Shown here one piece after another: positions 1 to 64,000 of a DNA stretch of 64,000 nt (position 1 is the first letter of the stretch; every line of letters begins with the position of its first letter). A program made the position numbers and the translations under genes. This DNA comes from Pelobacter sp. (GTDB lineage: Bacteria; Desulfobacterota; Desulfuromonadia; Geobacterales; Pseudopelobacteraceae), in NCBI GenBank assembly GCA_030824515.1, contig JAVBXN010000019.1, forward strand, positions 1 to 64,000, in the 5' to 3' direction. The notes below the pieces were generated by a model. The model was not told where the DNA came from. It made no database searches and saw only the letters and a program-made list of their open reading frames with translations.

Positions 1-1439
1 GAAGCCATTTCCTCGCTGGCGCTGGCGTTCTGCTGGATGACCTGGTCAAGTTGCTGGATGGCCTTGTTGATCTGTTCTGCGCCGGTATCCTGCTCCTTGC
101 TGGAAGCGGTGATCTCCTGCACCAGTTCGGCGGTGCGCTGTATGTCGGGCACCATACGGGTCAACATCTCGCCGGCCTGCTCGGCAATCGCCACGCTGCG
201 GGTTGATAGGTCTGAAATCTCGCCGGCGGCGGATTGGCTCCGTTCTGCCAGTTTGCGGACTTCGGAGGCAACCACGGCGAAGCCCTTGCCGTGCTCACCG
301 GCACGGGCAGCTTCGATCGCGGCGTTCAGGGCCAGCAGGTTGGTCTGGCGGGCAATCTCTTCGATGATGCTGATCTTGGTGGCAATCTCCTTCATCGCGG
401 CAACCGTCTCCACCACCGCCTTGCCCCCTTCCTTGGCATCGACCGAGCTCTTGATCGATATCTTTTCGGTCTGCATGGCGTTGTCGGTATTCTGGCGGAT
501 GCTTGAGGCCATTTCCTCCATGCTGGAAGAGATCTCTTCGGCGCTGGCGGCCTGCTCCGTGGCTCCTTGGGACATCTGCTGGGCGGTGGCGGAAAGCTCC
601 TGGCTGCCGGAGGCGACGTTGTCGGAGGCGGTCATCACTTCGCCGACAATACTGCTGAGTTTGGCCACCATTTCGTTCAGAGCGGAGGCCAGTTGCCCGA
701 TTTCGTCCTTCTGGTCCAGAGTGATCTTCTGGGTCAGATCGCCAGCTGCAACCGCTTGCGCAAAGCTGACCCCCTGACGCAAAGGGTTGCTGATAATGCG
801 CGCAATAAAGAAGCCGAGTACTATCGACAATAAAACTCCTACAGCCAGCAATACCAGCATCGTACGTGTTGCAGCCTTGGCAATGTCAGCGTTATCGGAA
901 GCTTTTGTCTTGGCCAGACCGACCTTCAGGTCAGCAAGCTTCTGCATTGCCGTATCTACCTGCTTGGCGGCTTCTGAAGCCTGAGGATTGCGCATGGCAG
1001 CCACGGTCTCCGACTGTTTGCCGCCCAGCCCGTAATCCATCGCCTCCTTGCGGTGGGTAGCATATTTTGACATGGCATCTTGCAGATCTTTATATGTTTT
1101 TTTAATCTCTTCCGATTTCATCGACTTGGCGAAGGTCACCATTTCTTCGTTGATAATCTTATCCAGCTCCAGGATGCGTTCCGCATGCTTCCTGCGATCG
1201 GCATCGTTGGTATCCAGGGCCAGCTCACGCAGGTTCACTCGTACGCGCTGGAACGCTGCAGTCATGCTCACCATCTGCTCCATGGGAGCCGTATTCAGTT
1301 CATACATCGCCTTATCAGCATGTTCGATCTGGGTGATTTTTGATATTCCCACCCAACCGATCACACCGGCGATAACCGCCACAACAATAAAAGCCGACAA
1401 GAGTTTAACGCTGATTTTGAGATTGTAGTACCACTTCAT
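1..1439 (-). CDS. Methyl-accepting chemotaxis protein, C-terminus cut by window edge
   Basis: Membrane chemoreceptor that passes signals to a CheA-CheW complex. The start ATG at 1439 follows a GGAGG-like ribosome site. An N-terminal membrane segment ([15 protein letters not shown]) is followed by a roughly 160-residue helical periplasmic domain of four-helix-bundle type. A second membrane segment ([19 protein letters not shown]) leads into a HAMP domain and the cytoplasmic signalling domain, which carries the highly conserved hairpin tip ([20 protein letters not shown], about 300-350 on the plus strand). The reading frame stays open to base 1, so the end of the second methylation helix is missing. 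It lies 42 bases downstream of cheW on the same strand and is probably co-transcribed with it from the sigma-54 promoter near 2015. The ligand cannot be inferred. Family call is very secure. Confidence 0.95.
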
Positions 1440-1481
1440 AATGCCTCCATTTCAATATTTTTTGTGTATGGTGGACAACAA

Positions 1482-1958
1482 TTATTCAACACCCTTGACA
1501 GCAACCAGCTCTTCACCGGAAAAGACCTTGTCAATATCCAGTATCATCACGAAATGTTCATTGTGCTTACCCATCCCCTTGAGGAATTCGGTCTTGAGAT
1601 GGGTGCCGATATGCGGTGCCGCTTCGATCTGTGACGGCTCCATCTCGATCACCTCCTGCACGCTGTCGGCCAGTGAACCCAGGACGATATTTTCTCCATC
1701 CATCTCGACCTCAACCACAATGATGCAGGTATTGACGGTCTGAGCCGTCTCCGGCATGCCGAATTTAAGACGCAGGTCGATCACCGGCACAACGCATCCC
1801 CGCAAATTGATCACGCCCCGCATGAAATCCGGCACCTGAGGCACCTTGGTAATACTGGTAATCTCCAGTATCTCCCGGACTCTTGCAACATCGACCGCAA
1901 AAACTTCCTCTGCCAACGTAAAGGTTAGATACTGGTTTGTCTGTAGATCTTCAGCCAT
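1482..1958 (-). CDS. cheW: CheW chemotaxis coupling protein
   Basis: CheW-type SH3-like adaptor linking chemoreceptors to the CheA kinase in the cytoplasm; 158 residues, normal for the family. The segment FMRGVINLRGCVVPVIDLR is the characteristic CheW core, and EEVFAVDVARVREIL is the usual N-terminal strand. The frame is open further upstream to 2033, but the ATG at 1958 has a strong GGAGGAGG ribosome site directly in front of it. A predicted sigma-54 promoter at 2008-2022 lies inside the longer version, so the short start is much better. The receptor gene follows 42 bases downstream, so the pair probably forms a dedicated coupling unit. Two further CheW homologues lie in the cluster at 18.9-20.6 kb. 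Confidence 0.95.
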   Translation of the reverse strand: MAEDLQTNQYLTFTLAEEVFAVDVARVREILEITSITKVPQVPDFMRGVINLRGCVVPVIDLRLKFGMPETAQTVNTCIIVVEVEMDGENIVLGSLADSVQEVIEMEPSQIEAAPHIGTHLKTEFLKGMGKHNEHFVMILDIDKVFSGEELVAVKGVE

Positions 1959-2007
1959 AAAACCTCCTCCTCCACTCGAATCGCGAACTCTGATGGTGAA
2001 AGTGTTT

Positions 2008-2022
2008 ACAATGACTGTGCCA
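2008..2022 (-). promoter_or_regulatory. Predicted sigma-54 (-24/-12) promoter of cheW-mcp
   Basis: Read on the minus strand the bases are TGGCACAGTCATTGT. This matches the RpoN consensus TGGCAC-N5-TTGC with exact spacing and a single change in the -12 element (TTGT for TTGC). Transcription would start near 1997, about 40 bases before the cheW ATG at 1958. Palindromes at the usual activator distance upstream support the call. Confidence 0.7.
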
Positions 2023-2096
2023 ATGCCCAGCAACAGAGCCAGACAGCTGAAAAACGTAGGTTATGACGGCGTCGGGAGGTTTATGATATGAACTTA

Positions 2097-2155
2097 CGTG
2101 GCATGTGACACGGCTTGAAGTGTGACATGTCACATCATACCTGTGCCATGTCACA
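2097..2155. promoter_or_regulatory. Cluster of three palindromic activator-type sites
   Basis: TGTGACATGTCACA at 2121-2134 is a perfect 14-base palindrome. TGTGCCATGTCACA at 2142-2155 differs by one base, and CGTGGCATGTGACA at 2097-2110 by three. Centre-to-centre distances are 24 and 21 bases, about two helical turns. The array lies roughly 75-145 bases upstream of the predicted sigma-54 promoter and just beyond the 3' end of the NtrC-type regulator gene. This is the expected place for upstream activator sites. A CRP/FNR-family site with a four-base spacer is the alternative reading. Confidence 0.65.
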
Positions 2156-2185
2156 CTTTTTTTGAGGTGGTATTATAGAGGCTGA

Positions 2186-3892
2186 TTACTCTTCAAGATG
2201 CCGATAGATGGTTCTGCGGCTGATTCCCAGCAGACTGGCGGCACGAGTTTTATTGCCGTCAGCCATGGCAAGCGCTTCTTCCAGAGTCATGGCACCCTTG
2301 ACTGTTTGCTGTTTTGTCTCAATGAATGTATCAGACTTCAACACTGGTTTCACAGATGCAAGCAGATCCAGCGGCAAATCCTGGGCTGATATTATTTCGG
2401 ACTTGCAGAGAACAGTGGCGTGTTCGATGGCATGCTCAAGCTCACGCACGTTGCCGGGCCAGTCATGGGAGCGGAATATGTCCATTACATCAACGGAAAC
2501 ATCTTTTATGTTACGGCTGAATTTGTCGTTGAACTTTGCAATGAAGTGGGCCACCAGCAGCGCAAGATCATCCAGACGCTCTTTCAGCGATGGCAGTACA
2601 ATGCGAATAACATTCAAACGATAGAACAGATCCTGCCTGAAACTTCCCTGACGCACCTTTTCCGCAAGGTCCTGATTGGTTGCCGCTATGATGCGCACAT
2701 TCACCCTGGTGGGAGTGGACTCGCCTACCCGTTCGAATTCGCTCTCCTGCAAAACCCTTAACAACCTCATCTGCACCGCCGGCGAGATATCTCCGATTTC
2801 GTCCAGGAAAAGTGTGCCGCCATGGGCTTTCTGAAAACGTCCGACCTTGTCTGAAACAGCGCCGGTAAATGCGCCGCGCACATGGCCGAAGAGTTCGCTC
2901 TCCAGCAATGTTTCTGAAAGGGCCGAACAATTGACCTTGACGAACGGCTTGTTAGTACGCACACCGTTGTAATGCAGAGCTGCGGCCACCAGTTCCTTGC
3001 CGGTGCCGCTTTCACCATTGATCAGTACGGTGGTCGGCACATTGGCCAGCGCCTCGATCAACGAAAAGACCTTCTGCATCGGTTCGGAAGTGCCAATCAA
3101 ACCATGGAAATGCCCGCGTTTTTTCAGCGTACGTTCCATGGTGGCCAGCTGGGTTTCATCGCGAATTACCGCCACGGCCCCCCTGACCGAGCCATCAACT
3201 TCCGTGATAGGATTCATGTTGATACTGACTATGCGGGAGACGCCTTGTTCAGTATTGCACTCAATGCGGTTAAGGACTCTGGGGGATCTGGTTTGCATTG
3301 TTTCCAGCAACGCTTTGCGGCACACCCCTCCACAACCCATTTCGAGTAAAACGGCATCGCCACCTATCATACCGTTTTCGTAACCGCAGACATGCTCGGC
3401 AGTTGAGTTAAATTGTGATAACCTTCCCTCCCTGTCAACCATGATGATCGAATCGGAAATCGAATGGAATATTGCATCCAGGTTGGCTCGGTAAAGTTCA
3501 CGTTCATCATTGATAACTTTGGCATTAAGAGCATGTCGGGTTACCAGCAGCAAGGTTTCATGCCGAATCGGTTTGGTGATGTAATCGAATGCCCCCAATC
3601 GAACCGCTTCGGAAGCCGATTCAACCTTTGGGAATCCGGTGCACATGACCACCTGCACTTCGGGGTAACTGGATTTAACGTATTTCAGCAGGCCAATACC
3701 GCTTTCGCCGCTCAACATTATGTCCATAAACGCCAGATCATACCTATTCGACTGAAGTCGCTCCAGAGCGGTATTGAAATCGGCGGCGGCATCAACCTGA
3801 TAACCCTCATTTTTCAACAGCAATCCGAGCGTATAACGGATTCCTTCTTCATCATCAACGATAAGTATTCGATAGTTGGACGGTTTTAGCAT
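2186..3892 (-). CDS. Sigma-54-dependent response regulator (REC-PAS-AAA+-Fis)
   Basis: NtrC-family transcription activator of 568 residues. The receiver domain (about 7-120) has the acidic pair D13/D14, phospho-acceptor D57 in FMDIML and the lysine of YITKP. A PAS domain follows (about 130-240) with the cysteine-rich stretch EMGCGGVC. The AAA+ domain (about 260-490) has Walker A GESGTGKE, the sigma-54 contact loop GAFTGA and Walker B LFLDEIGD. The C-terminus is a Fis-type helix-turn-helix ([20 protein letters not shown]). All key residues are present, so it should be able to open sigma-54 promoters on phosphorylation. No partner kinase gene is adjacent in the window. The neighbouring palindromes and -24/-12 promoter of cheW suggest that it controls the cheW-receptor pair. 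The ribosome site (GGGG) is weak. Family secure, target inferred. Confidence 0.95.
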
Positions 3893-4001
3893 TGGCTTTG
3901 AACCCCGGTATTATCAAGCAGCCTCATAAAAATTCTCTGCAGCTTATCAGGTCTGCAAGGCTTGGAGATTTTGAGCGATATATTCGATTGTGCAGTTCAA
4001 G

Positions 4002-5525
4002 TCACTCAAAAATCACGTTACCTGCAAAGGACTTTTCGAACAGGTCTTTTTTAGCGTTTCCGCCGAATATCTCCACCGATATGTCCTCGGTTCCGAGCAG
4101 ACGCAATCTGTATGCCGAAACATCGTGCCGGAGCGCAACGACTTCAACCAGTCCGCTCCTGCGACGGTCAAGGCCGTCGGACAACCTGAGTATGCCCCCC
4201 AACTGGCACACAAGCAGCTGGTCTTTTGCATCCAGACGCGCAAACTCGTCATGCTTCTTTTTCGGCAGGGATTTCCGGTGGTAGCGTGCGATCAGCGCTG
4301 TCATCTCACGCTCTCGCGGGGTGAACCCGAACAGCTCGGCATGGCGGATCAGGTGATGCGAGTGTTTGTGGTGACTGTTGTAGCTTATGAAATAACCTAC
4401 ATCATGTAGCAGGGCCGCTGCTTCCAACAGCTTTCGATCGGTTTTTTTGAGTTTGAATTCTTTTGCAAGTTCGTCGAATATATTCAACGCAATCTTGGCG
4501 ACATGCCGGGAATGAGGTTCGTCAAAGTGACATGAACGGGCAAATTCCAGCACAGAAGCCTTCCAGGTACGCTGTAGCGAGGATTCCGGCAAAAGCTGCA
4601 GTCGTTTCATGCACCTGATAATCAACCCCTCGCGGATGCCACGTTCGTTAACCAGCATTATGTTGGCGGAGAAGAATTTCATCAGCTCGTCGATTACCAC
4701 CAGACCGGCCACGATGATATCCGCCCGGTCCGGATTCAAACCTGGTACGCTTCTTAAGGCCTTGATGTCCTTGCGCACCAGCATCGCCAGCAGATGAACT
4801 ATTTCGGAACGCAGCACCTCAAAACCGTGCAGCGACGAGAAAACCTGTCGGCGCATACTCATGACCATGCTTGCCAGTGCTGTTATGGTGCCGCCTGAAC
4901 TGATGAAGGATTGAACAATCGGCTTTTCGTCGCAAAATATATTTTTAAGTTCTGCCCTGACATGACGCCTGAGCTTGTCAATTTCAGTTTCCTTTACCGG
5001 ATCGGACAGAAGAAAACGGTCGGTCATCAAGACCGCACCCAGTTGCAGCGAATAGCAACTCTCGACAAGATTGGCAACAGCGCTCATGATTTCAACACTG
5101 CCCCCACCAATATCGATGATCATGTAACGCTTGCCGCTCATATCGAAGTTGTGACGCGCCGATATCGCAACCAGTTCGGCCTCTTCCTCTCCTGATATTA
5201 TCCGTATTTCCCGACCAAGCTCCCTGGTAAGAACTCCAACGAGTTCAACACCATTGGATGCACTTCTTACAGCACTGGTTGCAACAGCTTCGACCTCTGT
5301 CACCTTCAGACCGTCGATCAACTTGCGGATGCGCGACATCGCGTCAACAGCCCGCGCAAAAGCAGGAGGTGATATGGCGCCGCTCGCGGCCATATTCTCT
5401 CCCAGGCGAACGGTAGCCTTTTCATCATCCAGAACCATGAAGCGTCCCTGAGAATCGACTTCCACCACGATGCAACGAATCGAGTTGGTACCTATATCTA
5501 TCGCAGCCAGGCGACTTTTTTTCAT
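4002..5525 (-). CDS. Ppx/GppA family exopolyphosphatase / pppGpp phosphohydrolase
   Basis: Actin-fold (ASKHA) phosphatase that hydrolyses polyphosphate or the pentaphosphate alarmone; 507 residues, usual for the long, two-domain form. The N-terminal phosphate-binding motif AAIDIGTNSIRC and the second loop IDIGGGSVEI are intact. The C-terminal third is an HD-like domain with LLHDVGYFISYNSHHKHS. Sequence alone does not separate Ppx from GppA activity. The ATG at 5525 follows a GGAGGT site. Upstream is the terminator of pnp, so this gene probably has its own promoter in 5526-5580, where I see no clear consensus. The sigma-54 regulator gene lies 109 bases downstream on the same strand. Confidence 0.92.
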   Translation of the reverse strand: MKKSRLAAIDIGTNSIRCIVVEVDSQGRFMVLDDEKATVRLGENMAASGAISPPAFARAVDAMSRIRKLIDGLKVTEVEAVATSAVRSASNGVELVGVLTRELGREIRIISGEEEAELVAISARHNFDMSGKRYMIIDIGGGSVEIMSAVANLVESCYSLQLGAVLMTDRFLLSDPVKETEIDKLRRHVRAELKNIFCDEKPIVQSFISSGGTITALASMVMSMRRQVFSSLHGFEVLRSEIVHLLAMLVRKDIKALRSVPGLNPDRADIIVAGLVVIDELMKFFSANIMLVNERGIREGLIIRCMKRLQLLPESSLQRTWKASVLEFARSCHFDEPHSRHVAKIALNIFDELAKEFKLKKTDRKLLEAAALLHDVGYFISYNSHHKHSHHLIRHAELFGFTPREREMTALIARYHRKSLPKKKHDEFARLDAKDQLLVCQLGGILRLSDGLDRRRSGLVEVVALRHDVSAYRLRLLGTEDISVEIFGGNAKKDLFEKSFAGNVIFE

Positions 5526-5580
5526 GTGTACCTCCGGTTACTTGGGTAACGGATACTATGCCTCAACTTCTGATAAAAGA

Positions 5581-5610
5581 AAAGGCGAAGCCATGACCGG
5601 CTCCGCCTTT
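5581..5610 (-). terminator. Intrinsic terminator of pnp
   Basis: Inverted repeat AAAGGCGAAGCC / GGCTCCGCCTTT with one mismatch and a six-base loop. On the minus strand it is followed by a T-rich run (CTTTTATC). It sits just after the pnp stop codon. Confidence 0.75.
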
Positions 5611-5641
5611 AATACATTAATTTAAATTATGGCTGCGGTAA

Positions 5642-7750
5642 TTACTCCGCTGTACTCTTTGATCCATCAAGGTTGAGACCAAGCGCTTCCTTGCGGGAAA
5701 GCTTGATCTTGCCGTTCTTGTCGATGCCGATGCATTTGACCAGAACCTTGTCACCTTCGTTCATTACGTCTGTTACTACCTTGACCCTGGTAGTATCCAG
5801 TTCGGAGATATGAACCAGTCCATCGGTGCCCGGCATGATTTCCACAAAAGCGCCGAAGTCCATGATCTTGCGGACGGTACCCATGTACAGTTTGCCCTCT
5901 TCGGCTTCGTCGGTCAGGCCGCGGATCATCTGGATGGCCAGGTCGCAGGCTTCCTTGTTGGTGCTGGCAATGTTGATACGGCCGGTGTCCTCGATATCAA
6001 CTGTAACGCCGGTGGTCTCGGTGATATTGCGGATATTCTTGCCGCCGGTTCCGATCACGTCGCGGATGCGGTCGGTCTTGATCCAGATGGTCGTGATGCG
6101 CGGTGCGTAGGACGACATCTCGGCGCGAGGAGCAGCCAACGTTTCAGCCATCTTGCCCAGGATGTGCAGGCGTCCTTCGCGGGCCTGTTTGAGAGCCTGC
6201 TGCATGACTTCCTTGGTTACGCCGCCGATTTTTATATCCATCTGCAGCGCAGTGACACCTTCGGAGGTACCGGCAACCTTGAAGTCCATATCGCCCAGGT
6301 GATCTTCGTCACCCAGGATATCGGACAGGATCGCGAATTTTTCGCCTTCCTTGATCAGACCCATGGCGATACCGGCCACCGGGGCTGTTACCGGAACGCC
6401 GGCATCCATCAGCGACATGCAACCGCCGCAGACCGCCGCCATCGAAGAGGAACCGTTACTCTCCAGTGTTTCGGCAACGATACGGATCGTGTAGGGGAAA
6501 TCATCATGCTGGGGAATAACGGCCGAAAGGGCACGTTCGGCCAGCATGCCGTGGCCGATCTCGCGACGCCCCGGAGCCAGACGGAAACTGGTCTCGCCTA
6601 CCGAGAACGGAGGAAAGTTGTAATGCAGCAGGAAGCGCTTGCGCGACTCGCCATAGAGCGAGTCAATACGCTGCTCGTCGCTGGAGGTACCCAGGGTAGT
6701 GGTAACCAACGATTGTGTTTCACCGCGGGTAAACAGGGCCGAACCATGGGTACGGGGCAACAGGCCGGCCTCGGTGCTGATCGGACGGACCGTGGTGGTG
6801 GTGCGGCCGTCGATGCGGATGCCGGTGTCAAGGATGTCGGCACGGACCCGCTCATATTCGAAGTCGCCCAGGAAAGCCTTGATCTGCTTGGCGGAACCTT
6901 CGAACTCTTCCTTGAGGGCCTCGATGGTTTCAGCCTTGATCAGATCGATCTGATTGTGGCGATCCTGTTTAGTCTTGAGCTTGACCGCCTCGCCGATCCG
7001 GTCATAGGCCAATTCGCGAACTCTGGACAACAGAGCCTCATCAACGGTGATCGGAGCGATTTCACGCTTGGCGACGCCGGCTTTGCGCTGCAGTTCTTCC
7101 TGGGCCTCAATCAGCGGCAACACCGCTTCCTTGGCAAAGAAGATTGCTTCCAGCAGGTCCGCTTCGGAAACGAACTTGGCTTCGCCCTCAACCATGATGA
7201 CCGCGTCGCGGCTGGCGGCCACAACTATTTCTATATCGCTCTTTTCAAGTTCCTCGGCTGACGGGTTGCAGATCAGCTTGCCGTCAACTCGTCCGACCTT
7301 GACTCCGGCAATCGGACCATTGAAGGGGGCATCCGAGATTGTCAATGCGGCGGAAGCGCCCAGCATCGAAAGTATCGCGGGATCATTGTCCTTGTCGGCC
7401 GATACGACAGTCGCCATGATCTGGGTGTCGTTCAGGAAGTTCTCCGGAAAGAGCGGACGGATCGGACGATCGATCAGACGGCAGGTCAATGTCTCCGGAT
7501 CGGAAGGCCTTGCTTCGCGTTTGAAAAAACCACCGGGGATTTTTCCGCCGGCATAGGCCTTTTCAGTGTAATTGACCGTCAGGGGAAAGAAGTCCTGCCC
7601 CTCCTTGGCACTTTTTGCTGCCACGGCGGTAACCAGAACCACCGTATCTCCGCAACTGACCACCACGGCGCCGCTGGCCTGCTTGGCCATCTTGCCGGTG
7701 GACATTGTAATCGTTCTGCCGCCAAACTCAACCTGTACAATCTGTTCCAT
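5642..7750 (-). CDS. pnp: Polyribonucleotide nucleotidyltransferase (PNPase)
   Basis: 3'-5' phosphorolytic exoribonuclease and degradosome component. It is 702 residues from the ATG at 7750, the usual length. The order is: first RNase PH domain (begins [13 protein letters not shown]), helical linker, second RNase PH domain ([17 protein letters not shown]), KH domain ([20 protein letters not shown]) and S1 domain ([20 protein letters not shown]). The frame is open up to 7906, but the extra residues are unlike PNPase and a GAGGAGAA ribosome site precedes 7750. A long hairpin in the leader (7775-7831) and the rpsO-pnp order match the classic arrangement, in which PNPase represses its own message after RNase III cleavage. 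Autoregulation here is inferred. Confidence 0.98.
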
Positions 7751-7774
7751 ATTCAAATTCTCCTCTACGGTTGC

Positions 7775-7831
7775 GTTGGGGCCGTCGCTACAATTCCTCC
7801 CGCAGGGAGGAACTCTACCCACGTCCCCAAC
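7775..7831 (-). promoter_or_regulatory. Large stem-loop in pnp leader, candidate autoregulatory element
   Basis: Outer arms GTTGGGG (7775-7781) and CCCCAAC (7825-7831) enclose an inner perfect hairpin TTCCTCCC-GCA-GGGAGGAA (7794-7812). The structure ends about 25 bases before the pnp start codon. In Escherichia coli a leader duplex in the same place is cut by RNase III and then attacked by PNPase. The similarity in position and shape is seen; the mechanism here is inferred. Confidence 0.6.
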
Positions 7832-7860
7832 AAAAATAAAAAGGGCCGCGAAGCCCTCTT
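7832..7860 (-). terminator. Weak intrinsic terminator between rpsO and pnp
   Basis: On the minus strand the stem AGGGC-TTCGCG-GCCCT is followed by TTTTTATTTTTG. The stem is short, so partial readthrough from rpsO into pnp is likely. It could set the ratio of the two products. Confidence 0.6.
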
Positions 7861-7928
7861 TCAAAATGCCTACAGCAAAGAAATGGTGTCGGCAATATAC
7901 CTGCAATTAACAGGTATACTGCCTTCCA

Positions 7929-8195
7929 TTACCTGCGTATGCCGAGTCGTTCGATAACCTTCTTGTACCTGTCCAGCTCTTTGCCCTTCAGGTAGTCCAG
8001 AAGGCGCCTCCTCTGGCCGACGAGCTTTAAAAGCCCGCGACGGCTGTGGTGGTCCTTTTTGTGGATCTTGAAATGCTCGGTCAGATAAGTTATCCGCTCG
8101 GTCAGAATTGCAATCTGAACCTCCGGAGAACCTGTGTCGCTTTCATGTTTCTTGAATTCATTGATGATTTCCTGCTTCTTTTCGGTTGCCAGCAC
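7929..8195 (-). CDS. rpsO: 30S ribosomal protein S15
   Basis: Primary 16S rRNA-binding protein of the small subunit platform; 88 residues, exactly the usual length. Recognisable S15 segments are [19 protein letters not shown] and [19 protein letters not shown]. The start codon is GTG at 8195, preceded by GGAGGTG. It is followed by pnp in the common rpsO-pnp order. An AT-rich leader with a small inverted repeat (AGAATAAT / ATTATTCT, 8229-8250) lies upstream. S15 autoregulates through its leader in several bacteria, but I cannot show that here. Confidence 0.98.
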
Positions 8196-8549
8196 TGTCT
8201 ACACCTCCCTTCACCTGAGTAATATATCAGAATAATAAAACAATTATTCTTTGTTGGAGCTGAATTTAATATCATATAAAAAACAATAAGTAAACACCTA
8301 TCTGAGTAGAACAAAAATCCAGGATCAAATCCAACTTTGCATCTTACCAGCAAATACGGCTGGTTACATGCTCATTTGAAAGCGGGATTACGACAAACGT
8401 CAGATAAATATTAAAAACAGTCACCCCGCAAAGTTGTACGCTTGCTCCATTATTCAATACAATTATCTTGACAGCGGATCATCTTAAGTGCTATGAATTC
8501 AGCTCGATTTTATTACTCAAAAGCGGCATGAATTAATTGGAGGTGTGGT
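8196..8549. other. Divergent intergenic region between rpsO and rpsT
   Basis: A 354-base AT-rich gap between two divergently transcribed ribosomal protein genes. It holds the likely rpsT promoter (8468-8497) and a small hairpin in the rpsO leader (8229-8250). I see no open reading frame with coding character and no recognised riboswitch. The rpsO promoter must lie here but gives no clear consensus match. Confidence 0.6.
8468..8497 (+). promoter_or_regulatory. Sigma-70-type promoter of rpsT
   Basis: TTGACA at 8468-8473, an 18-base spacer, then TATGAA at 8492-8497. The predicted start near 8504 leaves a leader of about 45 bases before the rpsT start codon. Confidence 0.6.
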
Positions 8550-8813
8550 TTGGCTCATCATAAGTCGGCAATCAAGAGGATCAAGCAGAATGTCAAGAGG
8601 AACGCACGTAATCGCCATGTTTCCTCTACTCTGAAAACATATATCAAGCGCGTCCGTGAAGCGGTTGAAGCAAAAGACAAGGATGCCGCGGTAGCAGCTC
8701 TCAAGGCAGCTATTCCGGTTATTGATGCAACCGCATCAAAAGGCGTCATCCACAGCTCAAATGCTTCAAGGAATGTTTCACGCCTGACCAAACTGGTCAA
8801 CACGCTCGGCTGA
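8550..8813 (+). CDS. rpsT: 30S ribosomal protein S20
   Basis: Small-subunit protein binding the 5' and 3' minor domains of 16S rRNA; 87 residues, typical. The N-terminus [20 protein letters not shown] and the Lys/Arg-rich helices are diagnostic. The start codon is TTG at 8550, with GGAGGTG five bases upstream. Escherichia coli rpsT also starts with UUG and is autoregulated through poor initiation, so the rare start may be functional rather than accidental. A strong intrinsic terminator follows at 8840. Confidence 0.97.
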
Positions 8814-8839
8814 TTAAAATAATAATGATTCAATTGCAA

Positions 8840-8869
8840 GGGGGCTGCATTCAATGCACGCCCCCTTTT
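8840..8869 (+). terminator. Intrinsic terminator of rpsT
   Basis: Stem GGGGGCTGCAT / ATGCACGCCCCC with a short TCA loop and one extra base in the 3' arm, followed by TTTT. It may also serve the convergent holA operon, whose stop codon is at 8891. Confidence 0.85.
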
Positions 8870-8890
8870 CTCGTTCGCATGAATAGAAAT

Positions 8891-9883
8891 TCAGACTATG
8901 CCACAAATAGTCATTGTCAGGCCATGCAGCAGCGTGTATGGCTGGCCACCGGATTTTGATTCGATGTCGCACCGGTAAAACTCGTTGAAGATATTTCTCA
9001 ATTCACTCCGCGAAAAGTTGCGGGCCTGCTGTACCGTCTCTCCCAAAAAAAACGAATGAATGTTAAGCTCTTTGCCGATATCGGCCTGGGGCATTTTCTT
9101 GTCCATCAACTCCCTGACTCTCCATAGCTGACGAAAGTGGCGTGTCAACGCGCCAATCAGCATGGGGGCCTCTTCACCATTCAGAAAAAGCGCATCCAGA
9201 CTTTTGATAGAGTTGGGCAAATCACGCAATCCCAGGTATTTTGCAAGCTCAAAAGCGCTAAAGGCCTTGCTGCTGCTGGACATGGTGCGTACATCATCGA
9301 TTGTTATGCGGGGTTTCGTACCGGCGTAGACCACCAGTTTCTCGATCTGGGACGACAGTTCCTGGAGGTTGTTTCCGATCAGGTGCGATAACAGCTCAGC
9401 GGCAGCGGAATCGATCGGTTTCCCATGGACGCTGGCTTCGCCTTGTATGAAACCGGCCAGTTTATTGTCATAAAGTCGTTTATACTCAATTAGTTCTCCA
9501 TGCTTCTTCAACTCAAGAAAGAACTTTTTCCGCTGGTCAATTTTGCTGCCGGTCAATATCAAACATGTACCAGCGGCCGGATTCTTGATGTAGGGCAACA
9601 GAACTTCAAGCGCATCGGCCTTTAAAAGTTCGGCCCGTTTGACCAGCACGGCCCTGCGGTCCGCGAACATCGGCAATGTCTGGGCGGCATCGAGGATATC
9701 CACACCCTTTGATTCGTTTCCGAAGAATACGTTGAGGTTGAAATCCTTGAGCGAATGGTCGATGGCCCGCTCCAGCAGCATGCGCACTGCCCGCTCCACC
9801 AGAAACGGCTCTTCTCCGTACAGATAGCATACGGTTGGAAGATGCCCTTTTTTAAGCGATGTTTCAAATTCCAGTGGAGTCAT
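8891..9883 (-). CDS. holA: DNA polymerase III delta subunit
   Basis: Clamp-loader subunit that opens the beta sliding clamp during replication; 330 residues, usual size. The N-terminus TVCYLYGEEPFLVERAV is the typical HolA start, followed by the AAA+-like fold and the C-terminal collar domain (MLIGALTRHFRQLWRVREL). Delta lacks a functional nucleotide-binding site, and no Walker A motif is seen here either. It starts two bases after the lptE stop, so leuS-lptE-holA is one tight operon. The family match is clear throughout. Confidence 0.93.
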   Translation of the reverse strand: MTPLEFETSLKKGHLPTVCYLYGEEPFLVERAVRMLLERAIDHSLKDFNLNVFFGNESKGVDILDAAQTLPMFADRRAVLVKRAELLKADALEVLLPYIKNPAAGTCLILTGSKIDQRKKFFLELKKHGELIEYKRLYDNKLAGFIQGEASVHGKPIDSAAAELLSHLIGNNLQELSSQIEKLVVYAGTKPRITIDDVRTMSSSSKAFSAFELAKYLGLRDLPNSIKSLDALFLNGEEAPMLIGALTRHFRQLWRVRELMDKKMPQADIGKELNIHSFFLGETVQQARNFSRSELRNIFNEFYRCDIESKSGGQPYTLLHGLTMTICGIV

Positions 9884-9885
9884 AA

Positions 9886-10410
9886 TCAGAAATTCTGCTC
9901 GACAGCAGAAACAAACTTTCCGGCGATGAGACGTGCCGCGGAATCAAGTGCGCTTTCCTCGGCGTTACGCTGCAGAGCGAGATTGTCATTGGTCGGATAT
10001 GTCTTGGATGCCTGCAGCATACCTTTCCAGAGCGGCGCCGCTTCTCCCCGTCGGTACAGTTCAAGCTCAACGTCCACCGTCAGTCGGATTTCGCGGGCTC
10101 TGTCCGCGGCGCTGTATGAAACCACCTTGGTGGAATACGACACGAGCCGGCCTTTTATAAAAAGATCGGCCGATGCCTCGCTATCCGCCGCCACCAGGCC
10201 TCTGAGCGCATGGCTTTCATCGTACAAGGCGCGTCGCAACACTGTCTGGGCGGTCGGGCTGACGCTCTCGTTGCCGATGAACGGCACCCATATTTTCTGA
10301 CCGGTGACAAGGCGATCCGAAGCAGAGTTGGTCAACTGATAGCCGCAACCGGCCAAAGCCCATACCAGGGCCGGGAGCAGCAGCAGACGGAAATACGCTC
10401 TGAATGCCAT
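9886..10410 (-). CDS. lptE: LPS-assembly lipoprotein LptE
   Basis: Outer-membrane lipoprotein that plugs and assembles the LptD pore for lipopolysaccharide export. It is 174 residues from the ATG at 10410. The N-terminus is a lipoprotein signal (RLLLLPALVWALAGC) with the lipidated Cys at position 22, followed by the GYQL typical of LptE. The frame is open further upstream, but that part overlaps leuS and has no signal. The start lies four bases after the leuS stop. The family is poorly conserved, so the call rests on signal, GYQL, length and the leuS-lptE-holA order. Confidence 0.85.
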   Translation of the reverse strand: MAFRAYFRLLLLPALVWALAGCGYQLTNSASDRLVTGQKIWVPFIGNESVSPTAQTVLRRALYDESHALRGLVAADSEASADLFIKGRLVSYSTKVVSYSAADRAREIRLTVDVELELYRRGEAAPLWKGMLQASKTYPTNDNLALQRNAEESALDSAARLIAGKFVSAVEQNF

Positions 10411-10414
10411 CGCC

Positions 10415-12886
10415 CTACCCCACCACAATGTTGACAAGCTTGCCCGGCACATAGATGACCTTGCGAACCGTCTTGCCTTCCGTGAACAGCAGCACTTTCT
10501 CATCTGCCAGGGCAAGCGCCTTAAGCTCTTCCTCGCCGGTACCGGCGGCAACCGTGACTTTCGAGCGCAGTTTGCCGTTGACCTGAACTACTACCAGCAG
10601 CTCTTCATCAACGACGGCGTCCCGGTCGTACTCGGGCCAGGCTGTACCTGACAGCGGCACGCTATTACCCATGTTCTGCCACAACTCCTCGGTAATATGT
10701 GGCACGAACGGCGCCATCAGCAAAACCACGCTCTCGAGAGCCTCTTTCATTACCGCGGAAGAGCGGGACGCTGATTGTTCGTAGGATTGAAGTGTATTGA
10801 GCAGCTCCATTACCGATGCGATGGCGGTATTGAAGTGGAAACGCTCTTCAACATCTTCGGTCACCTTTCTGATGGTTTTATGAACCGCCCGCCGCAAACT
10901 CCTCTCGTCCGGAGAAAGGGAGGCGACATCCACCCGGCCAGCTCCTCTGATGGCGTCGAGGTGCTCGTGCACCAGCTTCCAGATGCGGTTGAGAAATCGG
11001 AAAGATCCATCCACTCCCTGATCGTTCCAGTCCAGATCCTTTTCCGGCGGAGCCGCGAACAGGGAGAACATCCGGGCCGTATCGGCGCCGTACTTTGTGA
11101 TAAGCGCATCCGGATCGACGACATTTCCCTTGGACTTGCTCATCTTGGCCCCGTCCTTGATCACCATCCCCTGGGTCAGCAGGTTGATGAAAGGCTCGTC
11201 GGCAGCGGTATGCCCCAGGTCACGCAGCACCTTTGTAAAGAAACGGGCATAGAGCAGATGTAGCACGGCATGTTCGATACCGCCGATATACTGGTCCACG
11301 GACATCCAGTGGTCAACCCGATCACGGTCGAGGATTCCGTCCTTGAAATCCGGGCAGCAGTATCTAAGGAAATACCAGGAGGACTGCACGAAGGTGTCCA
11401 TCGTATCGGTCTCGCGGCGCGCAGCTTTCCCGCATTTCGGACAGGAACAATTGACGAAGGAATCCATCCGCGCCAGAGGGCTGCCGCCTTCACCGGTGAA
11501 TGCGACATCTTTGGGCAGTACCACCGGAAGGTCTTTTTCCGGCACCGGGACCACCCCGCAGCTGTCACAGTAGATCACCGGAATCGGATTGCCCCAGTAA
11601 CGCTGACGTGAAATGCCCCAGTCCCGCAGACGGTAATTGACCGTTTTTGAGCCATGGCCCTCGGCCTGCAGAAAATCGGCTATGGCTTCCTTGGCCGAAT
11701 CGCTCTGCATGCCGTCGAACTGTCCCGAATTTACCATTATGCCGACTTCGGTAAAAGCCTGCTGCATGGAAGCCGGATCCAGCGCGGTGTCAGGCGGCTG
11801 AATTACAACCTTGAGCGGCAGGTCGTATTTCTTTGCAAACTCGAAATCCCTCTGGTCATGGGTCGGCACGGCCATAACAGCACCGGTGCCATAATCCATC
11901 AGCACAAAGTTGGCCAGAAAAATCGGCATTCTCGCCTTTGTCAGGGGATTGATACAGTAGGAACCGGTAAACACGCCCTCTTTTTCGAAGTCATCGGCGG
12001 TACGTTTGATCCGGTCGGTTTTCTTGATTTTATCGATAAATGCGGATACCGCCTCGACCTGCTCCGGAGTGGCAAGTTCGGTTGCCAGGGTATGTTCCGG
12101 CGCCAGCGACATGAAGGTCGCTCCAAAGACCGTGTCCTGCCGTGTAGTGAATACCCGGATCGCTCCCGGGCTGTTTTCAATCGGAAAATCAATCTCGCAG
12201 CCGAAACTCTTGCCAATCCAGTTGCGCTGCATGACCAGAACCCTCTCAGGCCAACCCGGAAGCTTGAAAGTGTTCTCCAGCAGTTCCTCGGCATAATCGG
12301 TGATCCTGAAAAACCACTGGTCCAGCTCTTTCAGGTTTACTTCGCTGTCGCAGCGCCAGCAACCGCCGTCCTCAACCTGCTCGTTGGCCAGAACCGTTTC
12401 ACACTTGGGGCACCAGTTGACAAATGAGGTTTTCTTGTAGGCCAGTCCACGGGAATACATCTCAAGAAAGATCTTTTGCTCCCAGCGATAGTAATCAAGA
12501 TCACAGGTCGCCAGTTCGCGCTCCCAGTCATAGGAAAGACCCATTTTTTTGAGCTGTTTGCGCATATAGTCGATGTTTTCATAAGTCCATGTAGCCGGGT
12601 GGCTCTTGTTCTGGATCGCCGCGTTTTCCGCCGGCATTCCAAAGGCGTCCCACCCCATCGGATGCAGGACATTGAAACCTCTCATCCGCTTGAAACGTCC
12701 GATAACATCACCGATTGAATAGTTTCTGACGTGGCCCATATGGATACGGCCGGACGGATATGGAAACATCTCCAGCAGGTAATATTTCTCTTTATTCTTA
12801 TCTTCCCTGGCCTTGAAGGTTTTTTCGTTCTCCCAGTTCATCTGCCATTTCTGTTCAATATCTTTAGGCGAGTACTTCTCTTCCAC
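10415..12886 (-). CDS. leuS: Leucyl-tRNA synthetase
   Basis: Class I aminoacyl-tRNA synthetase charging tRNA-Leu; 823 residues, usual for bacteria. The HIGH signature appears as HMGH in [14 protein letters not shown] and the KMSKS signature as [15 protein letters not shown] zinc-binding region ([12 protein letters not shown]), the large editing domain and a C-terminal domain ending [14 protein letters not shown] are present. The ribosome site is AGAAAGGA. It stands 36 bases downstream of the 27-haem cytochrome gene with no terminator between them, so some transcripts may run from the cytochrome into leuS. Confidence 0.98.
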
Positions 12887-12922
12887 GGCGTATTCCTTTC
12901 TCTACGGTTTAATATTAAGTTT

Positions 12923-15082
12923 CTATTGCATTTGCTGGGGACGCCAATCGGATTCTTTCTGGTGACAACGCTCACAGGCGGCCGGATCCTTGACACTGAA
13001 TGCCATGCTGAACCCGTGACAAACGCCGCAGAATTTACCCTGATCCATCTCTTTCATAACCCAGCGTTTATCGGAATTTCCGGAGGGGACTACGTTGTAA
13101 TGACAATCAATGCAAACATACCCCTTTTCCGAATGCGGTTTATGGCTGAACTCCACATTTCCGGTATTGGGTGAAAGTTCGTAGCGAATCGTCCTGGGAT
13201 TGGACGGATGACATTTCTGGCAATTGGACTTGACTCCAAAAGCGGTGCTGTCGTCATGACAACTGCCACAGGATTTGCCCTGTTCCATCTGGTTCATGCT
13301 GAAACGTTTATTACCAGGTCCGGGGGTATAGAGAGCCGGATGGCAATCCTTGCAACCGTAGGCGGCGATATGCGGGGTATGGCTGAACACCGCGCTGCCG
13401 GGACGGAAGTTGATCTGTTTCACAACATGGCACTTCTGACAGTCAGCCTTGACTCCAAAGGCCGTCTTGCCGTCGTGACATGTGCCGCAAGAGCTTCCCG
13501 CTTCCATGGAAGCCATGCTGTTACGCTTGCTTGATTTTCCGGCAATGAATATGCCGTTATGGCATTCGGTGCATTTGAACAAGGGTGTATGCACGGCATG
13601 TCCAAAGGTGGTATCCCCGGTTTCTTTAACCTTGAATGTAACATCTACAGTGGATTTATGACACTTCTCGCAATCACCCTTGACACTGAACACGGTGGAG
13701 CCGTCATGGCAGCTCCCGCATGATGCGCCCTTTTCCATCTGGGCCATGGTTACGCGGCTATTGTCAGGTCCGGCATTATAGGGCTGGTTATGGCAATCGT
13801 TGCAGGAGTAAACCGTCAAATGCCGATCATGGTTGAAACGGGCGTCGTGCGAAAACAGTATTTCTTTAACCGTATGACATTTACCGCATTGTTTGACACC
13901 AAAAGCGGTTTTGCCGTCATGGCACGCGCCGCAAGACATGCCTTTATCCATATCGGCCATGCTGAAACGTCTTGAAGAGCTTCCGGAACCAACTATTCCG
14001 TTGTGACAATCACCGCAAGCAAACAGAGAGCGGTGCCTGGTGTGGTTAAATGACACCTTCCCGGCGTTTTTTATGGAAAACATCACATCAGCAGGATTTC
14101 CGAGGTGGCATTTGTCACAACTTCCGGTAACTCCGAATGCACTTTTTTTATCGTGACAAGTCCCACAGGATTTGCCCTTCTCCATGTCCTGCATCGTAAA
14201 ACGTGTGCTGCGTGCTCCACCGACAAAGATCGCACTATGGCATTCTTCACACTTGAAAAAACCGAGGTGCGAAGTATGGCTGAAATTGGCATTAAACGCC
14301 TTAAAAGAAATATTCTTCACATTCTTATGACATTTCTGACAGTCGCTTTTGACGGAAAAGGCATTTTTACCATCGTGACATGCGCCACAGGATTTCCCTT
14401 TTTCCATATCAAGCATCGTCTGACTTACCCTGTTTGGTCCGGGTACAAAAAGCTTGTTGTGACAATCCGAACAGGAAAACGACATGTCAAGATGCACTTT
14501 GTGACCGAAAACCGAACCTCCGGCCAGCGTAATGTCCCCAACCAGATGGCATTTGACACAGTCACCCTTGACCGAGAATGCTGTCTTACCTTCATGACAG
14601 CTTCCACAGGACTTGCCCTGCTCCATCTGCAACATCGAGAAATGAGGATTACTCCGGTTGGTCTTGAACAATCCGTCATGACAATCAGCGCAACTGTACA
14701 TGCCCAGGTGTTTTTTATGACTGAATACAAGTGATCCGAAATCAGGGATCGTAATCGTTACCGCATCAACCGGATGACAAGTGGAGCAACTGCTGAGTTG
14801 TGGCGTGCGGGGATTGCTTTTATTGTGGCAGGCGCCGCATGACTTGCCTTTTTCCATCTCGGCCATAGTCACCACGGCGTTGTTTTTACGTATAATATGA
14901 TAGATGCTGTTATGGCAGGCGGAACAGTTTTTACCAGTATGACGAAGGTGGTTTTCGTGTTCAAACGGCACCTTACCGGCGTTAGTCGAGTTTAAATACA
15001 AGGTCTTCATGAAATCCGCATGCAGGCAAGCCGGAGCTGTCAGCAGGATTCCAAGCACGACCAGAATTATTGACAAGTTCAT
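12923..15082 (-). CDS. 27-haem c-type cytochrome built from nine triheme c7-like modules
   Basis: Exported multihaem electron carrier of 719 residues with a Sec signal peptide (IILVVLGILLTAPACLHA). I count 27 CXXCH motifs in nine repeats of about 75 residues. Each repeat has the pattern F-H-H, C..CH, then MEKGKSCG.CH, then AF.VK..C.KCH, which is the triheme cytochrome c7 (PpcA-like) arrangement. Such concatenated c7 proteins are known in Geobacter, where a dodecaheme version forms a long rod with a continuous haem chain. This one is more than twice that size. Likely location is the periplasm, as a wire spanning it; an outer-surface location is possible. The gene lies 39 bases after cheB, behind an intrinsic terminator, and just before leuS. 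Confidence 0.95.
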   Translation of the reverse strand: MNLSIILVVLGILLTAPACLHADFMKTLYLNSTNAGKVPFEHENHLRHTGKNCSACHNSIYHIIRKNNAVVTMAEMEKGKSCGACHNKSNPRTPQLSSCSTCHPVDAVTITIPDFGSLVFSHKKHLGMYSCADCHDGLFKTNRSNPHFSMLQMEQGKSCGSCHEGKTAFSVKGDCVKCHLVGDITLAGGSVFGHKVHLDMSFSCSDCHNKLFVPGPNRVSQTMLDMEKGKSCGACHDGKNAFSVKSDCQKCHKNVKNISFKAFNANFSHTSHLGFFKCEECHSAIFVGGARSTRFTMQDMEKGKSCGTCHDKKSAFGVTGSCDKCHLGNPADVMFSIKNAGKVSFNHTRHRSLFACGDCHNGIVGSGSSSRRFSMADMDKGMSCGACHDGKTAFGVKQCGKCHTVKEILFSHDARFNHDRHLTVYSCNDCHNQPYNAGPDNSRVTMAQMEKGASCGSCHDGSTVFSVKGDCEKCHKSTVDVTFKVKETGDTTFGHAVHTPLFKCTECHNGIFIAGKSSKRNSMASMEAGSSCGTCHDGKTAFGVKADCQKCHVVKQINFRPGSAVFSHTPHIAAYGCKDCHPALYTPGPGNKRFSMNQMEQGKSCGSCHDDSTAFGVKSNCQKCHPSNPRTIRYELSPNTGNVEFSHKPHSEKGYVCIDCHYNVVPSGNSDKRWVMKEMDQGKFCGVCHGFSMAFSVKDPAACERCHQKESDWRPQQMQ

Positions 15083-15104
15083 CCCTAAACCTTTCCAAAC
15101 ACAA

Positions 15105-15127
15105 AAAGAGCCTGAACAAAATCAGGC
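15105..15127 (-). terminator. Intrinsic terminator overlapping the cheB stop codon
   Basis: On the minus strand the stem GCCTGA-TTTTGT-TCAGGC is followed by TCTTTTTGTG. The first arm contains the cheB TGA stop. It would end the chemosensory operon just before the 27-haem cytochrome, or act as an attenuator between them. Confidence 0.7.
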
Positions 15128-16189
15128 AAATCCACCATGCATAATGATTTCACTTGAGACGCGCTGTAACGGTACTACACGGTCAACAACGCCGGTGGCA
15201 ACCGCTTCGCGCGGCATCCCGTAAACAACCGCGCTCTCTTCCGACTCTGCTATCACATAACCGCCGTTTTTCTTGATCGCGCAAACTCCACGACTGCCAT
15301 CATTACCCATCCCGGTCAGAATTACAGCCGCCACCCGTTTTCTATAGATACCGGAGCAGGATTCCAGCATCACATCAACCGAAGGCACATAACGGTCTTC
15401 GTCTGACGGATTCACAATTCGCGCCGTTACCTGGCCTCCGACAACTTCAAAGATCATATTTTTGCCGCCAGGAGCAATCAGAACCCTTCCCGGAAGAACA
15501 AGGTCACCATCAGCCGCTTCCTTTACATCAAACAGCGAACTCCTGTTGAGGCGGTCGGCAAACGCCCTGGTAAATCCGGAAGGCATGTGCTGGGACACAA
15601 CGATGGAAAATGGATATTTATGCTTGAATGCGGAAAATATCTGCTGAAGCGCTGGCGGTCCGCCTGTTGATGAGCCTATCGCCACAATATCTATGGTTTG
15701 GCTTTTTACCATGGGGATTACACCGGTATGAGATACGTTCACCACCGGTGGTTCAGGCTCTGCAAAAGACCTGGTGCGCAACGCCCCGCCCGGCTTCCAG
15801 GACACCATCTGAAGCACTTTCTTCTGCAGATCCTCCTTGATTGAAAGCAGGTCAATCGAAGCGGTACCGCTCGGTTTGGCTACAAAGTCAAGTGCACCCA
15901 GCTCCAATGCCTTAAAAACCTTGTCGGCTTCGCTCAATGCGCTCACTACAATAACAGGAAGAGAAAAACGGGTGGTCAGGATTCGCAAAAGCGTGAAACC
16001 ATCCATCTTGGGCATTTCAAGATCCAGGGTAATCAGGTCCGGTTTGAGAGCAATTACCTTCTGAATCCCTTCCTCGCCGTTTGTTGCATATCCTACGACC
16101 TCTATGGCCGGCATGTCTTCGAGCATTTTGGTAATGCTGCGCCTGCTGAACGCGGAATCATCAACAACAACTACTCTGACTCTTTTCAT
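15122..16189 (-). CDS. cheB: CheB protein-glutamate methylesterase/deamidase
   Basis: Adaptation enzyme that removes methyl groups from chemoreceptors when phosphorylated by CheA; 355 residues, normal. The receiver domain (1-120) has D10/D11, acceptor D56 in ITLDLEMP and the lysine of FVAKP. The esterase domain has the serine of [10 protein letters not shown], the histidine of [10 protein letters not shown] and the aspartate of GMGNDGS, so the catalytic triad is complete. It overlaps cheR by four bases (ATGA) and is the last gene of the chemosensory operon. The stop codon lies inside a terminator hairpin. Confidence 0.97.
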
Positions 16190-17064
16190 AGGGCGCCCCC
16201 GGAAAATACACGATCCGGCTTTTGATAAATCATGTCGTTTTTAAAATGCCGCAACGTAAAGAGCGTCGTAACATTCATCAATGATTCCGAATGCCCAAGA
16301 AGCAGAAAACCTCCGTCGTACAATGCATTGTGGAAGGACTCAACAACCCGTTTTTTGGCAGCCCGGTCGAAATAGATGATCACATTACGACAGAAGATGA
16401 TATCCATCTTGCCGAGCATGTTCATGCGACCGGTATCGAATAAATTGAGATGACTGATTGTAACCAGTTTACGGATTGAATCATTTACTTTGTAACCGTC
16501 TTCCTGGGGTATGAAGAAACTCCGCAGGTAATGGTCTTCCGTGGTACGGAAAGATGCCTTGCCGTAGACGGCGCGCCTGGCGTGCTGCAGAACTCTTTGA
16601 CTTATATCCGTGCCGATAATTTCAATATTCCAACCCCTGAGCTCCGGAATACTGCTCAGCAACATCGCGATTGTATATGGTTCTTCACCGGTTGAGCACC
16701 CGGCGCTCCAGATGCGCAGCGAACGATTGCCCCTGGAACCCTTGATTTTTATTATTTCGGGTATGATCTCATCCGTGAAAGCCTTCAGTTGAAATGATTC
16801 TCGGAAAAAATAGGTTTCATTTGTTGTTAGTACATCCATAATATCCATCAGTTCCTGATCTTTATTACGGTTGTACTTTAAATAGTGATAATAGTCGTAA
16901 AATGACAGGAGATTTAGATCGGTCAAGCGTCCGGAAAGACGTTTTTCCAGAATATATTTGGAGTCGGAATCGAAATAGATGCCGCAGTGACCATAGATAC
17001 AATCACGGAGCAGGCAAAATTCGTCATCGGACATCGCGTGTCCAGTTGAAAAGTTAAAAGACAT
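16186..17064 (-). CDS. cheR: CheR chemoreceptor methyltransferase
   Basis: S-adenosylmethionine-dependent methyltransferase that methylates receptor glutamates; 292 residues from the ATG at 17064. The signature NETYFFRE, the cofactor-binding segment [16 protein letters not shown] and FCRNVIIYF are all intact. The longer open frame to 17127 runs into the HEAT-repeat gene, so the start seven bases after that gene's stop is preferred. It overlaps cheB by four bases, consistent with translational coupling of the methylation and demethylation enzymes. Confidence 0.96.
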
Positions 17065-17071
17065 GGATACC

Positions 17072-18898
17072 CTAATTAATTTTTGTATTACAGATTTCCA
17101 GAGACTTGCGGGCCTGGCGCACAACATCGGGATCTTTGTTTTCCAGCGCTTGCTGAATGAAGCTGCGAGCTTCAGGAGTGCGGATTGACTCCAGCAACTG
17201 TAGGCATGTAATCAGCAGCAAACCTTCGACATGTCCGCCAAGTCGCTTGACTATCGCCATGATACTTTCCGGAGCAATCATATTGATTGCTTTCATGGCG
17301 GCGCACTGTACCCAGACATCCTCATCTTCAAGAGCATTTTCCAAATCCTCGATAGCACTCTTTTCCTTCATCAGACCCAACGCATCGGCCGCCGCTATGC
17401 GAACATCCGGATATTCATCAGCCAGAGCCATTTTCAGCACCTGGCAAGCTGTTCCGGCATGCAGTGTTCCGATCGATGACACCGCAGCCCTGCGCACCTG
17501 GGGATCTTCATCATTGACCAGCAGCAGCAACCTTTCATTTTCGCCCAGAGAAGCAAGCAGAAGCGATGCGTAGCGGCGATGGTTTGTCAATTCAGAGTCA
17601 CTCAAACTACGGGAAATGCCCAGAACCGTTTCACGGTCGAGTAAAGCAAACACCTGCAGGCTTGCAACAGCGGCGGAGCAGACATCCTGACTTGCATCAT
17701 CGATCAGTTCCACCAGATCGGGTATCGATGAAATCAGACCCAACTTGCCAACGGTAACCGCAGCAGCTTTCCTGACACTGGGATAGCTGTCCCTTAAAGC
17801 ACTTTTAACCATATCACCGTATGTGGCATAACCACACTCACCAACCAGCACACATAGGGCGGCACGTGCATTTTCATCAGAGGTGGAATAGCGGGCAACA
17901 ATCTCGGCCACACCTTCCTGACCAAAGCACTTTAGCGACAATAGTGCAGTTCCTGCAAAACGGTCAACAACAAATGATTCAATAAGCAGTGGAACAAATC
18001 TGATATCTCCTGTGACCTGACTGCACCAGATCAGAGCATCAATAAGCACAGCATCACGGCTGTCAAACAGTTCCAGCAGGCCGGGAACGACGTCGCCACC
18101 CTTCATGCCCCTAAAGTGCTCCGAGATTAATTTACGATCTTCATGGGAGGCGCGGTTGTTGATTCTGAAAAGGGCTTTAATAGCTGCAGCGCGAGCGCTT
18201 TTTTGCCGGCATGACAAACCGCGGACCAGAAATAATACGGAGTTTACATCGGAAGTATTGCCCAGATAGTCATAAACAGCTTTGCGGAGAATATCCTGAT
18301 CCGCAAGCTGAAGAATTTCATCCGGCACAGATCCGCTTGGGGCAAGTTTCCCCAGTGCCTCAAGGGCGCTGAACCTGAACAGAACCGATTCATTTGAGAC
18401 AATTGCGTTTACCAGTGCCGTTGTTACATTGGAGTCCCCCAGTGCGCCAAGATGTTCGGCGGCGGCTGATGCTACATTCACATCAGGGTCATTCAACGCA
18501 TTCAAAAGTGGCTGAACAAAGATCGGATCTCCAATGGCGCCCATCACATCAATTATAAACTTTCTGACATCGGTGTCCGCATCCTGAACCTTTTTGATCA
18601 ACGGAACAGCAACTGTGGAGCCAAGCCGGATAACAGCCTCAGCAGCGGAATTTCTCAAGCCGGCGTTTTCTTCATTTCTGAGAAGTTCAAGCAGTTTTTC
18701 GATTGATACTTCATCGGGTGCCGAGCCGATAAAAAGTTCAACCGCTTCCTTGCGAACTCGCCAGCTTGCATCACCCATTGCAGTTATGACAATGGCTAGA
18801 GAGTCATTCAAGGAAATACCCTTAAGCGATTTAAGCGCCGAACGTCGTATTTCCTCGTCTTCCGACAGAAGTGAGTTTTCAATTTCCTGAAGTTTCAT
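17072..18898 (-). CDS. HEAT-repeat protein of the chemosensory cluster
   Basis: 608 residues made almost wholly of HEAT/PBS-lyase-like alpha-helical repeats of about 31 residues, for example VRKFIIDVMGAIGDP, VRRAAVSSIGTLHAG, VRIAAADALGLMKEK. There is no signal peptide, membrane segment or catalytic motif. HEAT arrays are protein-binding scaffolds. Its place between cheW and cheR suggests an assembly or adaptor role in this signalling complex, but the partner is unknown. It starts 40 bases after the cheW stop and ends seven bases before cheR. HEAT proteins occur in some non-flagellar chemosensory clusters of related bacteria. Confidence 0.88.
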   Translation of the reverse strand: MKLQEIENSLLSEDEEIRRSALKSLKGISLNDSLAIVITAMGDASWRVRKEAVELFIGSAPDEVSIEKLLELLRNEENAGLRNSAAEAVIRLGSTVAVPLIKKVQDADTDVRKFIIDVMGAIGDPIFVQPLLNALNDPDVNVASAAAEHLGALGDSNVTTALVNAIVSNESVLFRFSALEALGKLAPSGSVPDEILQLADQDILRKAVYDYLGNTSDVNSVLFLVRGLSCRQKSARAAAIKALFRINNRASHEDRKLISEHFRGMKGGDVVPGLLELFDSRDAVLIDALIWCSQVTGDIRFVPLLIESFVVDRFAGTALLSLKCFGQEGVAEIVARYSTSDENARAALCVLVGECGYATYGDMVKSALRDSYPSVRKAAAVTVGKLGLISSIPDLVELIDDASQDVCSAAVASLQVFALLDRETVLGISRSLSDSELTNHRRYASLLLASLGENERLLLLVNDEDPQVRRAAVSSIGTLHAGTACQVLKMALADEYPDVRIAAADALGLMKEKSAIEDLENALEDEDVWVQCAAMKAINMIAPESIMAIVKRLGGHVEGLLLITCLQLLESIRTPEARSFIQQALENKDPDVVRQARKSLEICNTKIN

Positions 18899-18938
18899 AT
18901 GAAGGCAACTCCGAAGATATAGGGAATGGTTCCTGGTA

Positions 18939-19415
18939 TTATTTGGTAGACTTGCTTATATGATTAGAGAGAGGAAGATCACTTGAACCTAAAAGCGAAT
19001 CGACATTCAAAATCATAAAAACCCGCTCGCTTGAAAGGCAGACCCCGACCAGATATTCCATGCCGACATCGGATGACAGTAGAATTGGTGGTTTGATATC
19101 ACGGGCCGGAACTGTTATAACCTCCATCACGTCATCCACCATCAACGCAAGCATCTGTTTTGCAAGCGATACAATCAACAGCTTGCCGGTTTTGATGTGT
19201 TCCTCTGCGGGCATGGAGAAACGCTTGCGCATGTTCATCACCGGAATGACACTTCCGCGAAGGTTGATTACACCATCAAGAAGTTCGGAGGCACGCGGAA
19301 GGCTGGAGAGTTTCTGGGGAAGAAGTATTTCCCTGATCCGCATGATATCCACTGCGAAAAGTTTGTCCCCCAGACTGAAACATGCCAACTGGATGTCATT
19401 AACTTCACCTTCCAT
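18939..19415 (-). CDS. cheW: CheW-like coupling protein
   Basis: 158-residue CheW domain protein. The conserved core ELLDGVINLRGSVIPVMNMR and the strand KLFAVDIMRIREIL are clear. It overlaps the preceding receiver gene by 11 bases, so translation is probably coupled. It is one of two CheW proteins in this operon. Alternative cores with two couplers are common in chemosensory systems that control functions other than flagella, but no output gene is visible within the operon. Confidence 0.94.
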   Translation of the reverse strand: MEGEVNDIQLACFSLGDKLFAVDIMRIREILLPQKLSSLPRASELLDGVINLRGSVIPVMNMRKRFSMPAEEHIKTGKLLIVSLAKQMLALMVDDVMEVITVPARDIKPPILLSSDVGMEYLVGVCLSSERVFMILNVDSLLGSSDLPLSNHISKSTK

Positions 19416-19803
19416 GACAGTTTCCGCTCTCCGCGTCTTTTAACAATCTGTTGATTTCATCAATAATCATAGCCGACTTGAAGGGCTTGTGCAGATAAGA
19501 ATTTGCGCCGCAAAGCATACCCCGATCCTGGTCTTCCCGGGATTTTTTGGCAGTCAGCATCACTATCGGCAGTGTTGAGGTACGAGGGTTTTGCCTGATG
19601 TGACGGCATATCTCGAAACCATCAATGTCCGGAAGCATTATATCCAGAAGGACCAGATTAAACTCTTCCGAGGCCAGCTTATCAATAGCCATCTGACCGG
19701 TAAAAGCTCCGACTACTTCGAAACCCTTTATCGTCAGAAGAATAGTCTCAAGCTTAAGCAGGCTTTCTTCATCTTCAACAACAAGGATTCTCTTTTTCTG
19801 CAT
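19405..19803 (-). CDS. Stand-alone receiver-domain response regulator
   Basis: 132 residues, a single receiver domain with acidic pocket E10/D11, acceptor D54 in VLLDIMLP, the threonine of MLTAKK and the lysine of YLHKPF. There is no output domain, so it acts by protein contact like CheY or serves as a phosphate sink. It begins with MQKKRILVVEDEE after a GAGGGGG ribosome site. It lies between two cheW genes. The sequence is closer to PleD/DivK-type receivers (SREDQDRGMLCGANSYLHKP) than to flagellar CheY, an observation by eye only. Confidence 0.93.
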   Translation of the reverse strand: MQKKRILVVEDEESLLKLETILLTIKGFEVVGAFTGQMAIDKLASEEFNLVLLDIMLPDIDGFEICRHIRQNPRTSTLPIVMLTAKKSREDQDRGMLCGANSYLHKPFKSAMIIDEINRLLKDAESGNCHGR

Positions 19804-19812
19804 ACGTCCCCC

Positions 19813-20586
19813 TCAGCACAAATGAATATCGGCAATACTTTCAAGGTTCAGAATAATCAATAATCTGCCATCGGAGCGACCAATCCCGAAGACAAAATCA
19901 CGATCAATTCCTTCCAGGATTGCAGGCGCAGGTTCAACAGCATCCTTATTTATTCGTACTACCTGAATCACCTCATCCACCAGCAGTCCACTGAAGGAGT
20001 CGTTGCTTTTTTTAATAACAACAATCCGCTCTTTTCCGGTCAGCTGATCACGAACCAGGCCAAGCCGCAAACGCATGTCAATGACCGGAATAATCGTGCC
20101 GCGCAACGACAATACCCCGGTTACAAAAGCAGGGGCACGGGGAACCTCGGTAACTTCACGAGGTTTGATAATTTCCTTGATGTCCATGATATTGATGCCA
20201 TAAAACTCGTCAGAAACCCTGAAGCAGAGAAATTCCAGATCAGAAGCCACTTCGATGGTAAATTCCTCATCCGCAAGCGCAACTTCTTCATCACATCCGG
20301 CTGCGCTTCTGCCGGCCATGATGACTTCAATCGGATCTCTGACAATGTTCGGCTTTTCAGAACCAGAAGCAATGGAGAATATTTGAGTTTGTAACGTATT
20401 ATAACCAGGGGTGATTGGCGGCGTTATGTTTTGAAAGAAATCTGGTTCATCCGGATTCGAGGTATCTTTCGCAGATTCCTGGTGCGCAGGCATGGCAACA
20501 GGGGCCGGGACTTTCTGCGCCAATGGGTTGTGTGCCGATTGTGCCTGAGCTTGAAGGGACTTTTTTCTTATTTTAGCCAGATCCAT
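19813..20586 (-). CDS. CheW-like protein with long N-terminal extension
   Basis: 257 residues. The C-terminal 150 form a CheW domain (AFVTGVLSLRGTIIPVIDMR; EFLCFRVSDEFYGINIMDI). The first 100 residues are a low-complexity, Pro/Ala/Gln-rich extension (KKSLQAQAQSAHNPLAQK), probably unstructured. Such a tail could tether the coupler to another component, possibly the adjacent ATPase; that is inference. It starts 11 bases after the ATPase gene and ends nine bases before the receiver gene. Confidence 0.92.
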   Translation of the reverse strand: MDLAKIRKKSLQAQAQSAHNPLAQKVPAPVAMPAHQESAKDTSNPDEPDFFQNITPPITPGYNTLQTQIFSIASGSEKPNIVRDPIEVIMAGRSAAGCDEEVALADEEFTIEVASDLEFLCFRVSDEFYGINIMDIKEIIKPREVTEVPRAPAFVTGVLSLRGTIIPVIDMRLRLGLVRDQLTGKERIVVIKKSNDSFSGLLVDEVIQVVRINKDAVEPAPAILEGIDRDFVFGIGRSDGRLLIILNLESIADIHLC

Positions 20587-20597
20587 GCCTGTACCGC

Positions 20598-21398
20598 CTA
20601 AATCATCAGTTCGTCTTTGATTTCGTTAATAACATCTGAATCTATCAGAGCCGCGTCGCTTCCAAACGCCACCAGCAGCGCATTGGTAGCCATGGTATTT
20701 ATTTTACGGGGTACCCCGCCGGTAAGTTCATGTATCCGTTGAACAGCATCAGGAGTAAAAAGACCGCTGGACCCACCGGCAGCTTCAAGCCTGAAATCCA
20801 GGTACTCCATTATTTCATCCAGCGCAAGCGGCGGCAGGTGATAATGCAGCGAGATTCTCTGTCTGAGCGGCTCAAAGCGGCTGGTAGACATCATCTGCCT
20901 GAGTTCCGGCTGTCCCATTATGACAACACCAAGCAGATTGCGGTCATCGAGCTGAAAATTCGTCAATAGTCTTATCTCGTCAAAGACTTCACCGTCTGTG
21001 ATCATTTGTGCTTCGTCAACAATCAGAACCGGACAGACTCCATTCTGGTTGGACGAATACACAGCGGTATGTATTTGATCGATCAGAGCATCTTTCGCGT
21101 CAGCCGGCTGCTCGACATTCAGAATCCTGGCAAAGGTACGCAAGAACTCCATCGCGTTGAGACGCGGGTTTACTATGTAGCAAAACCTGTAGCCGTCTCC
21201 TAGGCGGTCCATCAAGGCACGCGACAAGGTTGTTTTCCCGCAGCCTATTTCGCCGGTCAGCACCGCAATTTCACGTTCACGAACTACAAATTCCAACCGG
21301 GCCAGAGCTTCGTCATGGACGCGACTCAAAAAAAGAAAACGCGGGTCCGGTGTCTTGCTGAACGGTTTTTCCCTGAAGCCGAAATAACTCTTGTACAT
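20598..21398 (-). CDS. ExeA/GspA-type AAA+ ATPase inside the chemosensory operon
   Basis: 266-residue ATPase beginning YKSYFGFREKPFSKTPDPRF, the hallmark of the ExeA/MshM family. Walker A is GEIGCGKTTLSRAL and Walker B is VLIVDEAQ; GGVPRKINTMATNALL is the typical sensor-2/C-terminal region. Relatives drive peptidoglycan remodelling for secretin insertion (ExeA) or act in pilus and transposition systems. This copy has no C-terminal peptidoglycan-binding domain and no membrane segment, so it is cytoplasmic. It sits five bases after cheA and 11 bases before a cheW. The sequence suggests an ATP-driven partner of the array or a link to envelope machinery, role unknown. Confidence 0.9.
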   Translation of the reverse strand: MYKSYFGFREKPFSKTPDPRFLFLSRVHDEALARLEFVVREREIAVLTGEIGCGKTTLSRALMDRLGDGYRFCYIVNPRLNAMEFLRTFARILNVEQPADAKDALIDQIHTAVYSSNQNGVCPVLIVDEAQMITDGEVFDEIRLLTNFQLDDRNLLGVVIMGQPELRQMMSTSRFEPLRQRISLHYHLPPLALDEIMEYLDFRLEAAGGSSGLFTPDAVQRIHELTGGVPRKINTMATNALLVAFGSDAALIDSDVINEIKDELMI

Positions 21399-21403
21399 GA
21401 TTG

Positions 21404-23518
21404 TCAGTTTCCTGAGCGCATCGTTTCGTTGACTATTCCACCGACGTCAAGAACGAGGATGGTGCGCTGGTCTCCAAGATCGGCGGCGCCGGATATCCCT
21501 CGAAACCGCTTGAAGGCTTCTCCCAGCGGTTTTATCACAATATCCTGTTGACCGAGAAGATCGTCAACCACGATACCGAGACGTTTCTCCGCGACTCCGA
21601 CAACAACCACATAGAATTCATGCGGCCTCTCAACGGAGCGCTTGATGTCAAAATAACGTTCAAGCCGCAATAACGGCAAGGTTGACTCGCGTAGCTGTAT
21701 TACCTCTTTACGCTCAACCGTCATGATTTCACGGTCTGTCATCAGCAGTGATTCGAGTACCGAGGTAATCGGAAGAGCATAGGTCCTGCCGCTGCAGCTG
21801 ATTATCAAGGCCTTGATTATCGCCAGAGTAATCGGCAGCGTGATGATGAAGCGGCTCCCCTCCCCTTTGCGGGTCTCGATATCCACCATGCCGGATATTG
21901 CGGCGATGTTGTTTTTAACAACATCCATTCCGACACCACGACCGGATACCTCGCTCACCTTGTCAGCCGTGGAGAAACCAGGCAGGAACAGCAGGTCAAT
22001 GGCTTCACGCTCGGACATGGAGCTGATATCGCTGACCAGTCCTTTCTGAAGTGCCTTGTTTTTGACCTTCTCCACGTCAATGCCGTTACCGTCATCCTCA
22101 ACCTCGATAACAACGTGGTTACCCTTTTGGAATGAGGAGATCCGAATTGTTCCCTTTTCGTCCTTGCCGCGGGCAATGCGGGTTTCGCGTGACTCGATGC
22201 CATGGTCGATGGCATTGCGAATGATATGCATCATCGGGTCGGAGATGTCCTCGACAATCAGTTTATCGAGTTCCGTATCGGCGCCAAAAAACTTCAGTTC
22301 GACTTTTTTGCCCTGCTCCCTGGATATTTTGCGAACTATTCGTGACATTTTTTCGTACAACTGCCCAACAGGGATCATGCGTATTTCCATAACCCCCTTC
22401 TGCAGATCGGTAAGCTTTCGTTCCAACCCCTTGGCAGCCTTGCCCAATTCGATCGCCATGCGCGAGTAGCCTTCGTTGCGCATTTTTGCAGTAACTCCCG
22501 CAATGGTCGAGTGCGCCAGCACGAGCTCACCTACGATATTCATCAACTCATCCAGCTTTCCGATATCCACGCGCACCGTTCTGCTCATGCTTTTGGCGCT
22601 CAACGCGGTTTCATCGGCAGTAGACGCCGCAACAACAGCCGGCTGATGAACAGGAACATTCGTCTTAATTTCAGCAACCGGTGGCGGGGCAAGAACGGTT
22701 GGTACGCAGGGAAGCTCGGATGGTGTCGGAATAACAGTCGCTACCACCGCTACAGATGCCCCCAGTTGCCTCACCGAAACCGCATCGCTCTCCACCATGC
22801 ATTTCAGGTCGGCAAGCTGGCGCGTTGATCCGAAAAGAATATCAAAGTCTATATGGGTTTCGATGTTCCCACCCACACTGGGTAATGTGCTGACCACTTC
22901 TCCGCAAGTCTTGAGAATATCGGTTACAGCCGCCAGCTCCTGATCAAACGTGCATAAGTCAAAGGAGGTGTGGACATTGAAAATGGTGCGCCCCTTGGAG
23001 ATATTATCAAGCAGGCGATGTTCTTCATATTCCGTCAAAGCCCCGGTCACCTGTACCGATAAACCGAGAGATTCCAGCGGGGAGCTTCCGGAAGTTTTTT
23101 CGGGAGGGGCAAGACGGGCATTGATTTTTGAAATGCACGCCGCAATTTCATTGGACTTGCTGTGGCTCTCACCATCGGAAAGCGCTCTTACAAGAGACGT
23201 CAAAAGGTCGTGTGAATCGAACAGTACCGGCATCAGTTGCTGATTCAGAGGGATTTTACCAAGTCTTAACCAGTCCAGCAGATTTTCGAGGTTGTGGGAG
23301 AGTTCGGAAATCTCGCTAAAGCCGAACATCCCCGCCAGACCCTTCAAGGAATGGGCGCCCCTGAAAATGGAATTCAGTATGTCAGGATTGAAATCACCAC
23401 CTTCGGCCATGTCGGAAAGGTCAGCCAACTCGGTTCCAAGCTGTTCAACAATTTCCTCAGCCTCAGCTAGAAAATCCTTGATGGCCTTGTTATGTGCGGT
23501 TGTGCCGTGATCACTCAT
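21404..23518 (-). CDS. cheA: CheA chemotaxis histidine kinase
   Basis: 704-residue hub kinase. The HPt domain (about 1-110) carries the phospho-accepting His in RGAHSLKGLAG. A CheA-regulatory-like segment (about 130-240) and a Pro/Val-rich linker follow. The dimerisation domain begins TVRVDIGKLDELMNIVGELV. The ATPase has the N box HIIRNAIDHGIE, G1 EDDGNGID, F box FLPGFSTADK and G2 GRGVGMDVV. The C-terminal CheW-like domain ends in DLGDQRTILVLDVGGIVN. All catalytic motifs are intact. It is followed by the ATPase and coupler genes and preceded by a CheY-like gene. It should phosphorylate CheB and the receiver proteins of the cluster. Confidence 0.97.
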   Translation of the reverse strand: MSDHGTTAHNKAIKDFLAEAEEIVEQLGTELADLSDMAEGGDFNPDILNSIFRGAHSLKGLAGMFGFSEISELSHNLENLLDWLRLGKIPLNQQLMPVLFDSHDLLTSLVRALSDGESHSKSNEIAACISKINARLAPPEKTSGSSPLESLGLSVQVTGALTEYEEHRLLDNISKGRTIFNVHTSFDLCTFDQELAAVTDILKTCGEVVSTLPSVGGNIETHIDFDILFGSTRQLADLKCMVESDAVSVRQLGASVAVVATVIPTPSELPCVPTVLAPPPVAEIKTNVPVHQPAVVAASTADETALSAKSMSRTVRVDIGKLDELMNIVGELVLAHSTIAGVTAKMRNEGYSRMAIELGKAAKGLERKLTDLQKGVMEIRMIPVGQLYEKMSRIVRKISREQGKKVELKFFGADTELDKLIVEDISDPMMHIIRNAIDHGIESRETRIARGKDEKGTIRISSFQKGNHVVIEVEDDGNGIDVEKVKNKALQKGLVSDISSMSEREAIDLLFLPGFSTADKVSEVSGRGVGMDVVKNNIAAISGMVDIETRKGEGSRFIITLPITLAIIKALIISCSGRTYALPITSVLESLLMTDREIMTVERKEVIQLRESTLPLLRLERYFDIKRSVERPHEFYVVVVGVAEKRLGIVVDDLLGQQDIVIKPLGEAFKRFRGISGAADLGDQRTILVLDVGGIVNETMRSGN

Positions 23519-23537
23519 ATGAATCCCTGACTGGAAT

Positions 23538-23918
23538 TTAATTGACTTTGTTCAGATACGACTCGATTAACTTCTGCAGGTGCGCCGGATCAAAAGGCTT
23601 GATCAGATACTCGTTTGCGCCGAGAAGTTTACCCTTTTCTATGTCTTTCGCACTACCCTCGGTTGAAATTATGAAAACAGGAATATGGGTATAATTCGGA
23701 TTGTTACGAAGATAGCTGATCAACTCCAGTCCATTGATATCGGGCATGTTGATGTCGGTGAGAATCAGATCAACCTGCTCTCGCGGCAGCAGCCTCAGCG
23801 CCTCAAAACCACTGCAAGCCTCCACGATCCTGAAGTCACCAAGAGGTTCAACTATTGATATGAGCATGGCCCGCATCGCTGCCGAGTCATCTGCAATCAA
23901 GATTGTTTTTCTAGTCAC
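23538..23918 (-). CDS. CheY-like response regulator
   Basis: 126-residue single receiver domain with D10/D11, acceptor D55 in LILTDINMPDINGLEL, the ST of IISTEG and the lysine of YLIKPF. NPNYTHIPVFIISTE is close to the CheY family. It starts inside the end of the upstream DUF4388 gene (four-base overlap) and lies 19 bases before cheA, so it is the most likely direct phosphorylation target of this kinase. No flagellar genes are in the window, so the output may not be motility. Confidence 0.94.
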   Translation of the reverse strand: MTRKTILIADDSAAMRAMLISIVEPLGDFRIVEACSGFEALRLLPREQVDLILTDINMPDINGLELISYLRNNPNYTHIPVFIISTEGSAKDIEKGKLLGANEYLIKPFDPAHLQKLIESYLNKVN

Positions 23919-25585
23919 GCGCTAACCCTTTCATGCAGTCGTCTTTCCAATAAAGTTTTTTCCATCGCAATTCCGGCCTGGGACAGGAATATTGCCAGAG
24001 AGTCCGTGTCAGTAATAGGGTCTTTGCCCGGCAGGTTATCACCATACAAAAATCCGATTAACCTCGATTGGCTCACTATCGGACCGACAAAAACCTGTTC
24101 CGGGACTCCACCACCCAATTGATCGAAAATCCGTTTGTCAACTGCTGTCAAGATCGGTTTGAATGCATCTGACTGCCCTGTCAGGTTAGACTTCTTAAAG
24201 ACAGAATCCGCATCCAATGGAAAATGAATTGCCCTGACTCTTTCGTCACCACCGGTCTTGCCGCCTGAAATACCAAACTGACCGGAACCGTAGACGATGC
24301 CGTTCTCGACCGTGAATACAATCGCCCGATTGAAAAACTCGGACGCAAAACGAAGCACGAGCAGCAGAACGCCACCTTGCAGCTCCGGGTTGTTAAGCTC
24401 TTCCAGCATGCCGCGCAATAACGAAAGTCCACCGCTGTTTGTAGCGGATTCAGTGGAAGACGGAACATCCTCGTCATCTCCCATCTCAATACGAAGTTCA
24501 TCGCCGAGATTGTAACGTTCCTTGCAGTCGGCAAGTTCTACTGCATCGCTCGTGTTTCTAATATTAAAAAGCAGCTGAGAGATAAAGTTCTGCAGCAATG
24601 TCTGGTTGTTGATTTCAACCCGCCGAGGTTTCAGCAAAAAAGGACAACCGGCATCACGAACTTTTACTTCGGCATCGGAGTGATGATAATCCGAAATTAC
24701 GATAATCCTGAGATCCTTGAAATTATTATGCAGCAGTTCAAGCAGTTCAATTCCGCCCAAAACACCGGATCCGTCCATTTTGGGCATGATCAGGTCAATC
24801 ACTACAATTGGCAAATCTCCGCCGCGATGAAGTGTATCAACCTTGATCAGGGTATCTTCGCTACGGGTCATCGCATACACGACAAAACCGAATTCTCTCA
24901 ATCCATCAGTGATTGCACGCAAGGTGGGACCGTCATCGTCCACCACAACAATCGACTGCTTCACCTCATCCGGCTTGGATGACTTGGAACCGCTCGCATC
25001 CACCAGATCAAAAACAAGATCGGCATCATCTTCCATGGAACCATCAGCATCAAATCCGCTTTCGACTGCATGTCGTTTCTCGTCAAGAATCCTGGTCCCT
25101 TCCATCGCCAGAAACTGGGGATTCAAACCCTGATCGAGCATGAACTGCAACGGATCCATCCTGGTGCCGTCAACGGTTTCCATCTCGTCCTGAACCATGA
25201 ATTTAAAAGAACCTTCAACCCAGGCAAACAGGGAGAATACTACATTCTCGATTTGTTCACGGACAACTTCTTCCACAATTTCCTGTGATACGCCGAAATT
25301 CTTGACCAGAATGACGCCCAGGCGTTCGCGGAAGCCCTGTTCCTGCTGAACAGACAGAGCCTTGCGAAGCACGGCTATATCAATCACACCTTTTTGGATC
25401 AATACCTCGCCAAGACTCTGCTGAAAGGTGCTTGATGATGCCCTGACAACCTGCCCCTTACGAAAATATATCGAACCATCCCTGCCCCTGCTGTTGAGGG
25501 AAAGAACCCCGGTCTTCCTGCTGAGACTGACAATCTGCAGAATTTCTCCGAGTCCGAGATCTTCGAGGTTACCTACCAGGCTCAT
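23915..25585 (-). CDS. DUF4388 - receiver - C-terminal sensor-like protein
   Basis: 556 residues, first gene of the chemosensory operon. The N-terminal DUF4388 (PatA-like) domain begins GNLEDLGLGEILQIVSLSRK and runs to about 160. A receiver domain (about 210-345) has IVVVDDDGPTLRAI and VVIDLIMPKMDGSG, with the acceptor Asp and a lysine in LLKPRR. The last 190 residues look like a GAF-type or related alpha/beta domain (FVGPIVSQSRLIGFLYGDN). DUF4388 proteins occur in gliding, pilus and polarity regulators. It overlaps the CheY gene by four bases. The upstream gap of 88 bases to der should hold a promoter, but I see no convincing consensus. Confidence 0.88.
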   Translation of the reverse strand: MSLVGNLEDLGLGEILQIVSLSRKTGVLSLNSRGRDGSIYFRKGQVVRASSSTFQQSLGEVLIQKGVIDIAVLRKALSVQQEQGFRERLGVILVKNFGVSQEIVEEVVREQIENVVFSLFAWVEGSFKFMVQDEMETVDGTRMDPLQFMLDQGLNPQFLAMEGTRILDEKRHAVESGFDADGSMEDDADLVFDLVDASGSKSSKPDEVKQSIVVVDDDGPTLRAITDGLREFGFVVYAMTRSEDTLIKVDTLHRGGDLPIVVIDLIMPKMDGSGVLGGIELLELLHNNFKDLRIIVISDYHHSDAEVKVRDAGCPFLLKPRRVEINNQTLLQNFISQLLFNIRNTSDAVELADCKERYNLGDELRIEMGDDEDVPSSTESATNSGGLSLLRGMLEELNNPELQGGVLLLVLRFASEFFNRAIVFTVENGIVYGSGQFGISGGKTGGDERVRAIHFPLDADSVFKKSNLTGQSDAFKPILTAVDKRIFDQLGGGVPEQVFVGPIVSQSRLIGFLYGDNLPGKDPITDTDSLAIFLSQAGIAMEKTLLERRLHERVSA

Positions 25586-25673
25586 GCAGAACTTTTCCTA
25601 AGCTGAAGAAGGAATAAAAACTGACGAATAGTACCGTAACACTCCCCACAAAGTAAAGCCTTTATAGGGTTGA

Positions 25674-27029
25674 TCATGTTCTGGAACCGGCTGATTTAGC
25701 GCGGGATGAAGTTGATGTTTTGTCCCTGCCACGGAACATGATTCGCAAGGGAACACCGTCAAAACCGAAGGCTTCCCTGAACTTGTTGATCAGATAGCGT
25801 TCATAGGAGTAATGGATGTTCTCGGGCTGGTTTGTAAAGATCACGAAGGCGGGAGGACGTGTGGCAACCTGGGTGGCAAAGTAGAATTTAACCCGGCGAC
25901 CGTGCGAAAGTGGGGCATGGTGAGCGTCGGTAGCCTCGTTGAACACCTGCACCAGTTCGGAGGTGGAAACCCGCTTGCAGAACTGTTCCATCACGGCATC
26001 CACGGTGGTTATGATCTTGCCGGTACGTTGCCCGGTTTTGGCGGACACACAGACAATCGGCGCATAGGCAAGATATTTGAATCCGGTTCTGATCTTGTCG
26101 ATGTAAATGCCCAGGGTGGCATTGTCCTTTTCCAGGACATCCCATTTGTTTATCACAAAGACACAGCCCTTGCCGGCCTCATGGATGTATCCGGCAATCC
26201 GCTCGTCCTGTTCCGTGACCCCTTCCTCGGCATCGATCACCATCAGAACCACATCGGCTTTTTCAATGCTGCGCAGCGCATCACAAACGCTGTACTTTTC
26301 CAGTTTTTCCGTGGTTTTGCCCTTGCGGCGGATGCCGGCGGTATCGATCAGTACATAAGGTTTTTTATTGCAGACAAAGGGTGTATCAACCGAATCACGG
26401 GTTGTGCCGGCGGTCGGATTGGCGACAACCCGTTCATAACCGAGCAGTCGGTTCACCAGAGACGACTTGCCGACGTTGGGGCGCCCCACAACTGCGATGC
26501 GCGTTACGTTCTGCTCGGCATCGGCGGCATCGGCCGGTGGAAAAACCTCGATGATGTTTTCCACCAGGTCGATCACACCCCGGTTGTGCTCAGCGGAAAT
26601 GGTGTACAGCTGATCGACTCCCAGCGAATAGAACTCCATCGAATCATTTTCCAGCTTCTCGCCATCGACTTTATTGACAACGTAAAAAACCGGTTTTTTA
26701 ACTTTACGCAGCATACCGGCCACTTCGATATCAGCCGGAGTCAGGCCGCTTCTGGCATCCATCATGAAAATAATCACGTCGGCCTCATCAATGGCAAGCC
26801 GGGACTGCTCGCGCATCTGCTGCAGCAGGCGGTTTTCGGTCACCGGCTCGAATCCGCCGGTGTCGATCAGGATAAAGGGTTTTTCAAAGCGGGTGATATC
26901 GGCGTAATTGCGATCGCGTGTCACGCCGGGAGTATCGTCCACGATGGCGCGACGATGCCCAAGAAGACGGTTGAAAAAAGTCGATTTACCTACGTTGGGG
27001 CGACCTACTATTGCTACTAACGGTTTCAT
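25674..27029 (-). CDS. der: Ribosome biogenesis GTPase Der (EngA)
   Basis: Double-GTPase factor for 50S subunit assembly; 451 residues, normal. There are two G domains in tandem, each with a GRPNVGKS P-loop ([18 protein letters not shown] and [18 protein letters not shown]), DTPGVTRD / NPTAGTTRD switch I motifs and NKVD / NKWD base-recognition motifs. A C-terminal KH-like domain ends the protein. It overlaps era by four bases, forming a paired GTPase unit in the miaB-glnS-era-der operon. Confidence 0.98.
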
Positions 27030-27916
27030 TCGTACCCCAGTTCTCTCAGTTGGGAGGGACGCTCACTCCAGTTTTCCACTACTTTTACGAACAGTTCCAG
27101 AAACACCCTGGTGTCGAGCAGGCGCTCTATGTCCTGGCGGGCCTGGCTGCCGATCCGCTTCAGCATCTCGCCGCGCTTGCCGATGATGATCCCTTTCTGT
27201 GTTTCGCGTTCCAGCATGATCGCCGCCGAAATAGCAATCACCCCGTTTTCGCGCTCGATGAAACTCTCCACCACGACCGCGGTCGAATAGGGAATCTCGT
27301 CACGGGTCAGGCGAAAAACCTTCTCGCGGATCATCTCGGCCACTATGAATTTTTCGGGCATATCGGTCAGGATATCATCCGGAAACATTGCCGGTCCTTC
27401 GGGCAGATAGCCGGTGATCACCGAAACCAGATGTTCGACCCCGTCGCCACTTCCGGCCGATATAGGAACAATTTCCTTGAATGGGAACAGGGCCGACCAG
27501 GCCGAGATTTTCTCAAGGATCTTATTTTTTTCGGAAATAAGATCTATCTTGTTCAACACCAGCACTACCGGCGTGGTCACTTTTTTCAGGATGTCGGCCA
27601 CAAACGCTTCATCGGCCTTTCCGGTCGCATCGACCACCAACAGTAGCAGATCAACGCCGCTGATGGCCGACCTGGCAACATCAACCATGCTCCTGTTGAG
27701 ACGCGAGCGCCCTTCATGAATGCCGGGCGTGTCGATGAACACGATCTGGCCTTCGGGAATATTATGAATGCCCTGAATCCGGTTGCGGGTAGTCTGGGGC
27801 TTGTCGGAGGTAATGACAATCTTCTCCCCGATAATGTGGTTCAACAGAGTTGATTTGCCCACATTTGGACGACCGATGATGGAAACAAATCCTGATGTAC
27901 TCTTCTTGTTTTTCAT
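27026..27916 (-). CDS. era: GTPase Era
   Basis: GTPase that binds 16S rRNA near its 3' end and checks 30S maturation; 296 residues, normal. [18 protein letters not shown] (P-loop), the switch region [19 protein letters not shown] and NKID are all present. The C-terminal KH domain has [20 protein letters not shown]. It lies 26 bases after glnS and overlaps der. Confidence 0.98.
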
Positions 27917-27942
27917 TTAGTTGGATACCATTCTTTCATGTT

Positions 27943-29622
27943 TTACTTTTTAGTCCAGACGTCCCGCAACGTCACGACACGGTTAAAGACCGGTTTGCCG
28001 GCAACGGAATCTTTCGGGTCCTGGCGGAAATACCCGAGGCGCTCGAACTGGTAGCGGGTTTCTATATCGGAATCGGCCAGACCGGCTTCCAGCTTGCATT
28101 CAGTCAGCGTTTCCACCGACAGGGGGTTAAGGTACTGTTTATAGTCGGCACCGCCGCGATCCGGATTGGGATCGCTGAAAAGACGGTCGAAAAGACGTAC
28201 TTCGGCGTTTACGGCATGGGCATCGGAAACCCAGTGAATCACACCCTTTACCTTGCGGCCATCGGCGGTATGGATACCCTCTCGGGAAGCGGGATCGTAT
28301 TCGCCGTGCAGCTCCAGAATACGCCCTTCCTCATCCTTGACAACACCGGTGCATTTGACGATATAGCCGAAACGCAGCTTGACCTCGCCCCCCACCGTCA
28401 AACGATGGAAACCCTTGGGAGGGTTCTCGATGAAATCGTCGCCATCGATCCATATCTCGCGGGAGAAATGCACCATCCGGGTTCCCATCTCCGGCTTCTG
28501 GGGGTGATTGAGTGCGGTAATCTCTTCCACCTGCCCGGTCGGCCAGTTGTCAATTACCAGCTTGAGCGGTCGCAGAACCGCCATGGCCCGTGGAGCGGTT
28601 TCATTCAGGTCGGCACGCACACACTCTTCCAGGATGGACATATCGATCCACGAGTCGCTGCGACCGACCCCTATCATATCACAGAAAGCGCGCACCGCCA
28701 CGGCGGTGTACCCCCGGCGCTTGATTCCCATCAGGGTAGGCATGCGTGGATCATCCCAACCGCTGACTATGCCCAGCTGAACCAGCTCTTGCAACTTGCG
28801 TTTGCTCATCACGGTGTAGGTCAGGTTCAACCGGGCAAACTCGTACTGGCGCGGCTTGGAAGGCACCGGCAGATTCTCCAGGAACCACTCGTAAAGCGGC
28901 TTGTGGTCCTCGAATTCCAGCGTGCAGATCGAATGGGTGATTCCCTCGATCGCATCCGACTGGCCATGGGCAAAATCGTACATGGGATAGATTTTCCAGG
29001 CATCCCCCACGTGCGGATGCGTGGCATGAATAATGCGATAGAGCACCGGATCGCGCAGGTTCATGTTGGGCGCAGCCATATCGATACGGGCTCGCAGCAC
29101 CCTGGCTCCATCGGGGAATTCGCCGGCCTTCATGCGCCGGAAGAGATCCAGATTCTCTTCTACGGAACGGTTGCGATGGGGACTTTCCTTACCGGCCTCG
29201 GTCAGAGTGCCGCGATGGGCACGCATCTCGTCCGCGTTCAGATCCTCGACGTAGGCCTTGCGCTCACGGATCAAATATTCGGCCCACTGGTAGAGCTGCT
29301 CGAAATAGTCCGAGGCATAATAAAGGTTCTCACCCCAGTCAAAACCGAGCCAGCGGACGCTCTCCTTGATCGAATCGATGTACTCCTGTTCCTCTTTGGC
29401 CGGGTTGGTGTCATCGAAACGCAGGTGGCAACGGCCGCCAAAATCGCGCGCCAGGCCGAAATTGATGCAGATCGACTTGGCGTGACCGATATGGAGATAA
29501 CCGTTGGGCTCCGGAGGAAAGCGGGTCACGACCGTCTTGTGCCGGCCGCTTTTCAGGTCATCGTCGATGATAGTACGCAGGAAGTTGTTGGATGTGGGTG
29601 CGGTCTGTTCGATAGTGCTCAT
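27943..29622 (-). CDS. glnS: Glutaminyl-tRNA synthetase
   Basis: Class Ib synthetase charging tRNA-Gln directly; 559 residues. [17 protein letters not shown] contains the HIGH motif and [12 protein letters not shown] the KMSKS-type motif. [18 protein letters not shown] and the C-terminal beta-barrel anticodon-binding domain are typical of GlnRS rather than GluRS. Its presence implies that the organism need not rely solely on the GatCAB transamidation route for Gln-tRNA. It sits between miaB and era. Confidence 0.97.
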
Positions 29623-29639
29623 GATGAACCTCTCGGGTG

Positions 29640-30959
29640 CTATTTTTCCAATTCGCCCAGAAGCGAATTGGGATAGGCCTTGGCAATACGTACCTGTACG
29701 AAGCTGCCGATCAATGAAGTGTCTCCGCTGAAATTAACGATACGGCCGTTGTCAGCCTTGCCGGATACCTGTCCCGTCAGCTTCCCCTTCCCTTCGACCA
29801 GAACAGTCTGCAGTCCGCCGACATACTCCCGGCATATTTCCAGATTGATGCGCTTTTGCAGTGTCATCAGTCGATCCAGGCGGGCCAGTTTCTGGTTGCG
29901 GGTCAGCTCTTCAGACAGTTCGGCGGCCTTGGTGCCGGGACGCGGCGAATATACGAAGGTGAACAGGTCGATGTAGCGCACCTCTTCCACCAATGATAGC
30001 GTCTGTTCAAAATCGTCGTCCGACTCACCGGGAAAACCGACGATGATGTCACCGGTAATCACGATTCCCGGCCGGGCGGCCTTGAGCTTGCGGACCTTGT
30101 CCAGATACGATTCACGGCTGTAGCCGCGTTTCATTCGCTTCAGCACCTCATCACTGCCGGATTGGGCCGGAAGATGAATCTGGCCGCACAGCTTGGGCAC
30201 GTCACCAAAACAGGCAATCAGATCATCTGACATGTCCTTGGGATGCGATGTGGTAAAACGGATGCGCTCTATTTCGGACACTTGTGCCACCTGACGGATC
30301 AGTTCCGCGAAGCTTGGCTCGCTCTCGGCCTTCAGCCCGTAGGAATTGACGTTCTGGCCAAGCAGCACGACCTCCCGGACCCCTTCATCGGCCAACTGGC
30401 GGATTTCTGCCAGGATATCCGCCGAACGGCGGCTGATCTCCCGCCCCCGTACATAAGGTACGATGCAGTAGGAGCAGAAGTTGTCACACCCCTGCATCAC
30501 GGTAACAAAACGGGAGAGACTGGATTTCGCCCTGATTGACGGAAACAGGTCCAGGCGCTGGTCATTGTCAATAAAGGAGGTTTCCGAACGGCGCTGTCCC
30601 TGTTCGGCCCCCCTGACCATATCCGGCAGCAGGTGCAGGTTATGGGTGCCGAAAACCAGATCCAGGTAGGGGAATTTGTTCAGTAGCTCTTCCCCCTCCT
30701 GCTGTGCCACGCAACCACCGACAGCGATAATCTGCGACTTCCCGTCACGCTTGTAGATGCGGAGGTTCTGGAGACGCTTGTAGACCTTCTCCTCTGCGCC
30801 GCCCCTGACGCTGCAGGTATTCAGCATGATCATATCAGCGACGGACGGATCGTTGGTCGGAGCGTACCCCAGATCTGAAAGCATAGTGACGATCCGCTCC
30901 GAATCGTTCACATTCATCTGGCAACCAAAGGTTTCCATGTAAATAAGTTTATCAATCAT
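29640..30959 (-). CDS. miaB: tRNA-2-methylthio-N6-dimethylallyladenosine synthase MiaB
   Basis: Radical-SAM methylthiotransferase acting on A37 of tRNAs; 439 residues. The order is: N-terminal UPF0004 domain ([16 protein letters not shown], with further Cys in [12 protein letters not shown] and [10 protein letters not shown]) for the auxiliary iron-sulfur cluster, the radical-SAM motif in [18 protein letters not shown] (CX3CX2C), and a C-terminal TRAM domain. The related enzymes RimO and MtaB are less likely given the MiaB-type FGCQMN and YVRGRE. It starts the miaB-glnS-era-der operon. No ribosome site is visible in front of the ATG at 30959 and the predicted promoter is very close. Confidence 0.95.
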
Positions 30960-30970
30960 AAGAATTGATC

Positions 30971-31000
30971 TATATACCCTTTAACAGACTGTAAAGTCAA
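30971..31000 (-). promoter_or_regulatory. Sigma-70-type promoter of the miaB operon
   Basis: On the minus strand: TTGACT (31000-30995), an 18-base spacer, then TATATA (30976-30971). The expected start near 30964 is only about five bases from the miaB ATG, which would give an almost leaderless message. Confidence 0.5.
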
Positions 31001-31108
31001 TAAAATTGGGTTTTTAAACGCATTCAAACTGATTGCGGCCTTGACAAATCCAGGGCCGGAGAAGTAATGTTCAAAATTTTGCAGTGGAATTTATAGAGAG
31101 ATCAAACG

Positions 31109-31816
31109 ATGATTATTGACTGGAACTGCATAGAGACTGTACTGCTGGATATGGATGGAACCATCCTGGACCGTCATTTTGACGACCACTTCTGGCTTGA
31201 GCACGTACCGCAGCGTTGGGCTGTCCAAAATCGCACAACTATCGAGCATGCCAAGAAACATCTCTACGAGTTATTTCGATCGCAGGAAAACACTCTAAAC
31301 TGGACCGACCTTGACTACTGGTCCGACCGCCTCAAACTCGACATCCCGCTTCTGAAACGGGAGATAGAACATCTGATTGCTGTTCATCCACATGTAGTCG
31401 ACTTCCTGCTGTTTTTAAAGCAGCACCGTAAAACCGTCTGGCTGGTGACCAACGCACATTCTAAAACGCTGGATCTGAAGATGCGGACAACCCGCATCGG
31501 GCCTTATTTTGACGGCATCATATCCGCCCACCAGGTCGGGCTCCCCAAAGAAGACGACCGCTTCTGGGGCAAGCTGCAGAATTTCATCAGCTATGACCCC
31601 GAGCGTACAATGCTGGGTGAAGACAGCGAGACCAACCTTGCAACCGCCGAACGGTTCGGCATTCGCTACCTGATCTACATCAGCCGCTATAGTTCCAGAA
31701 TCACGCCGCAGCCATCGAAGCGATTCCAGACCATAGAATATTTCAACAGACTCATACCAACACAAGCTTCAAGCTGTGTCGCGCCTGTTTTGAAGAGCAC
31801 GGAACCCTCTGCATGA
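31109..31816 (+). CDS. HAD-superfamily hydrolase, YrfG-like (GMP/IMP nucleotidase type)
   Basis: 235-residue haloacid dehalogenase phosphatase. Motif I is VLLDMDGTILD with both catalytic aspartates. Motif II is in WLVTNAH, the motif III lysine is in VGLPKEDDRF, and motif IV is MLGEDSETNL. The N-terminal wording (WNCIETVLLDMDGTILDRHF) and the DDHFWLEHVP cap segment resemble YrfG-type nucleotidases. The exact substrate is inferred. A GAGAG ribosome site precedes the ATG. A TTGACA box lies at 31041-31046 with a poor -10. The last codons overlap the next gene by four bases (ATGA). Confidence 0.85.
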   Translation: MIIDWNCIETVLLDMDGTILDRHFDDHFWLEHVPQRWAVQNRTTIEHAKKHLYELFRSQENTLNWTDLDYWSDRLKLDIPLLKREIEHLIAVHPHVVDFLLFLKQHRKTVWLVTNAHSKTLDLKMRTTRIGPYFDGIISAHQVGLPKEDDRFWGKLQNFISYDPERTMLGEDSETNLATAERFGIRYLIYISRYSSRITPQPSKRFQTIEYFNRLIPTQASSCVAPVLKSTEPSA

Positions 31817-32634
31817 AAACATTACTGATCTGCTGTGCCATCCTGCTGCTGAATTTGATATCGGACGCCACTGCTGCGGAAAGCGAACTGCAAATCGGCA
31901 AGTTCAGCACCGGCAGTCTTGACGGCTGGAAAGTACAGACTATCTGGAACTCCAGGAAAACAAGTTATTCGTTCGTGCCTAAAAACGGAAATAAAGCTTT
32001 GATGGGCAAAAGCAGTGACAGTGCCTCCGGCCTGATCAACAAAATTGAAATCGATCCAAAGCAGTACCCGATCATCAAATGGTCCTGGAAAATCGATCAC
32101 ACCGTCAAGAAAGGTAATGAAAGAACCAAGGAAGGACATGACTTTGCGGCCCGCCTGTACGTGGTTTTCTCCAGGGGTTTCTTTTTTAGAACCCGTGCCA
32201 TCGAATATGTCTGGGGTAACGTGATGCACAAAGGAGAAACGGTGCGCAGCCCTTATTCCAACAATGTGGTCATGATTGCGGTGGATGCGGGAGAGGAAAC
32301 GGCCGGTCAGTGGATATCACACAAACGCAATTATTACGAGGATTACCGTGCGGCGTTTGGCGAAGAGGCGCCCAAGGTAGGCGCAATTGCAATTATGACC
32401 GACAGCGACAACACCCATGAAAACGCGGTCGGATATTACGGAGATATCAGCCTGTTAGCTGTTGTAAAAAATGAAGAATCAAAAACGAAGGAACCAAAAA
32501 CAAGGGAGGCTGCCCCAAAGGAACAGCCTCACAAGGATAATCATCTAAAAGAAACGGAGCCGAAAGGGCAGCCGAATAACAACCAGCCGGTCACGCTCCC
32601 AGTGCCGCCTGCACCGGCGCAGTCACTACCATGA
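31813..32634 (+). CDS. Exported DUF3047 family protein
   Basis: 273 residues with a Sec signal peptide (LLICCAILLLNLISDATAA). Residues 25-220 match the DUF3047 pattern: IIKWSWKIDH, DFAARLYVVFSRG, NVVMIAVDAGEE and AIMTDSDNTHENAVGYYGDI. The fold is a beta-sandwich of unknown function, usually periplasmic. The C-terminal 50 residues are a Lys/Glu/Pro-rich tail with repeated KEP/KEQP units. Translation is coupled to the HAD phosphatase. No function is established for the family as far as I know. Confidence 0.8.
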   Translation: MKTLLICCAILLLNLISDATAAESELQIGKFSTGSLDGWKVQTIWNSRKTSYSFVPKNGNKALMGKSSDSASGLINKIEIDPKQYPIIKWSWKIDHTVKKGNERTKEGHDFAARLYVVFSRGFFFRTRAIEYVWGNVMHKGETVRSPYSNNVVMIAVDAGEETAGQWISHKRNYYEDYRAAFGEEAPKVGAIAIMTDSDNTHENAVGYYGDISLLAVVKNEESKTKEPKTREAAPKEQPHKDNHLKETEPKGQPNNNQPVTLPVPPAPAQSLP

Positions 32635-32740
32635 GTTCACCAGTTAAAATGTAATCGGTTGAAATCTGGAGTTCCAAGAGCACTATGCTTATATCTGTCA
32701 CCATTTGCATATACACATGTCCTCATTATCCGGATCCTCT

Positions 32741-33382
32741 TCACAGTTTTAATATAATATTATGTGGTGGTTCAGGTGGGATTGGAAGTGGAATTGGATC
32801 AACCGTTGCTGTAAGCTTTCCTGAAGATCCTGATTTATAATATTCAGTCGCAAAAGATTTTGCACTTATTGAACATTTATAACTTAACGATTCATTTGGT
32901 TTAACAGTTACAAGAAAACGGGTTTTTTCCTCTGCCACTTTTGATGATCCGGAAAAGTTGACCAAGCCGACACCATCGTCCTTCCTCGATATCGTAGCGG
33001 TATTGGAATAATCATATTTCTCATTTAACACTCCATTTACCATAAGTTCAATACCGCCAGATGCTAAGCCACCTTCGTAATGATCCAGTGAATATCCTGG
33101 CTGCAGATTAAAAGAATAATCGAGTGTTATATAATAATTAATTTCTTTCGATGATGTATTAGTCAATGTTGTTTCGATCCAGGCTTCAGAGTAAACATCA
33201 CCAACAGGTAATTCCAAGTTTTTTGATTCTACTTCCAGCGTTCCAGAACAAGAGGCAGTTGCATTGTTACTGCCCCAGGGTCTATCTGATGATAGTGTTA
33301 CTTTATCAGTAAGATTACTACAATCCTTCATATCAGAGTTGTCTGGCATTTGGTTTCCATTGATTTTAGCTCCAATTTTCAT
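32741..33382 (-). CDS. Hypothetical protein, AT-rich orphan
   Basis: 213 residues, no family recognised. It begins MKIGAKINGNQM, has no signal peptide or membrane segment, is rich in Ser/Thr/Asn and looks all-beta (WIETTLTNTSSKEINYYITLDY; RFLVTVKPNESLSYKC). It has a Pro-rich C-terminus (PIPLPIPPEPPHNI). An AAAGGGGG ribosome site precedes the start. Base composition and codon use are clearly more AT-rich than the flanking genes, which suggests recent acquisition. It is convergent with the DUF3047 gene and isolated from its other neighbours. The compositional change and length make it a probable real gene. Confidence 0.65.
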   Translation of the reverse strand: MKIGAKINGNQMPDNSDMKDCSNLTDKVTLSSDRPWGSNNATASCSGTLEVESKNLELPVGDVYSEAWIETTLTNTSSKEINYYITLDYSFNLQPGYSLDHYEGGLASGGIELMVNGVLNEKYDYSNTATISRKDDGVGLVNFSGSSKVAEEKTRFLVTVKPNESLSYKCSISAKSFATEYYKSGSSGKLTATVDPIPLPIPPEPPHNIILKL

Positions 33383-33541
33383 TGATACCCCCTTTAAAAG
33401 ATTCTGCTGCGGTTAAAAATGGCTGCAATGCAAATCAGGAAATTGCTAATAATGCTATTGTTCTAATGGTCTCCTTAAAACACATCTGGAAGTGTATGCT
33501 CATCTTTACTTCAGGAAGTGATATTTAAATGGTTATCAGGG

Positions 33542-33883
33542 TTACATTCTGCTGAGGATTGTCCTGAACTTTTCCAGCTTGGAGGCGCCTTCTTCAATCA
33601 GGCGAATCAGGTCTTTACGGGCGCTGCCGGCCACGTCTTTCCCCTTCTCAACCAGCTCTTCTGTTTTATCACCAATGGTTTCAACCAGATTGTTCACATT
33701 TGAAGCAAGGTCATCAACCACTTCATCAGCCCGGTTGCGAACCTTTTTGGAATAACGTACGATATCTTTTCTGGTTCTGGTTCCGGACTGCGGTGCAAAC
33801 AGCAATGCAAGCCCCGCCCCGATGACGCCCCCCGCAAAGATCAACAATGCCGCCGCCGCTACTTTTTTATCCCTGTCTTCCAT
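33542..33883 (-). CDS. YtxH-domain membrane-associated protein
   Basis: 113 residues. An N-terminal glycine-rich membrane segment (AAAALLIFAGGVIGAGLALLFAPQSG) is followed by TRTRKDIV and a long charged amphipathic helix (DLASNVNNLVETIGDKTEEL). This is the YtxH/general-stress layout: a small inner-membrane anchor with a cytoplasmic helical tail. Ribosome site AAAGGGGG. Function in the family is undefined; links to stress or envelope have been suggested. Confidence 0.8.
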   Translation of the reverse strand: MEDRDKKVAAAALLIFAGGVIGAGLALLFAPQSGTRTRKDIVRYSKKVRNRADEVVDDLASNVNNLVETIGDKTEELVEKGKDVAGSARKDLIRLIEEGASKLEKFRTILSRM

Positions 33884-33960
33884 GATATCCCCCTTTTATT
33901 AATTGGCTTTGTTACATTGTACTCCAGCAGGATAATATCTCAAGCCAATCTTGATACCTG

Positions 33961-35343
33961 TCAGCAGATCTTGCGAACTTTGTAAAAGCGCCCCTTGACC
34001 TTGTTTTTGCCCAGGCATGCCAGAGCCTGATCTACGCTTGAGCGCACGATCGCCACATAGGCGTGCAACTCAAGCACATCGATCTTGCCGACTTCGCTCC
34101 CAGCAATTCCGCCCTCGCCGGTCAGCGCGCCCAGTATATCACCGGGGCGCAACTTGTTTTTACGCCCACCGTCGATGCACAGTGTCACCATGGGAGGCGC
34201 CAGCGGTCTTGCCGCTGTTGAAGCCAGCGAATCCAGATCCCCACGGGGGATGCCGCTCCCCAGCGCAGCCTCAATCGCCTGCACCCGCCGAGATTCCCGG
34301 GCTGTGACCAGGCTTAACGCCAGACCCTGTTCCCCGGCCCGTCCGGTCCGGCCTATTCTGTGAATATGAATTTCAGGATCGCGGGGCAATTCATAATTGA
34401 TCACCGCCGAGAGCTCCTTGATGTCCAGGCCGCGGGCGGCCACATCGGTAGCGACCAGCACCGAAACACTCCTGTTGGCAAAGCGTGCCAGAACCTGATC
34501 ACGATCGCGCTGGTCCAGGTCGCCATGGATGGCCAGTGCTGAAAACCCGCGCTTTACCAGGGCATCGGCCAGTTCCTGGCAGTCTGTTTTAGTATTGCAA
34601 AAGACCAGCGATGATTCCGGGCGATAGAAATAAAGTATCCTGGCCACGGCTTCGGTCCGTTCCGCGCTGTCCACTTCAAACAATAACTGCTCGATGACGC
34701 CTTCATCATGGGCTTCATCGACACTGACCTCGACCGGGTCGTGCTGGACAAACGCACTCATCGCGACAATCTCCTCGGGGTAAGTGGCGGAGAAAAGCAG
34801 GGTCTGCCGTTTTTCCGGGGCAGCGGCAATCAACGAGCTGATCTCGTCCTGAAAACCCATATCAAGCATGCGGTCGGCCTCATCCAGCACCAGTGTCCGA
34901 AGACAACCAAGTTCGAGGCTGCCACGCCGCAGATGGTCGAGTGAGCGACCGGGTGTGCCGACCACGACATGGACTCCATGTTCCAGCGAAGTGAGCTGGG
35001 GCCCAAAGGGAACCCCGCCGCACAGGGTCAGCACCTTGATGTTATCGGTAAAGCGCGCCAGTCGCCGCAGTTCCTTGGCCACCTGGTCGGCAAGCTCCCG
35101 GGTGGGACAAAGCACCAGCGCCTGCACGCGCAGGTTGCTGACCTCCAGATTTGTCAACAGGCCAAGACCGAAAGCGGCGGTCTTGCCGCTGCCGGTCTTG
35201 GCCCTGGCGATCACGTCCTTGCCCGCCAGGATCAGCGGCAGGCTGTGGGCCTGGATCGGCGTCATCGCAACATATCCCAGGGAGGTAAGGTTCTTGAGCA
35301 TGGGGGGCTTCAGGTGAAGTGATGAAAATTCTGTTGAGGACAT
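33961..35343 (-). CDS. dbpA: DEAD-box ATP-dependent RNA helicase DbpA
   Basis: RNA helicase of 460 residues, close to the usual DbpA length. Motifs seen: Q motif region (MTPIQAHSLPLIL), I AKTGSGKT, Ia PTRELADQV, II VLDEADRMLDMGF, III SAT, VI HRIGRTGRAG. The last 75 residues (KLRPGDILGALTGEGGI to YKVRKIC) match the DbpA RNA-binding domain that recognises helix 92 of 23S rRNA, so a role in 50S assembly is likely. The frame is open upstream to 35502 through the tRNA gene, so the ATG at 35343, where homology begins, is chosen. Confidence 0.93.
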   Translation of the reverse strand: MSSTEFSSLHLKPPMLKNLTSLGYVAMTPIQAHSLPLILAGKDVIARAKTGSGKTAAFGLGLLTNLEVSNLRVQALVLCPTRELADQVAKELRRLARFTDNIKVLTLCGGVPFGPQLTSLEHGVHVVVGTPGRSLDHLRRGSLELGCLRTLVLDEADRMLDMGFQDEISSLIAAAPEKRQTLLFSATYPEEIVAMSAFVQHDPVEVSVDEAHDEGVIEQLLFEVDSAERTEAVARILYFYRPESSLVFCNTKTDCQELADALVKRGFSALAIHGDLDQRDRDQVLARFANRSVSVLVATDVAARGLDIKELSAVINYELPRDPEIHIHRIGRTGRAGEQGLALSLVTARESRRVQAIEAALGSGIPRGDLDSLASTAARPLAPPMVTLCIDGGRKNKLRPGDILGALTGEGGIAGSEVGKIDVLELHAYVAIVRSSVDQALACLGKNKVKGRFYKVRKIC

Positions 35344-35403
35344 GCAATACTCTCTTTTCAGTATATAACTGGATGTTCTTAAAATCAGCGCCCGCAGAAA
35401 CAA

Positions 35404-35433
35404 AAATGGCCACAGACCGGCTGTGACCATTTT
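35404..35433 (-). terminator. Intrinsic terminator of tRNA-Thr
   Basis: Stem AAATGG.CACAG / CTGTG.CCATTT with one mismatch around a short GC-rich loop, followed on the minus strand by a T run. It lies between the tRNA 3' end and dbpA. Confidence 0.75.
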
Positions 35434-35441
35434 GACTTTAC

Positions 35442-35517
35442 TGGAGCCGATTGTCGGAATCGAACCGACGACCTCATCATTACGAGTGATGTGCTCTACC
35501 AACTGAGCTAAATCGGC
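35442..35517 (-). tRNA. tRNA-Thr (anticodon CGU)
   Basis: 76 bases on the minus strand, from GCCGATT to an encoded CCA tail. The acceptor arms GCCGATT / AATCGGC pair fully. The D arm AGCTCAGTTGGTAGAGC, anticodon loop CTCGTAA (anticodon CGT, reading ACG) and T loop GGTTCGAATCC are canonical. It has its own promoter and terminator. Confidence 0.96.
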
Positions 35518-35552
35518 AATCTGGTTTCGGTCGCAGTGACCGTGGACCTGGA

Positions 35553-35582
35553 TAATTACCCTAAAACAGAGCCTGCTGTCAA
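35553..35582 (-). promoter_or_regulatory. Sigma-70-type promoter of tRNA-Thr
   Basis: On the minus strand: TTGACA (35582-35577), an 18-base spacer, then TAATTA (35558-35553). The predicted start near 35546 is about 30 bases before the mature tRNA 5' end. Confidence 0.65.
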
Positions 35583-35681
35583 TGCCATAAAGCTTTTTTC
35601 CAATGAAATTTCTGCTTTACCGCCGCCCGGATTAAAGCTACTATCTACCCCCTGAAAATCAATCAAATCCTCTCGGTTCAA

Positions 35682-36518
35682 ATGGTCGCCATGTACTTTC
35701 GAATTATTACCGCATCAATCCTGCTGTTCCTGACAACCCTGCCGGCGCATGCGGCAAAGTCAACCTCGATCACACGCCTCGGCCATGCCATCCAGATGGG
35801 CGCCTTCGCCGATGTGAAAAACGCAGAACGTTTTACCACCAGACTGCAGTCCAAAGGGATCGAAGCTTTCTATTTCCGCAAGGACAACGGTGTTTACGCC
35901 GTTCGTTTCGGTGATTTTCCCAGCAAGGAGAAAGCGCGCGCCGTGGCCAACAAGCTTGTTGCCGACCGTCTGATCGACAGCTACTACATCGCCCCCCCCA
36001 ACGAGATCGTCTTCAGCCGTCCCAGGGAAGCGGGCTGGGAAAAACAGCAGCCGGACGAGGTCAGAAAACCCCACGAGCCGCTTCAACCGGTAGTTCCGAA
36101 GGAGCCACCCGTCAAGCCGCAGCCCAAACCGGCCAAGAAGGAAAAGGACATGGGCGATATCGCTGCGCGCACAGCTGAACGCTTCGTCGGCATCCCCTAC
36201 CGCTGGGGCGGCGACAACGTTGTGGAAGGCATGGATTGCAGCGGATTCGTCAGGGCTGTCTACAACCTGTGCGGCCTGAGCATCCCGAGAACCTCCCGCG
36301 ACCAGTACCGCGCCGGCGACGCGGTCTCCAGACAGGATCTGCAGGACGGGGACCTGGTCTTCTTCGGCGCCTCGGCCGACAAGATCAATCATGTCGGCAT
36401 CTATGTCGGCGGCGGCAAATTCGTGCATGCTCCCCGGCGTGGCGAAGAGATCCGGGTTACCTCGGTTGATGAGAATTATTTTGACAAACGCTACGTCGGC
36501 GCACGGCGCTATTTTTAA
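35682..36518 (+). CDS. Exported NlpC/P60 endopeptidase with SPOR domain
   Basis: 278 residues: Sec signal peptide (ITASILLFLTTLPAHA), a SPOR-like domain (about 30-105; HAIQMGAFADVKNAERFTTRL) that binds denuded septal glycan, a Pro/Lys linker, and a C-terminal NlpC/P60 cysteine peptidase. The catalytic Cys is in MDCSGFVRAVYN (about residue 186), with the histidine of NHVGIYVGGG and a further His in FVHAP. It should cleave cell-wall peptide bonds in the periplasm, probably at division sites. The ATG at 35691 nine bases downstream is an equally good start; neither has a clear ribosome site. It is followed 26 bases later by the DUF1015 gene. Confidence 0.9.
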   Translation: MVAMYFRIITASILLFLTTLPAHAAKSTSITRLGHAIQMGAFADVKNAERFTTRLQSKGIEAFYFRKDNGVYAVRFGDFPSKEKARAVANKLVADRLIDSYYIAPPNEIVFSRPREAGWEKQQPDEVRKPHEPLQPVVPKEPPVKPQPKPAKKEKDMGDIAARTAERFVGIPYRWGGDNVVEGMDCSGFVRAVYNLCGLSIPRTSRDQYRAGDAVSRQDLQDGDLVFFGASADKINHVGIYVGGGKFVHAPRRGEEIRVTSVDENYFDKRYVGARRYF

Positions 36519-36544
36519 TATTCCACAGGCATAAAGGATCAGAT

Positions 36545-37786
36545 ATGGCCATCATCAAACCATTCCGCGCGCTGCGCCCCCCCAGAGAGCTGGCTGAAAA
36601 AGTCGCCGCCCTGCCCTACGACGTGATGGACGTCGAGGAAGCCAGGGGTATGGCCGCCGGAAATCCCAACAGCTTCCTGCACGTCTCCCGCCCAGAGATC
36701 GACTTGCCGGCGGAGATCGACCCGCACGACGAACCTGTGTACCTCCGGGGCAAAACCAACCTGAAGGAGTTCATCGCGCGCGGCGTTCTGGTACAGGACG
36801 GCAGCGATTCGTTCTACGTCTATCGCCAACGCATGGGCAATATCACCCAGACCGGACTGGTGGTCTGCGCCAGCGTGGACGACTACCAGGAGGGGGTGAT
36901 CAAGAAGCACGAGCACACCCGCGCCGACAAGGAAGAGGATCGCGTCAAGCATATCGATTACCTGGACGCCAATGATGAGCCGGTCTTTTACCTTTCACGC
37001 TCCTGCGGAGAGGTCGAGGGGATCATTGAAGGGGTCACCAACGGCCGGCCGGAATACGACTTTGTCAGCGACGACGGAGTTGGCCACACCCTCTGGGTGG
37101 TGGCGGACCGGAGCCTGATCGAACGGCTGATCGTGCTGTTCGCGGCAATTCCGAAACTGTACGTCGCCGACGGCCACCACCGCAGCGCCGCCGCCGGGCG
37201 GGTGCGCGAACTGCGCCGGGACAAGAATCCCGGGCACACTGGCAGCGAGGAGTACAACTCTTTCCTGACCGTAATCTTCCCCGAAAACCAGCTCAACATC
37301 ATGCCATACAACCGGGTGGTCCGGGACTTGAACGGCAACGACGCGGCCGGTTTCATCGATAAGATCAGTGAGTGTTTCGATGTGATTCCCTCCGCAACGC
37401 AGGTGGTGCCGTCACAGCGCCACCATTTCGGCATGTACCTGGACGGGAACTGGTTCAGCCTTAATGCCAAATCCACGATCATCAACGAAAAAGATACCGT
37501 TGACCGGCTGGATGTATCGATCCTGCAGAACAACCTGCTGAGTCCGCTGCTCGGCATCCACAATCCACGCATCGACAAGCGCATCCATTTCGTGGGCGGC
37601 ATCCGCGGCAACGACGAGCTGGTCCGCCTGGTGGATTCGGGCGACTACGCGGTGGCCTTCGCACTCTACCCGACCTCGATCAGCGAACTGATCGAACTGG
37701 CCGACCAGGACCAGATCATGCCGCCTAAATCGACCTGGTTCGAACCCAAACTTCGCAGCGGCCTGTTCGTGCACCTGCTCGCCTGA
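36545..37786 (+). CDS. DUF1015 family protein
   Basis: 413 residues, complete DUF1015 protein. The start AIIKPFRALRPPRELAEKVAALPYDV and the internal YVADGHHRSAAAGRVREL, EEYNSFLTVIFPENQLNIMPYNRVV and KSTWFEPKLRSGLFVH are strongly conserved in the family. It is cytoplasmic, with no signal or membrane segment. The biochemical role is not established to my knowledge; the histidine-rich DGHHR motif suggests a catalytic or metal site. It is tightly linked to the sirtuin gene (five-base gap). Confidence 0.9.
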   Translation: MAIIKPFRALRPPRELAEKVAALPYDVMDVEEARGMAAGNPNSFLHVSRPEIDLPAEIDPHDEPVYLRGKTNLKEFIARGVLVQDGSDSFYVYRQRMGNITQTGLVVCASVDDYQEGVIKKHEHTRADKEEDRVKHIDYLDANDEPVFYLSRSCGEVEGIIEGVTNGRPEYDFVSDDGVGHTLWVVADRSLIERLIVLFAAIPKLYVADGHHRSAAAGRVRELRRDKNPGHTGSEEYNSFLTVIFPENQLNIMPYNRVVRDLNGNDAAGFIDKISECFDVIPSATQVVPSQRHHFGMYLDGNWFSLNAKSTIINEKDTVDRLDVSILQNNLLSPLLGIHNPRIDKRIHFVGGIRGNDELVRLVDSGDYAVAFALYPTSISELIELADQDQIMPPKSTWFEPKLRSGLFVHLLA

Positions 37787-37791
37787 TCCCC

Positions 37792-38613
37792 ATGATGACC
37801 AAACGCGCCGCACAGGCCATCAGGGAGGCCGAGGTATTCATAATCACCGCCGGAGCCGGTATGGGAGTGGATTCCGGCCTGCCTGATTTCCGTGGCGACC
37901 AGGGTTTCTGGAATGCCTACCCGATGTATGCCCGCATGGGGCTCTCCTTTGTCGATTGCGCCAATCCGGAGCACTTCGAGCGTGACCCCGCCTTCGGCTG
38001 GGGCTTTTACGGCCATCGCACCAATCTTTATCGCGAAACAGTTCCCCATCATGGTTTCCGGATCATCCTGAACTGGATAGAACGCAACAAGGCCGAATAT
38101 TTCGTGGTCACTTCCAATGTGGACGGCCAGTTCCAAAAGGCCGGCTATGCCGAAGAACAACTGCTGGAAGTACACGGTTCGATCCACCACCTGCAGTGCC
38201 TGACCCCCTGCTGCCGCAACATCTGGCCCAATACTGAACAGATCGCTATCAACATGGACACGATGCGCTCTCGCAGCATCCCCGGATGCCCTTACTGCCG
38301 CGGCGTCAGCCGCCCCAACATCCTGATGTTCGGTGACTGGTCCTGGATTTCCGATCGCACCGAACAGCAGCGCGCAAGGTTCGGCCGCTTTCAGCACAAC
38401 CAGCACAACCAGCACGGCCGGCGGACCGTGGTGATCGAAATGGGCGCCGGCCGGGCAATTCCCACCATCCGCTACACCTCGGAGGAGCTGGGGGAGAGAG
38501 CCGGAACCACCGTGATCCGCATCAACCCCCGCGAATCCGAGATTGATGCTCCGCACATTTCAATTGACTGTGGCGCACTGGAAGGCCTGCAATGCTTGGA
38601 TAAATTGGTTTAA
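37792..38613 (+). CDS. SIR2-family NAD-dependent protein deacylase (divergent)
   Basis: 273 residues with the sirtuin NAD-binding motif TAGAGMGVDSGLPDFRGDQG, the catalytic-region TSNVDGQF (the classic form is TQNID) and the catalytic His in EVHGS. A cysteine cluster CLTPCC...CPYC is in zinc-ribbon position, and VIRINPRE is also present. The Gln-to-Ser change next to the catalytic Asn and the expanded cysteine spacing mark a divergent subgroup, so the acyl preference is unknown. It follows DUF1015 by five bases. It is the last gene before the cytochrome locus and ends in a normal stop; no terminator is visible. Confidence 0.88.
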   Translation: MMTKRAAQAIREAEVFIITAGAGMGVDSGLPDFRGDQGFWNAYPMYARMGLSFVDCANPEHFERDPAFGWGFYGHRTNLYRETVPHHGFRIILNWIERNKAEYFVVTSNVDGQFQKAGYAEEQLLEVHGSIHHLQCLTPCCRNIWPNTEQIAINMDTMRSRSIPGCPYCRGVSRPNILMFGDWSWISDRTEQQRARFGRFQHNQHNQHGRRTVVIEMGAGRAIPTIRYTSEELGERAGTTVIRINPRESEIDAPHISIDCGALEGLQCLDKLV

Positions 38614-38721
38614 TTCCAGTTTCCTTATCAAAAATTCTTCTACTCATATCAAACCCTTACGTTTAGCATCCCCGATACCCTACCATTTCTAGCAAGAATC
38701 AATTAAAATTTAATATTTTTT

Positions 38722-38737
38722 TGGCACCTCTTGTGCA
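38722..38737 (+). promoter_or_regulatory. Predicted sigma-54 promoter of the cytochrome/giant-protein locus
   Basis: TGGCACCTCTTGTGCA: the -24 GG and -12 GC are exactly spaced and TGGCAC is perfect, with one change in the -12 box (GTGC for TTGC). Transcription would start near 38748, leaving a leader of about 90 bases before the cytochrome ATG at 38840. No duplicated activator palindrome is obvious in 38614-38720. Confidence 0.65.
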
Positions 38738-38839
38738 CAAATGTGCTGTCGAATTAATTAATTAAAACATTTATCAGCGTACAGATCGTGCGGTCGATTT
38801 TGCATAAATTTGCTGGATATGTATGTCAGGAGGGTCTGA

Positions 38840-41800
38840 ATGAGTGTCCGCGGATTTCAGTTAACCATGGTTTCGTCCTTGTTGCTGGCGTCGATTTTTA
38901 TGCCAAATGGCAGAGTTGAAGCAGCGCTTCCGTGCTATGGCTGTCATGGCACGAACACGCCTGCCGATGTCAGACCCGAAGATTCCTCAGAAAGAAATAT
39001 CGCCACGGGCGGTTTTGTGGGCAACCACCGCCGGCACATGCCCGGTCCGGCCAGCACGGCAAACTGCAATATCTGTCATCCCGGCAGCACTGACTACCTG
39101 TCGTCCCACCGGGACGGCCAAATCAAGATCGGATCAAGAGTTAACGCCTCTCCAATACTCACGTCCTACAAAAACAGCACCTCAGCCTTTCCACAGAGCG
39201 CCACACCGGCACCGGGAAGCTGCACTAACGTCAATTGCCACTTCGAAGCAGCCACTCCGTCCTGGGGCAGCAACCCGGCGGCAACCAACTGCGCCACCTG
39301 CCACAGCGCACCACCCAGCGACGGCAGTCACGGCAAGAAACATGGCCAGACCTATGGCAACGGCCCGGAAAGCTGTGCCAAATGTCATCCCAACCATCTG
39401 GCCGAAACGCATACCTTTGCCCATGCCACCAGCGCCGGAAAACGCGGACTGCAGATCCGCTTCGGCGCACCCAACAGCGGCGGCACTTATTCCGGCACTC
39501 CGCTAAAGGTCAGGCTGGGCTACCCGGATTACCTGCCGAGCCAGAATCCCCCTCGCCAGGGCAGTTGCAGCGGCATCTACTGCCACAGCGACGGCCTCGG
39601 CAACCCGCCCAAGGACACCCCGCAGTGGTCAGCCGCGACCACCACCAACTGCGATTCCTGCCACCGCTACCAGGGTGTCGCCTATCTGAACATGACTTCC
39701 AACGGGCACACCAAGCTGGCCGATTACCGCTGGATCAGAAAATATCCCTGCACCTATTGCCACTCGGTTACGATTTCCTCGACCATCCCCTCGCCGGGCA
39801 TGCCGCCGGTTGACAGTTCACTGATAATGGGTCGCTCGGTGAACGGGCTTTTCAGCAGTAGCCGGCACGTAAACGGCGTCAGGGATGTTTCCATGAACCA
39901 GTTCTGGCGCATCGAGGGTGACCGCAAGACATACCCGCAGCCCAGCTACAACTCCGCAACCAAGGTCTGCGATAACGTTTACTGCCACAGCGACGGCACC
40001 ACTGACCCGGAGTCTATCAGGGCCTTCCCCTGGAACCAGCGCGGCACCGAATGCAACAGCTGCCACGGTCACCAGCGCAGTGAAAACTGTATCGACTGCC
40101 ACAACGGCACCCGGGAATTCCTGATCGACGGTAAACAAACCGTACTATCATTACAGACATCCTGGCCGGCCGGCCAGGAATGGATGTCGGCCATGCCGAT
40201 GTTTCCCAACGAGGGGACCAACAAGCCCCGCTCCAATTCGCATCCCAGGCATATGCAGACCAATTTCAGCTGCGCCGAATGCCACTACAACACCATCCTG
40301 GCCGGCGGTGAATGCAAGCTGTGCCACGACGGCAGCCTTGGCAAGATGGGTGAAGCCTCCCACCTCAACCCGGCCTTTCATGTCAACAAGGTCCGGGACG
40401 TAAATTTCAAGCAGGGGGGCAGCTACAACCGCGACCTCAAATCCTGCTCCAACACCAAGTGCCACACCGGTAGCGACCCGCAATGGGGAGCCTCCACCAA
40501 CAGCGCCATCATCTGCCTCTCCTGCCACGGAACCGAGTCGGAAACGGACGTGGATGACTTCGGCAGCGTCAACGAAACCAAGGCCCAGATCAGCCTGCCG
40601 CAGTGGCGCAACACCGGCCACGGTCGCAAACAGTCGCTTTCCGGCAACTACAAATCCGGGAACCCGGCCGCCAACTTCCCCGGCAATCCCTGCTGGTACT
40701 GCCATGACAACAAGGTGCTGCACAACTACAGCGGCAACCCCTTCAGGCTCAAGATCCACCCCCAGATAGTCAAGCGCTATGAGCGTGAATGCGTCTACTG
40801 CCACATGGAGCGCACCGACCTGGAATGCCTCAGCTGCCATAACACGGCCGAGTCGCTGGCGCCACAGATCAGTTCGATCTTTTACAGTATTTCGGCCAGA
40901 TGGCCGAACCGCTCCACCGTCACGCGCCCCAACCACTCGGTGATGTACAACTCCGAAACCAAGTTAGCAACCTCGTGCATCACCTCCGATTGCCACTATG
41001 TCGACCCGGCCAATCCCGCCGCCGACATGAAGATCCACAACAACGGCTCCGTCAAATGGACCTCGCAACAGAAGGAAGATGTCAGGAATCAGTACCAGAT
41101 GATGGGGGTCTGCCTGCAGTGCCACGACGACAACAGCAACGGCAAGTGCAACGGCTGCCACGACGGCACCCTGCCCAAATACCGCCTGGGTTACGATCCG
41201 GGGACCGGTTATATCGTGCCCTCCGTCGCCAAGGCTTCATCGGTGCACTTCGGCTATAAACACTACAAGAAGTATGTGGCGACCAACACCTGGAGCGGTG
41301 GCAAATTCTGCTGGGATTGCCACGATCCACACGGTGACGGCAACATCTACATGGTCCACGACAACGTAGCCACCGAGACCGAAGGCAGGTTCGGCATCCC
41401 CCTTCCGGGCAAGCGCGCCCCGGTCGTCTTCTCCCAGAAACTGACCGGCGAGGATTACGCCAAGAGCATCGGCACCATCAACGGCATCTGCAACGTCTGC
41501 CACTCGATCAACGCAAAGCATTACCGCAGTGACGGCGGCGACGGCCACAACACCAAGTACGTCTGCACCAAGTGCCACGAACACCGCTTTACCGACAGCC
41601 ACGCCGACAGGAAATCCTGCAACACCTGCCACAAGAACAAACCGGTGCCGCGCCACTCCGGTTTCGGGCTGCCGATGGACTGCGTCAAGTGCCATAACGG
41701 CAACGTCGGCGCACGGGTGGACGTAATCGGCCAGTTCATGGGCAACTCGCACCATGTGCAGGGCATTCCGATCAACAACAAGCATTGCTACCAGTGCCAC

Positions 41801-43687
41801 TGGGAATCGACCCCCGAAGGACTGATCAACAACCAGTATCACGAAGGTTTCAATTTCAAGAACTACACCAGCCTCAAGAACGCCAAGGTGGACCTGGTCA
41901 TCTACGGCGCCGGCAATCGGCCGCTGATCTACCGGCTCTACTCATCAACCTCCGGCCGCGCCACCTCATCGCAGTTCACCGCCGCCAATATCAAGAGCAC
42001 AAATATCAACGTGGAAAGAAAGGAAGTCGGCAACGTCACCAATCACTGTCTGAGCTGCCACAGCGACCAGAACAACGACATCAAACCCTTCGACGATTGC
42101 AAAACGCCGCGCCAGTATGCCTGGGACCTGAGCAGCATAGATGCCCGCTATTCGCAAATGGGCACGACCAAATGGGGCAAATATTCAACCGCCAACACCA
42201 ATGTCAAATACAAGGTTACCAAGGCCCTGTCAGCGCACGGGAAAGCAGCCGACAACCAGGGGGGCTGGAATGCCGCCAGCGGCACCGATTCCGGTTTCTC
42301 CGACACCCGTTCCGGCTTCAGCGGCATGAGCAGCGCACGCAAATCGGTGCAGTGCTTCGACTGCCACAACTCGCACGGCTCCAAGGCCGGCGGAGTCACT
42401 TCCAGCTACGCCTCCTACAGCGGCCTCAAGAATGGCGCCAACCTGAAGGAAGTAACTTCCGGCAAGGGGGGCTACCAGGTCAACTACTACGCCAAGGCCA
42501 AGGCCGACGGCCCGGGTGTGGTCAATCCCTACAACGCCGGCGCGGCCCAATGCTTCGATTGCCATCTGACGGCCAACAAAGGAACCCCCGGCACGGAAGG
42601 AACTCCCTGGGGCTACCAGGCCACCTTCAACGCCTCGCAACCGATCAAGGGCTACCGCGACGGCTTCAAGTTCGGCGACAAGAGCAACGCCACATACCAG
42701 TTGGCGCCCGGTTTCAAAACCGGAAAAACCATCACCGGCGGCCACTTCAAGGCATCCTCTCCGCTCAAGAAAGGCGCAATGGATCCGATCGACGGGCTCT
42801 GCACCCCTTGCCACGACCCGCACGGCGTCAGCCCGACGCTGGGAGCTCTCAAGAATTTTGCGGTGCCACTGCTCAAGGACACCTGGTTGTCCTCCCCCTA
42901 CAAAGAGGACTTCCCCTCGCCAACACCTTTCGGCCCCAATGCCAACGCACAGGGCTGGGGCATCGCGCAAGGATCGGGACGCAAGTTCCCGGCGGCCCAG
43001 ACACCCTACAACGCCGCCAATGAACCGCCGGCCAAGTACAACCTGGACCGCAACACGCTGGGCACTACAAGCAGGATCAACCAGGACGAGACCCAGTTTG
43101 CCGGCCTGTGTCTGAAGTGCCATACCAAAAAAGCGATGATGGGCAACTATACCGGCGCCGCCTCCAGCGCCTACAGCCCCAACAAGGCCTCCTGGAAGAG
43201 CGTCGAACGCATCCACGCCTCCACCAAGGGCTGGGGCAGCAACAAGGAGCACTCCTTCAGCTGCTCCAAGTGCCACCAGCCGCACAACTCCGCCCTGCCG
43301 AGGCTGATGCAGACCGACTGCCTGGATTACCAGCATCGCGGTAATGTCAGCGGCGGTGGAACGGCCTGGTCGTCGCTCAAGGCGCTGGCTAATATCAACG
43401 GCGTCGGCTATCGCGACGCGGGCTGCACCAGCTCCACCCGCGAACTGCGCGGTTATCCGGTAGCTTCGATTCTGGGCAAGGGTGCAAGTTACGCATCGGC
43501 GACCTACGATTGGAGCAGCTTCTCTCCGGAAGCGACCATCAGCTGCCACATGAGCAGAACCGATGTCCCCAACTATGACACCCAGATCAAGAACTTCAAA
43601 GTACGCGGGCCGGCCTCCGGACTGCCTTCGGCCTGGCCGGACGGCAACTACTGGAATTCCGTGACGCCCTGGCCATTGAGCAAATAG
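38840..43687 (+). CDS. 33-haem c-type cytochrome (CXXCH and CXXXXCH motifs)
   Basis: 1615 residues with a Sec signal peptide (MVSSLLLASIFMPNGRVEA). I count 33 haem motifs, 28 CXXCH and five CXXXXCH (CTNVNCH, CSGIYCH, CDNVYCH, CSNTKCH, CITSDCH). Four of the CXXXXCH sites are followed closely by a CXXCH, which is the Geobacter-type CxxxxCH/CxxCH unit. Hemes are spread over residues 32-1450 or so. The last 150 residues have none and may be an attachment domain. AGGAGGG precedes the ATG. There is no lipobox, so it is soluble or secreted, probably at the cell surface. It heads a four-gene unit and is followed 42 bases later by the giant mosaic protein. The role is inferred as electron transfer to an extracellular acceptor. 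Confidence 0.94.
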   Translation: MSVRGFQLTMVSSLLLASIFMPNGRVEAALPCYGCHGTNTPADVRPEDSSERNIATGGFVGNHRRHMPGPASTANCNICHPGSTDYLSSHRDGQIKIGSRVNASPILTSYKNSTSAFPQSATPAPGSCTNVNCHFEAATPSWGSNPAATNCATCHSAPPSDGSHGKKHGQTYGNGPESCAKCHPNHLAETHTFAHATSAGKRGLQIRFGAPNSGGTYSGTPLKVRLGYPDYLPSQNPPRQGSCSGIYCHSDGLGNPPKDTPQWSAATTTNCDSCHRYQGVAYLNMTSNGHTKLADYRWIRKYPCTYCHSVTISSTIPSPGMPPVDSSLIMGRSVNGLFSSSRHVNGVRDVSMNQFWRIEGDRKTYPQPSYNSATKVCDNVYCHSDGTTDPESIRAFPWNQRGTECNSCHGHQRSENCIDCHNGTREFLIDGKQTVLSLQTSWPAGQEWMSAMPMFPNEGTNKPRSNSHPRHMQTNFSCAECHYNTILAGGECKLCHDGSLGKMGEASHLNPAFHVNKVRDVNFKQGGSYNRDLKSCSNTKCHTGSDPQWGASTNSAIICLSCHGTESETDVDDFGSVNETKAQISLPQWRNTGHGRKQSLSGNYKSGNPAANFPGNPCWYCHDNKVLHNYSGNPFRLKIHPQIVKRYERECVYCHMERTDLECLSCHNTAESLAPQISSIFYSISARWPNRSTVTRPNHSVMYNSETKLATSCITSDCHYVDPANPAADMKIHNNGSVKWTSQQKEDVRNQYQMMGVCLQCHDDNSNGKCNGCHDGTLPKYRLGYDPGTGYIVPSVAKASSVHFGYKHYKKYVATNTWSGGKFCWDCHDPHGDGNIYMVHDNVATETEGRFGIPLPGKRAPVVFSQKLTGEDYAKSIGTINGICNVCHSINAKHYRSDGGDGHNTKYVCTKCHEHRFTDSHADRKSCNTCHKNKPVPRHSGFGLPMDCVKCHNGNVGARVDVIGQFMGNSHHVQGIPINNKHCYQCHWESTPEGLINNQYHEGFNFKNYTSLKNAKVDLVIYGAGNRPLIYRLYSSTSGRATSSQFTAANIKSTNINVERKEVGNVTNHCLSCHSDQNNDIKPFDDCKTPRQYAWDLSSIDARYSQMGTTKWGKYSTANTNVKYKVTKALSAHGKAADNQGGWNAASGTDSGFSDTRSGFSGMSSARKSVQCFDCHNSHGSKAGGVTSSYASYSGLKNGANLKEVTSGKGGYQVNYYAKAKADGPGVVNPYNAGAAQCFDCHLTANKGTPGTEGTPWGYQATFNASQPIKGYRDGFKFGDKSNATYQLAPGFKTGKTITGGHFKASSPLKKGAMDPIDGLCTPCHDPHGVSPTLGALKNFAVPLLKDTWLSSPYKEDFPSPTPFGPNANAQGWGIAQGSGRKFPAAQTPYNAANEPPAKYNLDRNTLGTTSRINQDETQFAGLCLKCHTKKAMMGNYTGAASSAYSPNKASWKSVERIHASTKGWGSNKEHSFSCSKCHQPHNSALPRLMQTDCLDYQHRGNVSGGGTAWSSLKALANINGVGYRDAGCTSSTRELRGYPVASILGKGASYASATYDWSSFSPEATISCHMSRTDVPNYDTQIKNFKVRGPASGLPSAWPDGNYWNSVTPWPLSK

Positions 43688-43729
43688 GGTATGAATACAA
43701 AACAATTATCCATAACCGGAGTACGCTCT

Positions 43730-46700
43730 ATGCAAGCAGACAGATCGATCAAATACCTGAACCGCCCCATGCCGCGCGCGACCATCCGGATGACAGCTTT
43801 AATCGGAGTCGTATCGCTATGCCTTCTGCTACTCTGCCCGGTATCCTCCACGGCGGCATTCATCAACGGAGGCGACCAGCTCTGGTCCTACCGCGACAAA
43901 CTTGACGGCATTCAGCGCAAGCCGGGCAAGCAGAATCCGGCGGCCTCGGTCACCGATTCCCAGGGCAACACTATTATCACCGGCAGCCAGCTGTTGCCGG
44001 GGAGCAATTTCGAAGAGATCTATACCGTCAAGATCAGCACCGGCGGCAGCGTCGTCTGGCGCGGCGTATACCAGGTTTCCGGCATGAACGCGCGGGCGGC
44101 AGCGGTTGCGGTCGATGCCTCCGACAACGTCTACGTGACCGGCGTAAATGACGGCTCCAACAGCAACGTCCATATCATCCGCTACAACCGGGACCAGGCC
44201 GGCATCGACGCCTCACCGCAATGGCAGCAGACCTTCGACGGAGGCGGCACGGACAAGGCCGCCGCAATCACCATCCATGGCGGCAACGTCTACGTCGGTG
44301 GTTCCTCGCGCTTCGGCGGCAATGAATGCTTCATGGTGCTCTCGCTGAACAAGGAGAGCGGAGCGATCTCGTGGCAGATACCCAATGCCTCCACCGCCAC
44401 CATCGGCAAGGCGGCCGCGCTGGCGGCCGATGTCAACAGCATCGCGGTGACCGGCCAGACCTGGAACGGAGCGGAAAACTACCTGGCAACCATAGCCTAC
44501 AATCCAAATGGGCTGGCAGTGCTCTGGCAGACGCCCCAGCCAGCCGCGGCCGCATTCCAGCGCAACGACTCCGGCCTGCATGTCAGGATCGATTCCATGG
44601 GACACGTGATCGTGGCCGGATCGGTCTACAACGGCCTGAACACGGATATCCAGACAATTAAATACTGCAGCGGCGCGGCGAGTCCCTGCGACGGCAAAAC
44701 GGCCGGCGAGATCCTCTGGCAGCAGACCTATGACGGCGGTTCGGACGACGAACCCAGGGGACTGCAGCTGGAAAGCGGCGCTACCGGCAAAGACGATGTC
44801 TATCTGACCGGGCAGACCCTGGTCAGCGGACGCTTCCATATCCATACCGCCCGCTTGAAATCCGCCGCGGCCATTCCCCAATACGCCTGGAGCCAGATTC
44901 CGGTTTTCAATTCCGGCGGAGACAACACCGACATCCCTACCACGCTGGTTGTCTCAGCGACAGACGATGCGCTGTTCGTGGTCGGTTACAGCGTCAGCGC
45001 GTCATGGAATAGCGATTTCCGCACGGTGAAATACCGCAAGAGCACCGGTGACGAACTTTGGAGCAGGACCTTCCACGGTGTCGCCGACAAGTCTGACCGT
45101 GCCATCGGAGCCGGGCTGGACCTGAGCGGCAACCTGGTGGTTGCCGGCTACGTCGACGAAACCACGCCGCTGGACGGCGGCACTGCTGCCGCTACCGGCG
45201 GCACCAAGGGCACGCTGGTCAACAGCGCCAAAACCTGGAGCCTCAACGAATGGGGCGGTTACTACCTGATGCTGCTGAGCGGCGTCAACAACAAGGATCA
45301 GATGCGCCAGATCCAGTCGAATGATGCCACCACCCTGACATTCCCGGTGCTACTGCCGGACGCCGTGGCCAGCGGAGACAGCTATTACATCTACGACAAG
45401 GATGACTACGATTACCAGGTGGTCAAATACGACAAGGGGATTCTGAACGCGCCGACCAAACTGGTAGCTACGACCGTTTCCGGCAGCAGTGTCAACCTGG
45501 CCTGGCAGGACAATAACGCGGTTACCCCCAAGTTCCGCCTCGAACGCTGTACGGCCGGTTTCGAACACCTGGTGGCCGCGCCCTGCGACTTCGACAACCC
45601 GGCCCAGATCACCGTGGTTCCGGTTGTTGACGGTGCGGTTACCGCCCAGGCCGACGGCCTGACCGCGGACAGGTATTACTATTTCAGGGTACGGGCCTAC
45701 ACCGGCAGTGATTTTGCCACTGCTACCCAGGTGACCTACTCCAGTAATATGGAGCACGCGGTAACCCAGACGGTCTCGATAATTACCCCCGCCGATACCT
45801 ACAGCTACGCCGGCGTCGCCAACAGCGAGGACTATGCCCTGACAATCGCCACCGGACCGATCGACGGCCATCCGGTCGTCAGCGGCAAGAGTCTCTTCAC
45901 GCTGTCCGGCTTCGATTATTACACGATCAAACTGGACAAGGACAACCTGGATAAGATGTGGAGCCAGCGCTACGACGGCCCCGAGAACCAGAGCGACTCG
46001 GCCATGTGCCTGACCGTGGACAAGAACGACCAGATCGTCGTATCGGGCTACTCCTGGCTGTACAACCTGGTTGCCTCCAAGGACATGAACTCGATCTACA
46101 CGATCAAATACAAAACCGGCGCGCTCTCCGCACCGGAAAACGACAGCGATAACTACGAGTGGACCCACCAGTACAACGGCGCCGGAGCGGTGGACGACCG
46201 ACCGGTCGCGATTGCGGCTGCATCCGATTCATCCAACAACATCGCGGTGGTCGGCATGGGCATCCATAATGAAATGGAAATGTCCAACCACGACATCTAC
46301 GTGCTGCATTACCCCCCCGCCGGCCCCGGACCGGAAGGCGCCCGCAACCCGGGCTACTGGGCCGCCTCCGCCATCGACAAGGGCGGGGACGACGAGCCGA
46401 CCTCGGTTGTGATTGACTCCTCGGGGGACGTGATCGTCACCGGTTTCACGATGGACACGACCAGGAGCAGGAAGGATTACGACATCTACACCGCCAGGTT
46501 CGCAGCCGCCACCGGAGCACTGCTCTGGGAACGGATCTACGACAACGGCTACGGCGATGACGAAGCCAACTCGGTCGCCGTGGATATCGACGGCAACGTC
46601 TACGTCGCCGGTTTCAGCACCAATGACCAGGGCAACCGCGACTTCATAACCATCAAATATGACAGGGACGGCAACATCCAGTGGGGAGGACCGAAGATTT

Positions 46701-49700
46701 ACGACGGCCCGGCCCATGGAGACGACGAAGCGGTAGCGGTCAAAGTCGATCAGGTTGACAACCATATCCTGGTGTCCGGCAACCAGTTGACCGACACCGG
46801 CAACAACGATATCCATGCCATCCGCTACGCGCCGGACGGCGCCGTGGAGTGGACCAAGACCGTTCTGCGCGAACATGCCGACGAAGACATGTACGACATG
46901 ACCATGGACGTCTCCGGCAACGCCTACATTACCGCCACCACCACCAACAGCTACAGTGACCCTACCATCAACAAGGACATCCTGACCGTCAAGCTGGACT
47001 GGCAGGGTGCCATGGCGCCCAATGCCACCAAACACGGCAATTTGTCCGAACTGGACAAACCGTTCGGAATCACCGTCAACTACCAGGGTGATGTTTTCAT
47101 AGCCGGCATCTCCCAGAACGAGATGGCCAATGCCGACTATATCGTTCTGAAAATAGCCGGCGACATGGTGCAGAGCCCCTATCCGATCAGCTACGCCAAT
47201 CCGACCTACAACTCGGTCGCACTGAACTGGACCGACAGTTCCAGGGCGGAAACCGGCTACCAGGTGGCGCGCCGCGACGGCGCCTGCCCGCTTGAAGCAC
47301 CGGTGTGGGGCGACGGCGAGATCATCACCACCGCTCCCGCTCACCTAGCGGCCAACACCGTAACCTTCACCGATTCCGGCCTGACCAGCAGGGCGACCTA
47401 TTGCTACGGCATCCGCTCATTTAACGGCACCGGTTACTCGCGCTGGGCCAACAAGACCGTCATCATGGCGACACCGCCCGTGCCGACCGTCACCGCCAAC
47501 CCGGCCGACAGCACCAGGATCACCGTCAACTGGACCCCGCAGAACGGCGGCCAGCAGACCGGGTTCGAGCTGTGGCGCTGTGCCGACTCCGGCCCTTCGG
47601 CCTGTACGGATTTTAGCGTGCTCTCGGCCTCGATCGCGGGAACCGCAACCAGCTATGACGACCAGGCGGTTTGCGCCGGAACTATCTATCGCTACCAGAT
47701 AAAGGCCAAGGGAAGCGCCTGGGCGTCAGACTTTTCCGCCACTGTCGGCGCAATTCCGCCCGCTGTCGACAACCTGGCAATCGATTCAGGATTCGAAGCC
47801 CCAAATCCGATGACCGCCGGACAGGGTGTCGGCTGGACCTACGTGGGCGGGGCTATAGCGACTGACATAACCTTTGACGCCGCCGAGAAGCATGGCGGAG
47901 CGCAAAGCCTGAACATCAACGCTGTCGCCACGGCCTCAATATCCGGGATAAAGCAGTACCTGCTCTTCGCGACCGGCGGAAAGTACCAGGTATCGGCCTG
48001 GTTCAAGACCACCGCTGCGACCGGCAAGGTCACCTGTGACCTGCTGGACGGAGCCAGCGGCTCATTCACCAACTCCGGTACGACCAGCGCCTGGGAGCAA
48101 CGCTCACTGACCATCACCACTTCCACCACCCCCTATCCGGCCGGTTCCAGGATCAGATGCTATGTTGCCGCCGGATCGCAGGCCAACATAGATGATATGC
48201 AGGCAATACCGCTCTACGATCTGACCGCGACACGCTACTCGGAAAGCGAGATCGATCTGGCCTGGATCGACAGCGCCTTTGACGAGAGCGGTTATCAGGT
48301 CGAGCGCTGCAACGACGCGCTCTGCACCTCGCCACAAACGGTCGCTACTGTCGGGCCCAACGTCAGCAGCTATCGTGACAGCCGCCTGGCGCCGGACACA
48401 TCCTACTGGTACCGCATCCGCCCTTACAAAACCGCGCCCCTCTCCTGCAACGGCGGCTGGAACGGCGGCTACTCCAACACCGCCAACGCCTTGACGACCA
48501 ACAACCCTCCGGTTCTGTCGGCATCGTCACCGAACACCACCCGGGTCAACCTGTCCTGGAGCGACACAACCGGCACCGAAAACATGTTCCGGATCGAGCG
48601 CTGCCTGGCTGCTTCCTGCAGCATGACCGAGATCGCCTCGCTACTGACAAATGCGACCGGCTACAGTGACACCAACGCATGCAGCAACACGGTCTACAAC
48701 TACCAGATCCGCGCTGTCGATCAACCGCTCTCGCTCGGCAATGGCGGTGCCTGGACCAAAAGGGTCAAGCTCGATTTCGGCACGACCTTCAGCGCCAACA
48801 AGCTGACACGGGTTTCAATCAACCAGCTGACCGGGATGGACGCCACCTTCAAGGACATCCGTTTCTACGATGCAACCGCCAGGCAGGAACTGTCGCACTG
48901 GTTCGAGTCCACCGCTGCCGGCAGCGCGACAGCCTGGCTCAAGACCGGCAACAGCAACGATATCTACATTTATTTCGGCAACAACGCGGCCGTGAGCACC
49001 GGCAGCCTAGGGAATGTCTTCGGCAGCGGCCTGGTCGGATTCTGGCCCTTTAACGAGACGGCGGAACTCCGTTCCGGCACCACCGCCGACGTGAGCGGCA
49101 ACCTCCAGCACGCAACCCTGAATTACTTCTATACCTACGCCGGTTATGGCGTTGTTGCCGGCGGCCGCTACAAAAACGGCCTGAACCTGGGCGCCCATGC
49201 CTACTCCAGCGCCAGCGTCGCCGATACCACCGCTTCGCTTTTCGACATCACCGACCAGATCACGGTCGAATTATGGTATCAGTACCAGAAAAGCCCGGAC
49301 TGGGGCCGCCTGGCTTCGAAAATGACCACCGACGGCGGTCAACCCTGGGAGATGTACGGACTGTGGCTCGACAACACCGCCGACGCGGTTGCGACAAATC
49401 CCCAGCAGAGGGTCTTTTTCGGGATCGGTTCCCAGGACTCCCCCCCCGCCGGCGCCTGGCCCTATTACCAGTCCGCCAGCGGTCCGCAGCTTACACCCGG
49501 CCAGTGGTACCACATCGTCGGCAGATACGATTCCGCCACCGGACGGATGTCGGTCTTTGTCAACGGTATTGAATACGGTGTCGCCACCCACGCCACAAAA
49601 CCGAAGATCATTGCCAATAACGCCGCTTTCTATATCGGCAACAGGGGCACGGGCAACTATATGAAAGGCATGCTGGACGAAGTGCGCCTCTACAACCGCT

Positions 49701-52700
49701 ATTTGTCTGACAAGGAGATCGCGACCCGTTACGCTGCCACTCTGCCGGCCGTCACCACGCCTGTTGACGGAAGCGTGGAAACCGACCTGGGCGGCTATGT
49801 ATTTACCACCAACTGGAACGGACCCTATAGCAAACCGACCGCCACGTCCCCCGCGCCTGCTCCCACCCCGATCGCAACCCAAAGGCCGGTCAACCTGATC
49901 ACTGATCCGGATTTCGACAACGGAGCCACATCCTGGCCCACAGCAGTCGGCACACTGACTGGCACTTCTTTCGACACCGCCACCACCTACAGCGGAACCA
50001 AAAGCCTCAAGCTTACCGCAACCGGCGCAGTGCTGGGCGTGCTGCAAAACGTCAGCGTCGTTCCCAACTCTGAATACACCCTCTCCGCTTACATCAAGAC
50101 CGCTTTGACCGCCGGTGCGGTCCAGTGTGATATGTACGCCACCGGACCGCCGCTTCTGGACTCGGCCGGAATCATCTCCTCCGGCGTATCGGAGTGGAGC
50201 TATAAATCGGAAACCGTAACCATCCCCGCCGGAATCACTTCGGTTTCCGTGCGCTGTTTCGCCAACAGCGGACCACAGGGGCAGGCCTGGCTCGACATGG
50301 TGCAGCTGACGCCGTCGATACCGGTCAGCGCCATTGCCGCGACCAGGAAATCGGAGGAACAGGTTGATGTTTCCTGGAATTTCCCGACCGGTCGCGACCA
50401 GACCGGCTTTAAAATCGAGCGTTGCATGGATTCCTCCTGTGCATCTTCAACGGTCTTGACCGCATTGAATGCGGCGGTCGCCACGGCCACGGCCGGAAGC
50501 TACAAATACAGCGACAAAAACCTGGCCATCAACAGCGACTACTGGTACCGGGTCAGGGCCTACAAGACCGAGGATCCGTCCTGCAACGGCGGCAAGGGTT
50601 TCTGGGAAACAACGTCAACCGCCATCACCGGACCGGTCAACACCAGCTTCAACGCTTCGGTGGACCTGTCGGGGATCTCCTCGGTCACCACCTCCTGCGA
50701 GGATCTGCGTATTACCGACACCAGCGGGGTTGCTCAGAAATTCTACCTGGAAAACTCGGTCCCGGCTTCGGCCTGCAACAACAGCAAGACCAAGCTGATT
50801 GTCAAGGTTGCTTCGACACCGACTACGGGAAAAACGCTCTACCTTTATCACGGCAACCTTAATGCCGAACGGATCGACGACAGCGGTTTGAACGTATTCA
50901 ACTTTTTTGACGACTTCAACGGCACGGCCATCGACGAGAGCAAATGGATCGTCGCCCCCAACACCGGCTTCACGGTTTCGGGCGGCTACCTGCACGGCAC
51001 CAACACATCCGGCCGGCTCGCCTCGGTGAACACCTCGTTCTACGGCAGCGGCTACAACCTGCAGGCCAAGGTCAAATCGACCCTGCGACCGGCGGGAGGT
51101 TTCTATCCGATCGGCTTTTCGCTCTATGACAACCACTACCGCAGCTTCGGACTGATCGACTATCCCTCGGCCCACCACTACTCCAATGACAATGCCGGCT
51201 GGAGCGCCAACCTGACCACGCCTCCGTCCGGTTCATCCCGGGACGACAGCATGATCTATTCGGTCGTGCTCAAGAGTTCCACGGTAATATCGCCGGCCAT
51301 CTTCGACGTGGACAGGAATACCACCTACTGGGCGCCGGGAGATGTGGCCAACAGCAATCACTCGGCAGCCTGGAACATAACCCTGGGACGCCGCTATGAC
51401 GCCACGCAAACCGGTCAGGCCTACCTGGCGGACTGGGACTGGGTCCGGATCAGGAAATACGTGGCCAACGCCCCGGTTGCCGGGTCTCCAGGCGCGGCAA
51501 CGCCCGGTACATATTCACTGTCTGGCGAAACCGGTTCATGGCGCTTTTTAAGGCAGGTAGCAGTAACAAACACCAGCGGAGCGGTACAGACAGACTTCCA
51601 GATCAACCTGGAAACCGACACTACCTCCATGGCCACCGACCGCAATCTGGTAACCTGGACCGCCTCCACCGACACCGAAACCGGCTTCACTCTCGAGCGC
51701 TGCAAGGACAGCGTCGCCAACTGCAATGCCGGCTTCGTGGCAGAAAAGACCATCACGGGTCTTCCTCCTAAAAACAGCATCGGCGCACAGGTGAGCTACC
51801 TGGATCGTGACCTCCAGCTCGACTCGCCCCAGGCGCCGGTCAACTACTGCTACAGGGTCAAGGCGCTCAAGTCCGGCGGCTGGCTGACAGCTGTCACTCC
51901 GGGCGAAACCCCCTGGAGCAACATCGCCTGCATGAGCACCAAACTGCAGGCTCCCCCTTCCAACCTGGCCGCTTCCGCAACCGGCACCGCCATCAACCTC
52001 AGCTGGACCGACAACAGCACCGGCGAGAACGGTTTCACACTGGAGCGCTGCCAGGACATCGCCGGCGACATGCCCTGCTCGTTCTCTGCGGGAAACAACA
52101 TGTCAATCTCCCTTCCGCCCAACGACGAACGGCTCTCGACGACAGCGACCTACACCGACCCCAACCTCTGCGCCGGAACCTACCGTTACCGGATATCGGT
52201 CTACAAAAACAATCCGGACAACGCCGGAACCTCCTGGACCCTGGGGCCGGTCTACCAGAACGGCGACTCGGTCAGCACCGAACTGCCACCGGTTCCGCAA
52301 AATGTTGTCGCGGCACGGGTATCGGAAAACCAGGTCCGTGTAACATGGAAGGACATGACCGCCGACGAGACCGGTTTTGAGGTCTGGCGCTGCATCGGTT
52401 CGACCTGCACCGATTTCAGCAGGATCCCGGTAACGGTCGCCGCGGCTGGCGGCACAGGATCGACCGTAACCTATATCGACTCCCACTACATCGTTCCCGG
52501 CACCACCTACCGCTACAAGGTGCGGGCTTATGTGATCGCCACCTGTACGGTCTACAGCGATTTAAGCGCCGACAACAGCGCAACGGCTCCAAACGGGCCG
52601 GACTATGCCACGGCCAGCACCGTGGCGCCTGCGGCCATGAGCGCGGTCGCGACCAACAGTACCCAGGCCGATCTGGCCTGGACCGACAGCGCCGTCTCCA

Positions 52701-55700
52701 AATCCGGCATGATTCTCGGCCGCTGCCCCGGCAGCGCGCCCTGCCAGACGACCTACAACCTCTTTCCGCTGCTGGCGGCCAGCGCGGTCACCTACAGCGA
52801 CACTTCGGCCTGCGCCGACACTACCTACAATTACCAGGTTTACCCGGCGGTCCATCCGGCCATGCCCTTTGCCAATTCCGGCAGCCAGGGGTGGAAGAGC
52901 CTCTCCCAGCTGACCATCGCCGACTTCAAGCCCAACTTCCTCACCAGGGTGGTGATCACCAAGGGCGCCATGGACATGCAGGATGATTTCCGGGATATCC
53001 GTTTCTTCGACCGCACCACGCTGGCCGAGCTCCCCTACTGGATCCAGAGTGCCGGCGGCACCGGCAGCGCAGCCACCGCTACGGTCTGGTTCAAGACCGG
53101 GGCAAGCCCGACCATCGACATGTATTACAACAATCCGGCGGCCACCAGTTCCAGCAGCAAGGATGCGGTATTCGGCGCCGGTCTGAGCGGCTACTGGCCT
53201 TTCGAGGAGAGCGCCAGGATTGCCGGCACTATCAGTGACGTCAGCGGCTCCGCCAACCACCTGACCATGTCCGGATTCGACACCTTGAACACATACGGTG
53301 TCGTCGCCGGCGGGCGCTACGGCAACACACTCAGCCAGGACGGGATCAACGACTATACCTACAAGGGCGGAATTTTCACCGGCCTGCCGACCGGAAGCAC
53401 ACTGTCGGCCGAAGCCTGGATCTACTCACTGGGCCAGACCTACGACTACAGCGGCATCGTTTCCTGGGGGTCCAGGGGAACAGGCTGCGTCACCCCTTTC
53501 ACCAACTTTGCATCCGTCGCAATGAGCGCCAGCGCCGGCGGCTATCCGCAGGTGCCGACCTGGTGCAATGACTACGTGCCCGGCACCGGTCTGCAGATCC
53601 CCACCAATGCCTGGACCCACTACGCCTTCACGATGAACGGCAGGGATATAAAAGTTTATATCAACGGCGTGGCACAGAGCGGATCGCTTGATATCGCCAA
53701 GGCCGTTCCGAATGTGCTTTCACGTGAGCTGGCCATCGGGGCGCTGGAACTGACCGGCGCCAGCCGGACCTTCAAGGGCAGGATTGACGAAGTGCGCGTC
53801 TATAGCCGGGTACTGAGCGCGGATGACATCGCCGCCCGCTATTCCGCTGTGATACCATCGGTCAGCGTCGGGGCGAAGAGCGACACCGCCACGTACGGGG
53901 CGGCCTCCACCATCAACCTGGTGATGCCGCATCCGGCCAATATCGTTTCAAACGGCGAATTCGACGGAACGCTCACAACCAAATGGTACGCCTGGCCCGA
54001 CTGGAACAATGTCACCCAGGACTCGAATGTCTTCCATAGCGGCGGCAAGTCAATAAAACTCTCCAAGAGCCTGGCCGCCAGCAGTGCGGTCACGGTTTAC
54101 CAGAGCTACACCAACTTCATTCCCGGGGGCAGGTACATCCTGACCGGCTCGATCAACGCCTCGCTCGGCAGCACCGGCGAGTCCTGGTGCCGCCTGGCAA
54201 ACAGCGCCGTTTCTGTCAATTACTACAGTCCGCAGATCTCGATCACCGCCTCCGACGCCACCAAAAACAATCAGGGCTGGTTCCGGCTTTCAACTCCGAT
54301 CACACTGCCGATGACCGCGCCCGGCGGCGGCAGCATCACCAGCCTCAACATCGAGTGCGGCATCCGGACCACGACAGCCGGCCCGCAGACAGCCTACTTC
54401 GACGCGGTGCAGCTTGTGCCCGACCCGCCGCTGGCACTGACCGCAACGCCCGTATCCGAAACCGAAATCGACCTGGTCTGGAACGACCTGTTCGGCGATG
54501 AAACCGGTTTCAACCTCTACCGCTGCCAGGGAGCGGCATGCAATCCGGTCACGGTTAACAGGCAGTTCGGATCCGGAATCGTGAAGTATCGCGACTCGGG
54601 CCTGACACCGGGAGAAAGTTACAGTTACAAGGTAACCGCCTACAAGACTGCCACCTGCCCCTGGGAGAGCAGCGCCAGCGACATCAAGACCGCTGTGACG
54701 GCACTGGTGGCGCCGATCCTCAGAAGCGTGGCACCGTTGACTTCTACCACCATGAAGGTCAACTGGAGCGACACCACCTCGACCGAAAACGGGTATACCC
54801 TGGAACGCTGCGACGGGGAAAGCTGCAAGATTGACACGCCGGTCCCGGTATACAACCCGATAGCGACGGATATCCAGACGGTGCATGACATCGAAAGCTC
54901 GCTCAAGGCCAGGTACACGTTCAACGGCAACCAGAGCGACAGCAGCGGCAACGGCCTGAACCTGACCAGCAGTTCAGCTCCCACCTATGCCGACAACGGG
55001 ATACTGCTGCACACCATGTGCGGTATGACCAGCGCCAACACCGACATCCTCAACACCGACGAACATACCATTGACTTTGAATTCAAGCTCAACGCCGACC
55101 CAGGTTCAACAAACATCTTCTATTACAGGGCCGGCGGCAGCAGGTACAATCCGCTGATATCCGGTAATTCAACCGGACGCCTCACGATCACCTATGATCC
55201 CAGTTTCTACCTAACCATTGGTTCAAACGGCGTCAACGGCACACCTTTCTCCTACAACAACTGGTACCGTCTGCGTGTTGTCAAATCCGGCGGCAAGCTG
55301 AATGTATTCATCGACGACAGACAGATCGTCACCAACCAGACCGTGCCAAGCTCGCAGGTGGTCGGCGGCGCGACGTATCCGCTCAACTTCGGCAGCTGCT
55401 GGAACCCCAACACCACCCTGCGGAATTTCAGCATCTACAACAGCGGAGTTGATGCCGGACTGGTTTCCTATCTCGACGACAAGGTCTGTCCCAGCACCTA
55501 TTACAAATACCGGGTAACACCCAACCGCGCCACAGCCTGGGGACAGACCATGACCAGCAATGCGCTGGGCGCCACCACACCGATCTTCATGTCCCCCAAG
55601 CTGCCGGTCACCGCCAGCGAGGGGGGCGACACGCAGATCAACCTGGGCTGGAACGCCAGCGACCAGAAAGACCAGACAGGTTTCATACTGAAGGAATGTC

Positions 55701-56278
55701 CGGATGGCTCGGCCTGTTCCTATCCATCAGTCCCCAATGTCACCAGCTACAGCCGTAGCGGCCTGTCTCCCGAAACCAGGTACTGCTACGCGGTGGCCTC
55801 CTACAAAACCGCCGACCACTGCAACGGCGGCGCCGGCGTGACCTCCGCCTATGTGGACGCCGACAGGTGCATCACCACCTACAGCGCACGCGCCGGAAAC
55901 CTGACCGCCAAGGCTCTCAATTCCAACAAGATCCTGCTGGAATGGGATGATATGTCCGGAGACGAGGACAAGTTCCTGATCCAGAAGAAAATCTGGAACG
56001 GTCAGTGGGTAGTCCGGGAGGTCTCGGCCGCCACGACCGGAAAAGGCGCCAAGCATTCATTTATTGACACAATCGGGATTCAGCCGTTAAAGAAATATAC
56101 CTACCGTGTGGTTACCCTAAAGGGAACTGTGGAATCGCCGCCCAGTAATGAGGCGATGGTTACCTACACCGATCCGGACAGCGGCGCAACGATCGAAACC
56201 ACGCCGGCGTTCAAGGGCGGAATGGACAAGGCCACCTGCATCTGCACCACGGTGGACGGCAAAGAAGTCTGCAAGTGA
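43730..56278 (+). CDS. Giant exported mosaic protein (beta-propeller, FN3, DUF2341, LamG-like, CBM-like)
   Basis: 4182 residues from the ATG at 43730, which has GGAG eight bases upstream; the frame is open to 43691 without a good ribosome site. A signal segment (LIGVVSLCLLLLCPVSSTAA) is followed by SBBP-type propeller repeats (43.86-45.44 kb; AAVAVDASDNVYVTG), FN3, a second propeller (45.78-47.18 kb), two FN3 and a CBM-like jelly roll (47.77-48.2). Next come two FN3, DUF2341 plus LamG-like (48.75-49.74), CBM-like (49.9-50.3) and FN3. Then come a DUF2341/lectin-like block (50.6-51.5), four FN3, DUF2341 plus LamG-like (52.9-53.85), CBM-like (53.9-54.4) and FN3. The end is an FN3 holding a third LamG-like domain, two FN3 and a Cys-rich tail. 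No haem sites or catalytic motif are seen. I infer a surface scaffold or adhesin working with the flanking cytochromes. Confidence 0.9.
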   Translation: MQADRSIKYLNRPMPRATIRMTALIGVVSLCLLLLCPVSSTAAFINGGDQLWSYRDKLDGIQRKPGKQNPAASVTDSQGNTIITGSQLLPGSNFEEIYTVKISTGGSVVWRGVYQVSGMNARAAAVAVDASDNVYVTGVNDGSNSNVHIIRYNRDQAGIDASPQWQQTFDGGGTDKAAAITIHGGNVYVGGSSRFGGNECFMVLSLNKESGAISWQIPNASTATIGKAAALAADVNSIAVTGQTWNGAENYLATIAYNPNGLAVLWQTPQPAAAAFQRNDSGLHVRIDSMGHVIVAGSVYNGLNTDIQTIKYCSGAASPCDGKTAGEILWQQTYDGGSDDEPRGLQLESGATGKDDVYLTGQTLVSGRFHIHTARLKSAAAIPQYAWSQIPVFNSGGDNTDIPTTLVVSATDDALFVVGYSVSASWNSDFRTVKYRKSTGDELWSRTFHGVADKSDRAIGAGLDLSGNLVVAGYVDETTPLDGGTAAATGGTKGTLVNSAKTWSLNEWGGYYLMLLSGVNNKDQMRQIQSNDATTLTFPVLLPDAVASGDSYYIYDKDDYDYQVVKYDKGILNAPTKLVATTVSGSSVNLAWQDNNAVTPKFRLERCTAGFEHLVAAPCDFDNPAQITVVPVVDGAVTAQADGLTADRYYYFRVRAYTGSDFATATQVTYSSNMEHAVTQTVSIITPADTYSYAGVANSEDYALTIATGPIDGHPVVSGKSLFTLSGFDYYTIKLDKDNLDKMWSQRYDGPENQSDSAMCLTVDKNDQIVVSGYSWLYNLVASKDMNSIYTIKYKTGALSAPENDSDNYEWTHQYNGAGAVDDRPVAIAAASDSSNNIAVVGMGIHNEMEMSNHDIYVLHYPPAGPGPEGARNPGYWAASAIDKGGDDEPTSVVIDSSGDVIVTGFTMDTTRSRKDYDIYTARFAAATGALLWERIYDNGYGDDEANSVAVDIDGNVYVAGFSTNDQGNRDFITIKYDRDGNIQWGGPKIYDGPAHGDDEAVAVKVDQVDNHILVSGNQLTDTGNNDIHAIRYAPDGAVEWTKTVLREHADEDMYDMTMDVSGNAYITATTTNSYSDPTINKDILTVKLDWQGAMAPNATKHGNLSELDKPFGITVNYQGDVFIAGISQNEMANADYIVLKIAGDMVQSPYPISYANPTYNSVALNWTDSSRAETGYQVARRDGACPLEAPVWGDGEIITTAPAHLAANTVTFTDSGLTSRATYCYGIRSFNGTGYSRWANKTVIMATPPVPTVTANPADSTRITVNWTPQNGGQQTGFELWRCADSGPSACTDFSVLSASIAGTATSYDDQAVCAGTIYRYQIKAKGSAWASDFSATVGAIPPAVDNLAIDSGFEAPNPMTAGQGVGWTYVGGAIATDITFDAAEKHGGAQSLNINAVATASISGIKQYLLFATGGKYQVSAWFKTTAATGKVTCDLLDGASGSFTNSGTTSAWEQRSLTITTSTTPYPAGSRIRCYVAAGSQANIDDMQAIPLYDLTATRYSESEIDLAWIDSAFDESGYQVERCNDALCTSPQTVATVGPNVSSYRDSRLAPDTSYWYRIRPYKTAPLSCNGGWNGGYSNTANALTTNNPPVLSASSPNTTRVNLSWSDTTGTENMFRIERCLAASCSMTEIASLLTNATGYSDTNACSNTVYNYQIRAVDQPLSLGNGGAWTKRVKLDFGTTFSANKLTRVSINQLTGMDATFKDIRFYDATARQELSHWFESTAAGSATAWLKTGNSNDIYIYFGNNAAVSTGSLGNVFGSGLVGFWPFNETAELRSGTTADVSGNLQHATLNYFYTYAGYGVVAGGRYKNGLNLGAHAYSSASVADTTASLFDITDQITVELWYQYQKSPDWGRLASKMTTDGGQPWEMYGLWLDNTADAVATNPQQRVFFGIGSQDSPPAGAWPYYQSASGPQLTPGQWYHIVGRYDSATGRMSVFVNGIEYGVATHATKPKIIANNAAFYIGNRGTGNYMKGMLDEVRLYNRYLSDKEIATRYAATLPAVTTPVDGSVETDLGGYVFTTNWNGPYSKPTATSPAPAPTPIATQRPVNLITDPDFDNGATSWPTAVGTLTGTSFDTATTYSGTKSLKLTATGAVLGVLQNVSVVPNSEYTLSAYIKTALTAGAVQCDMYATGPPLLDSAGIISSGVSEWSYKSETVTIPAGITSVSVRCFANSGPQGQAWLDMVQLTPSIPVSAIAATRKSEEQVDVSWNFPTGRDQTGFKIERCMDSSCASSTVLTALNAAVATATAGSYKYSDKNLAINSDYWYRVRAYKTEDPSCNGGKGFWETTSTAITGPVNTSFNASVDLSGISSVTTSCEDLRITDTSGVAQKFYLENSVPASACNNSKTKLIVKVASTPTTGKTLYLYHGNLNAERIDDSGLNVFNFFDDFNGTAIDESKWIVAPNTGFTVSGGYLHGTNTSGRLASVNTSFYGSGYNLQAKVKSTLRPAGGFYPIGFSLYDNHYRSFGLIDYPSAHHYSNDNAGWSANLTTPPSGSSRDDSMIYSVVLKSSTVISPAIFDVDRNTTYWAPGDVANSNHSAAWNITLGRRYDATQTGQAYLADWDWVRIRKYVANAPVAGSPGAATPGTYSLSGETGSWRFLRQVAVTNTSGAVQTDFQINLETDTTSMATDRNLVTWTASTDTETGFTLERCKDSVANCNAGFVAEKTITGLPPKNSIGAQVSYLDRDLQLDSPQAPVNYCYRVKALKSGGWLTAVTPGETPWSNIACMSTKLQAPPSNLAASATGTAINLSWTDNSTGENGFTLERCQDIAGDMPCSFSAGNNMSISLPPNDERLSTTATYTDPNLCAGTYRYRISVYKNNPDNAGTSWTLGPVYQNGDSVSTELPPVPQNVVAARVSENQVRVTWKDMTADETGFEVWRCIGSTCTDFSRIPVTVAAAGGTGSTVTYIDSHYIVPGTTYRYKVRAYVIATCTVYSDLSADNSATAPNGPDYATASTVAPAAMSAVATNSTQADLAWTDSAVSKSGMILGRCPGSAPCQTTYNLFPLLAASAVTYSDTSACADTTYNYQVYPAVHPAMPFANSGSQGWKSLSQLTIADFKPNFLTRVVITKGAMDMQDDFRDIRFFDRTTLAELPYWIQSAGGTGSAATATVWFKTGASPTIDMYYNNPAATSSSSKDAVFGAGLSGYWPFEESARIAGTISDVSGSANHLTMSGFDTLNTYGVVAGGRYGNTLSQDGINDYTYKGGIFTGLPTGSTLSAEAWIYSLGQTYDYSGIVSWGSRGTGCVTPFTNFASVAMSASAGGYPQVPTWCNDYVPGTGLQIPTNAWTHYAFTMNGRDIKVYINGVAQSGSLDIAKAVPNVLSRELAIGALELTGASRTFKGRIDEVRVYSRVLSADDIAARYSAVIPSVSVGAKSDTATYGAASTINLVMPHPANIVSNGEFDGTLTTKWYAWPDWNNVTQDSNVFHSGGKSIKLSKSLAASSAVTVYQSYTNFIPGGRYILTGSINASLGSTGESWCRLANSAVSVNYYSPQISITASDATKNNQGWFRLSTPITLPMTAPGGGSITSLNIECGIRTTTAGPQTAYFDAVQLVPDPPLALTATPVSETEIDLVWNDLFGDETGFNLYRCQGAACNPVTVNRQFGSGIVKYRDSGLTPGESYSYKVTAYKTATCPWESSASDIKTAVTALVAPILRSVAPLTSTTMKVNWSDTTSTENGYTLERCDGESCKIDTPVPVYNPIATDIQTVHDIESSLKARYTFNGNQSDSSGNGLNLTSSSAPTYADNGILLHTMCGMTSANTDILNTDEHTIDFEFKLNADPGSTNIFYYRAGGSRYNPLISGNSTGRLTITYDPSFYLTIGSNGVNGTPFSYNNWYRLRVVKSGGKLNVFIDDRQIVTNQTVPSSQVVGGATYPLNFGSCWNPNTTLRNFSIYNSGVDAGLVSYLDDKVCPSTYYKYRVTPNRATAWGQTMTSNALGATTPIFMSPKLPVTASEGGDTQINLGWNASDQKDQTGFILKECPDGSACSYPSVPNVTSYSRSGLSPETRYCYAVASYKTADHCNGGAGVTSAYVDADRCITTYSARAGNLTAKALNSNKILLEWDDMSGDEDKFLIQKKIWNGQWVVREVSAATTGKGAKHSFIDTIGIQPLKKYTYRVVTLKGTVESPPSNEAMVTYTDPDSGATIETTPAFKGGMDKATCICTTVDGKEVCK

Positions 56279-56358
56279 ACAACGTGCAATAAAACCGCTG
56301 AACGAAGTTGCCGGCTGAATGATTGTCTCTGATCGTCCGCGCCGGCAGAGGGGCAACT

Positions 56359-58773
56359 ATGAACATCAAAACGGGGATGAAGAGATTCATCCCCTGCTTT
56401 GTTATAATTATCGCAGCCATGCTCAGACCCGGCAACTGTCCGAACGCTGCGGTCTCCGGCGAGATGACGGCGCCCAAACCGGAGGAGGCAGCCTTTGCCG
56501 GATCGAAGAGCTGCCGCGAGTGTCACGAACGCTTCTATAAACTCTGGTCCGGTTCGTTTCACGGATTGGCAATGCAGCCCTACTACAGGGGCTTTGGTGA
56601 AGGCAAGATACAGCCGCAGCAGAAAGCGATCAGGATCGGCGAATACAGCTACCGGGCCGATCTCCAGCTGGACGCGGTGGTCGAAAAAGGCCCGGAAGGC
56701 GACCACAGCTATCCGATTGCGCATGTTATGGGAGGCAAGTACGTTTACTACTTCCTGACAGCCATGGACAAGGGCAGGCTGCAGACACTGCCTGTGGCAT
56801 ACGACTTGCGCAAGAACGAGTGGTTCGATACCGCCCTGTCCGCCGTCAGGCACATACCCGGCCGCCGCGAGACAAGCGCCCCCAACAGCTGGAAAGATGT
56901 TTCCTACACCTTTAACAGCGCCTGCAGGGACTGCCATGTCAGCCAGCGGGCCAGCTCTTTCAATCGCGACACCGACAGCTTCAGCACCTTCTGGAAAGAA
57001 CCGGGCATAAACTGCGAAACCTGCCACGGGCCTTCGGAGGAGCACAACCGGGTCCTTCGGGCTCTTCCCAAGGGTGAGAAACCGCTTGACTACAAGCTGG
57101 TCCGCACCAAGCTGTTCACGCCGGCGCAGCACAACGACTCCTGCAATTCCTGCCATGCCAAGGCGGCCCACCTCACCGAGGGTTACAAAGCTCCGGAGCG
57201 CTTCTTCGATCACTTCGATCTGGCAACCCTGGAAGACAGTGATTATTACCCCGACGGGCGCGATCTTGGCGAAAACTACACCATGACCTCCTGGATGCTG
57301 AGCCCCTGCGCGAAACAGGGACAGCTGCACTGCGTCACCTGCCATACCTCCAGCGGGCGTTACCGGTTTAGCAAGCCGGAGGACGCCAACAAGGTCTGCC
57401 TCCCCTGCCATGAGAAGCATGTCGGCAACCCGTTTCCACACACCCGCCACAAGACCGGCAGCGCCGGGTCGAACTGTGTATCCTGCCACATGCCGACCAC
57501 GGAATTCGCCCGTATGAAGCGCAGCGACCATTCGATGCTGCCCCCCATGCCCTCGGCAACGATCCGCTTCAACTCGCCCAATGCCTGCAATGGCTGCCAT
57601 GGCGACAAGAGCGCCGAATGGGCCGACAAAACCGTACGTTCCTGGCACGGCCGGGATTACCAGGCTCCCTACCTGAAGCGCGCAGCGCTGATCGACCGGG
57701 CCCGCAAAAAAGATTGGAGAGGCCTGGATGAGATTCTCGCCTATATCGCAGACAAGTCCAGGGACGAGATCTTCTCGGCCTCCATGATCAGGTTGCTGGA
57801 GGATGCGGACTTCAAGCGGACCACCCCCACGCTGCTGTCGGCCCTGAAAGACCCGTCGCCGCTGGTCAGGGGCGCGGCGGCCGACATCCTGGGGCGAAAC
57901 CCGGCGCCCGAGGTGCTGCAGGCTCTGACCCTGGCCACCGGTGACGAATACCGGCTGGTACGGGTGATGGCAGCCGGCTCCCTGTCGGCCTATCCCCAGT
58001 ACGAGCCGCAAAAGGAATCTGCCGAGCAGGTCGAAAAAGCCACCGCTGAATACCTGGAGGTGCTGGCGTCGCGGCCGGTCAGCTGGATAGCCAGCTACAA
58101 TCTGGGTAACTATTACCTGAACCGTGCCCAACCGCAAAAAGCGCTGGATGAATATCAACGCGCGCTGAAGCTGTCCGGCTCCGCCGTTATGCCGCGGGTG
58201 AACTCGGCCATAGCACAGGTTCAACTGGGCCGGAAGGACGAAGCCGAGGAATCTCTGACACAGGCGGTGGCGCTCTCACCGGAACAGGCCGTTGCCCATT
58301 ACAACTTGGCAATGCTGGCCGGGGAGCGCGGTGACCTGGCCAAGGCGGAAAAGCACCTCAGGTTGTCTTTCAGCATCGACCCTGGCATGTCCGACGCCGC
58401 TTTCCGGCTCTGCCTGCTGATGTCGGGCGAACGGATCAACGAGGGCATAGCCTGGTGTCGGAAAGCGGCCGAGACCAACCCCAATGAGCCTGGTTACGCA
58501 TATACCATGGCCGTTTCCCAGAGCCGCTCCGGAGATTTCGAGGGGGCGATCGGCACGCTTTCCGCGCTGATTGACCGCATCCCGTCCTTTGCCCAGGCAT
58601 ATCTTCTGCAGGGTGAACTGTACCAGATGTCCGGCAACGATGAATTGGCACTACTTGTGTATCACCGCATGACGGAAATGTTCGCAATCGGCGAGCAGTA
58701 TCGAAAGATTGCCCGCGAACGCATCGAGGCGTTGCGACCTTCGGGGACACCCGGCCCGGGCCCGATCCAATAA
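56359..58773 (+). CDS. Octaheme c-type cytochrome fused to HEAT-like and TPR repeats
   Basis: 804 residues from the ATG at 56359, preceded by AGAGGGG; the longer frame to 56323 lacks a ribosome site. The signal segment is IPCFVIIIAAMLRPGNCPNA. Eight CXXCH motifs occur within about 56.5-57.6 kb (CRECH, CRDCH, CETCH, CNSCH, CVTCH, CLPCH, CVSCH, CNGCH), spaced as in the cytochrome c554 / octaheme reductase family. HEAT-like helices follow (57.7-58.0 kb; VRGAAADILGRNPAPEVLQAL), then five or six TPR units (58.05-58.7 kb; ASYNLGNYYLNRAQPQKALDEY). The combination suggests a periplasmic or surface redox protein docking to a partner. The gap to the giant gene is 80 bases and to the next gene 36 bases. 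Substrate unknown. Confidence 0.92.
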   Translation: MNIKTGMKRFIPCFVIIIAAMLRPGNCPNAAVSGEMTAPKPEEAAFAGSKSCRECHERFYKLWSGSFHGLAMQPYYRGFGEGKIQPQQKAIRIGEYSYRADLQLDAVVEKGPEGDHSYPIAHVMGGKYVYYFLTAMDKGRLQTLPVAYDLRKNEWFDTALSAVRHIPGRRETSAPNSWKDVSYTFNSACRDCHVSQRASSFNRDTDSFSTFWKEPGINCETCHGPSEEHNRVLRALPKGEKPLDYKLVRTKLFTPAQHNDSCNSCHAKAAHLTEGYKAPERFFDHFDLATLEDSDYYPDGRDLGENYTMTSWMLSPCAKQGQLHCVTCHTSSGRYRFSKPEDANKVCLPCHEKHVGNPFPHTRHKTGSAGSNCVSCHMPTTEFARMKRSDHSMLPPMPSATIRFNSPNACNGCHGDKSAEWADKTVRSWHGRDYQAPYLKRAALIDRARKKDWRGLDEILAYIADKSRDEIFSASMIRLLEDADFKRTTPTLLSALKDPSPLVRGAAADILGRNPAPEVLQALTLATGDEYRLVRVMAAGSLSAYPQYEPQKESAEQVEKATAEYLEVLASRPVSWIASYNLGNYYLNRAQPQKALDEYQRALKLSGSAVMPRVNSAIAQVQLGRKDEAEESLTQAVALSPEQAVAHYNLAMLAGERGDLAKAEKHLRLSFSIDPGMSDAAFRLCLLMSGERINEGIAWCRKAAETNPNEPGYAYTMAVSQSRSGDFEGAIGTLSALIDRIPSFAQAYLLQGELYQMSGNDELALLVYHRMTEMFAIGEQYRKIARERIEALRPSGTPGPGPIQ

Positions 58774-58809
58774 AAATCATTTTATCATCCGTCAAGGAAA
58801 GGAAACAAA

Positions 58810-61599
58810 TTGATTCAGTTGACAAAACCCGCAACAAGACGGCTGCCGGTGGCACTGTTGGCCTTGATCCTGTTTATACTGGCTGTTTCCCTCCCGGCCC
58901 ATGCAGCTGATGTGATTATCGAAGGACGGGTGCTGACTGAAGCCGGCCCTCTGGCCAATGCATCAGTCTCCGCCTACCGCAGCTACGCTGACCTGCAGGA
59001 CGGCTCCGGACCGGTTGCCTTTGCTACCAGCAACAACGACGGACTGTACCGGCTGAATCTGCCGCCGGGCTCCTACTTCTTCACCGCCAACGGTGAAAGT
59101 GACGGCCGCAGATTCCATGCCTACCATGGCAGCAACCCGCTCACGGTAGCCAACGAGACCTTCTGGCTCGGCCTGCTGGCGACACCCCGTGACTTGCCGC
59201 CGGCCTATACAGATGGGCCGACCAGCCTGGAGGGGATCGTCACCTACAAGGGCAAACCGCTGTCAGGCGCCTATCTGGCACTTTACAAACCGGACAGCAA
59301 GAGCTTCAAGGGTTTGGGGGTCAGGACCGAATCGATCGGAGCCGACGGCAGGTTCAGGCTGAACCTGCAGCCCGGTTCCTACGTGGTGACCGCCAGGAAC
59401 ATCGAGAACGGCAAGAGCAACCGCCCGCTCCAGCAGGGCGATCTTTACTGCTACTTTTCCGGCAACCCGGTCGAAGTCAAACCGGATCGGAGGGCCCGGA
59501 TCGAGATGTCCTGCTACCCGAAAGGCAACCGGGACAACTTCGTCGCGACCAGGAAGATCAAATCCGACGTTCTCAACACCTATTCCGAACAACAGGCCTC
59601 CTCTAAATCAGGCATACGCGGAATCGTCACCGACCAGACCGGACAGCCGGTCGCCGGAATGAACGTACTGGCCTACCGCCTGACAACCCCGGTATTCATG
59701 ATGTACCATGTCTATCACGGCAGCGAACATTCGTCGCTGACCGACAAGCAGGGCAGATTCTTCATCCCGCTGGATTCGGACGGCGACTACGGACTTGTGG
59801 CGCGCGACACGCTGGGGGACGGCCCGCACCGCGGCGAGCTTTACGGACTTTACCAGGGAAATGTGCGCCACGCAGTAAGTCTGAAGCAGGGTCAAACCGT
59901 GGAGAACGTGTCCATCATCGTCGGCAGGGTCATGGATGACAGCGGGCAGTCCCCCGCCGAGGCGGCGCCGCAGGTCGTGGTCGGCACCACGGACGGCAAC
60001 CCGGTTGTGCTGAGCGATACGGTCATCACCCGGGACACGGTCTGGCAGGGAGAGATCATCATCCAGGGGGTGGTAGCGGTCAAGCGCGGAACCACTCTGC
60101 TGATCCGGCCGGGAACTACCGTCAGGTTCCGCAAGACGGACCGGGACAACAACGACGTGGGCGACGGGGAGATACTGGTTGAAGGGCGCCTGATCGCAAG
60201 GGGAACCCCGGAGAACAGAATCGTCTTCACCTCGGCCGAGGACAAACCGGCGGCCGGCGACTGGTCTTACCTGCAGTTCCTGGCTTCAAACAGGGGCAAC
60301 ATCATCGAGCACTGCCAGTTTGAATACGCCTTTGCGGGGGTGATGATCCATTATGCCGACGTGAAGATCCGAGATACGCTCTTCAGGAACAATAACCGGG
60401 GATTGCACTACAACACCGCCGACCTCGACGTCGATCACAGCACGTTCGTCAACAACCGCATCGGCATTAGATTCATGCGCATGGAAGGCAATGTGCGAAT
60501 AACCAACAACCATATCACCCGGAACGATATCGGCGTGCTTTTCGTGCGCCAGCACGTCAATGCGGTCAATTTCGAACAACTTAACCGCGGACAGGATATC
60601 CCAGCCTATCAGGGAAATAACATTCACGCCAACCGCAATTACAATTTTTCGCTGGGAGAGGAGCAGGAACGGGACATAAAGGTGTCGGGCAACTGGTGGG
60701 GAACCCCGTCATCAAGCGCCATTGCAGAACTGATGTACGACCGGAGCAAGAATCCCACGGTCAGCCGGATACAGTTCGAACCTTTTCTCGAAACCCCGGT
60801 GACAGGCGCGGGCGTACGGGGACTTTCCCCCGAGTTCATCTTCAAAAGCCCGGAAAAGAACGATTCGGGCGGCGACGAGCCGCCACAGGCCGGCGTACTT
60901 TCCGGACGCTTCCTCATGGCCGACGACAGGCCGCTTTCCGGCGCGCTGCTGTACCTGTACAACCTGAAGAGCGGCCCGCTCCCCTCTCTGGACCGCTACT
61001 GGCGCGTGCCAAACCATAGCGCCGAGATCGGCGCCGATGGGCGTTTCAGCATCCAGGCGCCGCCCGGCTTATACAGCATCGGCGCGATCAAACGCTCTAA
61101 CGGCCTGTATATCGGCCCACCGGAACTTGACGACCTGTTCATGCTTTACCTGGATGAAACCGGCCAGCCCAGGGCCTTCAGCCTGAAACCGGGAGCACTG
61201 CTCAATCTGGGCGATATCAGGGAACCCGCTCTCTCCTCCCGGAAAAAGGATCCATCGGAAGCGGCCACCTCGATTGAAGGAGTTATTACCGACCTCCAGG
61301 GAAAACCGCTGGAAGGCGTGCTGGTCTTTGCGTTCACCAGGCCGACTGTTGTCGGCAAACCGCTCTTCGTCTCCCAGCCCAGCGATGCCAGGGGGCATTT
61401 CAGACTGGCCCTCGCCGAAGGCGGCACTTACTACCTCAAGGCCCGCAGCAACCTGGGTGGAGGGCCACCCCAGACCGGGCTGATTATCGACGGCAACAAG
61501 CTGGAACCGCTGGTCAAGGTTTCGGTCAGCACCGGCGAGACCAGCGGCGGAGTCGTCCTCAAGACCAAGACCTTTCCGGGACGCGGGCGCAAGAAGTAA
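58810..61599 (+). CDS. Exported carboxypeptidase-regulatory-like and beta-helix protein
   Basis: 929 residues starting at TTG (58810) behind AAGGAAAGGA. Sec signal: LLALILFILAVSLPAHA. Three transthyretin-like CarboxypepD_reg domains (SLEGIVTYKGKPLSGAYLAL; GIRGIVTDQTGQPVAGMNVL and an N-terminal one) are followed by a right-handed parallel beta-helix of pectate-lyase/NosD type (about residues 400-660; RNNNRGLHYN, NRIGIRFM, NITNNH-like rungs and the closing SGNWWGTP). Two more regulatory-like domains end the chain (GVLSGRFLMADDRPLSGALL; SIEGVITDLQGKPLEGVLVF). No haem motif and no catalytic residues I can name. It looks like an extracellular binding or structural partner, possibly for a polysaccharide. 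Last gene of the likely operon. Confidence 0.88.
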   Translation: MIQLTKPATRRLPVALLALILFILAVSLPAHAADVIIEGRVLTEAGPLANASVSAYRSYADLQDGSGPVAFATSNNDGLYRLNLPPGSYFFTANGESDGRRFHAYHGSNPLTVANETFWLGLLATPRDLPPAYTDGPTSLEGIVTYKGKPLSGAYLALYKPDSKSFKGLGVRTESIGADGRFRLNLQPGSYVVTARNIENGKSNRPLQQGDLYCYFSGNPVEVKPDRRARIEMSCYPKGNRDNFVATRKIKSDVLNTYSEQQASSKSGIRGIVTDQTGQPVAGMNVLAYRLTTPVFMMYHVYHGSEHSSLTDKQGRFFIPLDSDGDYGLVARDTLGDGPHRGELYGLYQGNVRHAVSLKQGQTVENVSIIVGRVMDDSGQSPAEAAPQVVVGTTDGNPVVLSDTVITRDTVWQGEIIIQGVVAVKRGTTLLIRPGTTVRFRKTDRDNNDVGDGEILVEGRLIARGTPENRIVFTSAEDKPAAGDWSYLQFLASNRGNIIEHCQFEYAFAGVMIHYADVKIRDTLFRNNNRGLHYNTADLDVDHSTFVNNRIGIRFMRMEGNVRITNNHITRNDIGVLFVRQHVNAVNFEQLNRGQDIPAYQGNNIHANRNYNFSLGEEQERDIKVSGNWWGTPSSSAIAELMYDRSKNPTVSRIQFEPFLETPVTGAGVRGLSPEFIFKSPEKNDSGGDEPPQAGVLSGRFLMADDRPLSGALLYLYNLKSGPLPSLDRYWRVPNHSAEIGADGRFSIQAPPGLYSIGAIKRSNGLYIGPPELDDLFMLYLDETGQPRAFSLKPGALLNLGDIREPALSSRKKDPSEAATSIEGVITDLQGKPLEGVLVFAFTRPTVVGKPLFVSQPSDARGHFRLALAEGGTYYLKARSNLGGGPPQTGLIIDGNKLEPLVKVSVSTGETSGGVVLKTKTFPGRGRKK

Positions 61600-61851
61600 A
61601 CTATAACCGGACAATTTGTAAGCAGAGAATCAGACTCAACATGAGGAGGTGTGTTTCCAAGATAATTTCAGGTGTTTTCCACATGGTTATATGTTTATGG
61701 ACTCAACTGTGTTGCGTTCATAGCTGATATCTGTTAGAAGTGCAGGCTCGGTATTTAGTAATATTCAATGATATTTTATACATGATGGCATTGGGTAGTG
61801 AGGGCGGTTATCTCTTGCGAACCATTCAATCTATTACTTAACGGAGTCGGC

Positions 61852-62457
61852 ATGAAAGTTGTGATCAGCCTTGGGAGCTCACTGCTGGGTAAAGCCTTGC
61901 AGGATCAGTTACAACAACAGCCTGAAATATCCGAGGTGGTAGTGCTGAATCCCGACCGCGATCAAGAGTTTTCCGAGCCGGATTTTCTGATTACCGACGT
62001 CTATACCATAAAACAGAGCAAACCTGCATGTCTGTCCAGGTCAAAAACGCTTCTTCTCGATTACGGTCTCAGCGAAGACAGTATCGCCTGTCTGATCATC
62101 ACCAACAAGATCAACGGAATAATGAACATTGACGCAGACATGCGCCTTCTTTTAAAGGCGTTTCATGCAATAAACAACGGACAGATCTGGATAGACAATT
62201 GCAAAATCAAGGCATTGGTCAACTTCGCCGACAACACCAAGGATTCAATTATTGCCGGATGTTTGAGCAACAAGGAACGGGAAGTTGTCATGAATATTTC
62301 CCAGGGCCTCACTAACAAGGAAATTGCCTCACAACTCTTCATCAGTGAACAAACCGTAAAAACTCACATCAACAGCATTTTTAAAAAATTGAACATGACA
62401 CGTCGGACCCAGTTGGTTCCACTGGGAATAAAACTTAAAGAAGCCCTCATCTCCTGA
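61852..62457 (+). CDS. LuxR/NarL-type regulator with degenerate receiver domain
   Basis: 201 residues from the ATG at 61852 (ACGGAG ribosome site); the upstream frame to 61798 has no support. The C-terminal helix-turn-helix is a standard LuxR type: LSNKEREVVMNISQGLTNKE, then ISEQTVKTHINSIFKKL. The N-terminal half folds like a receiver, but the acidic pocket is missing (VVISLGSSLLG instead of a DD pair) and the conserved lysine is replaced (GIMNID). Only an Asp in LITDVY remains. It probably does not work by ordinary phosphorylation. It resembles CsgD-type regulators of matrix genes in this respect, by eye only. It stands alone, 252 bases downstream of the cytochrome/giant-protein unit, which it may regulate. 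Confidence 0.85.
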   Translation: MKVVISLGSSLLGKALQDQLQQQPEISEVVVLNPDRDQEFSEPDFLITDVYTIKQSKPACLSRSKTLLLDYGLSEDSIACLIITNKINGIMNIDADMRLLLKAFHAINNGQIWIDNCKIKALVNFADNTKDSIIAGCLSNKEREVVMNISQGLTNKEIASQLFISEQTVKTHINSIFKKLNMTRRTQLVPLGIKLKEALIS

Positions 62458-62863
62458 TTTATCCCAGGCCCTGCCAATAAATCCATTTCACTGCACATTT
62501 CTTTAATAATACTACTTAAGTTCTAGCCAACCAGCGATTTCTCCCATGGCGCCCCTGTCTTTTTACAAACAAATTATACCGTTATTTCGGATAGTTATAA
62601 AACCAGCCAGGTTATTTAATACTTTTCAGATGCTGAAAACAGGTCCTGATTATCAAACTTACGTTGTAGTTCGTTTTCCGAAAGAATTAGCCTGTTGACC
62701 GATTGTTAGTCGGTTTCCAACCTGTTACAACTGCTCTGCGTCGAAAAAATAATATGCCGACCGCCAGACGGAATTATGAGTATTCGGCGCAGCACCACTC
62801 TCCGCATATTGTTTTGTACTTGGTCGTCCAACTAAACGTCATTAAACCCAAGGAGGAATGAAA
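62458..62863 (+). other. Intergenic region upstream of small exported protein
   Basis: About 400 AT-rich bases without coding character. I looked for sigma-54 boxes, riboswitch cores (including the c-di-GMP type common in Geobacter) and palindromic operators and found none convincing. A small stem ACCGA / TCGGT sits at 62698-62713. The promoter of the following gene must lie here. Confidence 0.5.
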
Positions 62864-63211
62864 ATGAAAATCGTAAATATTTCAAAAAAAACTCTGCTTT
62901 GTATCTCACTGTTAGGCTTAACGGTTCCGTGCATGGCAAACGAGATTCCACAATCAGGAAAACATGTGCAACGTGTTGAACAGGAAGAAGCAATTGTTGT
63001 AAGTATCGATCAGAACTATGTCACCCTTCAATCGGTTGGAGACAAGGACAAAATATCTTCCATTCCATTCAGCAATACAGGTAGATTAAAAGTCGGAGAC
63101 AAGGTGATCGTAACCGGCAATACTTTTAAGATAAAAGATGATACCGGGAAAGCTGGCTCCGGCGGAGCTTCATCCGAGGATAAATTACCTGAGAACGGTA
63201 AAAAGCTGTAA
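62864..63211 (+). CDS. Small exported protein of unknown function
   Basis: 115 residues from the ATG at 62864, seven bases after AGGAGG; the in-frame ATG at 62858 is too close to the ribosome site. The signal peptide is TLLCISLLGLTVPCMA. The mature part is about 90 residues with a short beta-rich, OB-like core (AIVVSIDQNYVTLQS; GRLKVGDKVIVTGNTFKI) and a Gly/Ser/Lys-rich tail. Similar small periplasmic proteins bind ligands or stabilise partners, but I recognise no family. It is monocistronic, bounded by a long upstream region and a terminator at 63320. Confidence 0.8.
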   Translation: MKIVNISKKTLLCISLLGLTVPCMANEIPQSGKHVQRVEQEEAIVVSIDQNYVTLQSVGDKDKISSIPFSNTGRLKVGDKVIVTGNTFKIKDDTGKAGSGGASSEDKLPENGKKL

Positions 63212-63319
63212 AAGGAGCTCTGATTCACGTGCCGTTCAATTCCCGCTACACCGTCATTAGAACGGTTGCCGCTGCCGGCATGCATTAAACGACACAAAAC
63301 AAAATCAATGGAGAGATAG

Positions 63320-63367
63320 AAATGATGGGATATTCCGAATTGCTCGGTCTATCCCATCATTTTTTCC
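63320..63367 (+). terminator. Intrinsic terminator
   Basis: Perfect 13-base stem AAATGATGGGATA (63320-63332) / TATCCCATCATTT (63350-63362) with a 17-base loop, followed by TTT. It ends transcription of the small exported protein gene about 110 bases after its stop. Confidence 0.75.
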
Positions 63368-63405
63368 AATCGATTAAGCCTTCAAGATGGCATTAATCCA
63401 TGGCC

Positions 63406-63450
63406 AGCACATAATAAAGGCCCGCCAATGGCGGGCCTTTATTATGTGCT
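63406..63450. terminator. Bidirectional terminator, 21-base perfect inverted repeat
   Basis: AGCACATAATAAAGGCCCGCC is repeated exactly as its reverse complement after an AAT loop. A and T runs flank the GC core on both sides, so it can terminate the aminotransferase on the minus strand and anything reading in on the plus strand. Confidence 0.9.
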
Positions 63451-63471
63451 GATTATCTGAGAAGCAAATCA

Positions 63472-64000
63472 TTAAGCCAGATCTTGCACTCCCTGATAAA
63501 TGATATCGAACAGTTCCTGGATATTTTCCTCGGCAATACAGGAAAAAGCGATACGCAGGTCCGTTTTGGTGGTGGAAATGGCACCGACCCCGTATTTATC
63601 CAGCAAATGGACACGCAACTTTTCAGCTTCCACGGTTTTCAATTTCAGGCACATGAAATAACCGGAGTTGAATGGGTAGTAATCCCATGCTTTCTGATAT
63701 TTGTCGCTGTTGAGCACCTGTTTGGTTTTCAGCGCGCGACCTTTCATTACCTGGAATTTTTCCTCCTTCTGGGCAAGGAATTGTGGTGAGCGAAGCGCCT
63801 CGATGACAAAAGTCTGGGAAGGATGCGGACAGTTGGAGATCTTGGCACGGATAATACCCATGGCCTTCTTTTCAAGGGCGGTTATGACCGGAGCATTTTC
63901 ATAACCGTTGCCATCGGCAAAGGTAATAAAGCCGGTACGGAAACCCCAGACAAACTCTTCCTTGGTAGCGCCATCCAGCTTGATTGCCAGGATGCGCGGA
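63472..64000 (-). CDS. Class I/II aminotransferase, N-terminus beyond window
   Basis: C-terminal 175 residues of a PLP-dependent aminotransferase; the start lies beyond base 64000. The segment ILAIKLDGATKEEFVWGFR is followed by FRTGFITFADGNG and NCPHPSQTFVIEAL. A C-terminal small domain (YYPFNSGYFMCLKL; GVGAISTTKTDLRIAFSCI) carries the substrate-carboxylate arginine in LRIAFS. The PLP-binding lysine should be further upstream, outside the window. Family clear, substrate unknown. It ends just after the bidirectional terminator and is convergent with the small exported protein gene. Confidence 0.88.
   Translation of the reverse strand, partial: PRILAIKLDGATKEEFVWGFRTGFITFADGNGYENAPVITALEKKAMGIIRAKISNCPHPSQTFVIEALRSPQFLAQKEEKFQVMKGRALKTKQVLNSDKYQKAWDYYPFNSGYFMCLKLKTVEAEKLRVHLLDKYGVGAISTTKTDLRIAFSCIAEENIQELFDIIYQGVQDLA

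Follow-up and report, generated by a model that had tools for sequence, protein, structure and literature searches.

The locus and its genes

We analyzed a window of 64,000 nucleotides from a genome of 4.65 Mb. Four genes for large exported proteins, which we call P1 to P4, follow one another head to tail at 38840-61599, all on the + strand, as a preliminary description of the same DNA had stated. The features of the locus are:

38722..38736, +: sigma-54-like promoter TGGCACctcttGTGC, 118 bases 5' of the P1 start, with 9 of 10 consensus bases
38840..43687, +: P1, predicted secreted giant c-type cytochrome of 1615 amino acids (28 CXXCH and 5 CX4CH motifs; TIGR01904)
43691..56278, +: P2, predicted secreted giant scaffold of 4195 amino acids (alternative start at 43730)
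43865..45436, +: first eight-bladed beta-propeller of P2, residues ~59-582 (AlphaFold2 pLDDT 87.3; Z 31-37)
45449..45709, +: FN3 domain between the propellers of P2, residues 587-673 (Pfam fn3)
45770..47167, +: second propeller of P2, residues ~694-1159 (Z 30-32 to Sqt1, Sif2 and Scone-E)
47186..56275, +: stalk and cassettes of P2, with FN3 repeats, three DUF2341 domains, LamG/concanavalin-type domains and CBM_4_9 (Pfam)
56359..58773, +: P3, octahaem cytochrome with HEAT and TPR repeats (frame open from 56323; 8 CXXCH)
58810..61599, +: P4, CarboxypepD_reg repeats and a right-handed beta helix (frame open from 58774)
61798..62457, +: LuxR/CsgD-like regulator, a neighbour of the operon that is kept in the sister genome

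Judged by eye, the N-terminus of each of the four proteins resembles a signal peptide. P1 and P3 together carry 41 haem motifs (28 + 8 CXXCH and 5 CX4CH), which is the total given in the preliminary description. The intergenic gaps that it gave (42, 80 and 36 bases) hold if the genes start at 43730, 56359 and 58810; earlier possible starts shrink the gaps to 3, 44 and 0-36 bases.

The nearest relative of the window is the MAG Geobacteraceae bacterium GWC2_55_20 (the sister genome), whose P1 is 95% identical. The proposed sigma-54 promoter is supported: the matching positions of TGGCACctcttGTGC are unchanged in the sister genome, and sites that score at least 9/10 lie upstream of 5 of 57 P1 homologues (a count that includes two sister sequences), versus 0.2 expected from shuffled sequences. 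Terminator-like sites between 43500 and 62800 are at background levels (21 versus 19.6 expected). Between the window and the sister genome, dN/dS is 0.07-0.15 for every one of the four genes, and by this measure P1, P2, P3 and P4 are all under purifying selection.

GEMM elements sit ahead of some Geobacter FN3 genes. We dropped the idea of a riboswitch ahead of P1 because an Rfam scan of the upstream region matched only a tRNA. The neighbouring genes that we tested belong to the NlpC/P60, DUF1015, Sir2 and LuxR families, and a small exported protein at 62858-63211 matched no family. The LuxR/CsgD-like gene just past the operon (61798-62457) is 94% identical in the sister genome and may control the operon. 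Elsewhere in the window, a separate cytochrome frame at 12923-15121 (- strand) has 27 CXXCH motifs and resembles known fused nine-module c7 cytochromes.

P1 is a giant cytochrome with invariant haem sites

P1 scores 98.7 bits against TIGR01904, which is above the cut-off of 27, so it is a member of the known family of giant CxxxxCH/CxxCH cytochromes. (It also scores 54 bits against PF09698, where the cut-off is 21.7.) The giants of this family from Geobacter, such as the OmcN, OmcG and OmcH group, have a similar haem density and the same mixture of CX4CH and CXXCH motifs. Giant cytochromes of Geotalea have been listed under the names OmcN, OmcG and OmcH, with the naming by best hit only (PMC9961858). 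What distinguishes the P1 subfamily from other CxxxxCH/CxxCH giants is an invariant WN..TPW tail and a constant pairing with P2.

We found 15 full-length homologues, which are 50-58% identical to P1. Among the 16 aligned sequences, 26 of the 28 CXXCH motifs of P1 and all 5 of its CX4CH motifs are present in every one, and in this alignment the conservation of the haem sites is far beyond chance. The CXXCH site at residue 492 is retained in 15 of the 16. At residue 417, two sequences have CXXCH and the other 14 have CX4CH, and this swap speaks for CX4CH as a genuine site of haem attachment. The C-terminal motif W....WN..TPW is invariant or nearly so. The same holds for a lone cysteine (Cys-1494, window 43319-43321) and for a lone Cys-His at 1569-1570 (window 43544-43549); these residues could form a disulfide, or they could be a haem site whose spacing is very long. 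Two homologues, L133 (G051:C34) and L119, have 42 and 46 CXXCH motifs, which implies that the length of the haem chain varies within the family.

A search of the PDB with a P1 profile gave no solved chain at E = 0.01, including the filament cytochromes of the OmcS/OmcE/OmcZ type. AlphaFold2 did not yield a usable model for residues 815-1615 of P1 (pLDDT 43.6).

P2 combines a propeller head with a long stalk

An AlphaFold2 model of residues 55-1165 of P2, built with 39 sequences, has a mean pLDDT of 87.3. With VIA-align, residues 59-582 and 694-1159 match the eight-bladed propellers of Fbw7, Tako8, BamB and Sqt1 with Z scores of 30-37, and the rmsd to solved propellers is mostly 2-3 Å. This confident model predicts that the head of P2 consists of two eight-bladed propellers on either side of an FN3 domain. 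At this pLDDT and these Z scores, the head has a propeller fold as in SBBP or delta-60 type proteins, and Pfam's SBBP model scores 19.5 bits on P2, slightly below its cut-off of 20.5.

The rest of P2 is a series of FN3, LamG, DUF2341 and CBM_4_9 domains. Adhesive and sugar-binding domains are among them. Homologues of P2, which we searched for with its first 1800 amino acids, are about 2000 to 4500 amino acids long, and Geobacter sp. L1geo has one open frame of 5682 amino acids.

P1 and P2 are found together across phyla

We used the P1 alignment to search 84,980 species genomes and obtained 63 loci. In 46 of them, P1 was good and was followed by no less than 1.5 kb of sequence. In all 46 of these, P2 begins 0-351 bp downstream of P1, and the two genes often overlap (gap of -7 to -43 bases). 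Because these contigs were selected by P1 patterns, the lack of P1-less P2 among them is by design. The independent test of the pairing comes instead from loci that were anchored on P2: in 58 related genomes, P1 lies upstream of P2 in 22 of 22 strong cases.

The distance matrices of P1 and P2 are correlated (Mantel r = 0.82; 0 of 2000 permutations). Some genomes have three P1-P2 pairs, and their copies are strongly divergent. In several copies, the nearest relative is the same for P1 as for P2 (examples are L055 with L107 and L061 with L094), and the exact nearest neighbour agrees for P1 and P2 in 14 of 34 pairs. These sequence comparisons show that the trees of P1 and P2 agree and that the members of a pair are co-inherited.

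The pair is found in Desulfuromonadia, in Desulfobulbaceae MAGs, and in many Nitrospirae MAGs. Named bacteria with the pair include Geobacter sp. OR-1, Geotalea toluenoxydans and Geothermobacter hydrogeniphilus. The groups of Geobacter sp. OR-1 and Geothermobacter include known metal reducers, and Geotalea does as well (PMC9961858). Within the window's class, a search for P2 at E = 1e-80 was positive in 27 of 277 species genomes. The sampled genomes of Geobacter sensu stricto, the genus that contains the usual laboratory model, have cytochromes that are only partly similar to P1, and no strong match to P2. We found no published description of the P1-P2 pairing in papers that are available without a subscription.

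P3 and P4 are optional

Of 56 distinct loci, 18 encode a P4-type protein beside the pair, and some of these are from Nitrospirae. The P4 of the window is a fusion, as its two parts are separate adjacent genes elsewhere. P3 is from a family that is widespread in the phylum (matches at E = 1e-25 in 53 of 395 genomes) and is usually encoded elsewhere in the genome. We found a P3 homologue after P2 only in the window, in the sister genome, and in Geobacter sp. L1geo, in a count where many loci end before the end of P2. In L1geo, the gene order is P4N-P4C-P1-P2-P3-P4-like (L095, L166), with an overlap of 10 bases between the end of P2 and P3 (L166). All four types are therefore combined in two genera of the family, one of them that of the window. 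In the sister genome they are split over two contigs, and most of the readable P1-P2 loci lack the full set.

The preliminary description had proposed the four genes as one system and had suggested a check for their conserved co-occurrence. P1 and P2 do co-occur (46/46 and 22/22), and P4 is frequent (18/56), but P3 homologues, which lie elsewhere in all but three genomes, speak against a four-gene operon as a general system. To judge from the arrangement of these genes, the conserved core is the P1-P2 pair rather than the four-gene set, and P3 and P4 are optional to it.

P4-like beta-helix genes also cluster with genes for a ResB half and for ArsP- or NicO-like permeases (L080, L081, L083, L166). 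Some of these clusters add a small OpuAC-like binding protein, and other multihaem cytochromes adjoin them. They are possibly a cytochrome maturation kit.

Could P2 be a helper for the folding or export of P1? Its propellers might grip P1 during export, while the haems are being loaded, much as a chaperone would. The strict one-to-one pairing and the co-inheritance of P1 and P2 would fit with this. So would the genes for a ResB half and for NicO or ArsP permeases that adjoin P4-like genes elsewhere, and so would the many matches of P2's propellers to BamB, the propeller of the outer-membrane assembly machine, although this fold is common. However, P2 proteins are 2000-5700 amino acids long, and their variable LamG, CBM_4_9 and DUF2341 cassettes resemble binding modules and not chaperones. 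Overall, we think that a helper role is unlikely.

History of the site

In the sister genome, the operon is interrupted by an assembly gap within P1-P2. A second contig has the C-terminal part of P2, P3, P4 and the LuxR gene, all 93-94% identical to the window. Other genomes from the window's genus differ. Two of them (G058 and G011) have other genes directly after DUF1015-Sir2 and lack P1-P4 (L156, L157). A third (G005) has a fused P4, 69% identical, after DUF1015-Sir2, and lacks P1-P3 (L079). These arrangements fit either loss in G005 or stepwise gain, and it is possible that P1-P3 were inserted recently ahead of an older P4.

A comparison of window 36545-38613 with L156, L157, L079 and L176 shows that in several genomes the DUF1015 gene adjoins either a giant cytochrome gene or P4, and that in others it adjoins neither. 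The border is also seen in G041, from genus g3. The DUF1015 border is possibly a recurrent insertion site.

Comparison with known systems

The preliminary description noted that the omcS locus of Geobacter places a large cytochrome next to a smaller one. Such a pair does exist (GSU2495 and GSU2494; PMC13194489, PMC12977616), and homologues of the two have 26 and 16 haems, respectively (PMC9961858). The osc cluster (GSU2493-GSU2504) thus resembles the window in that a giant cytochrome adjoins a smaller multihaem cytochrome at a locus for surface electron transfer, and the window's locus could be another osc (OmcS companion) locus or a porin-cytochrome locus. However, osc also has a hexahaem filament protein, a peptidyl-prolyl isomerase and porins, and we recognised no OmcS-like hexahaem gene, isomerase or porin in or beside the window's locus. 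Conversely, the window has a propeller/FN3/LamG giant, and the consulted portions of the cited literature mention none for osc. Two genomes from the genus Geobacter have no match to the haem domain of P3 at E = 1e-25 and no strong match to P2. Near P1 matches in a genome that we took to be Geotalea daltonii (L174, L175), we found other giant cytochromes and no osc cluster. That the window's locus is simply another osc or porin-cytochrome locus is very improbable.

More broadly, no outer-membrane beta-barrel family was found among P1-P4 or the tested neighbours, so the locus does not encode a complete porin-cytochrome conduit of the Pcc, Mtr or Oet type. The OetABI conduit with OetF resembles the window in that FN3 domains are part of a cassette for extracellular electron transfer, and contact of Oet with a conductive matrix has been proposed (PMC10553843). 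In Oet, though, FN3 is inside the cytochrome OetF and a porin conduit is present, while in the window, FN3 is on a separate haem-free giant. For the multicopper oxidase OmpB, it was proposed that FN3 anchors this redox protein on Fe(III) oxide (work cited in PMC5566968); OmpB is from a different enzyme class and has no giant cytochrome partner. Soil metatranscriptomes also tie FN3 to electron transfer (PMC6199725). Finally, the high-molecular-weight cytochromes of Desulfuromonas acetexigens have up to 86 haem motifs, are likewise giant and of an extracellular type, and are expressed during electrode or mineral respiration (PMC12133095). We set them beside P1 by their description, and the consulted sections of that source mention no scaffold partner, unlike for P1.

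A proposed role for P1 and P2

We propose that P1 conducts electrons outside the cell through its many haems and that P2 is a scaffold that holds it and binds polymers or minerals, with P4 assisting and P3 as a lineage-specific addition (probability of roughly 0.55). P1 would be exported and loaded with about 33 haems, which would give a long haem chain, and P2 would be exported together with it. The two propellers of P2 may dock or stabilise P1. The FN3/LamG/CBM part of P2 would adhere to minerals, to cells nearby or to the polysaccharide of the matrix, and in this way would keep the conductor in place on the cell surface. P4-type proteins could be further matrix or assembly parts. P3, the octahaem TPR cytochrome, would have joined the operon in the window's lineage, and it probably exchanges electrons with P1.

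We infer the surface location of P1 and P2 from their apparent signal peptides. It is plausible that P1 and the giant P2 form a surface complex, as had been suggested; their contact, the substrate, and the direction of electron flow are also what we infer. Since no gene for an outer-membrane porin or a periplasmic carrier was recognised in the locus, it does not include an electron path across the membrane.

This lack of a porin partner would also fit with a pair that functions mainly in adhesion or biofilms, with P1 as a store of charge (a capacitor) in the matrix instead of a route to an outside acceptor. The sugar-binding and FN3 domains of P2, and the several P1-P2 copies in some genomes, are in keeping with this idea. 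On the other hand, all of the haem ligands are kept across phyla, although this is compatible with storage. We consider a storage role to be improbable, much like a helper role.

A broader form of the conductor proposal is that P1-P2 represents a distinct class of conductor, in which a single polypeptide with 30-46 haems runs along an adhesive scaffold that is fixed to matrix, mineral or partner cells, instead of a filament of small cytochromes. The two genes of this class would have moved together between Desulfobacterota-type bacteria and Nitrospirae, and would be missing from the sampled Geobacter sensu stricto. This broader claim is quite speculative.

According to recent work, cytochromes of Geobacter evolve quickly, and many of them occur in a single genome (PMC12977616). 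The P1-P2 pair is the opposite, with invariant haem ligands and a strict gene order across phyla, and this makes it an unusually stable starting point for work on extracellular electron transfer beyond the usual model strain. P1's cytochrome family was known, and what is apparently new is its constant pairing with P2. Because it is a gene pair that can be tested in culturable Geotalea and in Geobacter sp. OR-1, it offers a way to learn how cytochromes anchor to surfaces. Overall, our results suggest a conserved and apparently undescribed means by which cells of iron-reducing and related bacteria are wired to their environment.
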